From the NCBI GenBank assembly GCA_002189035.1, contig CM007989.1:1116001-1180000 (forward strand): a DNA stretch of 64,000 bases. Direction: 5' to 3'. The position numbers and the translations under genes are program-made. Positions 1 to 64,000 of the stretch are shown here, piece by piece (the first letter of the stretch is position 1; each line of letters starts with the position of its first letter). The notes under the pieces are model-generated. The model was not told where the DNA came from. It saw nothing but the letters and a program-made list of their open reading frames with translations, and searched no databases. Source of the stretch: Utricularia gibba. Lineage: Eukaryota; Streptophyta; Magnoliopsida; Lamiales; Lentibulariaceae.

Positions 1-1556
1 GATTATGCACAAGAGGATAATATAATTCGATACTAGAGTATCAAACATAATGCAGAGACATTGCCTTCTCAGCTTGGGCCAAGCCTTTAGGCAGAAGATC
101 ACTAATAATGGCTTGCCAAATCCTCTGTCCTCTGAAATATAGCAAGGTTTCCTGCGATTCATCTCGAAATAGAGCATTTGGAGTCAAGCTTAAGCAACAC
201 GAACTAGAAAAGAGGGCAACTATATAAAACTGGAAAACAATACCAAGCACAAGAGGAATGATGGAATACTTACTTCATCTTGATATACAGCGTCCCAGCA
301 AAGGAGGCCCCATCACAGTATCTTATCTTCACCCTGTTCCAATTGTAAAAATCTGTACACAACAAGAATTTTCATAATTCAATTCAACTGTTCCAGTAGA
401 TGCTTTTCTTTTTGTGGTGCAATATGAAAATGTGATGGACCTTCTAAAAGTAAATTTGAGGAATAGTAATCCCCACTAAAAGTAGCATGGACCAACTTCA
501 GACAAATAAGGGAACTATGATAGAACGATAAAGAAGCAAAAGGACAGCCCACTTTGTCTATCACCACATATTTAATCTGCACAACCCACGTGAACCAGGA
601 CCACGTGGGCTCAGGTATTAAGTAATGGGCACACACTTTCGTAGGAAAATGTCAAATATGAGCAACCAACCCAATCAATTCAGCCTCAACAACATTTTTT
701 AACAAGTAATTTTTTAACACGCACGCTACAAATCATCTCCTGCAAATTGACACGCATCACAAGACTGCAACACAATGATATGATAAAAAAAACATTTTTT
801 AACCATTTTCCGTATTTTAAGAAAAATAGTATTTTATATTGTGTTAATTTATTCATGTATGAAGGAAGATACAGAGAATTGTAAAAAATACCAGGATTCA
901 AGGACGCATCGCTGCTTAATATTCCGGAGAAATACTCAAATACACCCATGTAACGGGTGGACCCCCGCCGGGTCGGGGCCCTCTCCCGACACGCCTGGAC
1001 ACTCTCGCACCATCCTCCACCCTAACAAATTATCCTTTATTAAAATTTATCAAAATAGTTCATCAAATCTAACTAGAAAAAATCATTTATTAATCCTGAT
1101 TAATTACAAATGATTTAGGAAGATTTAAATCAATGCAACTGATGTAAGGGGGTACTCTTGATTAATATAAAAAAATTATAGTCAAGTCATAATGTCAATA
1201 TCCTGAAATCCTCAACTTACCCCTAAGAAAACCTGGAAATTACCTCGAACTGTAAAAGCCAGTTGCTGGCCCCTGCGCCGAATCCTCTGTCGAAGTGATA
1301 CGCGGGCGGACTCCCGTCCAAGCAATCTGACACGGCAAAATTAGTATTTTTTTACGAAAAAAGAAAAGGCAAAAAATAAAAAAGAAATTTGAGGTCGGCA
1401 TTAATGGCGGAAAGACTCACATGCTCCGCTAATTGAAGCGCTGCGAACGAGTGTCATCCTAACTAGACTCCGATCCTGCTGCTGCGAGCACGCGCGCGGC
1501 GTGAACGCCATAACTATCGCCACCGCCACAGCGACGGCGGCGCTAAATCCTCCCAT
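1..1556 (-). CDS. Pectin acetylesterase (CE13 family), 5' part; runs off the window
   Basis: Secreted enzyme that removes acetyl esters from cell-wall pectin. Five exons are readable on the minus strand: 1421-1556 (start ATG at 1556, Ala/Val-rich signal peptide), 1244-1326, 892-1021, 274-352 and about 76-195. Family motifs appear in order: [25 protein letters not shown] then GGGWC across an exon join, [26 protein letters not shown], and LYFRGQRIW. The catalytic Ser region (GCSAGG) and the 3' half lie beyond position 1. The acceptor of exon 5 is uncertain: in-frame candidates lie near 190-210 and give an unusual short insertion before LYFRG. It is divergent from the prolyl-4-hydroxylase at 3636. 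Confidence 0.9.
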
Positions 1557-3635
1557 TCCGAATCCGTCGGCGTTCCTACCTCAATCCGAAACCAGAACGG
1601 AAAAAATGAAACCGCCAAATCAAGAGAATCCAATCAAATCCTCAACGAAATCGAGCCGATTCGCGGATCGACAATGAACTGGGAGACGTTTAACTCGTGA
1701 AACACGAGGGAGCAGAGGCGTGAACCGATTCTCGGGAAGCGCGCGATGAATGGAAAATGTGAAACCTCCGAAGCCGACACCCTCCGCCTCCGGAACTACA
1801 CCGTGCGAGTGGCTATACCCTCCCTAATCCCCCTAATCTCACTGTTATTTGGTAATAATTGGAGAGTAATGCAGCAGCGGCGGGGCTTGCGTCTCACGTC
1901 TCCCCATCCATGTGATTGCGGGCTGCTCATGGGATCGAATATATGTTATTGCAGCAGTTGTTTGGTGCAATTATTAATCATTATTATTTTGGTAAAAAGA
2001 TTACACCACTAGTGGCCCGCCTCTTCGGTTGAAATATACCCATCCAATATTTTTTTGAATTTTTGTCATTTTCATTATTATTATTTAAATTGAAATTCTA
2101 TTTTGGATATACTATAAAAACTGTCACACTCAAAACTTGTCGCATTATTACAAGGTGCATACAACACGAATGCAAATGAAATAGTACAAAATACTCATTT
2201 GCTTAATAAAATACTTATTTTAATTTAAAAATTTCTAATTATATTAATGAAAACGGGAAAAAAATATAACTTAAATACAATCCATATACAACACAATTAA
2301 ATTTCACACACACATACACTAGGTTTCAAGGATCAACTGTTTTGAACCACAAATAATTAAATTAAATTACAATGCAATCAAAATTCATGATTAAATTACT
2401 ATATGACATTTTTTAATAAGAAAAACATTGAAAAAAAACAATTTCAAAACAGGAAGGCACAACACGACGTTACACAATGTAGTTAATGGCCTCGTCCAGG
2501 AACGTAAGATAACTGGAATGGGAGGCGATTAACAGAATGATGTAGGTGAGCCTACTGACCACTCATACAGATAAATAGCAGTGTATGGAGCTGATGTATG
2601 ACTGGCTAATTGGTCACCTGAAACGGGTAAATTGAGGATCCTGTCCTGACCAGGTTGTGATCTTCCTGGTTAGAGAATTGGATCAAGGTATATTTACGAG
2701 GGTGGAGTTCAAAAACCAAGGTTAGACTGGAAGACAACCCACTTCAGACACTTGTAAGAACCATTGTAAGAAAAGGAAATGCAGCATCATCACTGGGCAG
2801 ATTATGTACCTGGTTCTCTCGAGAAACACTGTATTGCATATACATCGAGGTTAAATCAGATGTTTTTCATCAAATGGTGTTGGAAATGCTTGCTCCCATT
2901 TAAGCATTTGCATTTCCATGCATCAGGATCTCGATTCAGGGATCTCCAGGTTGGGGAAATCAGGATAAGGGGACCGAGCCATTGGGAAGAGAGAGTACCT
3001 GCATTTCATATCTCACCACCTCCAGTATCTCTGCAAGAATCCCTACTTGTGTATTCTGAACCAGAATTAGGGCAAAAGAAAAAAAATGCATGCAGCTTCT
3101 GTTCGAAAAAAACTGATCTTGAGGACATTTATGGCCTTGTTTCTATTCTCATGTTCTTTTGCAGATTCCCAATTTTCACTAAGCTACTTTTAAACCACAC
3201 TTGTCTTTCGTAGATAAGAAACCACACTTGTCTGTTCATTTTTTATACTGTGTGAAGTGGATTCGCTCTCTTTGCACGTTTTCTAGAACGACCATAAACA
3301 AGAAACAAGAAAAACTAGTTACCAGCGACTAGAAAGAAACTGAACTAAGCCAAGGAAGAGGTTCGACGGCAAATAAAAAACTCACCTTTTTCTTTGAAAC
3401 ATCTTTTCTTGGCCGCCATGCCTCCATGGAACACCAGGTATTAGGTTTTCTCCTCTCCATGAGATTGGAGAGTAGCGGCAAAATAAGTTTATAAACGCCA
3501 TTGCATTGGGCTTTGGGCTTTTTTTAGAACATCTGAATTGGGTCCTAAGCGAATTGGGCCATGGTTGTGCGAACTCCTGAAATTAGTGACACTCGGAAGT
3601 AAGATAACTGCGATGGGTAACATTTTGCAGCATCC
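1557..3635. other. Intergenic region between divergent pectin acetylesterase and P4H genes
   Basis: About 2 kb. 1557-1760 is the likely 5' leader and promoter of the minus-strand esterase. 2030-2480 is very AT-rich with nothing recognisable. 2500-3240 is less AT-rich and holds the unassigned ORF listed separately. 3400-3635 should contain the P4H promoter and leader. No tRNA, transposon terminus or conserved protein was recognised. Confidence 0.6.
2779..3213 (+). CDS. Unassigned 144-codon ORF, coding status doubtful
   Basis: An open frame of 144 codons in an otherwise gene-free interval. I recognise no family. The middle (for example [19 protein letters not shown] and [18 protein letters not shown]) has protein-like composition, while the ends look like non-coding read-through (Lys runs, low-complexity Leu/Phe). 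It could be an exon or relic of a decayed gene, or chance. There is no obvious Kozak context and no neighbouring exon that extends it. Confidence 0.2.
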
Positions 3636-5473
3636 ATGGCGTCGATGCATCTCAGATTTCTTCTCGTACTCCTACTGGGAGTAGCGCTTCATGAATCGGA
3701 GGCTCAAGAACGGTAATCTTTGAATCATATTAGTCATTTTCCTATGTTTCGATTTCTGTGTGAATCGTATGAAAAGACCGAAATATCATTCTTAACATTT
3801 TTGTGGGTAGAATACTTCTGCAGATGCGATCCATCTTATCATTTGAGATATATTTGTAGTACGACATGTCCAGCATTGTGATTCATTGGCTTCTTCTGTC
3901 CTCTATCCTTGTTGTCAAAATAGGAAATGGAGATTTTTTTTGGGTTTTGAATTTCAGTGGCCAAAGGGTACGGAGCACCACTTATACGAACGTGGAAGAC
4001 GCTGGCCTGAAGAGTATCCCTGTTGATCCGTCTCATGTCATTCAGCTCTCCTGGCATCCAAGGTCAGGTAATCAATCCAGTGAAAATTGAAAATCTAGTT
4101 TCCTTCTTACTTTTGAGTTTATATTGGGATTGGTCATTGTTAGACATTTTGTGAGAATGCCCACAACACTGAGTCGCTGACAGTGTCATCTGGGACAGGG
4201 TTTTCTTGTATAGGGGGTTTCTGTCTGCAGCAGAGTGTGACCATTTAATTTCTTTGGTAAAGTCTTCTCCTTAGCCTCTTCAAAGCTGGGTTGGTCCTAA
4301 ATTAGCTTAACTTCTATTTTGGGCTTAGGCTCATGAGAAGAGCAACAACTCTGTGGATGCTAATGATTCTACAGGAATCGCGACTACAAGCATTTGGGTT
4401 GGCGCAAATGTGAGTTTATCATCATCTTCTAAAACCTACTCTTCTAAAATGGGATTTCTCATAATCATAGATTGTTTTCTCAAGTCTGATGCACCTGTTG
4501 CAACTTGTGCAAATTCTATTTGCTATGCCTTTGTTTCCAAAGAAGCATAGAATCCCCTGTGTTCTGGAATAAGAAGCACACTTCATGATCCAACCTATTT
4601 TATGATCGCTGTTGTCTGCTGCAATGAAAGGGCTCTTTGCATTTAAACACTCTAAATACAGTTGGAAATTTAGAAAAGTTTATTTTTCCTTCTGGCGTGT
4701 TGCATTACTTAGATATGCATCTGCATAATTTACAGGATGAAATCTCCAGAAGGATCCAGGAGCGAATTTCAGCATGGACCTTTCTTCAGCTAGGTTGCGC
4801 GTACTGCATTCTGTGCTGGACCTGATTCTTGGTAGAAACCAGTGATTAAACTTGCGTTTTCTGCAGATCATAGAAAGGGGTTTCAGATTCTGCACTTTGG
4901 GCCCGAAAAATCCAACGGGGAGTACCATTATTTCGACACCAGGACTGCTGAGGAAGGAGGGCAAACATTACTTGCAACGGTTATATTGTATCTCTCAGAT
5001 GTCAGCAAGGGAGGGCAGATAATCTTCCCCAACTCACAGGTATAACAGAAACAAAGTTCTGTCATTTATGAAACGCGTGAACCATCAGCAGTTCATCACC
5101 ACTTGAAGTTCCATGGCAGGAAACATCATGGTCAGGTTGCACGAAGAATAGCATCGACGTACATCCCAGAAGAGGAAATGCCATTCTGTTCTTCAGTTTG
5201 AACCTGAATGCATCTCCAGATCAGAGTAGTTCCCATGCCAGATGCCCCATCCTCGAGGGTGAAATGTGGTGTGCCACCAAATTCCTCTATCTGAAGCGAC
5301 CAAGGCAAGAGACGAATCTGCTGTTATCCAATGAAGGCGATTGCACAGACGAGGATGAAAACTGTCCCAGCTGGGCCGCTGCCGGCGAGTGCGGCAGGAA
5401 TCCGGTGTTCATGGTTGGTTCACCTGATTACTACGGCACATGTAGGAAGAGCTGCAATGCTTGCTCGTTGTGA
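3636..5473 (+). CDS. Prolyl 4-hydroxylase-like protein with C-terminal ShKT domain; catalytic residues altered
   Basis: ER/Golgi 2-oxoglutarate dioxygenase family that hydroxylates proline in cell-wall extensins and AGPs. Seven exons: 3636-3712, 3958-4062, 4199-4256, 4329-4409, 4736-4793, 4867-5039, 5120-5473. Start MASMHLRFLLVLLLGVAL is a signal peptide or anchor. Family blocks follow: VDPSHVIQLSWHPR, VFLYRGFLSAAECDHLISL, ISAWTFL, HFGPEKS, ATVILYLSDVSKGG, PRRGNAILFFSL. The tail has six cysteines in ShKT spacing and ends CRKSCNACSL. Two active-site features deviate: the HxD iron pair reads EYHYFDTR (no His-x-Asp), and the residue ten after the distal His (SSHARCPILEGEMW) is Met where the 2OG-binding Lys belongs. 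The distal His is kept. All exons join in frame, so these are not frameshift artefacts. It is probably a non-catalytic family member. The 3' end converges on the CHCH gene 117 bp away. Confidence 0.88.
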
Positions 5474-5590
5474 AAATGATCACACCAGACGTATGCAAAC
5501 GGTTCTTCTTGAGGTTTCTTATGAACCAATCCCATATGACAAGCAATCAAGCAAGCGAAGTCTGGAACCAGTTTAAAACTTACAAAGGAA

Positions 5591-5776
5591 TCAAAGCGAG
5601 GGATCGTTATTGCTGGGTTTTTTGATGGTGCAGGAATTCTGGAAGGCTTCTATGTGCGATTGGCATTTACGGCGATCCCCTTTGTTCTCCTCCAGACATT
5701 TCTTCAGAGCCTCAACATCGCAGCCGGATTTGATGCTTCTCGTGTTTCCGTTTCCCGTTTCGTGGCTGGCCTCCAT
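5591..5776 (-). CDS. Small twin-cysteine (CHCH-like) protein, 61 residues
   Basis: Single exon, start ATG at 5776 (MEASHETGNG). The body has four cysteines in two pairs, CDVEALKKC and CQSHIEAFQNSC, separated by a charged linker. That is two helices joined by disulfides, as in the CHCH family of mitochondrial intermembrane-space proteins and cytochrome c oxidase assembly factors. Spacing is CX7C and CX10C rather than the usual twin CX9C, so the exact family is not certain. The C-terminus is polar and disordered-looking. It converges on P4H and is divergent from the zinc-finger gene, with a compact promoter of about 760 bp between them. Confidence 0.75.
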   Translation of the reverse strand: MEASHETGNGNTRSIKSGCDVEALKKCLEENKGDRRKCQSHIEAFQNSCTIKKPSNNDPSL

Positions 5777-6540
5777 ATCCGTACCTTCTTCAACCCAGCG
5801 GCCTGCAGTTGGATTCTTTCGATGGATCTGAATCGTTGATGGAGGTCGTAGGAATGGGAATTATTGCTTTTTTAATGATGGAGGGGGATATCTAAATAAC
5901 GTTAATACTTGGGATATTTTTATGAAAATGACATTCAGATGAACAGTTAATGTCAAAGTATGCGCCTTTAATCCTCCTACACGATTGACGGCACTCTTCC
6001 ATTTGATTCGTAGAATAGCAATAACGTCTTGTCTTCGGCAGTTCGTTCAACAATGGCGCCGTCGTGTTCTGTCGCATCTGGTCTTCCTGCACCGCGTCGG
6101 GTCATCCCTCGATGACCTCCTCAGATCGCCTGATTGGAGCGTGTCGTTGTTCGTATTCGTGTTTGTTTATGTGGTAGGGGATCCTGCACTGATTTATTCG
6201 TTTTTGCCGTAGTCTTTTTCTTCCGATCGATCATTTTTTTAATGTTTGCAGCCGAATCCTGCGTTTACTTTTTATGGTTAGTTGGAGAATCGTCGTGGCC
6301 GTGATCTGATTGTTATTAATAATATGTTCCAACATTTTGTAGCGTATGCGGAGTGTTTAGATTTGCTTTTGTTGGAACATTCTTTGTAATCTTTTTGTTC
6401 ACTTATGCAGTATCGCTGTTTGGGACAATTGCAGAATGCAATCAAACCTTGTCGTCTTGCAATGACTCACACTAGTTTTTTCGATGTGTTGAGAGTAGAA
6501 AAAGTGGTACAATAGCATGTGCACTTTTGTAAGGCAAGAT
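5777..6540. promoter_or_regulatory. Shared divergent promoter of CHCH-like and C2H2 genes
   Basis: No ORF here matches a protein family. The interval sits between two divergent start codons (5776 minus and 6541 plus). The plus-strand part from about 5980 may be 5' leader of the zinc-finger gene, possibly with an untranslated intron. Its short ORFs are treated as chance. Confidence 0.4.
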
Positions 6541-9500
6541 ATGGGGTTGGAGTCTATGATTCAGTATTCAAGCAGTAATAATCCCGTGGAGTGGATTCAA
6601 TTTCTTCGTGCCTTAGATCAGCCTGGTGAGAGTAACATCTGAACTTTTTTAAAATTTGAAGGAGTATAAAGTTACTTCACGTGCATTGCTCCTGTATATT
6701 GAAGATGAATCTTAATGCAGACCTGAAGTAGGAGGAGCAGCCTGTAATTTTATGTTTATTATAGATTTGCTAATGAATTGTCTTCTCTTGCTCTGATTAT
6801 AGATCTACCAGGCTGGCCTTTAATAACGCCCATCAAAGTCCAGATGCTAAAATGTGAGAAGTGCTCGTCAGAGTTTTGTTCACCAATAAACTTCAGGAGG
6901 CATGCTCGTATCCATCGTCGATCTTTGAAGCTCGTTAAGGTTGTTGCATTTTTCTTTTTCTTCAAAGGGACACGTGCAAAACTGAACTTCCATTGTTTGA
7001 ACTCATAGCTTATGTGGATACGTTATTGGTACTTCCGCCCTCATGATGGTGGTAAAATTTCGTGTGACTATTCCACACATTTCAGCTCTTTATGTGCTTA
7101 TTATGTAGGAGCCTCAAAATCTTAGGGATTCATTGACAAAGTTTTGGGATAAGGTACCCGTTTTCTTGCCTCCATCCTAGTCGCTTTGTTTCCCCATTCA
7201 TATTACCATTGTGAACTGTTGCATGCAGAGTTCAGTTGCAGAAAGGAAGAAGGTAGTGTCATTTGAAGGTGTCATGCTAAAGGTATTCCATTAGAAGTTT
7301 TTGTTGTGTTTAGCCCTTTTCATTTCCTATAAAGGTGCCTGGATTTTGTGGACATGCTATGACGACGTGCTATGCTGTTTTCCCATGTGATCTTAGTGGG
7401 AATCAATTCTTATTTTTATTGCCATACACTATCCAGAAATGATCCAATGTACATCACCCATTTAAAATTTTACTAATGAGGGAAGTGAAGTTGGCTTCGT
7501 ATTCTCATTTTTTTTAATTAAGAAGCCGAAACTGAGTATTTTCCATAAAATTTAACTTAAGCAATACAGCATAAGGCACAACTGGGCAAACGGTGGAGGT
7601 TGTGGTTCTCTTCTACTTAATTTTATAGTCTCCGCTGCAATCCATAATGACCGCTGACTAATCTGATTTTATGTGCATATTATGATAGAAAATCCCTGGA
7701 TCATCTGTAATCGAGGCTTTGGCTGGTGCTCTCCTTGAACAAGCAGTTTGGGCTCTTCCACAGGCTTACTTGAAGGCTGGCTCCAAGTTGCTAGTGAGTA
7801 GAGCTATCTTTTTCTTTTGCCTCGTGTTTTATCCATGATGTCCAAATCTATTATCTCGGCTTATTATAATTTCTAAGGATCCCTTGTTTATTATAGGAAA
7901 TAGTTCAAGCTCGGGCACCCTTAGAATTGACTTCCTCGCAAGAGTTATTCAGTATTCTTGATGATGCCAGTGAAGGAACATTCTTGCGCGCTGGTACTGC
8001 TGAAGATGTGCTGAATTATGTCTTCGATAGAGAAGCTGCCAATAGCCTAGAATTCAAGAATTTGGTTGCAAGAACTAGCTTTCTTTTTGAGCTGCAACTG
8101 GTACTCCTGCCTAGACATATGTTCTTGCTGCGTAGTGTTTTCCATCACTTTCACCATGTCGAAGCATGATAAATTTTCAAGCTGAGAGCTGGTGCTATCT
8201 TCTTTGTTATCAAACCAGATAGAACCCTTTTCGTTTTTTTTTTTTTTTTGACGTGATTGCTATTAGGTTGACTGTTAAAGAAACTTATATTTTCATGTTT
8301 TTTGTGGTACTACTTGGTTACCAGGTGAAAGCTTGTTTGGCCGACAAAGATGCCGAGGCCTTGAGATGCCAAAAATTGCTTGTGGAAGAAGAAGAGGCTT
8401 CCCTAAAGAGGTAAGGTTCTATTAGTTTCCATGTGATTTTGAAGGATCGTTCTCTACTGATAAAACAATATCCAGAATTGCCTACTCCTATATACTGTTA
8501 AAAGCAGCATCACCACCTTACTATGGGACATTTGGATCAGGAGTCCTGAGCGTTGAGGATATTGGAGGATTTGATCATAAGACACAGCATAGATATATGC
8601 ATTTTTCTCGATATCTGAATTTGCCTTCATCTTCAATTAGGCAAGCAAGACTTTTCGAGAGGAGGAAACAGAAAAAGCTTCGTCAGAAGGAGCAAAAAGC
8701 TAAGGAGCAACTCTGTGCAACCAAACAAGATACCAGTTTTACTGCTTTCTCAGCAGGTGGACAGGTTTTATCCGAAGAATCTATCCCCTCATCTTCTTCT
8801 GAGGCCGGTTCCAGTCCAGGAAACGGGCCTGCAGATCTTGGTACATGGGTAGATTCGATGCTGCTTGAGAGCAAAGAATCCAAGGAACATTCTGGTTTCC
8901 AGATTGAGATTACTGATGAATGTGCTGACCAGCGTGACTCTGAGCCCTTTGAACCGTCTTTGGCTTTAAATGAACGTCAATCTTTTGAAATACGTTGTTT
9001 GCAGGAATCTGGTCTGGAAATGGAAAGAGCGTCCATGTTTGGTTTGATGCCCAATCCAAATATTCACTCAAAGCCAGAGGTCTTTGAGAAGAGCGAGGGG
9101 AATGCGGATGACCCTCCGCACAATTCAAGCAAAGTTCTGAGCAGTAAATATGCTGTGACTGGTGATGATTCGGTGGAATCTTGGTTGCTTGGAGTAACTG
9201 ATCAACACATAGATGAAGGCAACCGCCGGAAGGTTGTGATTGGGTCTCTTTTCATTCCTCTAAACAGCTCTGCTTATGATCAGCACTGCCCGTGCTCTAT
9301 CAATGTCGAAAACGAAGTTCATGTAGAACCAGCAGTGCTTGACCCTTCGGCCGCGAAAGGGAATAGTAAGGCTGAAGCCATACTTTTTGGCTCCAAGCAT
9401 GTCGCTGGGAAGCCTGACACTGACAGCAAGGGTATTTCTCCACTGGAGGTAGTGATCAAGAACGAAGCTATGCAGAATGAGATATTTGCATCCCCCTCCA

Positions 9501-9757
9501 AGGACATTCAGGAATCGGGCAAACACCAGCACCCTGTATTAGATTCAGATGGAAGTTCCCCATTGCGATTCTCTTCAACTGAAGCAAAAGAGTTTCTCAC
9601 AAAGCGTACGTGCATCTTGTCTTCCTCTTCCATCATACTTCGAAATGGTTTTATTCTATATATGAAGCCAATTAACTACTGATAATGGGCAGGATGGAGG
9701 CAGACGGTGTCCATAGACCATGTGAAATTATGCCTCAAGCCAGACCATGGGACCTAA
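6541..9757 (+). CDS. Uncharacterised plant C2H2 zinc-finger protein, about 581 residues
   Basis: Nine exons: 6541-6625, 6803-6939, 7109-7153, 7229-7282, 7689-7793, 7897-8100, 8325-8410, 8641-9605, 9693-9757. The lengths sum to 582 codons including stop. The start MGLESMIQYSSSNN has no upstream in-frame alternative. One C2H2 finger lies near residue 40 (CEKCSSEF... FRRHARIH), so nucleic-acid binding is plausible. A Leu/Ala-rich helical part follows (VIEALAGALLEQAVWALP), then a basic Lys/Arg/Glu coiled-coil-like stretch (RQARLFERRKQKKLRQKEQK), then a long Ser/acid-rich disordered tail. The last exon adds WRQTVSIDHVKLCLK. I recall this as a conserved plant protein without known function. Nuclear localisation is inferred from the finger and basic stretch only. 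Confidence 0.85.
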
Positions 9758-10502
9758 AACCACTGAACCCGACCGGATGGGGCTAGCCTAACAGTGCACC
9801 TCGGAAGATGGCTATCATGATTCATGTTGGACTCTGCAAAGTAAGCCATGGAAAATCAGTCTCAAAACTAGTATGCTCCATTTTTTCCACTTTCCCATGC
9901 TTTATAACTTGAGCTTGCTGGCTGATATCGACACTATTGGTGAACCTTAGGCTCTTTAAAACCCATGGAAGCATTATAAACTGTGAGTTTCCAATTACTT
10001 GTGAGTTGCTGCTGTTTGATAATGATTTGCCTTCATAGATTCGATGTATTCTTTGCTACTACCTTCAACATTATCCCTCATAGATTCCTTGTATTCTTTG
10101 CTACTACCCTTCACATTCCGACAACAAGAAGGATTAAGGTTTTACTTCTGTTTCTAATGCTCGTAAAATTGCCATCATATGCATACTTCATCTTCTCCCT
10201 CATAAATTTACTGGAAAATCGAAACCGCAAGATGAAACCAAACTGCCAACAGTTTCTCTTTTTGGTCTCGTATGCAGTTTCAGTGCATGCATTTCCTATG
10301 AAAAGAAGATCAGTATTTCACTATACAGGCTTCCAACAACAGGCCTTTCATTCTGGAGCTAGGACGACAGTTAATTTGTCAATCTAACCTCAGGCTCCGG
10401 CTAACTCACGCCCCCGGCGGCACAACTAACATGCAAACCCTCCCTCCGTCGTTGAGAAACAAAAAGTGTGATGCAGCATGGCGTGGGGCGTGTAGCGACT
10501 GG
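9758..10502. other. Convergent 3' region between C2H2 and YODA genes
   Basis: This holds the 3' UTRs of two convergent genes. A 134-codon plus-strand frame at 9983-10387 is Phe/Leu-rich without a domain and looks like AT-rich read-through. Nothing else was recognised. Confidence 0.5.
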
Positions 10503-13500
10503 TTATAATAATCCATTCGCCCGGTGGTATCCGGAAGGGGAAGATGGAGAAGGGTTGAGCTTCGCCGGATCCTTGAGGAGCTGCTGAGAGACGCGGTCAG
10601 CCAGGATCGACTGCCCATCGTACGCCTCTCCGATTGCGATTCTTCCATGCTGCTTTACCAGAGCATCGTTGTCATGCGGACCGAGTTGCCATGGAGCCTT
10701 TGATCTGTAATGCAACCCTCGCAGAATATCGGGGTCCCAGTAGGAAGGGCTGAGAGGGCGCACCTGCAGGTTGATGATGCCGCCTTCGGGAGATAATGAC
10801 AGCTGTTGATTACGGAAGGGGATTGCTCCGATGCCGCCGGTGAGGGGAGTCGATGAGCCAGATGTGGCTTGGGGACTAGATATAGGGGAAGGAGACATTC
10901 TACCGCTCAGATGCTGAGGAGACCTTGAATGCAGAAGAGGACTTCCCACAGGGGAGACTGGGCATGATATGTTCCTCGACATGAGGGAGGAGTCGCTGAA
11001 ATTCGAGAGTAGGAACCAGAGTCAGCTAGCTACACAAGGTCAATGAGAAGCAACTATTCATAGGCATGGGATGAGGCACACCTCAACTGGAAGCTTGATT
11101 TTGGAACTCTTGATGAATGGATTGCAAGTCTTTCAGATTCGGCCTGGACTCTACTGCTTCCAATGCCCTGCATCCATGGATTATGTTAAATATACAAGAA
11201 CACTAGCAGCAATGAAGGGTTTCGCAGAGAGTATGCATACCATGGATTTCACAACATTTATTAGTGCGGGACGATCTGAGGATGTGGAGCTCATCACTTG
11301 TTTCTCGAGAGGAGAAGCAGCCTTGACAAAAGGGTGCTCCAAAAGCTTGGCAGCCGTGGGACGATTCTGGGGGTTTCTCTGCAAGCATAACCTCACAAAA
11401 TCCTTCCCTTCATCAGAGAGGTTATCCGGGATTGCAGGAAGTTCTTTACTGTTACCAATCTTGAACATGGCTGCAACCTTCAAGACAGTAACTAACGGAA
11501 TCAGATTCCGCCAAAAACAAAAATGAAGGAAAAGTGATTCCATGGTGACAAAAGCTACTAACCCCTTCATATTGACTCCAAGGTGGTTTTGCTGTAGCCA
11601 TTTCAAGAACAGTACATCCAAGACTCCATACGTCAACAGCTAAACTGCATCCATTTGAATTCTTAATAACCTGTGAGAGTAAAAGACAAGGTAGAACAGT
11701 TACAAAAGCGTGACGACAGCAAGGGTGTTAGTTCTATGGTGTTCCGACAATATAGAACCAACCTCAGGTGCCATCCAGTATGGACTCCCCTTAAAGGATA
11801 ATGGACATGACTGCCCTGCTATCTGGATGCCAAGAGCATATAATGAAAAAGAAATCTATATGACAATGAGATCAAATTGCTGGAGAAATCACAGGAAAGC
11901 TGCAAGGGGATTGCAAGAATGTACATAAGACAGTTCCAATTCGGTTATATGCAGATAAACAAGTTAAACACAGAGAGAAAAGCAGCAGGCCAATCTTTGA
12001 AGTTTTAGGATGGCTATACATTCAAACATTAAAAATGAAATCATAGTTGCAGCTGCTAGTGAACACACATTCCAAACTTACATGCTTTGCCATCCCAAAA
12101 TCAGCCAACTTAACACGGCCACTCGGGTCCACAAGTATATTGGCTCCTTTAATATCTCTGAAGCACAGGTTATGCCACAGGTACTTGATTAAGATGTGAA
12201 AAAAAAACAAGAAAGCGACTTGCCCCATGATTATAACATAATACAACTAAAAACGCAGCAAAACCTGTGCACTGTATTTTTGGCATGCAAATAGGCAAGC
12301 CCAGACAAGATTTGCTGGGTATAACTACGGATGGCTGATTCCCCAAGCTTTCCGTACTCTTGAAGAATCTTATGAATGGAGCCACCAGACACATATTCTA
12401 AATATATATATAATCGATCACCCACCTGATGAAGTAACTCACGTAAGAATCAGGAAAAACATACCTACTGCTTGAAGAAACATATATCACAACCATAATT
12501 TTCTCTGAAAAAGAACTTAAGATGTATTCCTGATGTTTTGCTGCAATATCCATCTACTCAAATTAGCTATCCCTTTCTAGGTTACTAAGCCCTCAAGCAG
12601 GTTAATCAGATGCAAATTTGTAAACTGCAAACAGAAGAATAGGACAACATCACCTACCATTTCAGATCCAATGTACTGGACGATATTGGGATGTCTTAGT
12701 CGACTGAGAAGTGCAATCTCCTACATTAAACGCAAATGATTTCATAAGAACTTTTGGAAAGTGTTGACCACGGTTTTTGATTGGAAATGACATTATCAGA
12801 ATAATAATCTTATTCATTTTCCATGATTTGTGCTCCAGAGAATGCAAAATGGCAAATAGGACTTACTTGCCCTAATTGCTTCGCACTCTCCCTTGACTTT
12901 GCATCATCAGCAAATAAAGTAACCTCCTTCATGGCACACATTTCACCAGTTTCACTACAAAAAAATCCACAAATCCACAAATCAGGAAAATACTTGACAA
13001 ATAGTACTAAAAAATAACACCCTCAGATGACCATGTTTCCTTACCTGTTGAAACCAACGTAGACATGCCCAAATGTTCCTCTACCAAGCAACTTCCCCTT
13101 TTTCCAGCGTGATCCCGGGCTTGTCAGATTTTCAGGTCTTCCAGGGCTACGTGGTACTGAGGGTGAGGTCACAGCTGAATTTTGATGAGAGAAGGGTGAG
13201 ATATTAGATACTGCTATAGGGGGAGGGGCAAACGGTGACTCTGCTGCCTGACATCATCAGGCCAGTTACTTGGTGAATCAGAATGCCCTCCAGATCGAGG
13301 GTGAACAGGTGTTACAGCACCACTATGTATTCTAGAACTAGGGCCAGGGCTAGTCATTCTAGGACTAGGGTTTGGAGAATATTCAGGGCTTCCTCTGCTG
13401 GGCTGCCAAAACAATTGTCCACCATACATGTCACCTCCCATTGAATTGTGGCCAGAAGTCTGACCTGACCCAGGACTGGAGCATTGACCAGAACCAAGAA

Positions 13501-14301
13501 AAGGAAAATCTGTATGATGCTTCCCAGAACATACATTACTACTTGCAACTTGCTCATTACTGCGGCCTCTAATTGGACTTCTGGAGGGCTAGACATTGAG
13601 CTATCTGGAGCACTAACAAAGGCACCACGATGAGGAACTTGTAAAGTAGGTACTTGCCCATTCAGCATCCTTCTTCTTGATGGTGGTGATGAAACTTTTT
13701 TAACAGCAGAGATTTTTGCTGGAATCCGGGAGTCCCTTGTGATTACTGGTGCAGTACAGGGGTGATCGGTTGATGGGCTGTCAACTGCCATTCTACTGCC
13801 AATATCAGAGTCAGTAGCCAAAGGGCTACGATGTCTTGATTCAGCAGGATCCTCACCCTCAATTGACGATTCACTTGAGAGTGAAGAAACAGCTGGCTCA
13901 GCATCTATGTCTCCAGGTTCCAGTTTTTGACGGATGCATGCAGGTCTCGGAAGAGGCAGAAATAATGATGTTTTAGAGGACTTGTCTATCTTTGGTTTAG
14001 TAGGCTCACTTATACCAGAGTTTTGGCGCTGCCCCTGCTGGGGAGTTGGCGTCCCTTGGGGTCTTTCAGCAAAACTTTGGCATCGTGAAACATGTTTTGA
14101 AGGTGATGGAGATCTAGACTGCGCTCGTGAGTGGGACCCTCTTTCTGAAACAGTGTCACTCGAACGCCTCCTAGAACCTCCTGATCTAGTCTGAGATTTA
14201 CTTTCAGGACTCCTAAACTTCTTGTGTAATGTATCAATAAAACTTTCTTTTCCTGCTTTCGTTTTTGCATCTTTTGATGACTTTCCCCACCAAGAAGGCA
14301 T
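10503..14301 (-). CDS. YDA: YODA-like MAP kinase kinase kinase (MEKK class)
   Basis: Top-tier MAPK kinase; in Arabidopsis YODA acts upstream of MKK4/5-MPK3/6 in stomatal patterning and zygote elongation. Ten exons: 13045-14301, 12867-12954, 12658-12720, 12265-12425, 12082-12157, 11763-11822, 11563-11670, 11241-11477, 11082-11143, 10503-10995. The N-terminus MPSWWGKSSKDAKTK... ESFIDTLHKKFRSPESK and the Ser-rich regulatory region (SRAQSRSPSPSKHVSRCQSF) are YODA-type. The kinase domain is complete: WKKGKLLGRGTFGHVYVGF, CAMKEV lysine, HRDIKGANILVD, DFGMAKH, SFKGSPYWMAPE. The tail contains ISCPVSPVGSPLLHSRSPQH. Exon 1 shows two -1 frameshifts (13219-13223 and 13584-13587), both in C runs. With two bases restored the total is 869 codons, close to the family length. 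The 5' leader (14302-about 15200) is CT-rich in the sense strand and probably holds an intron. Confidence 0.93.
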
Positions 14302-15938
14302 ATTTTCTGAAATAAAAAGTTCCAAAATATGAATCACGAAGATATCAAAGGCTGTGCACATGAAGCATTCGAAATGGAAAGTGGCTTTCATCCTTTCTTT
14401 TTTTTTTCATTTTATCCTACAGCGAACTGATGTTCACAACCTAAGGACAAGTTAGTTGATTCATATAACCTAAGGAAGATAGTCTCTGTGATGGAAAATG
14501 ATACACGGAGCAGTTTACCCTGCATCTTTCTTTGAAATTCAAATACTTCTCCAAAAAACAATAAAAGAAAGTGAACCTTCGAAAGGTGTATTTTTACGCA
14601 GGATTTTTTTTATCTCATCACTGTTTGTTTTCCTCACCTAACCACTCACGACTTGCACAAAAATGAAAAAATATAGCCATCAACGCATCACCTCTGTTCG
14701 AATCCCCATATGGCATATACCCTTTGACGTATTTCACAACATTATGCTCATCGCTACCCCAGTGAGCTTTGACTTTCAAATCACTCCACAAGCTCAACTC
14801 TTTGTACCCTTCAACAGAATCAGCCACCAACCCAATCTCCCCAAAAAATTTTTAGGGCCGACAGCCGTTTTATCCAGTACCCACATTTCCCACCACCAAA
14901 AATCACAGATAACATCTCGCGTACAGACCCCAGCAAACTTGAACAAGAAAAATCAACTTCCCATACCGTAAAAAAACATAGTTTCACCAAAAGCTTACCT
15001 CCGAACTCCTCAACTTGTCACATCGCAGGGACAAAGCAACGCGAGCAAGAAGAGAGAGCACAGGAGCTCTAATTCGCCAAAAAAAGACCCGAAATAGTTC
15101 TGTAATGAGCCTCCGGAATCCAATTTAACGAATCGCATGCGCGAATTCAAGTTTCTGAGATCGCGTTGAGAGAGCGCGAGACGAAGAGACAAGAGAGAGA
15201 AAGAGCGATAGAGAGAGAAATAGAAGAGTTGCTCCAGTCAAGAATTTGGTAGCAGCAGCAATTATTGTAATTATGATCGCTATTTACTCTGTTTATTTTT
15301 TATATTTGAAAAAAGAAGAAATTATTTACTTCAATTTCGTGGAAATTAGTTCGATTTACTTTTAGAGTGGACCAATGAAATAGGTCCACGCTCTCTTTTC
15401 CATTAATTCTAAAATCACACATCCCCCCTTCAAATATATAAAATTACAACAACTCACATCATTTTTTTATTTCAGCCCCATGAAAAAAAATTATAATAAA
15501 TTTAATACATATATTATAACGGTAACTAGCAAAAAAAAAAATATATATATATATATATGACAAAATTTTTAAAACAGAATTATAAATTAAGTGATAGGAA
15601 TTTATACTACACTCCATATCAAACCATTATTAATTATTTTTTTAATTAGTCCATTTGGGATGAATTCCTGTTTTTAAATAAAAAAATGTTTAGTTAAAAC
15701 CAAGGTTTCCGTTATTACCAATGAGGTAATTGAATTTTACTATTTGCATTTCAACCAAATCTCTGCGTCGGGGGCCTGGATCCAGCCTACGATGGAGTTG
15801 TTGAAGCCTCAAGGTAGGAGATGTGAGTATATGTATACTTTACTCTGAAGAAAAGTTGAACAAAAGAAACGCTGGTACTGCAAGGCTGTGAGGACTGAGT
15901 AGCGGCGGATCAAAAGAGAAGGTGTGAGTCGTTTATTG
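14302..15938. promoter_or_regulatory. YODA 5' leader and shared promoter with TMEM161-like gene
   Basis: 14302-about 15240 is the likely untranslated leader of YODA; its sense strand has a pyrimidine-rich CT stretch at 15170-15235. 15250-15760 is AT-rich spacer. The plus-strand leader of the TMEM161-like gene probably begins after 15780. A GTTCGAATCCCC string near 14695 resembles a tRNA T-loop, but no tRNA can be built around it. Confidence 0.45.
15541..15558. repeat. AT dinucleotide microsatellite
   Basis: Nine AT units directly after a poly-A run in the spacer between YODA and the TMEM161-like gene. A typical plant intergenic simple repeat. Confidence 0.9.
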
Positions 15939-17260
15939 ATGATGGGTTCGATGGTATCCTTGATTCCGCTTCCCAGCGTCAATCTTTATCTTCAAGTACT
16001 CTTGGTGATCACGCTCAGCCTCCTACTTTCCTTCCTCAGAATCCCTGCTCTAGTCCTCACTGGCCTCCACACGTACGTGCATCCCGACGATGTCAATCCC
16101 AATGGAAATGGAGCTCTTCGGGCTGCGATTCGAAGACCCAGTGCCATGGATTCCGAACAGCCAACACCCAGAAAAAAATTGAAGGAAAGATTTGAGTTTG
16201 ACGAAAGTAAAGCCCAGGTTTTTAGACTGACACTCGGCGAGGGTCTCTTGCAATCGAGAGTTTATTTCAGAGAATTTCATAGTGCTTTCAATTTTACTAT
16301 AATTGCGGCTTCATCGATCTTGCTTCAGAAGTTTTTGAGCGTGGAGGGGGATGATGGGGTTGTTAAGGATGGAACTGTGGTTCCCTGATACTGGGACTTG
16401 CTAGTGTTTGTAGATTTGTGTTCTTGATTGTTAAAGTTGGGTTTGAGAAATCGGCTTCGAAGAAGATTGACAAGGATTTGAGCACTATTTGTGGCGTTTT
16501 GGGTTTCTTTTTAAGTATTGGTGTTGTCTTTGAGATGGTTCCAAAAAGGGTTATTGATTTTGGTCTCGAACCTCTAGATGCTCTAGGAAGGTTGCTCCTT
16601 GCTGCTTTCATGGGTTGCATTGTGGGTTTTCTTTACATTCCAGCAATGAGAAATGCAAGATGTTTCTGGCTTGGAACCGATCAGCTTCGTTGTAAATTGT
16701 CGATAATTTCATGTGGATGGTTGCCAAGAATACTAATCTATGCTTCTTATGTCATGGCTGTCTTCATTGCATTGCTTTGGATCACCCCATTTTCCAGCAT
16801 CTTCTTAACCGAAAACATTCATGGGAAAAGTGTATCCCTTGTTGGAAGATGCACTGGCATTTCTAGTTCAAGCTTTACCAGCTTTAGGAACATATGCATT
16901 GCAGTCTATGGAGTTCTTCAACTTGTGCTTATCAGATCAAATGTTCAAGTTTTCCTAAACGAATCAGTGTTATGCTGGTATCAACGACTGCACGCGAGCA
17001 AGGTGCCTGATCTGGAGTACAGCAGGGCAAAAGTCTTCCTTCACAATCACTACGTATGCTTGGTTGCTATACAGTTTCTGGGGCAAGCTGCACCGGTGTC
17101 ACTCCTCCTTGGTCTGTCACAGCTAGATTATGCAGGTTCTTACTCTGGATTGTTTAAGGAAGTTGGGGTGTTCATAGCATGGTGGATTGTCTTCGTGTGG
17201 GCTGCGATGAATTCGGCGATTCTTGTGTTGTTTCGTCGTGGAAGTTTATACATTTCTTGA
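15939..17260 (+). CDS. TMEM161-like multi-pass membrane protein (apparent frameshift)
   Basis: Intronless. It starts at ATG 15939 (MMGSMVSLIPLPSVNLYLQ) and ends with TGA at 17258-17260. The protein has an N-terminal hydrophobic segment (LLVITLSLLLSFLRIP), a hydrophilic stretch with HPDDVNPNG, then about seven further hydrophobic segments. The pattern, including FGLEPLDALGRLLLAAFMG followed by a membrane segment ending YIPAMRNAR, resembles the TMEM161A/B family. The molecular function in plants is unknown to me. The frame breaks at 16383-16385, where a CCC run gives an early stop; one additional C would read VVPLILGLASVCRF and restore a 441-codon frame (440 residues). It could be a pseudogene, but both halves are otherwise intact. 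An alternative is simply 'plant multi-pass membrane protein'. Confidence 0.75.
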
Positions 17261-17425
17261 TGAAAACCTTCTGGTACAATGCACTGGTAATTTTGTATTG
17301 GCATCCTGTGTCTTTGAATCACGGGAAACCAAAATGCTTTTTTTTTTTCATTCATTCTTGTAGTTGATGCATTACTCATGCAAGTGGCGTGATGCACCAA
17401 GACAGACGAGTGAGAAGAGAGCTAT

Positions 17426-17824
17426 TTAGAGTGTTGAGATCACTGGGGAAGTGTCTCTTACAATGTGGAATCTCTGACCACTTGCAACAGCTATTGTGAT
17501 CACCATGGTTGCATTCTCCGGCAGCCACAACTCCCTTCCGGTATCGATTTGCGAAACCGTGACAGCTCTATACTCCGCCTGTTCGACTTTTGTTATCCAC
17601 AGCTCGCCGGATCCATTCCTTGGCTCTCCCTGCTGCACGGCGATAATGAGCCTGAGCCGGCTAGAAGTCACCGGTGAGGATCGCCGAGCCGTGTGCGGCT
17701 GCGTGATGGATATGATCGCCAGATACGCCGTGAACGCCACCGCAATAGCTACTTTGCCTGGGTTCTGTGGAGTCCGTCTTGGGTTCACCATCGACCCCAA
17801 CACGAATTGCGAATAGTCATCCAT
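17426..17824 (-). CDS. Hypothetical small protein, 132 residues, one membrane segment
   Basis: Single-exon frame starting MDDYSQFVLGSMVNPRRTP. It has a hydrophobic segment (VAIAVAFTAYLAIISI) near residue 25, then a soluble part with VEQAEYRAVTVSQIDTGREL. Base composition is richer in GC than the flanks, which fits coding sequence. I do not recognise a family. The opposite strand also carries a 106-codon frame over the same bases, so coding on the minus strand is the better but unproven reading. It converges on the TMEM161-like gene (165 bp apart). Confidence 0.45.
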   Translation of the reverse strand: MDDYSQFVLGSMVNPRRTPQNPGKVAIAVAFTAYLAIISITQPHTARRSSPVTSSRLRLIIAVQQGEPRNGSGELWITKVEQAEYRAVTVSQIDTGRELWLPENATMVITIAVASGQRFHIVRDTSPVISTL

Positions 17825-18570
17825 CTAATCAGCATCTGCTCCTTCAATCTGCTTCACGGTGTTGTGTTGCTGATGCTTGTGCTTCGTTTCTCTGCAGCGT
17901 GGACGAGGCAACTGGAGATGGGGACTCCACACCCAAGATTTCGCTCTGAGACAACACGAACGTTGGACTTGGACTCTTTGTTTCTCGTCCCAATTATGCC
18001 ACAGAACATTGCAAATAAATGAGACAATGGACTCAATCCAAATATCGTGTTTCACATTGCTCAATATGAATAAAAAAGCATATTATTTCCCAATTCATTT
18101 CAATTTTTATTTTTATTTATTTATTTGTGTATAAGACAATGCTCAATTAAATTATATTACAATAAATTAATTATAAATTAATATCTTAGAAATGAAATTT
18201 AACAGTTACCAGTTCCGACGTAGGCTTCTTTTAATTTGTCGTGGAAATTTAATACGGCGCCGTATTGCTGCATTGGTCAAGAATTCCCTTCCCTTCTGTA
18301 GGCAAGGTAGCATTTCGCCCTTATAGATAGATTCAATTGAAGTACTGATTATGGAACTCTTTTGCGTGGCGTTGATGGGCTAGGGTTCTTTTGTGTGAGA
18401 ATTTGCGCGAAACGATGGAGAAGTGGAGAAGGAGGCGGCTATTTTTTAGTTTGAGTTGGGATTTCTGATTGGGCGGTTGACTTTGTTTGTTCTTTTACTT
18501 GGGATTCATATGGAATTGTTTGTTTCAGGAAGTTGATGTAGATAAGCGTCAATTTGTTGAGGCGCTGGAG
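17825..18570. promoter_or_regulatory. Promoter and leader of Ycf20-like gene
   Basis: 18060-18220 is AT-rich. A plausible 5' leader starts after about 18290, and a leader intron ends at the TTTCAG acceptor at 18529, followed by a short untranslated stretch before the ATG at 18571. Confidence 0.4.
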
Positions 18571-19035
18571 ATGGCAAAGTTAGCTACTTTGGCCTATGGT
18601 AGCCTTATAGGATACAGAACAATAACATCAAGCCTCAGTTATGCAAGTTCAAGAACTACTACTTCACGATTCCCATTGCAGTTCTACCGTATCCGGGCCG
18701 TGCAGGACAACGGGTCACCGAGAAGGTTAGTTGACCTTGTTCGGATCATACCAGAGGCATCAAGAGACTACTTTAAGAAGCCGTCAAGAAGGGCACTTTT
18801 TGGTGGGATATCACTCTTAGGCGGCTTCTATGTTGCACAGACAATATCTCTCTCATTTGGAGCCTTAGGAGTGAACGATGTCATTGCTGCTGTTTTGTGT
18901 GTTCTGATAACGGAGTATGTGACCAGATTCTATTACAGCAGACGTAAGGTTACATTCCCTCTTGCCCTTCTCAACAACTTCAAGATGGGATTCACTTATG
19001 GCCTCTTCATTGATGCTTTCAAACTTGCAAGCTGA
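18571..19035 (+). CDS. Ycf20-like plastid membrane protein
   Basis: 154 residues. The N-terminus (MAKLATLAYGSLIGYRTITS) is Ser/Thr/Arg-rich, as in chloroplast transit peptides. The C-terminal half is the conserved Ycf20 domain: RALFGGISLLGGFYVAQTIS, then GALGVNDVIAAVLCVLITE and FPLALLNNFKMGFTYGLFID, with two to three membrane segments. Ycf20 is encoded in algal and cyanobacterial plastid genomes. The nuclear plant homologue group includes Arabidopsis NPQ7, linked to non-photochemical quenching. The coding part is one exon; the acceptor at 18529 suggests a 5' UTR intron. An upstream read-through in the same frame (from 18487) crosses that acceptor and was not used. Confidence 0.88.
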   Translation: MAKLATLAYGSLIGYRTITSSLSYASSRTTTSRFPLQFYRIRAVQDNGSPRRLVDLVRIIPEASRDYFKKPSRRALFGGISLLGGFYVAQTISLSFGALGVNDVIAAVLCVLITEYVTRFYYSRRKVTFPLALLNNFKMGFTYGLFIDAFKLAS

Positions 19036-19424
19036 ACCCTCTTTCACTTATTCTTATGAATGTAGCTATTGCTATACTTTTTTTGTTTGATATAACCTTA
19101 TATGAGTTCAGGGAGCTAGACTTCTCGTGAATCTGTTTTGAGCAGTGTAAATATGTTGTATGGCCAAATGTATACATTTGGCTGTGAAACCTGATTGAGT
19201 TGAGAGGTTTTGCCATAAAACATTGGCTTGATACATGAATCAAAAAGATCATGGGATTTGAAAGGGGAAGCATGATTTGATTCCAAATATCCATACAAGT
19301 CTGGAGCGACTTAGCATACATATTTCCATCATCTTTTACATGGAACCCCACATCACAAGTGAAGTTCAGTGCACTTTATTCCATCATCATCAACACCGTT
19401 GCTGGTTTTGGAAATGCCTTCACT
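19036..19424. other. Convergent 3' UTR interval, Ycf20-like and SDH
   Basis: 389 bp between the two stop codons of convergent genes. No further gene was recognised; short antisense frames here are not protein-like. Confidence 0.6.
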
Positions 19425-20966
19425 CTAAAGATTAAACATGACCTTGATAGCATTACCACCGCGAGCACTAGTTTCAAATGCTTCTTCAACTTCCTTTTGA
19501 GAGAACCCAAACCTGTGGGTGATCAGTGGCTTTACATCAATTTTTCCGCTCCTCAGGAACTCTATGCATAGGGGCCATGTGTTCTTGTAACGGAATACAC
19601 CAACAACATCCACTTCCCTGAAATTTTGTGTTAATTATTAGCATGAAAAAATTGAAGCCAATAATCCAAAATGTGAAAACTAATCAATTATCTCATTTGA
19701 AGTTAATGCTATGAGACTGAGAATATAGTGTTCGAAATCACATCACCTAACGGCTGCTGGTGCAAGAGGAATCGTCATCTCGCTGTGGCCTAATCCGACA
19801 AGGCAAACCGTCCCACCAGAGGTAGTGACACTCAGGGCAGTTGACATAGTCTTACTGAAGCCAGCACAGTCAAAGCTTATGTGGATTGAACCTCCCATAG
19901 CTTTCTTGATTTGCTCGATTTCTGTTGATAAATCCTGTTGATAACTTAGGTCAGGATAGAGATTCATTATAAGGTACGAGGAATGAAATGCTTACAGATC
20001 ATCACTAACATTAATGCTGGCTGAAACTTTGAGAGTTGCATCTGCACCGAGATCCTTTGCAACAGATAAACGATGCTCATCCACATCAATAATGATGACC
20101 CTGGGAGCTCCAAATGCACGAGCCGCAAGCAATGTTACGAGTCCTATAGGTCCAGCACCAAGTACCAAAACATTCGACTCTGGACCAACATTGGCACGAC
20201 GACAAGCATGGACACCAACGCTCAAGGGTTCACACATTGCACCCTCCTCTAAGCTCACATTGTCAGGGAGTTTGAAGCATAACTCTGCAGGATGCACAAT
20301 CTGTGAAGTACATAACGCAAGAGCCAGTTATTAGTTAAGCACAAAGCCTCTCAAGAAAGTAAGTTTGTGATGAAAACCTGATCTGCAAGGGAACCATGAA
20401 ATGGAGGAGTTGCGAAAAACTTCATTTCAGGGCAAAGATTGTAGCGGCCTTCTTTGCAAACACCACATTTCGAGCAACTGATACCTGGCTCAATCGCAAC
20501 ACGATCACCAGGTTTCAGATGCTTAACTGCATCCCCAACTTCTTCGACAATACCAGCACATTCATGTCCAATTACCATTGGCTCTTTCACCACAAAATCA
20601 GCTAACTTCATCTCCTACAATAAACGCAAACGGGCTTTAAATATCTACACAGTAACCACAACAGAAAAACTCACCCGTTATTGGTGCCAATGAGTTAATA
20701 TCATTAAAGACTATCCAAATCGCAAAAAGCCGAACACAACACCCAGAAGGAGATATAACCTTGAGATAGTGAACATCACTGCCGCATATGCCCACAGCCT
20801 TCATTCGGATCCTAGCATCATCCGGTCCTGAAAAACGGAAAACAAAAAGAATCATTAGCGAAAACTAAGAGCAAATATCATCAAAAAAAACCAATAAATT
20901 ACCCAGAGGCGGAAGCTTAAAAGGTAGAATTTTTAGATTGTTGACCCCAAGAAGCCATGCAGCCAT
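19425..20966 (-). CDS. SDH: Sorbitol dehydrogenase (L-iditol 2-dehydrogenase), zinc MDR family
   Basis: NAD-dependent, oxidises sorbitol and related polyols to ketoses in the cytosol. Six exons: 20903-20966, 20760-20828, 20378-20614, 19996-20300, 19747-19934, 19425-19617. They sum to 352 codons including stop, slightly short of the roughly 360 usual in plants. The start is MAAWLLGVNNLKILPFKLPP. Catalytic zinc site: VGICGSDVHYLK (Cys) and MVIGHECAGIVEEVGD (His-Glu). Structural zinc cysteines lie in CSKCGVCKEGRYNLCPEM. The nucleotide fold is VLVLGAGPIGLVTLLAA, with an acidic IIIDVDEHR after it that fits NAD preference. It ends RGGNAIKVMFNL. All splice sites are GT-AG and in phase. It is divergent from the gene-poor stretch leading to GA20ox. 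Confidence 0.95.
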
Positions 20967-22276
20967 GTTTTCTCCCTCCCCGCACCCTCATGAGACATCC
21001 CACCTTTGCCCATTTCCCTCGACTGAGTGAGAAATCAACTGAAAAAAAAAAAAAAAGAAACCGAGAAGGCGATGAACCGCCAGTGGCTTTAAAGATAAAC
21101 TTGTGAGCCAAATAGTCTCCATCGCAAATCAGCTTCGTAGTTATCGAATATTATTTTTCTTTTACGAAATAAAAAATTGTGGCCATTGTCCAAACGTCTT
21201 TTTCATGAAATAATGACGTAATAGTGACGTAGTATATTAATTTTGTTTGCTAATCCGATTTAAAATAAATATTATTTATTTTAGACTTGTGGGCGGGCTT
21301 TGGACTGGATTGTCGATAATGGAGCTGTCCTGAGCAAGGGGAAGGGCCTAGGCCCACATACTACATTGGACCACAGTTATGGGTCGAAAACATGGCTCGA
21401 TTTATCAGGCCCACAAATTAATCTGATGATAAAATAAAAATAAAAATGACAAAAAATGATTTAAGATTGAATTATTCATCATAAAAATTAAAAAAATGTG
21501 TACTTTCACTTTCAATTTAATGTTTTTATTATTTAAAACAATATAAGACATGCACACCCAAAGCCTTTTCGTGGAATGGGTTGCGGTATGCCATAAAAGC
21601 CATCATTTACAATGTTCCTCCTAGATTGACGATGTTACCAACCAATCTGTTCTGGTTTGAAACCGAATTATTTTTTCGAATCGTCAATTCATAATTCAGA
21701 GTTTGTTGTTTTCGAACCGTCAATTCATAATCTATAGTTTGTTGTTGATTTCGATTTCGATTCATATCGATTACAACTCTAATTAGTCGTTGCTCACTGG
21801 GTGTGGGCATGGGGTTCCTTATTTCAGAAGTGGATGGATAGATGATAGATGATGAGACTGATCGGTGCATAAGAATCCAAAGGCGGCGGCAAGGAGGATC
21901 AGCAGAGATCGCGTCTGTTCCCCGTTATTCTCCTGTAAGGATCAAAGCGTAGCGTAGCGCTGCTCCAACTAGAATACTGTAATGGGCGACAAAAGGGGTG
22001 TGCTTTCTTTATAGTAAACTAAGGTATCATCACACTGTTGTCCCGGCTCCAGCTTTCTTTTCTCTTCTCCTCCCTCCTTTCCATAATAGTCTTTTGTCAC
22101 TGTGTCTGGCTGGCTCATGTGATCCTGCTCTGCCACTGCCCCATCCCCAACTCGAATTTTTGTCACTGCGTCGGGTTTTTACTTTTTCCTTCGCTGTGTT
22201 GCATGCACCGGCGACACTTGCACGCACCACCACTGAGATTCTACCCCATTAAAAAAATATCGTACGTGGTTTTGGT

Positions 22277-22295
22277 GGGTGGGTGGGTGCCTGGG
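22277..22295 (+). other. G-quadruplex motif (G3 x 4)
   Basis: Reads GGGTGGGTGGGTGCCTGGG: four runs of three G with loops of 1, 1 and 5 bases, which meets the standard G4 pattern. It lies 20-odd bases before a GATCC pentamer repeat in a non-coding interval. Confidence 0.7.
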
Positions 22296-22317
22296 TTGGT
22301 TGGTAGATTTATTGAGG

Positions 22318-22341
22318 GGATCCGATCCGATCCGATCCAAT
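22318..22341 (+). repeat. GATCC pentamer tandem repeat
   Basis: Four consecutive GATCC units followed by a degenerate AATC. Short simple repeat, no known function. Confidence 0.85.
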
Positions 22342-23072
22342 CATCACGTGGGTAACTGGTATCGATAGACACAAATGTCCATAGGAAACGATTTTATAGC
22401 ACAAGCACAAGTAATTTACCACTCTTTAATAATCAAAATAGTTATGAGCGCAAAAGTTATTACATTACCGTATTTACATTATTACAACAAACAATATTCC
22501 ATCATGATTTTAAAGTAAAATAATCAAATATATAAGAAATTATAAATAATGAATTAAGTATATTTTTTCTAATATAAGGAAATATATTGAATTTAGGTGA
22601 TAAAAATTAGATTGACTTATAACTTTAATATTATCCATAATCATGCATAAAAAAATAAATCTTAATTGGATTAAAAATCAATTTGACATGCATAACTACT
22701 CCTTTCTAATATTATAATTTATTGTTGAATGATAATTATTTATAATTTTTGATAACATAAAAAATGAAAAAAATAATATATTTTTTGATTGATGTGATAC
22801 TAAGATTTATGTTACAAATGGTTTATGTTGTTGTCAAAGTTTTGGGTATACTGTTGAAATTAATCATTCAATGAGTTAAACGAACACGTGTATAAAGCAT
22901 TTATACAAATATAAATCATAGTAAAAAATATTAAAACTGATCTATTATTAATAATTTATAATATCTTATATACTTAATCATGTTTTACTCTAATATATAG
23001 TATTTATCAAGACGTTGGTGGCTTTAAAAAAAAGGTGAATAAGTTACAGTTTAATGACTGGTTGTGGTACCG

Positions 23073-23114
23073 CATCGGACAGTCAACCCACACACTCGAG
23101 TGAGTTGTCCGATG
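23073..23114. other. Nested inverted repeat
   Basis: Outer arms CATCGGACA (23073-23081) and TGTCCGATG (23106-23114) are perfect complements. The 24-base loop contains the perfect 10-base palindrome CACTCGAGTG (23093-23102), which includes an XhoI site. It could form a hairpin in DNA or RNA. It lies about 270 bp upstream of the small ORF at 23382. Confidence 0.6.
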
Positions 23115-23381
23115 GGAGAAACCCTCAGTGATTTCTTTTTTGGGAGATTTAACTTGGTTTTGTCGTATAGGGATTTGTGGGTGGGACAAGTGTTGGTGAT
23201 CGGTCTCTTCGCTCCGCACATCGCAACAAAAGGAGGGCGCGAGAGCGAGAGGGCCACAAGATTAGGATAAAACCACCACCATTCATTCTTTTTTCCCCTT
23301 TACAAAAGACTGAGAGAGCCCTCCTCCCTTCACACAGACCGGACGAGACCAGTCCCATGATCCCGAAAATTACACAGGGGG

Positions 23382-23534
23382 ATGATGGGATGGAGTAAGT
23401 GTCTTGTACGGACATGTGAGTTGCTGGTAATTGCTGTCTTAATCCACTGGGTAGATGTGATTCAGGCAGCGGATAAGGAGAAGAAGACTGTCGTGTTGGG
23501 GCAGGTTATCTACAGGTCATCCATCTTGTGCTAG
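23382..23534 (+). CDS. Possible 50-residue secreted peptide or first exon
   Basis: Begins ATGATGGGATGG and runs 50 codons to TAG at 23532-23534. The product begins MMGWSKCLVRTCELLVIAVL and has a hydrophobic core typical of a signal peptide, followed by a charged AADKEKKT segment after a plausible cleavage point. There is no database-recognisable motif that I know. It may be a small secreted peptide, or the first exon of a gene whose remainder is lost. A GTTATC donor-like site lies before the stop. Confidence 0.3.
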   Translation: MMGWSKCLVRTCELLVIAVLIHWVDVIQAADKEKKTVVLGQVIYRSSILC

Positions 23535-23995
23535 TACTAGTGGCATAATATACAATATCCAAAACCTGTGTATTATTATTATATCTCCATCGTGCAAAAA
23601 TCTTGTACCACACTTCCCCATCACGTGAAAAATGACAAATAAACTATTTTTTTGTGTGAAGGAAATACGATTGTTACTAGTATTTTAGACTTTTTTTTTA
23701 TAATGAGTGTAATTATTAATATTTGTAAATTCCCAATTGTTGGCTGCTTTTTTTGTGTACTTTCTTCCCGTTGAAGCAGCAAAGGGTGAATAGAATAGAT
23801 TCCACTTCGTCATCTTGAGAGTAGCCTTTGGCCTCGCAGTTCGAGTGCCAAGAAAATCGGAGGCCTGTTTAAGGAGAAACTACTGAAGTGTGAGTGTGAG
23901 TGTTCGCGCAGAGCTGAGAGGGCTAAGTGATGAGTGGAACAATAAATACCAAGAAGGGTAATGGACACATCATGCTCACTCATGTTGTACAGATA

Positions 23996-24673
23996 CTAGA
24001 ACCAAGTGTTAGAAGTCAGAAACCCACCCTTAGGATCAACTAGAGAGAGAGATGAAGCTCGGAAACCACAAATGGATGATGCCTTGTGCAGGACTGGTGC
24101 ATAGGACTCCTCCCCGGTTAACAAAACCAGTCCAACACATCGCACCAGATGGCGAGTCACACTATCTCCATCTAATCTGACAATGCCTTCTAACAAAATC
24201 AAATTCTTACGTTCAGCTTGTTGCAGCATACTACTCAAGGGAGCATCGAACAGCCTCTCAACTTGCTCCTTTTGAGCATAAATCACCTCCCAATCACTTT
24301 AATTGTGATGTAGGCCACTCACCATTGCAATACAGTAACAAATTTCACTGTGTTGTCTGAGTAAACCCTTCGTCTACTTTTTTTTTTTTACGGCCAAAAC
24401 TTGATGATGTAAGCTACTGTCACATGTTACTGCAGCAGTGAAAACCTAGTGCGCCCATAGCATGCATGCCATCTGTCCATTAACGTTAAGGGTCACATCT
24501 CTGCTTTGTCCTGTGCGCGACTTCATTATCATATCTTTGACAAATGTGTTTTCGTTAATGTTCCCATGAAGACCCCATAAAAAGCAACAACTCCAATGCA
24601 TACCAGTGAAAGGCAACAGTCCCCAACTACGTGCAACTTGTCTAATCAATAACTTACTTTTTATCCCCATCAA
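23996..24673 (-). pseudogene. Two unexplained frames, possible gene or retroelement remnant
   Basis: Two minus-strand open frames, 24446-24673 (75 codons) and 23996-24286 (96 codons), have protein-like composition, for example RLFDAPLSSMLQQAERKNLI and LEGIVRLDGDSVTRHLVRC. I do not recognise the family. The stretch RDVTLNVNGQMAC faintly recalls the start of a plant LINE RNase H (VKLNTDG), but no catalytic residues can be followed. There is no intact gene structure, so a decayed remnant is the best guess. Confidence 0.25.
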
Positions 24674-24849
24674 AACATTATGTTATATTCCCTAACGGAT
24701 AATTTTACTGGCACCAAGTCGCATTTCAAGATTCCAAATTGATAGTACGATGTGGAGAATATGTTCATGTTCTTACCATATCTTATACTATTACTGATTT
24801 ATATATGGTTTTTTTTGTATGGATTATCACTTGGTGGTGAAATGGATGC

Positions 24850-24856
24850 TATAAAA
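24850..24856 (+). promoter_or_regulatory. TATA box of GA20ox
   Basis: TATAAAA lies 89 bases upstream of the proposed ATG at 24939, giving an expected transcription start near 24880-24885. It is the only good TATA match directly upstream of this gene. Confidence 0.5.
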
Positions 24857-24938
24857 CGGGGCTCTTACTTCACTGAGTCGCTCGACATCGCACACGCTTG
24901 TCTTGTCTTGTTTTTCTACTTTGAAAATCTCGGGCGCG

Positions 24939-26258
24939 ATGGTTATGCATTATATGATCGTCGACAGGCGAGGGCGGCTGGCGGCGGCGGAGGGGCGGCC
25001 GGGGGAGGATGTGGGGGAGGGGGATCAAGGGAAGCCTTGTCTTTTCGATGCCGCGATCTTAAGCCACCAACTCAGGATACCATCGCAATTCATATGGCCG
25101 GAGAACGAACGCCCGAGTGGGGGAATGGTGCCGGAGCTCCATGTTCCGGTCATCGATGTGGCTGCCTTCCTGTCCGGCGACTCTGCTGCGGCGGCGAGAG
25201 CTACCCGCCTCGTGGGTGAGGCGTGCCGGAACCACGGATTCTTCTCCGTGGTGAATCATGGGGTTGATCTTAACCTCGTACGACAAGCGCATCGTTGCAA
25301 TGAGTATTTCTTCAACCTACCGGTTGAACAGAAAGAGCAGGCGCGGAGGGAGCCCGGCGAGCTCTGCGGCTACGCTAGTAGCTTCACTGGGAGATTCTCT
25401 TCAAAGCTACCATGGAAGGAAACACTATCTTTCCAATGTTCGGCAGAGGAGTCATCCCACATTGTGGAAGAGTACTTTCGTCGAACACTTGGCGAGGAGT
25501 TCTCTATGATCGGGTATGAAGCCAGAACAAGCTGCAAAATAAGTAAAAATGGGAATTGGGAGTCGGAAAGCTCACATTTTGAAACATTTGCAGGAAAGTG
25601 TACCAAGAATACTGCAGAAAAATGAATCATCTGTCCCTTACAATCATGGAGATTTTGGCGAAGAGCCTGGGAGTGAAACAGGGCCGTTTCCATGAACTAT
25701 TCCAAGGAAATGAATCGATAATGAGACTTAATCACTATCCTCCTTGCCAGAGACCGGATCAAACATTAGGCACTGGACCACATTGTGATCCAACCTCACT
25801 CACAATTCTCCATCAGGAATCAATCAACGGTCTACAAGTATTCGTCGACGGAGAATGGCGATCGATTAGCCCTTCTTTCGACAAATTCATCGTCAACATA
25901 GGCGATACCTTCATGGTAAGAAGAACCGATTCATCATCAACTTCCGGAATTCGAAATCTCAATCACTAAATCAATCCGATTTCTTCAGGCTCTTTCCAAC
26001 GGGATTTACAGAAGCTGCCTGCACAGGGCGGTGGTGAACAAGGAGAGCTCCAGACACTCCCTGGCCTTCTTTCTGTGTCCGAACAAGGCCAAGGTGGTCG
26101 CGCCGCCGCCAGAGCTCGTATCCCCCGATCGACCGCGGAAGTACCCAGATTTCAAATGGCCGACGTTTCTTCAGTTCACGCAGAAGCATTACAGAGCAGA
26201 TACCAAAACCCTAGAAAACTTCTCCAATTGGCTTAGTGATGCAAATCGATCCATCTAA
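24939..26258 (+). CDS. GA20ox: Gibberellin 20-oxidase (2OG-Fe(II) dioxygenase)
   Basis: Cytosolic enzyme that oxidises GA12/GA53 at C-20 in steps to GA9/GA20, a rate-limiting step of gibberellin synthesis. Three exons: 24939-25513, 25594-25915, 25989-26258, total 389 codons with stop. It has the GA20ox signature LPWKETLSF, the substrate motif as NHYPPCQRP, the iron HxD in GPHCDPTSLT, the distal His in SCLHRAVVN and the 2OG-binding RxS in SSRHSLAFFLCP. The N-terminal FDAAILSHQLRIPSQFIWP block is also typical. The first 30 codons before it are extremely GC-rich (Gly/Arg-rich) and unlike the family, so the exact start or local base calls are uncertain there. The three-exon structure matches plant GA20ox genes. 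Confidence 0.93.
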
Positions 26259-27062
26259 TGGTGGATACTTGTCGGGGAACACTTTTTTTTTATTAATAAA
26301 ATAAAAAAATTATTACATACCTTTCTGGAGTTAGTTAATTTATTCTGCAAGTTGTACATCCCTTTTTATCCCCTTATAAAAAGAAGGTAATAAAGAAAGA
26401 TATTAAATAAAATAATATATTTGATATTTTTCAATTTTACAATATATGAATTCCATTTTTTCAATATTATTTATATATATCAGATTCATTTAATATTTTT
26501 TATTTTAAATTTTTTTTTTATTTACGTTACAAAATATTGAAGATAGGTTTATATTTTCATATAAAATATTAGAATATAATTATAAAAATATTATTTAATC
26601 CATCAAAATATTGAAAATTGATACAATTACATTAAAATGTTTTATTAAAATCATATTCATTGTCTCATATCTCATTCAAATAATACGTAATTCAAATACA
26701 AATGAATATTTTTTATTATCAATACAAATGCATGTATATAAATTATAATTATGAAGATTTATTTAAAATATATATTAAATATTCATAACATATTTTATAT
26801 TTATTCGTAACCATTTTTATAAGGTAAATATTAAAAAAATAAAAAAATTAGGAAAATAAAAGTAAAAAATAAAATTGAATCCAATCCACTAAAATATCAA
26901 TTCGAATCTAACCCGATCGAACCCATAGTTTTAAAATAGTGCTTGCCATTTTAACTATATTTCATCAATTAAATACATGTTTTATTCTATTTAAAATATT
27001 TCTCAATATTTCAACAACTTGCTGGAGTTTGAAGAGTTTACAGTATAAACAGACCAAGGTGA
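26259..27062. other. AT-rich convergent spacer, GA20ox/PPR
   Basis: Very AT-rich sequence with no protein-like frame; probable 3' UTRs at each edge. No repeat with clear ends. Confidence 0.6.
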
Positions 27063-28693
27063 TTAATCTGGTTTGACGTCCTCCATCTTCAACTCTTTAC
27101 CTAATGGAATCAACACACTGTGCAGAGTCTCCATTAGCTTTTCCGGTGATCCGTTCACTGAAAACTCATAAACAACACCATCAATTTCAATCAAGCTGGA
27201 ACCAGGAACCGTCTTCTTGATGTCTTGGCCTTTCATCAGTGACCTGATTCTCTTGTGGTCATCAAATCGTCCAGATTTCAAGTATAAATCACAGAGGTTG
27301 ATGTAGAAAGCATGGTTCTGAGGGTCCATTCGAATCAGATACTGCGAGACCTTTTCCCCCAGCTCAAAATTTCTGTGCTGTTGGCATGCTCCAAGAAGTG
27401 CCCCCAAAACGAAAGCGTCTGGTTTCATTGGCATGCTTCTGATTAGTTTTTCTGCCTCGGCAAAGAGCCCGGCTCGGCCAAGTATGTCGATCATGCAGGC
27501 GTAATGCTGGAGGATTGGCTGGATGTGATGAACACGGGTCATTGTGTTGAAGTACCAGCAACCTTTATCCACGAGGCCATTGTGAGCACAGGCGGAGAGC
27601 AAGTGTACGTAGGTCACTGCATTGGGCTTCACCTCTGATCTCTGCATGTCTTGGAAAAGCTCAAATGCTTTGTTTCCATAGCCATGGAGTGCAAAAGCTA
27701 AAATCATGGCTGTCCATGCGTGCACATCCTTGACCTGCATCGTATTGAAGATCTCAAATGCCCTTTCCACGCAGCCACATTTCGCATACATGTCGACCAA
27801 AGCTGTGGCTGTGACCAAGTCGCATGCAATTCCTTTGCGTTCTAAGTAGCTGTGCACCCACCGTCCTTGATCGATGGCCCCGAGAGAAGCACAAGCTGAA
27901 ATTGCACTTGCAACAGTTACTTTATCAGGGCTCACCCAATTTGGATCACCATCTTTCGCCATTTGCATTTCATGGAAGAACTCTAATGCTTCCTTTGCTC
28001 GACCACCTTGGACCAAACCGGTGATCAGAGAATTCCAGGTAACGATGTTTTTTCTTTCATCCATCTCCCTGAAAAGTCCCAAGGCTAAATCAAGCTCACC
28101 CCCTCGCAGGCACCCAATTATGAGGGAATTCCAGGAAACAACATCCCTCTTCGGCATTTCATCGAACACCCTCCTCGCATCCCCCAACACCCCACACATC
28201 GAGTACAAACTGATCAATCCATTACCCACGTAAACATCCCCTTCAAATCCAAACTTCACTAGATGATTGTGTATGCTCCGCCCCCGGGAAGATCCAATCT
28301 TCTCCAACATTCCTTCAGCACAAAAGGAATTGTTATACAATCAGGCGTAAAACCGCTCCCCAACATCTCTTTGTACAAAATCACACACTCACAGGAGATG
28401 GGGTCACTTGTTTTGGTCGCGTTCGCCCTTATCATGGCATTGAACATAGAGAAACTGGGGCTCGGAGTGCGACTGAAAATTCTGTTCGCGTAGCTGAGAG
28501 ACGAACGCGATTCGGAGACCGTGCAGAGGTAGAACAACATACGGAAAACAAGAAAAGATCGTTCCTTTCGCGATAAAAGTGGCGCCACTATGACCTGGGA
28601 ATAGACTTGATTCAGCTGCCGGATGCTCTTGCAGCCGTCTATCACATGAGCTAACACGCTCTTCAAACTCGCCTGGTCATCCCCAAGAACCAT
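27063..28693 (-). CDS. Pentatricopeptide repeat protein, PLS class with E-type tail (apparent frameshift)
   Basis: Organellar RNA-binding protein of the kind that directs C-to-U editing. Intronless. The first in-frame ATG is at 28693 (MVLGDDQASLKSVLAHVID). It contains a run of PPR motifs such as GNGLISLYSMCGVLGDARRV, FDEMPKRDVVSWNSLIIGCL and ALVDMYAKCGCVERAFEIF, then the E/E+ region (PGSSLIEIDGVVYEF) and a short tail. There is no DYW deaminase domain, so it would need a partner for editing. The frame breaks at 28281-28285, a run of five C on the plus strand (five G in the sense strand). One added base joins DLPGG to RSIHNHLVKFGFEG and makes 544 codons. Everything else is intact. The target RNA cannot be predicted by eye. 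Confidence 0.9.
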
Positions 28694-29180
28694 ATGGAGA
28701 AGAAACTCCAAACTCAGAAACCCCCAAGACTCGCATTTTATATCCAACCACGCCGACCGTTTTACGTTTAATTTTTAAAACTAAAATAGCGTATTAAAAT
28801 AATTATTAATAAGCTATCAAAATATAATAAAAATAAAATTTTAATTACCAAATATCTAAAAAAACTAAAAAAATATTAACACCATAGATTTATTAATAAT
28901 TTATATATATATATATTTAAAAACTATATTTATTTAATAAACGTGTATTTTACAAAACTCTTACTCACACTTACATAATCCATCATATTTTTCAAATTAT
29001 TATACAAAACCTTTACTCACACTTCCATCATATTTTTCAAATTATTTTTTCCCACATATATTTATATAATATATTTTTATAAATATATAATCCATATTTT
29101 ATCTAAATACAAATGATTCAAATACATTATGGATTAAACTATCTTAACTAAACTAAACTCAAAAGCTCACCTACCTTGTT
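28694..29180. other. AT-rich spacer between PPR and CPSF160
   Basis: The PPR promoter abuts the CPSF160 3' end. Very AT-rich from 28770 to 29150, with a TA run near 28904-28917. It contains two direct copies of CTTACTCACACTT with flanks (around 28961 and 29012). No gene seen. Confidence 0.55.
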
Positions 29181-32100
29181 TCACAAAAAGCAAGTAGCAA
29201 GATTGAGATCGTTCAAATTGGAGAGGATCTGGGTGCGTGTAGTCCCGATCTGGTGCGCCAGCTCCAGCTGCTGTTCCAGAGTCAGCATCTCGTAACTGCA
29301 AAACATCAGGCAGCAAGTGTTGTAGGAGCTGTACAATTTGATTTAGTAGGAGCGGAGCTGAAAAAATATGCAACATACTGGGAGATGAGCTCGTAGTCGA
29401 GGATGCCATCGGGGCCGGGGCGATGAGGCATCCCGTCGGAGTGGAACTGGCGAAAGGATCGTGGATTCAGGCCGGCGACATGGGGAACGGCATCCACGAG
29501 CTTTTTCTGCAGGGATTGGAGCCGCCGGAAGGTGAGTTCTTCAACAGGAGCAATGCAACCCACGGAGCCGTCAATGGTGCCGAAAAGCAAGCCGAATCGG
29601 CCGGACTTGTCGGACCCAGGAGCGTTTCTGTCACCGGAGGTGGGGAGAAGCTGCAGACGCAGGAATTTTGTGACTTGGGATCCGACATGAAACTCGGCTC
29701 TGGACAGGAGCTTCTGTCCCTTCCAGCTTTCTGACATCTTTGGTGCGTAGTAGAAAATCTACACAAAACGCGAGCACTATGTTACACTTCCTCACAGATG
29801 GTAAGCATCCATGCAGTCGTAGTTACACACACCTGGACATTCTTCTGATCATCAGAAACAACAAGACCAAGAGTGCTTCCATCAATCAGAAATTCAGTAG
29901 CTAAGCAGTTGAGAGAGCTGAAATCCTTGGCCATTAAATTAAGCTGAGAAGACTGTTCTTTCCAACTGAGAAAGTAGATGCTTCTGTGAATGTCACCGAG
30001 AAGAATGTACTGTCTAACCTGCAAATCGGAGTGTAAATGAGAATGATGGCAAAATTCTTGATTAACAATCCACTGGATGGACTCGACAAAAAAAAAAAAA
30101 GCATAATCATGATCAGTTATCATACTGTGTTTAAGCTAGCTGCATGGAGAGGTGGGGCATCTAGGAAGGCAATGGCATTCAACTCGGAACCTGTCCATTT
30201 GTGCAAAACAATCTTAGGACCAGAAGCGACTAACAGATGACCTTGAAGAGATGCAACAGCAGATATAGCGCCTTTCAGCTCCTTTGAGAAAACTTCAGAA
30301 ACCTAAATAAAGAAGGATCTGGTTGAATAATTATGTATTCACAAGTGCAATTCGGAAATGAAGCCAATGTGTTACAACAAGCTACCTTGGGTTGACTGTT
30401 GTCAGAATTTCTTTCAATAGAATACAGGAGCAGACGCCCTCTTGCTGCAACATCCTCCCCTTGCACATAAGCTGTTCCAATCGCTAAAAGTGTGTCATTC
30501 CCTTGTGTTGTTGCATTCTGCAAGATAAGAAAAGATTTGGCAGATATATTCAAGTTTCTCCTCATGCAAATTAGCTTTGATGGATTAATTTAAAACAGCG
30601 CACTTACAGACAACGTGACCACTCGAACAGTCAGAGCATTTTCAGAACTTTGCATGGGTATTGAAGCGATTGAATGCCATGCTCCACTAGCCCTTTCCTG
30701 TTCCATGATTCGGACTTCAAACTCTTCAATAGGATAGGTAGCCTCAGAAGGCATATTGTCATGATCAAATGGATGCGAAGCATCTTGGTCAACAAGAGAT
30801 GACAGAACTTGATTTGCAGGCCTCAAGACCTATGAGAAAAAAAAATTACAGATAGGCATCTGGCGGAGCTAAAAGTGCAACTCTATTAGTGAAGATATTC
30901 GGAAACACTCACTGAATTAGAAACTATGAGAGGATACAGGTTCTTCTCAGCAAAATAAGAAACCTGGTGTGGAGTGGCCTTGAGTGGTATCTGGCGGATC
31001 ACAGAGAGGGGTTGAGAGAGAAAGAGAGATGAAAAAGAGGACACTTTTAACATAATCAAAGTACAAAACCGCATAAACAAGTATAGTGACGTCTTACCTT
31101 CTGTACTGGCCAGTAATTGTCGTACACTAAGAAAGCTGGAAGTTGACAGATTTTCAGAGAACCCTAAACAAAAAAACAAAAAAACCTCTTTCAGCTCAAG
31201 AGAATAAGAGTTTTGCTAATTTTTTAGAATTGACTTACCTCCAAGGTAATATATATAAACCCATGACTGCAGTTAATATTGTGAAGAACAGTGAAAGCAA
31301 CAACAGGTCCATCACACACCTAAACACAAAGGGAAAGAATACATAAGGATTTTTGCACTGAAAAGACACCCCTGAAAGCTTGTGAGTGAGGAAAACTGAA
31401 AATCACCTGGTGATGTACCCTAAGGCGCTCCCTGAACATCATGACCCAAACTGGAACTGATCCGGAGATAAATAAGCCTTGCAAACCACCAACATTGTTG
31501 AAAGCAGTTATGCGTTGTGATGGCATCCCAGATGTACTTGCTTCCCTTCCATATACATCTAAACGGACTCGAATAAAACGTAGGTTCCTTAGCCTAGAAG
31601 AACTACCACTCTCAGGCTTCAGAGAATTTTCGGGGACCTCATAAATATAAGAGTGATAGCATAAAATGCTCCCATCAGACAACAACGCAAACAGAAAGGG
31701 GCGACTATACTTCTGTTTCCACCTTAGCATCAACAACTCAACAACTTTAATGTCTTGAGTGCTCTCCTTTTTACCATGTCCAGCATCATCAGAATGACTT
31801 TTAATGAGATTCACAGAACTATCTACTATATGGCTCCTACCAGAAATGAACTTCTCCATAGAGAATACGTTGTTAAAGTTAGGCACATCATATATCTCAA
31901 GGTTTCCATTTTCAAAGCATATTATACAGTAGACATCACCAACGTCATGGGCCATACCATCCGACCCATCGATACTCTCTCCAAGACCAGAAGAAAGCCA
32001 GGCATCACTTCTTGTCTTACGAAACCATGGTTCAGGTCCAATATCATGATAGAGCGTACATGCAGAAACAAGGATATCAGGCCCCCCAAGTACTGGTGAA

Positions 32101-35100
32101 TTGCTGATGGAAACTGAGCATGACAGTGGATCTACCAGAAAAATGTAAAACAAGAGATGGTAAACATAAAGAACTAGAATAGTTGAACAAACAATACGTA
32201 AAAAAATTATGTTCTTTAATATGCTGTATAGATTGAAGAATTGACACTATTTACTAAAATTATGGTAGATCAACAATCACAGCAGTACATTAAGCTCTCG
32301 AAATGTTTTTGGCGATTCAATAAAATAAAATTTTTTCATTACTAAAGCAGATTCATCATTTTCTTGGGACATACCTCCAACAAGAAGCCGAATGCTGCCA
32401 TCCGTCATTCTTACCAACACATAAGGGTCAGCAATAGAAACAGATGACACCAACGGGGCCTCAGACCCTGAAGACAACTCAGGGCTAAAGCTCAACTCTT
32501 GACACATAAAAGCACCATCAAGAATCCGAGCACCATGAGCAAACACTTGGATAACTCGACGTCTGCACACAGAGTTCAGGTTTTCAAAATTAACATGCTA
32601 CGACCTATGAAAACCTAAAATTTCTAAAATGACAGTGGATAACAGAAATAACAGAGACCTTCCGAAAAGGTTTCCAGCAGCAATTGTACTCCCTTGGACA
32701 TAGTAGTCAACAGTTTCAGTTACCTCCTCGAGATTATTAGCTGTTTGTAGAACCTGCAAGATGAAAAATACAAACAAATCAAAATTCACTTAAAAAAAGT
32801 ACAGATGCTATGTAAAACATTATGGCTAGTAAAAGAAAGCAGGTATCTGAAACCAAAGTAAGAAAATTCACACATCTAATTGAAAGAGTTGGGATACCAT
32901 TGTCCGATTTTGCAAACTAATAATCAGGTATGCATGATACTCATCTTCATCAGCTACAGATTTTGATAGTTCACTCCGTGAACTCTTGTGGAAGACTGTC
33001 CAGATCCCCTTGCATCCAGGCAATGATTCCTATGAAAGACAGAACATACAATGCAACTTCCGTAAACAAATGATCCCTTCCATGAACACATTGGAAGCAT
33101 CTGCAGAGATGACACTCAATTACTGGAACACACTTGGGTAATAGTTTCTGGGCGGATTGATCTTTGAAGGACCGCAAGGGCACCATTCTTTCCATGGCCT
33201 GAACAGCACACCTGAAGAGTATTCACCAGATATCTTAAGTGGGCCCTTTATGCCATGAAAACACGCCCCAATTCATGTGATAAACTTTTCCCATACTTCA
33301 CAATGATATAACACCTCACCAAATATCATTAATTCCTTGATTAAAATAAATGGCTTAGCCAACAAGAATTCCCCATATAGAAAATAAATAAGACTGCAAA
33401 AAGGAAAAATAAAAAAGAAAACAAAAACACAAGCCACTGACCAATTCATAATTGCTCTGCTTGGCAAGTCCAGTAGCAGTCGTATCAGCACTAGCTCTTA
33501 AACCATAAGCGAAATCTTTCATTGGTCCAATATTAAGCATGGAATCCCGCACTGCAAATTTGAATGTTTTCTGTATGATAATAGCACACGTCAGGGAAAA
33601 TGAAGATGGCTCACAGTTTGAATGGCAATATGTGAAAGGGAAAGCTAGATAAGAACAAAGGAGGACGAGAGAAGCTATCTCTACCTAGAAAATGGTTGCT
33701 GACTCAATAGAAATTCTGATCTTAAATAGTTTCATACAGTTTCGGATACATGAAATATGCTCTAACCTGAGGCGAATGAGCACTACTCACACCACCGCCA
33801 TAGAAAGAAAGCTCCTCGCCTGGAACTAAATCCTGTAATGTATCATAAGATGATGTCCGCATCCTCTTGGATAAAGGAGCATCACTTTCAATATCTCCAA
33901 CCTTTAGGATAGAAGAAAAGTTAGTTGTTATGTAAATTATTCACAGCTACAGTCACTGGCTTCTAAAAGTAGTGGGTTTTCAATGGTTCGAGAAAATACA
34001 CAGACACAAAGAGAAGCACTATAGATTCGGTATCAGTAACTACCTCTTCTTTGACACCGGGGAATACAGTTGAAGCTCCATAGCTATACTGCACAAGCAG
34101 GCTATCGCCTAGGCGGCTGCCTAAGAAAAATAGTGAATTCCCAATGGTTGTTATGTCCTATTCAGCAATGAAAGTTATCAGAATCAATAACAATAAAATC
34201 TTTCATTGCTAAAAATATCCAACAAAAAACTCATAATTTGACAAACCGAAGTCAGAACTGATGCCCTAGACTTGGAAAGCTCAAGTCTCTGCACAGTTCT
34301 GCAAAAAATGAAACTTGCATTTAGCATCATCAGCAAAGAGTAATAATATCATGAACAAAACTAAAGCTAATGCTCAGAACAAAGTTTGTAAGAAATGAAG
34401 ATAGGTTGATCGTTTGATTCATATCTAGGTCACAGAAACAAAACATTTAAGGCTTTCTTGCTGGTCTAAGATATCAATGTTGAATAGAATGCAGATATTA
34501 TTCAGAAATATGCATGCAATCATTCAGAAACAATTATGAACCTGATATTTTACAAGAATAGCATCAAACATAACCAACCAAATCATAAAGTAGACTGAAC
34601 CTAATTATATCTACCATCAGGATGAGAAAAAATGCCACACACCTTCCATCAAAAATAAGATTCAGCAGAAGCAACTCGCCGAGTTTTGTTGAAAATATGG
34701 CAACATCATTCGTAAGCCAAGTTGCATTGGCAACATCAAGCTCGGTCGTGAAGCCTGATCTAAGCATTTCTTGACTGAAAGATGTCAAGAATTGATTAGA
34801 TGCAAAACAACTACTAGCTAAAAGGCTGAACTCAAGTAGAAAACAATGTTACACTACACAGATCATTCAAGCATCACAAGTCGAAGGCTTGAATAGAAGA
34901 TGATGTAGTTATAAAAAGTAGCAGCAATCTTAGACCAGCTTATTGTCGTCAGAAAGCATTAGTGACCATAAGAGGGAAAAGATAACTATAAACCATACCT
35001 TCCATCAACAGGAACAGCAAAATTATTCAATGCCAAGATGCACGATCCTGACTGTTCATTGAAATAGAAAAAAATGTAGAACAAAGAAGGTAATAAATGA

Positions 35101-37397
35101 GGGGTTGACAGAAGTTCTCAAGAAACAGGGGTCCAAACCTGAGATTGGTAGTGAATGGTGTTTGGGCCAATTACTAGAACACCTCCAATGGGAGATGGAA
35201 CTGCAAGAAGCTTGTATACATCATGTGGGAGATTCTGTGTCAAACATAATAAACTTTCCATAAGCAGCTTTTCCAGAAGTCAAGTATGAGTTGGCAAAGT
35301 AGCAAATTACTACCAACATAAGAAGATAAACTCAACACTTAAGTCTAAGTGTCTATAGGGCCAACAAGGCATGAAAAATTACATGGTTTTCATTCACATG
35401 GGCTTTCATATTAAAAAAAACAAAGAAACTAGTGCGTGCATACTGAAAGTTATCTGTGAGTTTCCACTAGGAAGATATCATCTTTTTCATATGAAAGGCA
35501 GAAGTTTACACAACCCAGAATATGAAAAATGACTTACGGTTGCTGACCATATGAGTGGATGCTGTTTCAAAGTGGTACTGATACTGAGGCAAGAGATCAT
35601 ACATGTGTGATGTTTTGATGAGACACGACCAGCCCATGTAAGCTCTTGTTCATGTAATATTCCTACAACAGGCTCAATATAACCTGCCATATGATAACTT
35701 GAGCCATCAGGAAGAACGTGAGAAAGATTGGACAAAATGGGGCAAAGCAGATTAAAAGCTTTTGATCATATATAAACAGCATACGCGAAAATACAAAGAC
35801 TGAACGCTCACCTTCTATAAAGATGAAGTCTTTAACATGCTTCATGCCAAGATCCCATAAGTTAATGAGAAATGAAGACTCAATTCGAGCAGCATCAGCA
35901 AGCCTCGAATTGAAATCGCTATCCTCGCCAGATAACACAGACCTAGTCTATCATCAAAAACAAACTTGCTCACTAAGTGCAATCACACTAAAAAGACGTA
36001 TAGAACTTGAGGTAAAAAGTTTTTTCATGATGGATCAAGATGCAGAACTTCATGAAAGCATGTATAATTTTGAGACTAACAAGAATTTCCAGATATAGGT
36101 GCTTTAAAGTTATGCAGTGTCTGTTCTAGCCTTTTCTAATATGAAGACTATAATTAATCTTGGGAGTGATGTTTTGATGGCTGCACCAGCCATTTTTCCA
36201 AATACATGGCAAGATGTAATAGTAACGATGATCCACCATATCGAATATCAAGATAAAAGACGAGAAAGAACAAACCTCGGCTGCCTTGAGCACAATCATC
36301 TGTAAGTTGTACGCAAGAACAGCAGCACATCTTCCCAACTGATCGACCCTCACCAATGGACCTCTCGAAAAAAATGTTTTGCCTCGAGTCAGGTGCAACC
36401 AATCAGGTCCCTCAAAACAATGCATTGAACTGAAAGTGAGAAAGGTAAATGCACACTTAAACAATGCAACACATCTGCATTTTCTTATTCCCTAAAAGGA
36501 AGAGCGATGAAACAGTGTATGAGCAGTTTTGACTACCATTGCATTGTTGATCAGAAAATTCTGGAATGATACCAAAGTAATATGCAAATAGCATAAACAC
36601 TTCTTGAACAGATACAACTATAAAGTTCAATACGACGCACTAAATAAGGCCTCATTTTAATATAGATTGTGTGATGGGTTTGACATCAACAAGTTGCTGC
36701 TCACCTGGTGCGAAGACCATGTAGTGAATCATCGAACTCCAAAACAGAAACTTTAGCATCTCGAAAGGTCACTATAATCGAATCCCTTCTCTTTTCATTC
36801 TCACTGTTTCCACTTGATAGTACGCCTAGTGATTCAACATTGCCATGCAACCTACAAAAAATGCCCAAAAACCAGAAAAAAACTATAGTATGGTGAATCT
36901 TTGAAGTAATTCAATTCCTAAACAAACAACTGGCGGTATCGCAACACATGTAAACCCAGAAAACGAAAAACATCCCGTAAACAAGAAAATATAACTATGC
37001 CCGTGTTGCTTCACGTAGAAAACAGATATTTCCCACTCTTTCCACCGACAAGGAGATAACGACAACCTGTAATGGCAGACGAGCTCTAGCGACGCGCCCG
37101 AAACTTCGGCCAAGTTCCTCCTTTCTTAGGCTCCTGGGGAGGTTTGGCGTCAGGGGAGGAAGAAGTTTCTTCCACAATTCTCACATTGTACACTTCAAGA
37201 ACGTTTGCAGCCGCAATTATAAGATTCGGAACTGGAGAAGAAGACTTCACGGACGAGGCCAGGTCTGAATCCATCTCGTCGGCGGTGACAGACAAGATTC
37301 TGGGCATGGAATCCACAGCCCCATGGGTGATGAAACCAGAGGCGCAACACTCGACGCCTGTAGGGCAATGCATCATCTTGTACGCCGCGAAGCTCAT
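29181..37397 (-). CDS. CPSF160: CPSF160, cleavage and polyadenylation specificity factor subunit 1
   Basis: Large scaffold of the nuclear mRNA 3'-processing complex; with WDR33/FY and CPSF30 it recognises the poly(A) signal. The gene covers 8.2 kb and has roughly 20 or more short exons. The start is ATG 37397 ([20 protein letters not shown]). N-terminal propeller pieces include LELVCHYR (near 37070), [16 protein letters not shown] (36400), [18 protein letters not shown] (35830), [13 protein letters not shown] and [10 protein letters not shown] (35580), and [13 protein letters not shown] (34650). Middle exons include GSIRLLVGG (32390) and [10 protein letters not shown] (31900). The C-terminal CPSF_A domain includes [32 protein letters not shown], then the last exon [17 protein letters not shown], ending LNLATCFL at 29181. 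Exon 1 has a probable -1 frameshift at 37114-37125, since [16 protein letters not shown] continues in another frame. It shares a promoter with GRX. Confidence 0.93.
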
Positions 37398-37982
37398 TCT
37401 CAAATCTCAACTAGTTCCGAAGAAAATTAGCAGTCGCAGAGGTTTAGGGTTTTAGGAGGCGAACGTTTAAGCCCTCCACTCGCACCTCAGTACAGAAAAC
37501 AACGGCGCCACTCCAACGGCCAGTTCCATTCCGTCAATGCTGCACTTCACTTTGTACATTCAGAAATGGCGAAGAATCCGATTTCACCCAAATTATTATT
37601 TTATAAAATTGGTTTTTTACCCAAATTATTTAATTTCGTTTGATAGAATTAAAAAAAAAACATTTTGATGCATAATTTCTTTAAATATATAATTAAATGA
37701 TCTTGTGTATAATAAATGTATTTAGAATAAATAAAAAAATCAAAATCTCGTTTAACTAAAATAATATGTGAAAAAAAGAATTTCAAAAATATATTATTAG
37801 AATTTTAATAATAATATAAAAATGCTCTAAATATTATTTTATATTGAAGGTAATGAAGGCCTCTCGTGTCTATGTTGATTGACTGTTGTGTAATCAATTT
37901 CCGATCACCGGAGGAGATTAACCTCCCAAAATCAAATCTTTGGGCGACGTTTCAATTGAAATCAATTGCACAAAAGGGGCCT
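37398..37982. promoter_or_regulatory. Bidirectional promoter, CPSF160 / glutaredoxin
   Basis: 585 bp between divergent start codons. The centre (37585-37860) is AT-rich. A plus-strand read-through frame upstream of the glutaredoxin ATG looks like untranslated leader. Confidence 0.45.
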
Positions 37983-38611
37983 ATGAAGCGGTGGGCGTGT
38001 TCGATTGTTCTCGTGGGGTGTTTTTTCTTGACGGGGAATGCTCCCATGGTGGCCTTAGCTTCGAATTCCCCTTCGGCGTTCGTGGAAAACGTCATCTACT
38101 CTAACAAGATCGCCATTTTCTCAAAAACCTACTGCCCGTAAGCTTCGGAACTTCGATTGTTTGAATCTATCGAATGTTTGATTGGGTTTTTTGTTGTGCT
38201 TCCTTGGGTCAGATATTCAGCGCGAGCGAAGCGCATATTTCACGAGCTTGAGCAGCATCCCTTCGTTGTGGAGCTTGATCTTAGAGGCAAGACAGATAGA
38301 AAATCCCTTTATTGTTCGTTGTGAAGCTATTGCATTCAATTTTTTCAAAGTGTTGCAGATGATGGGGGCAGAATCCAAGACGTTCTCATGGAGATGTTTG
38401 GCCGGAGAACGGTGCCTCAAGTTTTTGTCAACAGGAAGCACATTGGAGGATGTGATGGTAGCATCCAACACCTTGTACTCTCAGTCACTTTCATAGCGCT
38501 CACTGATGTATCCTAACCATGTTTCTGATATCCTGCATTTGCTCTGTGCGTACATTAGATCTGCAAGCTGCAGTTGCTAATGGGAAGCTCGAAGAACTTC
38601 TCGAACAATGA
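37983..38611 (+). CDS. GRXC3: CPYC-class glutaredoxin with signal peptide (GRXC3-like), CPYS active site
   Basis: Glutathione-dependent thiol oxidoreductase of the secretory pathway. Four exons: 37983-38137, 38213-38286, 38359-38457, 38559-38611, giving 126 residues. [18 protein letters not shown] is a signal peptide. It then reads [20 protein letters not shown] with active site CPYS, where most class C1-C4 members have CPYC, so a monothiol mechanism is expected. GSH-binding TVPQVFVN and GGCDD are present. Exon 2 ends AGAG and is followed by GCAAGA, so intron 2 appears to be GC-AG; no GT donor keeps the conserved ELDLRDDGG reading. The acceptor and phase fit exactly. It converges on the UBE3D-like gene. 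Confidence 0.9.
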
Positions 38612-38984
38612 TGATCGGATGTTCGTCGATCCAGGTGATTTTTCTAGCAGTAGAGGTTATCCAGGGGAACATCGAAAAGACTCCCATCGATAGCATCAGT
38701 GCCTTTGATTTTGGCTACTCTGAGTTAGTGCTTCCTGTTCTTTTGCAAACTAACCGAAGCTTTAGATGGTTGGTTTTACTACACTTTACGCCTGTGGAGT
38801 GTAACGTTTGAGCGCAAGACTGACTGGGTGCAAATAAGTATTGGCAACAATAAGAGAATCCATTGCATTCTATTCTTCAAGCTGCTTGCGTAAGGTAAAG
38901 TTCATGGCGGCAATGATCAACATCTACCTGCTCAAGTATCTCACAGATTCCAATCATGGAATAAGTGGATTGCTGATAAGCTGG
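38612..38984. other. Convergent 3' UTR interval
   Basis: 373 bp between the glutaredoxin stop and the UBE3D-like stop. A 67-codon plus-strand frame here lacks any motif. No gene seen. Confidence 0.6.
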
Positions 38985-40867
38985 TTATCTACTCATGGAT
39001 GATAGAAACAGATCCTGCAGCACAGAACAGGACGATGGATATTGGTTATTTCCCTGCTTCAGAATCTGAATCAGTTTGCCTATTTGGGACGAAAACATGT
39101 AGACTTCATCTGCTTTGTCCTTCCTTACCCATTCTTCCAGTGTCCTAGAATTCGCAAAGCAGCATTCTAAGATGAGGGGGGCGCAATGGAAAGAAGGTTG
39201 TTAAAGAAACAGCGTACCTTGAATCAAACTCCATGCCATGCCCTGGTGCAGAATACAACAACTTAATCATGGGATGCATAGCTTGTTTTCCATATGCACC
39301 AGTAGGGTTGCAGCTTCCAGAACAACCCCAAGAATCTGGATTCAGGAGAACAATATACAACAGCATGGATTTCGTCTGGATGTCCCTGACCACAGTTCTA
39401 TATGATAGTTCGTCTTGCGCAATTTCCAGCAACTGGCTAGCAAACATTCCTCCGAGGTTATAGTTCCTGCACAGGGTGGAGTTAATTCGACATGCCTTGA
39501 CAGTTAAGAAGCCAATGAAACAGAGTGAAAATGATAAAAGTAAGCAAGACAGCACCCAAAAGCATCTGCTGATCCTCCACCAGGTAAACAAGTTGAGATG
39601 CTGCACTTGAAAAGGCGAACTCCTCCATCTATTGGTGTATAGTCATCAATGTAAGGATAAGCTCCTACAAGATTAGAGCACTGAGGGCACACATAATCGT
39701 TCCACTTGATATCTTTCGACATTCCAGAGGATCGAATCATGAATCCGCTACCCAGGTAACCATCAAGAAACACCCTCTCATTCTCCAGCCGATCATCTTC
39801 TGAACAAATTTTCACTTTTGATATGGATTCCACCAGTTCATGAGTACAGCAACCGCTACCACAGAAATCGTTCACATGCTTCCCGGTTGCTCTCTCCTCA
39901 TGGACATTTCCAGCAATGGTGGGTGGCTCCTGTACCTCATCTTGGGAAACTCTGGTTGACTGATCGTCTTCCAGAGGCATCTCAATAGAAGCATTGTTTT
40001 GCTTAACCGTCACATCCTGCCGTTGAAGATCACTCTTGCATACTAACACAGTTGATTCACTCAAGAGGCCTGAACCTGGTGCACACATGTAAGATTTGGC
40101 ATATGTTGCGACCAGCTTCTCACTAACACCACCAAATGAGCAACAGCATGTCCCAAACCAGTTGTCTGCGGCTTCTCGCCAGTTAACCGACGGCATATCG
40201 GAGAAAGCCCTGTGCAGTATGGTGCAGGATCAACAAGTGTAAGATCAGATTACAGAAGACTCAAGTGACTAACCCGAGTCCCTTTGTTAGCTTATAAGAG
40301 CAATTTCTGCAGTAAAAGTGCACCTCCTTCATCTCAGACAATTTCTTCAAATCTAAACATGGATATATTGAAAAGGGGAAGCATGAACTTAGAAGCATTG
40401 GAAGATATTAGCAACCAGCACTCTATAGGTTCAAGGCGAATTGCAATTAGCAGTAAGTTTTCACCAACCAGAGTTAACTCTAGGCCGACAGGGCTGATTC
40501 CCTCCCTCCTCCAGATTGAGAATAGAATCGAACTCTAAAACGAGAGGATGGGCAACCGGAAGCAACAAAACAAGTTTAACCTCGACATGATCATCAAACG
40601 CCTTGAACTGGGTAAAGAATCTTTTTCAAACAACACCCTGGGAGCCGGAACTCGGAGCTGCGTCACGTCGTCAGAGTCATTTTCCTTGAAGGACACCAGT
40701 AAGACAGATTCTCCGATGAGAAGACTGACTTCGAGGTCTCCAAATTTAACACGGAGGGTTCTATCCGAATTGAAAATGAGCACTCGGATAACAGAGGCGT
40801 GTGATTGCGCCTCCCAGGTAAACCTCCACGCTTCACAGCCACCGTCTACGGCGGACGCAGGCGGCAT
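38985..40867 (-). CDS. UBE3D / E2-binding HECT_2-like ubiquitin ligase homologue
   Basis: Resembles the HECT-like E2-binding family (PF09814, human UBE3D), proposed E3 ligases that bind E2 enzymes. The ATG at 40867 (MPPASAVDGGCEAW) is preferred over an upstream in-frame ATG at 40963. Segments in order: WRFTWEAQSHASVIRVLIF, FGDLEVSLLIGESVLLVSF, LRVPAPRVLFEKDS, FDDHVEVKLVLLLPV; then EVHFYCRNCSYKLTKGL (near 40290), SVNWREAADNWFGTCCCSFG (40170), NDYVCPQCSNLVGAY (39690), LSYRTVVRDIQTKSM (39390), and a last exon TLEEWVRKDKADEVYMF ending at 38985. CxxC-type cysteines fit the family. The frame shifts at a GGG run at 40610-40612 (sense CCC). Exon joins between 40330 and 40540 are not resolved. Confidence 0.8.
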
Positions 40868-40963
40868 TCTCCACCTTGCCGTCTTTAGAGCCCGAGCACC
40901 AGTTTTCAAACGCGAGCCTGAAATGATCACTGGGCTTCCATGGGATGCCGGCCCAATAAACAT

Positions 40964-42383
40964 AGCTCATCACAATAAAGCCACGCGTCATGTAGGCCCA
41001 ATCCCAATACTCGTAGCTCGTACACTACAACGACCCCCAAACAGCATGGGATGGGGGAGGCCCACCACTGTAGCTTACGGTATAAAGTTGTTAATAGATC
41101 AATTTCTGAGTATTTATTTAATCGGAAATTATATAATTGAATTTCATTGAAAAACCATTTTATAGAAATCAGGGTTCACCGTTTTGTGATCAAGACTTTA
41201 AATTTCGTCGTAAAATTTCTAATTTTCGGCATAATTTAAATATATTCTTTAAAAATAATTTTGATGGAAATTGAAATTTTGATTGATGGTGTATTATAGT
41301 ATCTCTCATTATCAAAATGAAAATATGAAATGATTCTTGGACATTACTGTATCTTAGAATTATACTGATGTAGAAAATTAATTCTTGATCTCCACATACT
41401 ACGAATTTGATTGAACTTGTAATAATATTATTCTTAAAAGTAAAAATTAATATTATTCTAGAACACAAAACATGTTTTATTTCTTGAGAAAAATAAATAT
41501 AATATAAATTTGCAATACCAAATTTACCCTTTATTAACATTCCTAATTGCTCCTTTACTCATATTGAGTTGCATGTTTTTACTTAGATTTAAATGAATTT
41601 GATGTAAAAGAATTAGTTTTTTAGATACTGTTTAGTTAATAAAATTATAATTGGTATACAATAATATTAAGTAAAATGAAAATGGATTGTAGCTTTAAAT
41701 AAACTCATGTATATAGAAGTTAAAGAAAACTCAAGTAATCCTGGTTTATTTAAATACACGAAGTGAACATATTATAATTTTTAATTATACATATTTAATT
41801 CTATCAACTAAATGCTAACTTTTTTTGGATATATTTAGCATAATTATGTCATTTAATTAAATAAAAATTCATAATTAATCACTCATTCTATACGCTATTT
41901 TTTTCGTTTTGTTATATCTTTTAAAAATTGTGCAATTATTTCATTCTATTTTTCATTTTGCATAAACTCATTTCCAAAATGGTAACACACTCAATCTATG
42001 ATTCGATTGATACGAAAATTATGATCGATATTACGAAAAATGTTGATAGACTAAGGAATTTAAATTTGGGGGGTCCAAATGCATAAATGTTTTTTTTAGA
42101 GTGGGTGTGTGCGTGTGTGGCTCCCAACGACCAAAACTTAGGCGTTCATATTCCAAGCCTTCATCAACTACTAGGATATATGTCTCATAATGGTGCCCAT
42201 GTACGGAACACCCATTTTTCTCCTCCTTTTTTAATATTCAACAACTCATATTTAAATTCCTTATTTTTATATGCAGATAATAATTCCCATTATTTCATTT
42301 CTCATCCAAAGCGGGTTTTCGTATTTTCAAAACGCGCAAAAGGGACAAAATTATTTGAAAAAAATAGGATTTCTCCGATGTTA
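40964..42383. other. AT-rich intergenic region
   Basis: 40964-41100 is the likely promoter of the UBE3D-like gene. 41100-42060 is strongly AT-rich with a 116-codon low-complexity frame that I treat as chance. No transposon ends identified. Confidence 0.6.
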
Positions 42384-42920
42384 TTACACTGATACAATTG
42401 CGAGCTTCTCTTGTTGATGGAACTTGATTTGCTTCTCGATGAAGGCTTCAATGGCTCTCTGAAACTCCTCGTTGCTGAGCTGTTCGAAGAGGGGCACCGC
42501 ATCGATCACTTCCGTCTCCTCCTCCTCCTTCTCCTCCGCCTCCGCCTCCGCCGCTACCGCCACCGTCTCCGGCTCCGGATTCTGACTCACTTCCACGGTC
42601 TTCTTCTCGACAATGGTTTCCTTATCCTCGAACGCCGCCGGTACATCCGCAGGTCTCGGAGGAGTGGCCGGGACCGGGTCCACTTCGAGGTCTCCAGGCG
42701 GGGGCGGGGTGGAGCGGGAGTTGCAGAGGAGAGTCAGCACGATGATATTGCTGACCAGGAAAACAAACACGTGGCTGAACACGACGCCGAGCAGGCGGCG
42801 GAGGTGGTCTCCGGAGGGGAGCCGGGGGTACGCCCACGTGAGAAAAAAGAGCGTCAGCAGTACTTCGAGTGCTCTGAAAACCCTCCTGAGAATCAGAATG
42901 GGGCACTCTGCTGCTGCCAT
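42384..42920 (-). CDS. Plant-specific membrane protein with acidic linker, 178 residues (DUF4408-like pattern)
   Basis: Single exon starting MAAAECPILILRRVFRALEV at ATG 42920. Two hydrophobic segments lie at about residues 15-30 and 48-68 (GVVFSHVFVFLVSNIIVLTL). A Pro-rich then strongly acidic low-complexity linker (AEAEAEEKEEEETEV) follows, and a conserved-looking C-terminal helix EEFQRAIEAFIEKQIKFHQQ. The layout of N-terminal membrane segments, disordered linker and short C-terminal helix is common in plant DUF4408/DUF761-type proteins, but I am not certain of the family. Upstream in-frame ATG codons exist. The opposite strand has a long shadow frame caused by the GC-rich repeat. Confidence 0.7.
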   Translation of the reverse strand: MAAAECPILILRRVFRALEVLLTLFFLTWAYPRLPSGDHLRRLLGVVFSHVFVFLVSNIIVLTLLCNSRSTPPPPGDLEVDPVPATPPRPADVPAAFEDKETIVEKKTVEVSQNPEPETVAVAAEAEAEEKEEEETEVIDAVPLFEQLSNEEFQRAIEAFIEKQIKFHQQEKLAIVSV

Positions 42921-45283
42921 GGAGGAGGAAGAAGGGAGTCTGAGTTGAGTGAGATACATAAGAGAGACAGAGTCTGAGAGCAAGGAATGTGATTACGCAA
43001 CAGGAAGGGAGAAGTGTTGGGTCTCTCTGACGAGAAGAACCAGAAACGCACAAGGGAAACCGCAGCAGGCGGATTTATAGAGCAGAGGAGATGAGTAAAT
43101 GCCATATAATTGGTATGGTATGTTGTTTTCTCAATTGTTTACACGGTGGTTGAACCCTAAATGTCCACACAATTTTATTCATCCCAAACAAAAAAATAAT
43201 AATAATAAATTAATTTACTCGACCCCATATTTTGATATTTTATATTGTGAATTCGATTTCTGATATCAATAATCGGGTTCCCTTTCCTCTGTAGATCAAT
43301 ATTAGTTGCCAAAATTCATTTTTTTGGTTTAATAATATGTGGGGGATGTGTAGGTGGGGAAAAATTTAGGGCTCTACCAATAGCATCTCCATTATGAATA
43401 CAAAATCATATATACCACACAAGTCATTAATGTTGTACAAAGGTATGCCAATAACCAAACATACTGGGTCATCTGATTTTCCATTAGGGTTGTGTTTTTG
43501 GTATCAGAGTTTAAATTAAAAAAATAATAACTAAAATAAAGTGGTATAATTTTATGTACTTGTATATTTGTTGAACCCTAGCAATATCTCTATGTACTCA
43601 AAATCACTACAAACATAAGTATATAATAGTTGCATCTATTAAAATAAACAATCTTACATCGATTTCAAAAATTAAAATAATTAAGTATATAATAAATTAT
43701 AAATCATTAATAATCGATTATAATTAAAAAAAATTATTTTTAATGATTTATATTTATTATGTATTTAAATTTCATGTGTTTAGGGTACACACCTACTGCG
43801 TGCGTGGGTACTAGGAGCATTGCTTCTCCAACGGCACAACCGTCGCCCACTTCACGTCGGAATATATTGGTGACGACGGGTAGATCAGGAAGAGGATCAG
43901 GATGAGGGCCATCAGATCCCTCCGACTCCCTCCTCTGGTAAAGAAAGGATGGGCAGGGAGAGATGGGGATGTAATGTAATCCTTGGGGGGTCAAATTACC
44001 ATGTTACCCTAAAGTGGCCACACACTCCTCTCATCTCATCTCATCCCTCCCTAAATTGAAATTGAATGCAGGAGGTGATTGGTCGGTCCACAGTGCACCT
44101 AAGCAGGGGATGGGGAAGAGCTGGCTGCCTAGCCTTAGATGCCCAGGCAGGCGGTGTTACTACGTGACCACATGTATGCACCATAGGCCCCGATACCAAA
44201 TTATAGCAATTATTGTTACTATTAAAATATGTGTATGTATCCATGTAGGGATGACTTTAAAAAGGGGAAAATAATAATAAAGTATGAATAAATTGACCTG
44301 AAATTAAGGCATGAATGAATGGGTGTTTTCCAAAGCGGTCTGGTCTGGACTCTGACTCTGACCCCCACCTCCTCGCAAGGGAACTCAACTCCTCCAAGCA
44401 AAGCTGCTGCTGCACCATGGGCCCCGCGCCTTTATACTTCAATCTCTTACAAACAACGCCTCTCTGTGGGTGTGTATTCATCAATTTCAACTCATTTTCA
44501 AATTTAGTCCTATATTTTATAATACTTAATTATATATTTATAGATTGGATCCATAATTTTAAAACATTGATTTAAAATTATTATTATTATTATTAAAATG
44601 TGATTAAAAAAATGAGAACTGTGGTTTCTACATAGGCCTCACCGGAGCTCGTGTAGTCAAATCAATAATTGGGCACACTGGGTGAAAGTTCGGGTGCATT
44701 GTACAACGCTATTACAAGGGAACCTCTCTTCATTTTCTTACAACATTACGGGGCTCCAAACTGGTCCTTTCATCCATCTAGTGGCTACAGAGGATAAGGG
44801 GCCCCACACATTTCCATAATTTTTCTGATCATTTCTCCTAAATTTTGAGTGTTGGATCAAATTCAATATCCGTAACCTTTATCCGGATTCGAACATAGGG
44901 TATTCGATTCCAGGATCGGGTCGGGTCATGGGACTCGATTGAAATGAAGGCCGAGTGCTAAGGCTGATCCATGGACGCAAAGGGTCATGGGCCCGGCCCA
45001 TTTGGTGAGTGAGCCCACAATTTTAATTAAAATAAATATATTAATTTTGTTTTAGAAACCATCAATATTATACATTTCAAATAGAATTCTAATTTGTGTG
45101 TTATTTGCTTAATATTATTCACCGTTTAATGAAATAAAGAAATATATATCAGGCAAAGCTTGAAATAACACGCTTCCTTGCCTTGTAAAAAATCATACAC
45201 GGCGCCGCCCGCCGGAGCTTCTGGAAGAGATATGAACGGACGGAAGCGAACATCATTTCTTCTCTGCTAGAAGAATCATCCCT
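42921..45283. other. Intergenic region with inverted repeat
   Basis: Mostly AT-rich. Two GC-richer patches (43780-44200 and 44340-44460) contain short frames without recognisable domains, and I see no gene in them. 44880-45010 is moderately GC-rich without a frame. The inverted repeat at 43681-43768 is listed separately. Confidence 0.5.
43681..43768. repeat. AT-rich imperfect inverted repeat (MITE-like hairpin)
   Basis: The left arm (43681-43709) and right arm (43740-43768) are about 29 bases each and largely complementary, with roughly 30 bases between. The left arm also matches other copies of a dispersed AT-rich repeat at 22934 and 46477. It may be a degenerate MITE. Confidence 0.5.
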
Positions 45284-45613
45284 TCACTTGTAATACATAA
45301 CCGGCCCGTTTTCCTTAGCGTCCCACGCGCCGCCCTCCTTCAAATACTCCAAGTACCTGGATACTTCCGGCCTCGCTGTGGCCGCTGCCTTCGTCTTCTT
45401 CTTCGCCGCCGGGAAAAGACTAAAGAAGGGGTGAACTCTTCCGGCAGCCTTCTTAATCTGATCCACACGGGAGGAGTCGTCGATTTTCCGGGAACAACAT
45501 TTGAGGATGGTGGCATGCAAGCTTCGTGAACGAGCGAGCTCCGGCGGGAACTCCTCGTCCAACTTCTCGTAGCCACGCCGCCGCGGGCCTCTGGTGCTCA
45601 GAGCTCTGATCAT
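45284..45613 (-). CDS. Small uncharacterised plant protein, 109 residues
   Basis: Single exon starting MIRALSTRGPRRRGYEKLDE and ending AWDAKENGPVMYYK. It is basic and Ser/Arg-rich with no membrane segment. The C-terminal YLEYLKEGGAWD...VMYYK block looks conserved, and I recall similar tails in small plant proteins of unknown function. The frame extends upstream to 45751 without an ATG, so 45613 is the start. High GC relative to the flanks supports coding. Confidence 0.65.
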   Translation of the reverse strand: MIRALSTRGPRRRGYEKLDEEFPPELARSRSLHATILKCCSRKIDDSSRVDQIKKAAGRVHPFFSLFPAAKKKTKAAATARPEVSRYLEYLKEGGAWDAKENGPVMYYK

Positions 45614-48600
45614 GACGATGAAGGAATATGTTGGGGTTGGTATCTGCGGACCAGAGCCTTTATTTGATTTGAGAAATCCGGTGGTTGAGGTATGAACTTT
45701 GAAATTTCGTTCTAGTTTGGGTTGGTGTTGGCTGCCGTCCCATTCGCCCAATTCCTACTTTTCTTTTGACCCATTAATCTCTTTCCAAAAATGTCCTTAT
45801 TCTATGCCGCCCAGAAAAAAAAAATATATATATATATATCAAGTATTTATCCCAATAAAGAATAGTCTATAAAGCAGTCAGCAGACATTCAACATAATTT
45901 AAAATATTAATATAGATATGATTATAATATATTAAGAATTAAAATTTGATTAATTAAGAAAATTCTTCAAATCATAGAAGAATTCTTTGACAAATATAAT
46001 TAAAATGATTATTGAGTTAAGAATATGTATACCAAATATAATTATAATGTATTTAATTAGAGGTATTTGGGCATATTCGAGCTAATAAACAGAGTTTGTT
46101 TGGCACATTTTCTTTTAAAAAATATAAATAAAATGTTAATATAATTGATCTATGAATGCATATGTAACATATTAAAAATAATTCCAATTGTAATATCATC
46201 TTATTATTTACTAATCCAACAAATTATAAAAAAGGCGTATCTTATTTCACTTTGTAAATTAATCTCATAATTACCGACAAACACACTCGTAAGTCATAGC
46301 TTTCCATACACAAGTGTTTGAAGGCATACATACACAAAGGTTACGGAACACCACAATCTTCGTATTTCAAATTTTAGAAGTAATTCTTACATATAATTTA
46401 ATTCAAGGAATTAGGTAATCATATGTAAAATTTAAGTATATAATAAATATAAATTATATTTAAAAAAATTAAATATGATCGATTATTAATAATTAATAAT
46501 TTATTATATTATATTAATTTTTTAATATAATATTATTTGTTCAAATATTTATTATCAAAGTGAATTGGTATTTGATTCGATTAAACTAAATCCAACACAT
46601 CTTTTTATTCTTTTTAATCAAAACTTATACCAATACACAACTTACTTTGGTTATCCAAACATCGTTACAAGTCAAAATGCTCTAATAACATATTTAAATT
46701 AAATCCAAAAAACATCAATCATATTTACTAATAATTCATAATCTTTTATATATTTGATCACATCATATTAATTTTTTAATATGAAATTTTTCGTTTTAAT
46801 ACAAATGAGTGAATAAATTGATGGAGAACAAATATACGCATCTAATACACAAATCACGTCACAATACTTCCCCAATAAAATCACATCTTAACGGTCTTTT
46901 TATTACAAAATGACGTTGAAACTAAAGCAGGACGTTGTGAGTGCCACGGCGCGAGCCCCATTCCCCACATTCAAAATTGTACTCCGTATCGACCGACCCA
47001 ACCGTTCTCATACTGGAACCCTATTCCTACGCATGTTTAGTGCCATGACGAATGTTGTCGTGTGTAAGAGACTAGGACTAGTCCATGCACGGCAAGCTGA
47101 ATTCCGAGACACACCTCCCAACAAGCCCTCTGGTTGCATCGGACGGACTGCAACCACACGCATTTACTCCCCAAACCCATGATTTCCGAGCAGTAAATGC
47201 GGCTGCCCTCCACACAAAAATCGGGAATCTTGATGCCCAAGCCTCGGACGTGTATGTATGTATATAGGTATTAAATAAAAAGTGAATTATTGGGGTTAAA
47301 TAATGGCGTGGGAATATTTATTTAATTAATGTATTTAATGTTTTTCCCGTGTGGAGAGTATATTTCAATCACCCATTAATACCAACGGTTGCCCATCAGG
47401 TCCTCTGTCCGAGCGAGCACATCACCTCACCCCTTGGACACCGTTGTCACATGCGCCCTGCCCCAACGCTCCAACTGCCCCCATCCTCCCTATTATCTTC
47501 ATTATAATCACGCAACCGTGTTAGTGTTGTAAATCGAACACAAAAAGAAGAAAGGATCAAAATCGATCAAAATCGAAGGCACGTGAGACACTGTCTTAAA
47601 GAATTTCTCGATTTATCAGAATTCAAAAAGATCTTCAAAAACTGTTATCTCAATTTCAAAAATTAATTAAATATATACGTCTAAGTCCAATTTGATTTAA
47701 TAAATTAAAATGCTATTTGTGTGTGAGATTAAGCTCTATCTCAAGTTCATCAAAACTAATATGTTTACATTTAATATAATCTAATTGAAAATCATTTCAA
47801 CTTACAATGTTCATTTGTGAAGTTGAAAATCATTTCATATAAACTAATATTTTTGAAGTTGATTGCTAGAATCATTTGTGATAATTCGACCAAATTTACG
47901 ACAATCTTGGGTTTTATAGTGTTTTGATAATTCGACGAAATTTTCAAGAATCTCAGTTTTATGGTATTTTTAAGGTATGATTTTTGAAGTTAATAATTTG
48001 TGTTTGTTGGATTAGGGAGTGAGGGGGTGGGGGTGTAGTGGGGATAATCGCTACCTATACCAAAAATAAAGTCCATTGATGATGGGCCTCACGCCTACCA
48101 TAATTGAGTCATCAATTTAAGAAACCGTGAAATTATCCACAAATGTTACCATCCGGGTTGTTACAGGGGGGCCCTCAAAGTTGTTGAAATTGCAAAATTG
48201 CCCACACGCATTTATTAATACCGCACCAGCGGCTTTATGCTGCAGTCTTGTTCTTGAATTATGTAAAAGTATTGGGGGTCGATTTTGCTATTTCAGATAA
48301 AGCATTTGTGGGTATTTTTGTAGTTTTCAAGTTTTGGGAAGGCGATTTGAAGCGTTTCATTAATTTTTAATTATTTTTATTATAAAATATTTTAAAAAGA
48401 CAAGATTATTCTCTTTTTTTAAAAAAAAAAGTTGTGAGATTTAATTCAGCAAATCATCAATTCGAATTGAATTTGTTTTAAATATTATTTGAATCCATGA
48501 TTTTGAAATACTGGCTTCCAAATTTAAAACACTTTGGTTGATGAAGGAATCCATACAAAAAGGGTGTAATTAATTGATTATTTATAATTTTAAATAATTA

Positions 48601-49560
48601 ATATATCATACAAAAATAAGATTTTAGAAGATGAGGTTGGATTAATGCCATTTGGCCAACAATGATTCTTTAATGACCCCTTGAGATTTAAAATAATATA
48701 ATATTCTAACACTATGGTTAATCATATTCAAATAATTCTTATTTTAAAGGGAAAATTTTCAAATATACTATTCATATATTAGTGTGAATTAATAATGATG
48801 TTCCAATGAAAAATGTGAAAAATATCACAAGTATGAAAGAAATTTGATATTGTAGCCACGCACATATTATAAAAAATAAAAAATATAGTATCTTTTAATA
48901 TTAGAAATAAAATAAAAAAGGGATGGTAACTGTACTTTGGATGATGCATTAGGTAAGTGTTTAAAGGACCTAAAAGTAGTCAAACATTGCATGCTCACTC
49001 CCAATGCTTTTTATTTCCAATATCAAAAGTGGTGGTGAGCATTATAATTCCAGTTTTTTTTATAAATATGGAAAAATATATTAATTTAGTTCTCAATGAA
49101 TATAAAAAATTAATGTTATTCCATTAAATTAATTTTTTTTAGATTTTCTACGTTCTATTATTCGTTTTCTTGTTTTACTTACATGAAATGTGAGCAAATA
49201 TTGATTTTTTAAGCGGAATTAGAGATTTTTGGTAATAACTCTAACGTTTACTTGGGCTAGAATGAGTGATCCTCTTGAAAGACAGACCAAAGATGCAAAA
49301 ACCTAAAATCTTGAAATATTATATATATGTATATATATTATATCAATATCTATGTGTCTGTTAATGATTAGGGGAAATTGGATTTATTTAATGAATTTGG
49401 TAGTGGCCTTAACTGGAAGGCCGTGTTTATGCAAAGGAAAAAAACAAATTGATGAAGAGAAGATACACACAGAAATGAAATTCAACATCGCACAGCTGGC
49501 GTGCAAACTCAAAGGTCCATCTTTCTTTTGACGCTCTGTCGCTTAGGGCCCCCCCTCTCT
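45614..49560. other. Long AT-rich intergenic region
   Basis: About 4 kb without a recognisable gene. 46910-47270 and 47390-47510 are GC-richer, with short frames lacking domains. The dispersed repeats near 46477 and 46720 are listed separately. 48000-48350 and the rest show no coding signal. The CESA promoter probably lies in the last kilobase. Confidence 0.5.
46477..46790 (+). repeat. Two direct copies of an AT-rich dispersed repeat
   Basis: Copies at about 46477-46530 and 46720-46790 share the TTA(C/T)TAATAATT region and the exact string ATATTAATTTTTTAATAT. Related sequence occurs at 22934-22980 and, inverted, at 43674-43728. Confidence 0.45.
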
Positions 49561-49565
49561 ACCAG

Positions 49566-49598
<33 letters not shown>

Positions 49599-49614
49599 AA
49601 CACACACTCACTCA
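49566..49614 (+). repeat. CT/CA compound microsatellite in CESA leader or promoter
   Basis: A CT run passes directly into a CA run interrupted by AA. Pyrimidine-rich tracts of this kind are common just downstream of plant transcription starts; here it lies about 700 bp before the CESA ATG. Confidence 0.8.
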
Positions 49615-50313
49615 CGATGATACAGATCATCGAGGAGTCCAGCTTTTAGTCTGTGCATCTGGGGTCCGCGGAAGTTCTCTCCTTGGCTTGGGTTTGTGGG
49701 CCCGTGGGTGTTCTTTCACGCGGTAAGGTCACTCCTTTTCAGGCTCAGGGGTGGCACCTCCCCACCGGCCGTGGCTCTGCTTCTTTCTCTAATAATGGGA
49801 ACCAGCCAGCCATGTAACAGAGCAGAATTAGCTAGGCTAAAAGATGGCTTACCCAGTTCATTTCACATGAATTATTGTCATTAGATTTGTGGCAGAAGCA
49901 GCACAGCGACTTCACAACAAGGGGAATCAACATTCTGGATTTCCATACTTTCCCCTGTTCTATTCCCCATTTGGGTCGGCTTTTTTTTCCCTCCCCATTG
50001 TGGGAATTTCCTTTTGCTCCGTCGCCGTTGGGTTAGGGGACCAAGAATTCTTTTTTCGAGGGGCCGAGGCGTTTTTGTTTCGTCATTGTTTTGGGAAAAG
50101 CTCAACTTTTTCGTGGATTTGGTGCTAATCTCTCGGCTATTTGGTCCAGTTACTCTGACACTTGAATCTTTCAGGAGGTGAGGTAGAACTCCGATCCCGA
50201 GATTCGTGAATCGGGTCTCGGAAACTGCTGTTCGGACGAGATCCCACCTGTTTCTGGATGGAGGCGTAGTCGCTGTACAGTTTCAGACGCTTGTTTCTCG
50301 GTTTTCTGTTGGA
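49615..50313 (+). promoter_or_regulatory. Probable 5' leader of CESA with intron
   Basis: Transcribed-looking, less AT-rich sequence upstream of the ATG at 50314. Short frames here are not protein-like. A leader intron is likely but its ends were not fixed. Confidence 0.35.
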
Positions 50314-53300
50314 ATGGCGATGAACACTGGAGGAAGGCTTGTCGCCGGCTCTCACAATAGAAACGAGTTTGTGCTAATTAATGCGGATGAAATTGGAAGG
50401 GTATCCCTTTCTTTCTCATGGCTCTTCTTGGTTCTTCTACTCATTCCTTTTTTGTAGTTCAAACTCGATCTTTCAGATTCAATTTATGCTTTTTGCTCGC
50501 ACGATTGGGGTAACAGAATTTCGAGGTTTTCATGGATTAGATTTGGGTTTGAAGGCCCTCATATTTGTGCCTCGATCCTCTTCTCCGATTTTTTATTGTA
50601 CGTTTTCTTCTGTGCAAAAAGTGTACCTGCTCGGTGGTTCAGCTACTCCCCTAAAAAAGTTCATTACTTTCCGTAATCCTTTTGCTGGTATTTTTTTATT
50701 TGGTAAAGGTAACGATGATTGATGAGCTTATAAGTCAACGCTTGGTGCCTTGCGACTGTGCAGATTAAATCTGTCCATGAACTTAGCGGGCAGACATGTC
50801 AAATTTGTGGGGACGAACTGGAGATAACTGTGGATGGAGAACTCTTTGTTGCCTGCAATGAATGTGCTTTTCCAGTTTGCAGAACATGCTACGAGTACGA
50901 GAGAAGGGAAGGCAGCCAATGTTGTCCCCAATGCAAGACCAGATACAAGCGCATCAAAGGTAACTTGCGTTGCCTGTTTTATGCTCTCTCTTTTCTGTAG
51001 GTGTTTTATCAGCGTTGTCTGATCATAAATTGTTTAATAGGTAGCCCAAGAGTTGAAGGAGATGAGGATGAGGATGGAGCTGATGATCTGGAGCATGAGT
51101 TTCATTATGAAAATATTGATGCTTTGGGTTTTTTACGAGGTTCCAGTGCCGCAGCTTCTTCATCCATGAATCCAGGGCATAACCTGTCATCCCAGAATCT
51201 TGATATCCCTCTTTTGACTTATGGTGAAGAGGTAGTGTTTTCGTTTTGACCTTCTGAATATTCTTACTCCTAAGTATGTGTTAGCGTTCTAACTTTTGGC
51301 TTTTTTAGGATGCTGAGGACGCAGATAACCAGGATGCTATAATAGTTCCTCCAGCTGTTAGCCATGGAAATGGAATTCAATCATCTCCTTTTATTGGAGA
51401 AAATAGTGAGTTGTTGTTTCCTTTGGGAACATCCTCCTTCATTCTTTTTATGCATTAATTTATTTGGTGTAATCGTTTAGTGGCAACAAATCCCCGACCT
51501 ATGGTGCCCCAAAAAGACACTGCATTATATGGATATGGAAGTGTTGCATGGAAGGATCGTATGGAGGACTGGAAAAAGAGGCAGAATGAAAAACTTCAAG
51601 TGGTAAAACATCAGGGAAATGATGTAGATGAATATCACCCAGGATTGCCTATGTGAGTACTTGTAATCTGCTGCTGTGTTATTATCAGCTGTCACTTGAG
51701 GTGATTGGAAGGTGCATAAGATTGTTTCTTTGTCCTGTCACTTGATTTTCAGGATGGATGAAGGGCGGCAGCCACTGTCAAGGAAGTTACCCATTGCTTC
51801 TAGCAAGATAAATCCTTACAGAATGATAATTGTCCTACGGCTTGCGATTCTTGGATTATTTTTTCACTACCGTGTACTCAACCCTGTACGTGATGCATTT
51901 GGCTTGTGGTTGACATCCGTTATTTGTGAAATATGGTTTGGTGTGTCATGGATTCTCGACCAGTTCCCAAAATGGTATCCTATTGAAAGGGAAACATATC
52001 TTGACAGGCTATCTCTCAGGTATATATTACTGTGATGATCATGGCTTGTTGAATGTAAGGAAGCTTGACTGAATGGTATTTTTTCAGGTACGAAAAAGAA
52101 GGGCAACCCTCAGAGTTGGCGGATATTGATGTATTTGTCAGCACGGTGGATCCTATGAAAGAGCCTCCATTGATTACAGCAAACACTGTTCTCTCCATTC
52201 TTGCAGCAGATTATCCGGTTGAAAAAATATCGTGCTATGTATCAGATGATGGTGCAGCAATGCTCACTTTCGAAGCTCTTTCAGAGACATCAGAATTTGC
52301 TCGAAAATGGGTTCCATTTTGCAAGAAGTTCAATATTGAGCCACGTGCTCCAGAGTGGTACTTTTGTCATAAGATGGACTATCTGAAAAACAAGGTTCAT
52401 CCTGCATTTGTCCGGGAAAGGCGTGCCATGAAGGTTTTTATCTGCTACCAGTCTTTGTTTCAAATATTCAGATGCCTAGCCTCTTACACCTCCAACAAAA
52501 TAGTTCAAAACAACATGGTTTTTAAATGTTTTTTTTTTTTTTTTTTATGGTGCACAGAGAGATTATGATGAGTTCAAAGTTCGTATCAACCAGTTGGTGG
52601 CTACTGCAGAAAAGGTTCCTGAGGATGGTTGGACAATGCAAGATGGTACATCCTGGCCTGGTAACAACGTCCGGGACCATCCTGGTATGATACAGGTTAG
52701 TGTAGTCCCTAACTTGCCTCTTCCATTCCTTGTTGCTTAGAGTTAGAGGGGTGCTCCCTATGTCATTTGATTTATAGGAGTCACCATGTTCGAAAACAGG
52801 ATATCGATTGAAAGGCTGCCCAATGTTCTGTCTTTATCATCCATCACTTTCAGTGCATTTGATGCTGGAAAGTGGAGTCTGTTTATAGCATACTACTCCT
52901 GATGTCACAAATGAGTCTGTGCACAGCATGTGGATAAGCACATTTTATTTGAACAGGTGTTTCTTGGAAACGATGGTTTTCGGGACGTTGAAGGCAATAT
53001 GCTCCCCCGACTGGTGTATGTTTCTCGTGAAAAACGACCTGGATTTGAGCATCATAAGAAAGCTGGTGCCATGAATGCCCTGGTATATTGTCTTGACCAT
53101 GTGCAATATTGCTAGTTTGCTCTAATGTGCTTTTAGTCATGGAAAATCACCAGTTGCCGAGCTTTATCTTGTTATCTGACTGCCACTTATTCTCTTATAA
53201 AACATACAGATCCGTGTTTCAGCTGTCTTGTCAAATGCTCCTTACCTCCTAAATGTCGACTGTGATCACTACATGAATAACAGCAAAGCTCTGAGAGAAG

Positions 53301-55147
53301 CAATGTGTTTCATGATGGATCCCACTTCAGGAAAGAAAGTATGCTATGTGCAGTTTCCGCAGAGATTCGATGGGATTGATCGCCACGATAGATACTCCAA
53401 TCGTAATGTTGTGTTCTTCGACGTATGTCTCGCATTATCTCTTCATCTGTCTGGTATCTAAATACTCTTTTTAGGTGACAAATCAAGTGAAACTGTGAAA
53501 TTCTTGCAGATCAATATGAAGGGGTTGGATGGTCTTCAAGGGCCTATATATGTTGGAACTGGATGTGTCTTTAGAAGACAAGCACTTTATGGAAATGATG
53601 CACCTCTCAAGAAGAAGCAGCCTAGCAAAACCTGCAACTGCTTGCCGAAATGGTTCTGCTGTTGCCGCTCCAGGAAAAACAAGAAGGGTAAAGCGAAGAA
53701 TGAAGGTAAGAAGTCTAAGCACAGAGAAGCCTCAAAGCAAATTCATGCCCTTGAAACAATTGAAGAAGGTGCTGAAGGTTGGTGTCGTTTTTTCATTCTG
53801 TTTTCCAACTTAAATATTTCAACATAAAAAGGTCTCAGCTGAAGTGTCTCCATGAAACAGAACCAAAACCTGTTTTCACTCCCCCCCTCTCACAAGAGAA
53901 ACTGGAGAAAAGATTTGGACAGTCCCCTGTTTTCGTGGTTTCAACTCTAGTTCCAGATGGGGGAGTTCCGAAGACTATCAGCTCCACAACACTTTTAAAG
54001 GAAGCCATTCATGTCATCAGCTGTGGTTACGAAGACAAGTCAGAGTGGGGAAAGGAGGTAAGCCATCACCTTAAGCTTGCTCACTCTTCCCAATTTCACT
54101 TATTACAATGGAGTGTCTCCCTTTACCAGATTGGGTGGATATACGGCTCGGTGACAGAAGATATCTTGACGGGTTTCAAGATGCATTGCCACGGGTGGCG
54201 TTCTGTTTACTGTATGCCAAAGAGGCCTGCATTTAAAGGATCTGCCCCCATTAACTTGTCCGATCGTCTTCACCAAGTTCTCAGGTGGGCTCTTGGGTCG
54301 GTTGAGATTTTTCTGAGCCGGTACTGTCCAATCTGGTATGGATACGGTGGAGGACTGAAATGGCTGGAGAGGTTTTCGTACATAAATTCGGTTGTCTACC
54401 CATGGACTTCAATACCGTTGCTTGTATACTGCACACTGCCAGCCATCTGTCTGCTCACCGGGAAATTCATCGTGCCGGAGGTATGCCCTGAGTCTGCGCT
54501 GCATAATTTGATGAATGCTGATCTTTCCGGCTAACGTGAAAAAACACACACTGCTACAGATCAGCAACTATGCGAGCATCGTTTTCATGGCCCTCTTCAT
54601 GTCGATTGCCGTGACGAGTATACTGGAGATGCAATGGGGCGGCGTGGGGCTGGACGACTGGTGGAGAAACGAGCAGTTTTGGGTGATCGGAGGAGTCTCC
54701 TCCCACCTGTTCGCTCTATTCCAGGGGCTACTCAAGGTTCTCGCCGGAGTGAGCACCAACTTCACAGTGACCTCCAAGGGCGGAGACGACGGGGAGTTCT
54801 CGGAGCTGTACGTCTTCAAATGGACGTCCCTGCTGATCCCCCCCACGACCCTGCTGATCCTGAACGTGGTCGGCGTGGTGGTGGGCGTCGCCGACGCCAT
54901 CAACAACGGGTACGACTCCTGGGGTCCCCTGTTCGGGAAGCTCTTCTTCGCGATCTGGGTCATCATGCATCTCTACCCCTTCCTCAAGGGATTGTCCGGG
55001 AAGCAGGAAAGAGTCCCCACCGTGATCATCATCTGGTCCATCCTCCTCGCCTCCATACTCACCCTGGTCTGGGTTCGGGTCAACCCCTTCGTGTCCCGAG
55101 ACGGCCCGGTGCTCGAAATCTGCGGGCTCAACTGCAACGACGAGTAG
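50314..55147 (+). CDS. CESA6: Cellulose synthase catalytic subunit, CESA6/2/5/9 clade (primary wall)
   Basis: Plasma-membrane GT2 enzyme polymerising UDP-glucose into beta-1,4-glucan within the rosette complex. Fourteen exons: 50314-50400, 50764-50959, 51041-51231, 51309-51405, 51481-51652, 51753-52019, 52088-52433, 52558-52695, 52957-53082, 53210-53422, 53510-53777, 53861-54057, 54130-54480, 54560-55147. They sum to 1079 codons. The N-terminus [20 protein letters not shown] is diagnostic of the CESA6 clade. The RING-like zinc finger (CQICGDE ... CPQCKTRY) lies at about residues 38-85. Catalytic motifs: DDG (about 391), DCD (about 557), TED (about 776), QVLRW (about 814). Eight membrane segments flank the catalytic loop, and the end is [12 protein letters not shown]. 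There are no frameshifts. The class-specific region is rich in Lys and Cys (53640-53760). Confidence 0.97.
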
Positions 55148-56025
55148 TCGGCCGGAGCCCCGCATTCAAGACGTTGTTTTTTGTCATGTGTAGATATGTC
55201 AAAGAAGCCAGGGGGGGAGATGCCTTCATTTGTTGCTACTACGAGTCCTGAAAGTTTGATTATTCTTTGGTTGCCATTCAGCCACGTGTACCAGCCACCT
55301 CATTGTTTTTATTGTCTTTTTTAAATTACATTATTATACTTATTACTTTTACAAAATTATCTCATTATTAATCTTTATTTTAAATATATAAATAAAATGT
55401 TTGATATTATAGTATGGAAGATATATACATAAGTTTACACATTAATGACAGACTTGTAATTAATCACATACTTATTTTGTAAGTATGTGTGTAATATATA
55501 CAAATAGACTGATGCTTCTATTATTGTATATTAAATATTATATATAATTGATTATATTCATATTCAATTACAGTATACTTAAATATATTAATACATTACT
55601 ATCAAATTAACTCTAAAATAAATATGAAAATGTACAGCAAGGATAATTATTTTTTGTTACGCTCGATTAAAAGGAAAATCTTGGACTAGGTCAAGTCAAC
55701 GAATCTGCGCACCACCGCCATGTGGCCCCCACTTTTGAAAATCGCCCGCCTTTGATTAATCCGGTAATTTTGACTTTCTCTTCTGCATGTGGCCAAAATT
55801 AGTATATTTAAACATTTTTTTAAAAAAAAACCTTCGACAAAGAGTCTAAGGGCAAATATGCATGGCGATGGGTAAATGGTAATTTAAGGGTTTGTCACCT
55901 GCAACTTCCGAGCCTGCGGCTGGAGATCGGGATCAGGACAACCCTCCGACCATTTTGTCAACCTTTCTTTTGGGTCAGATTTTGAAACCATATACCCGAC
56001 TGATAATCTGCCCGTGCCTATAAAG
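55148..56025. other. CESA 3' UTR and ERF promoter
   Basis: 55148-55310 is probable 3' UTR. 55320-55660 is AT-rich. 55680-56025 is the likely ERF promoter, with TATAAAG at 56019-56025. Confidence 0.5.
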
Positions 56026-56048
56026 ATGCTTTTCAAGTATCCCATCAG

Positions 56049-56885
56049 TTGAAACCAACATGTGGTGTTGAATTCTTAGGTGGTTTTTCTCTGAAAAGTC
56101 CGGAGAAGAACGGTATATTGAAGGTGGCGAATCCAGGGGATGATGATTCATTTGGTTCCTGGGATGAGCAAGAATTTGCTGGGAATGGAGGAGACGATTT
56201 GATTCCCGGGGTTCGAAGAGACCGCGAGATGACTTCGATGGTATCGGCGCTGGCCCGGGTGGTCGCCGGAGAATCGGATAACGCCGCGGCTGGAGGCGAG
56301 TCTCCGACGAGATTTTCCCCTCTGTGCAAAAGAGGACGTGAAGAGGAGGAGAGTAGCAGTAGTGGTGCTCCTCAAACACTGATACGATCTGCGGAATCGA
56401 CGGTGTACACATACACCGCTGAGACCCCCGGTTTTACCACGGAACCGCCGGGGAGGAGGTACAGGGGCGTAAGGCAGCGTCCCTGGGGGAAATGGGCGGC
56501 GGAAATAAGGGATCCACACAAGGCGGCAAGGGTTTGGTTGGGTACTTTCGACACGGCGGAGGCGGCGGCAATGGCGTACGACAAGGAGGCTCTTAAGTAC
56601 CGCGGCAGCAAGGCGAAGCTCAACTTCCCAGAGAATGTAAAACTGCTCGACGGCCACAATCATCGCCGGAGAAGCCACAACGAACCGTCTCCTGTTGTTC
56701 CAAGTCATGGATCAGCACAATTTCAGGAAAATGAAGCCAACTACAGCATGTACAGTTCTCTGGAGGATGCCGCAGCAGAATTCTATCCACCGCCGCCACC
56801 GGGTATCTCCGACATATGGCCGGAGAGCACCGGAAGCAAGAGCAGCGGGGACGACTTCTCATGGAAGGACACACCTAGTTCGTGA
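56049..56885 (+). CDS. AP2/ERF transcription factor, group X (ABR1/RAP2.6-like); start unresolved
   Basis: Nuclear DNA-binding protein of the ERF family, expected to bind GCC-box elements; group X members respond to ABA, wounding and stress. The AP2 domain is complete: [20 protein letters not shown], then [20 protein letters not shown] and [13 protein letters not shown]. Upstream lies [14 protein letters not shown], typical of the group, and before it [12 protein letters not shown], like the N-terminus of ABR1. The open frame starts at 56049 without an ATG. The first in-frame ATG is 56228, which would drop the conserved LKVAN block. The true start may be in an unseen exon, or at ATG 56026 if one C is missing from the CCC at 56041-56043. 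However, TATAAAG at 56019 argues against transcription including 56026. Confidence 0.88.
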
Positions 56886-57479
56886 TTACCCTAAAATACA
56901 AAGCCACATTCATTGCAATGTTTCATTTCCATTGTACTCCTTTTTGGCAAGAAAAACAAACTCAAGCCTCAGCCTAATATCATCCTATTTCAAAATGTTG
57001 AATTCCTTTGTTGGTTTCAATACTCAATAGTATCATTCATAGAAATTCGAAATATATCATATGATACTATAATTAAATCAATAGATACAATCGATCACAT
57101 CGATATAACATATCAATAATATGATAAAAACATCACTAAACATCATAATTAGTGACATAATTTTGCTCTCTTCTTGCACAATGGATATAAACCCTAATGC
57201 TAGATTAAAGGGCTTGGTTTATATTTGAACTTTATAACGGCGTGAATCCAAACGATTTGGAATTACATATGAGATATCTAAAGTTTGTCAATCAAACATG
57301 ATATTTTATTTTAAATAAGAATGGAATTTTTATTTTAAAATTTTATTCTTTTATTTTCACCTCTATTTTCTCTCTGTCGCTAGATATTTTTGTGATTTTT
57401 TTTTTAAGAATTATTAAAAAGATTACCGTCGCTATTTCTATTTGGTTCTCCTGGAGCGGCAACCGCCCTGTGAATTCAA
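56886..57479. other. Spacer between ERF and GH17 genes
   Basis: AT-rich. The ERF 3' UTR is probably within the first 150 bp. Nothing else was recognised. Confidence 0.55.
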
Positions 57480-59004
57480 ATGAGGAGAAGCTCCGAGAGG
57501 AGGATGACTTGCTCGGCCACCGCCGCCGCGGGGTCGTCATTTTTATGGTCTCGGTTGTGGCGGAGGGGATCGGAGTGAATTGGGGGACGCAAGCTGCACA
57601 GAATCTCGACCCTGCCACGGTGGTGCAGATGCTCAAGGACAATAAAATTGACAAAATCAAGCTTTTTGATTCCGATCCTTTCAACGTTAACGCCTTCGCG
57701 GGAACCGGCATTGACGTCATGCTCGCTATTCCGAACGATCAGTTGCACGATATTGCTGATGACTACGGGAATGCCGATGATTGGGTCCTGGAGAATGTCG
57801 TCCAGAATATGCAGAACGGCATAAAAATCAGGTTAGTAACTCCGACGCGGTCTTGACATTCAATGTTTTGCGTCGCCGGACAATCTGAATATTGGATTTT
57901 ATGAAGGTACGTGGCGGTTGGAAACGAGCCGTTTTTGAAAAGCTACAATGGGTCGTTTCAGGGCATAATATTTCCGGCGCTGCAGAACATCCAGAAGGCG
58001 ATAAACGAGCAAGGATTAGGTGACAAAGTCAAAGCCACAATTCCGCAAAATGCCGACGTTTACGATTCCGGTGGCGGAGGCCCATCAGATGGGAACTTCC
58101 GGTCGGACATTCGAAGCCTCATGATACAAATCGTCCGTTTTCTACAAGACAACAACGCCCCCTTCCTCGTCAACATCTACCCTTTCCTCAGTTTATACGA
58201 GAACCCCAATTTCCCGATGGCTTACGCGTTCTTCGATGGCGGCGCTAAGCCGGTGATGGACAAAGGAACGGCCTACACGAATATGGTGGATGCGAACCTC
58301 GATACCCTCGTCTGGTCCCTGAAAAGAGCCGGCGCCGAGAAAGTTAAAATCATCATCGGAGAAATTGGGTGGCCGACAGACGGCCACAAAGACGCAAACC
58401 CCGATATGGCGAAGAAATTCTACGATGGCTGGTTCAAGAAAATGGCAACCAAAAAAGGAACCCCCAAATACCCAGTAGACATTGAATATTACATTTTCAG
58501 CCTCACGGACGAGAATCTGAAGAGTGTCGCACCAGGGGATTTCGAGCGTCACTGGGGATCTTCGGATACGACGGCCAGCCGAAGTTTACGGTGGATTTCA
58601 CGGGGAGACAGAACGACAAGATGCCGGTGGCCGGACAAAATGTGACTTACCGTACTGCGCAGTGGTGCGTTCTGGACCCAGAAATGACCGACGCCGTGAA
58701 CATTGGAGATAATATGAACTACGCTTGCTCTTACGGAGACTGCACGCCGCTGAATCACGACAGTCCCTGCGCGAAGATGGAGCCCATTAACAGGACGTCG
58801 TATGCGTTCAACATCTTTTACCAAATGAGTAATCAGGAGGACCGTGCGTGCGATTTTGAGGGGTTGGGGAAGATCGTGGATATGAATGCTTCCACCAGCC
58901 AGTGTAATTTTCCCATCGCATTGACGAGCGCCGCCGACCGGGCAGCAGGGGCGGCCGCCGGAGCCGTCGTTTACATCTTTTTGCTGGTTTTAGCTTCCAT
59001 TTAA
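57480..59004 (+). CDS. Glucan endo-1,3-beta-glucosidase, GH17 + X8 (CBM43), GPI-anchored (two apparent frameshifts)
   Basis: Hydrolyses beta-1,3-glucan (callose) at the cell surface or plasmodesmata. Two exons: 57480-57831 and 57907-59004. GH17 hallmarks: [16 protein letters not shown], the acid/base Glu in [17 protein letters not shown], and the nucleophile in [11 protein letters not shown]. The X8/CBM43 domain starts [10 protein letters not shown] and contains [13 protein letters not shown]. The hydrophobic C-terminus ([17 protein letters not shown]) fits a GPI signal. Two -1 shifts are inferred: at 57530-57533 (GGGG), which separates the ATG and signal sequence ([10 protein letters not shown]) from the mature part, and at 58554-58557 (GGGG), where HWG should continue [10 protein letters not shown]. 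The exon total is two bases short of 484 codons, which agrees with both. Confidence 0.92.
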
Positions 59005-59146
59005 GATAAAAAACCGAAACTTTTTAGTGCCCATCTTTCTAAGAAACTCTCATCCTGTGTAACGAAACCATATGTTTTCTAAGTTCGCAAGCATTTCTCC
59101 TAATCAAAGCCTCTCGCTGTTGGGACATGTCATCTCCATCAAAGCT
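59005..59146. other. Short convergent 3' interval GH17/SG1
   Basis: Only 142 bp between the stops of convergent genes, so their 3' UTRs probably overlap. Confidence 0.6.
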
Positions 59147-60637
59147 TCATGAAACTCTGCTGGTTTGTTTCGAGGAGATTCTTCTAGAATGCTTTGGTGA
59201 CTCTGTTCTTGCAGCCAAGTAAACATCGTCCAGAAATCCTCTCTGTGGATATTCTTCGGGAACAAGGCTTCTGTAGACCTCAAAGCTCTCATCAGCTTCC
59301 TGTTTTTTCCCCAGTAGCCCGTAAACGATGCCCTGCAACACAATGTTAAGCCACCAAGATGCACTCAACTTCATGAACTTCCTAAAATCGCTTCAAACGT
59401 TTCAAATTTCTGCATCAAACAGGCTCTAAGAGCCATCAACTCATTAGCAACCTGGCACAGAAAAGGTCGAAAATCCCTTGGATTCTCAGCGATAAGTGAT
59501 TGGAACTTCAACAGCGCCTCCTCCAGTTCTCCCTGTAAAAAGACAAGGTTTTCATTTTTACATAGGGGAAACACAATGGTGATGAAGCAACAGCAGTAGA
59601 GTGAAGCAAAGAGATTACCTTTACTACATGCATTTGTGCAATCAAGATTTTGATGCTTCGCTCTTCGTTCACCTTTTTTCCTTGTCGAGCAGTCTCCAGA
59701 GCCCCGTACAGCATCTCGAACACAGCTGGACCTTCCAATTTCTTATGCATCACCATGGCGAGACCCTGCCATAGAAGAGTAATCAGCCTCATAATGCATT
59801 AGACTTGTGTTTAGTAGGCAAGTCCTCATAATAGGGACTTATCTAGAAAAGGTGCCTTTTTCAATTTCTAACACACAATGCCATAGTCAGATTACCTAGT
59901 ATTCAAAGCCTGAGTTTCTAAACCAACACAAAGCAATGGTGGAAGCAGATTAATCAGCAGTTAAACAAACAAACAGAAAGTTAAGTAGCTTATACGTGCA
60001 GAGCTCTGAGCAAGAGAGGATTCTGCTTGAGTATATTCTTGAACAAGCTCTTTGCCTTACTTAAGTCTCCCATCATCTCATAACACAAAGCTTGCAAAAG
60101 CCTCCACTCCATTTCGCTAGGTTGCTGATCAATCATTCTTTCCACATACTCAACAGCTTCTTTCGTCTTCCCATTCCTCATCTTCAAGTTCACAAGCGCC
60201 TTCAGAGTGTCAATATTTCTGGGGTCTCCTTCCAACAATTTCAAAAGCATAATCTCTTCCTCAGTCTCAGCATTCTCCACACGGGCATTTGCTTTTTCCT
60301 CCAAATTCATATTCCCCAAAAAGGGTGCCGCTAGAACAGGCCTCGTCTTCCCATATCCAGCGAAAATAAGTAACCCCAATAAGAAAGCAGCAGCCTTTTC
60401 CACAAAAAACTTAGAAACTTTCTTCGGTGAGGACGTTGAAGCTAAAATCGAAGCGTTTAATGCGAAAGTGTATCGTACGTGGGGGTGTCGGAGTTTGAGG
60501 GAGCCCAAAAGAGACACCGGAAGGGTATTAACAAAAGGTTTCAACAGAATCTGGGTTTTATAACGCGGGAATTCACGGGAATCATAGGTGCTGCTGCTTA
60601 AGCACCCAGTGAAGCTCCCCAAAAACGATGCCGCCAT
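59147..60637 (-). CDS. SG1: SLOW GREEN 1-like chloroplast TPR protein
   Basis: Plastid TPR protein required for chloroplast development in Arabidopsis. Four exons: 59996-60637, 59619-59765, 59452-59532, 59147-59332, total 352 codons including stop. The start MAASFLGSFTGCLSS leads a Ser-rich transit peptide. One membrane segment follows (AAAFLLGLLIFAGYG, near residue 85), then TPR units: NIDTLKALVNLKMRNGKTKE, EWRLLQALCYEMMGDLSKAK, GELEEALLKFQSLIAENP and GIVYGLLGKKQEADESFEVY. It ends FLDDVYLAARTES plus a variable tail. All joins are in phase. It is divergent from LIP1. Confidence 0.9.
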
Positions 60638-61370
60638 TTTTTTTTGTTGGATGGATCACCGATTGCAGCATCCCATATCAGCTTCACAGGCCGATTTTAT
60701 GCGATGGTAGTGTATTGGGATGCTGTTGAATCTGCATAGGTTTCTTTTAGATGACAAAATGGCATTTTTTTTAATTTTGTTCAATTTAATTTAACCTAAT
60801 AATTTAATGTATTTATAGTTGCGCCATTAAATCGCACCAAATTGCTAGCAGTAGCAGCGCCTGGTTCCTTGTATCGGAATTTGGATCGGAAATGGAGGTT
60901 GAATCCGCTCAGGGAAATTAGAGAGAAACTGAGATATAGCGAAACCCGTTTTGATCACCATAAGATTTCTGATCTTGCAGCTGGATCAAAACCTTGTTGA
61001 AAGTAGAAGAGTGAAGATTACACTTCTATTTTAATTTCTCGATGTGGGTGGGTTTCTGATGAACGCATCTCGATGCTGAATCCTCTTGATTTTTAGTGCG
61101 TTGAGTTATCTTGATGTGTTTCAGAAGGTTAGCGAGCGTTTTCCTGGTTATGAATCTTATATAGGAGGATATACGATTCTGGGGTCTGTCGGCTGACTTC
61201 TTTGCGGTTTAACGCGGCGTTTGGGATTTGGGTGCCCCATTTCTAGGAAGTTTAGAGTGTCTAATTTGTTTCTTGATGGTAGTTGGCGAGCACTGTAGTC
61301 GAATTTCTGTTGGAAGTGTCTGGATTTTTTTGTAATATTTCCAAAGTTGTCGATCACTGAGTAGAAAGAA
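60638..61370. promoter_or_regulatory. Bidirectional promoter and leaders, SG1 / LIP1
   Basis: 733 bp between divergent start codons. 60640-60720 is SG1 leader; 60750-60840 is AT-rich core; LIP1 leader is probably from about 60850. Confidence 0.45.
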
Positions 61371-63185
61371 ATGTTCCGAAGAGAAAGGGAGAGGGAGAAC
61401 AGAGACCTCAATGGTGGCCCTCCAGTTGGGCAGATCAGAGTGCTAGTTGCTGGGGACTCAGGTAGCCTAGTAGTTTTTCGTTAATTTTTGTATTTGTGCT
61501 TTGCTGTCAGTAGGAGTGTTGAAGTGTTAATGATGTCCATTCGACTAACCTCATAAAGGCCTTGAACTGCATCTAATCTTGTGTTCACTGTAAGCTGTAT
61601 GCGTTTATTCTTGTTTCGTTATATTTATAAGTTTCCAGTAGCTTTCTTGTATTCTTAAATGAATTTTATTGGTAACATTTATGTTTATGATGGTCTCTAA
61701 GATGCAATATGTGATTCAGGTGTTGGAAAAACTTCACTTGTTCATCTTATTACAAAAGGTTCTTCAATTGCTCACCCAACACAAACAGTTGGTGTTACTG
61801 TTAGTGCCAAGGTGAGACTTGTGTTCTTCTTCAGAGGCAGTTGATTAATCTTTTTCAGCTAATCACGTTTTAGCTTCCCTGCAGCATGTTACTCATCCAT
61901 CTGGTAGCTCCTCAAGTGGAATTAATGATGATTCTGATAGAGGTTTTTTCGTTGAGCTCTGGGATGTATCAGGGCACGAACGTTACAAAGATTGCAGATC
62001 TCTTTTTTATTCTCAAATCAATGGTAAGGAGGGTTGCAATCATACTTTCAGTGTGTTGTGCTAAAGCTCTAGAAATCAGTAGCGCTTTGTTTCATGCATT
62101 ATTTGCTGAAGAATTCTCTCCTCTTTACAGTATGGTTTTACGACTCTACTAAATGTAGGTAATTATATGGTTTTTGTTACAAAAATTGTTGATTAGGTGT
62201 TATCTTGGTACATGATCTTTCTCAAAAAAGAACGAAGGCGAGTTTGCCTAAGTGGGCTGCCGAGATTGCCTCAACAGGCTCATTTTCAGCTCCCATGAAT
62301 GTCCCTGGCCCTGGAGGTCTCTGTGTCCCATTTATTGTAATTGGTAACAAAGCTGACATTGCTTCAAAGGAGATGGCAAGGGGAAGCAGTGGTAATCTTG
62401 TTGATGTAGCTCGCCAGTGGGTCGAAAAACAGGGATTACTTGCACCCAGTGAGGAGCTTCCATTAACTGAGAGCTTCGCTAGCGGAGGAAGCCTTACAGC
62501 TGTAAGTTCAGAATATCATTTGTATTACATTACAACCAATGCATCTTGAGAGGAACCTATTCCGCAATGCACACAAAACTGATTTGGTGTTGGATACTGT
62601 CCTATACAATCCTCATTATCTTGAAGAATAACATTGAGTCATTCAAATTCAGGCTGCCAAGGAAGGGAGGTATGACAAGGAAGCAGTGATGAAGTTTTTT
62701 CGAACGGTTTGCATTTAGCTGCTATTCAGTGAGCAATTTTCTGCTGTAACAACAGCCTGCCTTAGCCTTTTTGCCCTTGTAGTTGATCAAGCGGAGGTAC
62801 TTCTCAGATGAATTGCCCGGTGCAAGTCCATGGTCTTCCCACATGATTACCTCATTGTCGACATCAAGAGAAATCGTAAGTGAGGATGACCAACCACACA
62901 GAAACACAAGGTACCACAGATGAGCAATGCCAATGGCAACATCTATCAACATATATATACAAACGTGTGCAATGACTCAACTCTGTCTTCAGTTTTGGAG
63001 ATCAGCTCAAGTACAATGTGCTGCCTCCTCTTCCAGCACAGCGCAACTTGACGCCACCACCCACACTCTACCCACAGCAGCCCATGTCAGTGATGCCAAA
63101 TAGCTACAGCATACCACGGTTTCCTTTTCAGAGCTCCCCAGACGGCACAAGTGTGAGATCTAAGCGTACGGACCTAAATGTTTAA
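61371..63185 (+). CDS. LIP1: LIP1-like small GTPase (LIGHT INSENSITIVE PERIOD 1)
   Basis: Plant-specific small GTPase, in Arabidopsis a regulator of light input to the circadian clock, nuclear and cytoplasmic. Seven exons: 61371-61461, 61720-61811, 61885-62023, 62197-62501, 62653-62706, 62783-62910, 62993-63185, total 334 codons including stop. The start is MFRRERERENRDLNGG. P-loop AGDSGVGKTSLVH is split by intron 1; switch II is WDVSGHERYKDCRS rather than DTAGQE; the base-recognition motif is VIGNKADI. There is no C-terminal prenylation cysteine; the tail reads LPPLPAQRNLTPPPTLYPQQ and ends RTDLNV, as in LIP1. Exon 6 contains a perfect internal GTAAGT that would shift the frame if used. The neighbouring SG1 shares the promoter. 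Confidence 0.94.
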
Positions 63186-63988
63186 GTGGTATGCTTGCTA
63201 CATACTAATATGTAGAACAACTTCCTCTGCGAGCACAGTTTGCTAGCTAAAGGGGCTGTGTGTAGTCGGACAACTCCATTCTTTCTTCTGATTGTAAATC
63301 ATTTTTAACTGGCTGTTTAACTTTTTACATGGCTGAATGCGTGTTGCATGTAATTGCAGTTGCAACATTATGCTACCGCAATGCCCCAAAGGCTTGTTTG
63401 TGATTTTTAAGAAAAGGAAGAGATTTTTTTCGTAGCTACGGTCACAGAGGTAGAAAGAACCGAGCTTGGAGCTTTTGCATGGTGTGTCGACCAAACAGGC
63501 AGGAACTGTGACCATCACGAGCGAAGTTGGTGTGAAAGAACCGTGATACAGGCCCACTTGAAGATGGGTGTATGTTTGGACAATAAATTGAGACACAGCT
63601 AGGCGCAAGGTATGAAAATATTGAAAACGAATGGTGAGCGCCAGTTGTAGGGGAGAAAAGAACACAACCTAAACCGTGTCCCGACTCCCGTGTCGAAATG
63701 TGGTAGAGCGTTTTGTTTATGACTCTTGGATTTTCATGGTCTCCCATTTTGACTGACATCATTCTTCCTTGCTCGGTTTGCTATCTATAAAGTAACGTAA
63801 TTTCTCACGGAAGAAAAGTCCCACCTTTCCTTATTTCTTCAACTCGCGGTGTTGAGATTTTGTTTGCTCAGCCTGCCGCTTGTTTACCCATCTCGTCATT
63901 CTCTCTCTAGGAAAACCCAGCTGCATAGTTGAGTTTCTGGGTTTCGGGGAGGGGAAGAATAGATTCTCAAGAAAGGTTCAGTCAGAAA
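63186..63988. other. LIP1 3' UTR and upstream region of next gene
   Basis: 3' UTR to perhaps 63420. Minus-strand frames at 63243-63762 have no recognisable motif. CTATAAAG at 63785-63792 may be a TATA box for a plus-strand gene starting near 63989. Confidence 0.4.
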
Positions 63989-64000
63989 ATGGACGCTCGC
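63989..64000 (+). CDS. Possible first codons of a truncated plus-strand gene
   Basis: ATGGACGCTCGC (MDAR) closes the window, preceded by a leader-like GC/pyrimidine mix and a TATA-like site about 200 bp upstream. Too short to identify. Confidence 0.25.

Follow-up and report, generated by a model that had tools for sequence, protein, structure and literature searches.

Several conserved genes in one region of the Utricularia gibba assembly start in one reading frame and continue in another. The region examined here (the window) is a stretch of 64,000 nt, C1:1116001-1180000, in a parent assembly of 100.09 Mb and 516 contigs. The question that it raises is whether these genes are broken in the plant or only in its assembled sequence. 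Three kinds of evidence were considered: the frames of the window genes themselves, stretches of DNA that the assembly contains more than once, and frame switches in several gene families outside the window.

Frame switches in the window

By three-frame translation, all seven sites are -1 switches within C/G runs, distributed over five genes (Table 1). The first-pass annotation had claimed at least seven conserved positions each lacking one base in a C/G run, none of them an insertion, and both statements hold, each site being backed by homology or codon usage. Six of the runs are where it placed them; the run of site 2, given there as 13584-13587, is a GGG that occupies 13586-13588 and sits one base further right. 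Beyond the switches, conserved sequence carries on in the new frame.

Table 1. Sites of frame switches in the window, with the run that is one base short at each and the frame change seen by codon usage.
Site	Gene	Run one base short	Position	Strand	Codon-usage frames	Basis
1	YODA-like MAPKKK	C run (coding strand), immediately upstream of the kinase domain	13219..13223	-	f2 to f1	three-frame translation, paralog, codon usage
2	YODA-like MAPKKK	CCC (coding strand)	13586..13588	-	f0 to f2	three-frame translation, paralog, codon usage
3	TMEM161-like	CCC	16383..16385	+	f2 to f1	three-frame translation, Tmemb_161AB match downstream, codon usage
4	PPR gene (E motif)	G run (coding strand)	28281..28285	-		PPR matches, three-frame translation
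5	HECT_2 (UBE3D-like)	CCC (coding strand)	40610..40612	-	f2 to f1	three-frame translation, HECT_2 match downstream, codon usage
6	GH17-X8	GGGG, signal-peptide region	57530..57533	+	f2 to f1	missing start codon, codon usage
7	GH17-X8	GGGG, between the GH17 and X8 domains	58554..58557	+	f0 to f2	domain frames, paralog, codon usage

The codon-usage scan, for which intact GRAS genes from this genome served as the training set, makes no use of homologs. At six sites it passes from frame f to f-1. At the remaining one, site 4, it does not settle the upstream frame, but the PPR sequence there can be followed by eye, with PPR and E-motif matches downstream and PPR-like sequence running on upstream in the other frame. 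A YODA paralog (L059, contig C414) has one extra base relative to the window at both YODA sites, that for site 2 falling at window position 13588. At site 7 the flanking GH17 and X8 domain matches are in different frames, while a GH17 paralog (L070, C244) keeps a single frame across the corresponding stretch. Pfam shows no read-through for TMEM161 and HECT_2 because its models stop short of sites 3 and 5, so that support there comes from frame, codon usage, and the character of the sequence. Site 6 is the weakest of the seven. As it falls in a signal peptide, it is supported by codon usage and a missing start codon (none is available for the signal peptide in the frame used downstream) rather than by conserved residues.

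Three other genes in the window, encoding CesA, a GA20-oxidase-like protein, and an AP2 protein, show no frame errors when introns are taken into account, and reading them by eye, in an annotation that is not exhaustive, revealed no +1 events. Separately, a non-coding, A/T-rich stretch of about 400 bases (26549-26942) has more than 30 copies in the genome at 70–85% identity, and is probably a short dispersed repeat.

Stretches assembled more than once

Some of the U. gibba DNA is represented twice, in small redundant contigs as well as in main ones. Three such contigs (C316, C377, and C251) were compared with their main counterparts (C412, C321, and C244) over 50.4 kb of alignment, which contains 29 mismatches but more than 50 indels of one base. 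Loss and gain are formally ambiguous between two copies, and the direction of change was taken from open frames, from a gene present in three copies, and from homologs. In most of the differences within coding sequence, it is the shorter run that goes with a broken or shorter open frame, with one case at C377 in the opposite direction. One GRAS gene, for example, lacks one C of a CCCC run in C316, which cuts its open frame to 412 aa, from the 615 aa seen in C412. A search for redundant contigs covering any of the seven window sites gave only diverged paralogs.

For run-length counts the longer copy was taken as true, and shortfalls were scored in the main-contig copy. G/C runs were short in 2 of 170 cases at length 4, 7 of 38 at length 5, and 1 of 10 at length 6. 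Taken together, 10 of 218 G/C runs of 4–6 were short, vs. 0 of 813 A/T runs of 4–7 (Fisher P = 1.5e-7); the failure rate is about 18% for G/C runs of 5, and 0 of 275 for A/T runs of 5–7. The G/C bias that had been proposed from seven sites is thus borne out on a much larger set of runs. It needs one refinement, in that very long A/T runs, of 8 or more, are also under-called (5 of 37 are one base short), although such runs are rare in exons.

A single GRAS gene occurs at three contig ends, as L021 on C422, L032 at the end of C414, and L041 at the start of C416. Each pair of copies differs by 0–1 mismatches, yet different single bases are missing from each copy, including CCCCC vs. CCCC and GG vs. 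G. Most of these differences can be polarized, two copies against one, as deletions. What looked like a +1-class event in L032 resolves into two deletions of one base each.

At the end of one redundant contig the pattern changes. From about position 3,680 of L012 (contig C316) there are small deletions of all kinds, A/T-run and multi-base ones included, which become denser toward the contig end, as would be expected if read coverage drops there.

Frame switches in other gene families

The GRAS family was searched with a purpose-written aligner aware of both frameshifts and introns. In 62 kb of coding sequence there are 23 events of the -1 class, or about one per 2.7 kb, and by our own count they affect about 13–15 of about 42 genes, roughly a third. 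The sole remaining +1-class event is in a decayed copy, L042. Paralogs in this family are too diverged for unambiguous assignment of the exact base lost, so enrichment of runs near the events was used instead, with random coding positions as a control (5000 resamplings). Near an event, the longest G/C run has a mean length of 3.87 bases vs. 2.64 in the control, with 0 of 5000 resamplings giving so high a value, and there is no enrichment of A/T runs near GRAS events (P = 0.81). In this family the events gather at G/C runs and not at A/T runs. Four of the genes (L026, L027, L028, and L045) share a break point, at a conserved GGPP motif encoded by adjoining G and C runs.

HSP70, UDPGT, and FAE1/KCS genes add 11 more events, all in the -1 class, with none in the +1 class. 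For the window and the GRAS, HSP70, UDPGT, and KCS families together, the ratio of -1 to +1 events is 41:1. A conservative count of 40:2 still departs strongly from equal frequencies (P = 4e-10) and from a 2:1 bias toward deletion (P = 2e-5). A TCP1 junction was dropped from consideration as a possible exon border, and P450 (PF00067) and kinase genes gave no usable in-exon pairs, introns being among the causes.

Two groups of sequences in these families have features of their own. A pair of HSP70 duplicates, L071 (C304:2236150-2236400) and L072 (C241:17650-17900), have a common -1 switch at a GGGGG run, for which a systematic error and a real deletion are both candidate explanations. Two GRAS copies, L040 (C3:260900-262500) and L042 (C244:2105100-2106400), combine their frameshifts with in-frame stops, and have the appearance of true pseudogenes.

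Origin and consequences of the short runs

On the sequence evidence, the seven window frameshifts are almost certainly consensus errors, in what is probably an assembly made from long reads only. The earlier preference for homopolymer under-calling over five gene losses is supported: duplicate and triplicate copies that are nearly free of mismatches still differ by single bases. Indels lie at homopolymer runs beyond chance, both for the GRAS events and in the redundant contigs; deletions far exceed insertions; and separate assemblies of the same DNA differ in run length and hardly at all in substitutions.

Real gene decay, with the deletions present in the plant as recent pseudogenes of a genome known for compaction, is very improbable. 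L040 and L042, which combine both kinds of lesion, suggest that decayed copies occur, but among the GRAS genes they are the only exceptions to a general lack of stops, of indels in both directions, and of relaxed sequence past the frameshift. Decay should yield indels of both signs and further lesions, in contrast to the 41:1 ratio found and to the single switches of the affected genes, which have few or no in-frame stops and little other damage around them. It would also mean that about a third of the GRAS family and several HSP70 genes were dead, and it could not produce the single-base disagreements seen where one stretch of DNA was assembled more than once, which are accompanied by hardly any mismatch. 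Less probable again is genuine polymorphism in C/G-run length, between haplotypes or near-identical duplicates, arising by an unusual slippage mutation. The redundant contigs could be haplotypes, and a 1.5-kb part of C316 has 10 mismatches, above the rest of that contig. In natural variation, however, mismatches outnumber single-base indels; here, single-base indels exceed mismatches by about 2:1, most coding differences break the frame, and the three copies of one GRAS gene each lack different bases.

The short runs might instead be real, with programmed frameshifting or slippage of the polymerase at the C/G runs putting the frame right at expression; we consider this reading the least credible of all. 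Homopolymer slippage is known in other systems and so has precedent, but the sites, in unrelated genes, have nothing in common except a C/G run, often of just 3–4 observed bases. There is no shared slippery motif, the flanks differ, and the paralogs of the YODA and GH17 genes read through in one frame. Repair at expression is also unnecessary, because other assembled copies of such DNA do have the longer runs. A combined version, in which C/G runs of the plant truly lose bases at a high rate, slippage at expression restores the frame, and the assembly is correct, is about as improbable as length polymorphism.

Under-calling in the consensus works as follows. Individual long reads miscount homopolymers, chiefly by dropping a base, and the consensus step then fixes the run at one base too short. 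The targets here are mainly C/G runs of true length about 4–6, together with A/T runs of 8 or more; since exons are rich in the former and poor in the latter, the errors appear there as -1 switches at C/G runs of genes that are otherwise intact. The platform was probably PacBio with HGAP/Quiver, as the assembly statistics fit those of the published U. gibba HGAP assembly, with 88x PacBio coverage and a contig N50 of 3.4 Mb (PMC5793159). Homopolymer frameshifts have been documented under Quiver (PMC4853030). Under-calling accounts for nearly all that is observed, but not for why G/C runs are hit so much more often than A/T runs of equal length. This preference presumably arises from the chemistry or the consensus model; a statement of G/C bias for this chemistry was looked for in the literature, and none was found.

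The artefact is of a known kind, with no new biology. Single-base deletions that split genes at homopolymers are shared with long-read-only assemblies, both PacBio CLR with HGAP/Quiver and Nanopore, but the runs affected here are short (true length about 4–6) and strongly biased toward C/G; in one Nanopore case A/T errors outnumber G/C errors (PMC12007338), unlike in the U. gibba assembly. True pseudogenes and gene losses in reduced plant genomes likewise disrupt frames within conserved genes, but without the one-sided spectrum, the scarcity of other lesions, and the discordant copies within a single assembly that are found here.

For annotation of this assembly the practical effect is large. 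At least one false frameshift is present in roughly a third of the GRAS genes tested, and if the same rate holds genome-wide, then counts of genes and pseudogenes, as well as claims of gene loss, will be inflated unless corrected with accurate reads. Gene-breaking indels from long reads are a known source of false pseudogenes; in one bacterial assembly, annotated pseudogenes accounted for 23.3% with uncorrected long-read errors and 5.6% after correction (PMC12007338). The redundant-contig comparison requires no reads, and is usable as a test on any assembly from long reads in which duplicate contigs have been left. For the present assembly, the GRAS gene shared by three contig ends further suggests that C414 and C416 are probably adjacent or overlapping, and that they could be merged at this gene.
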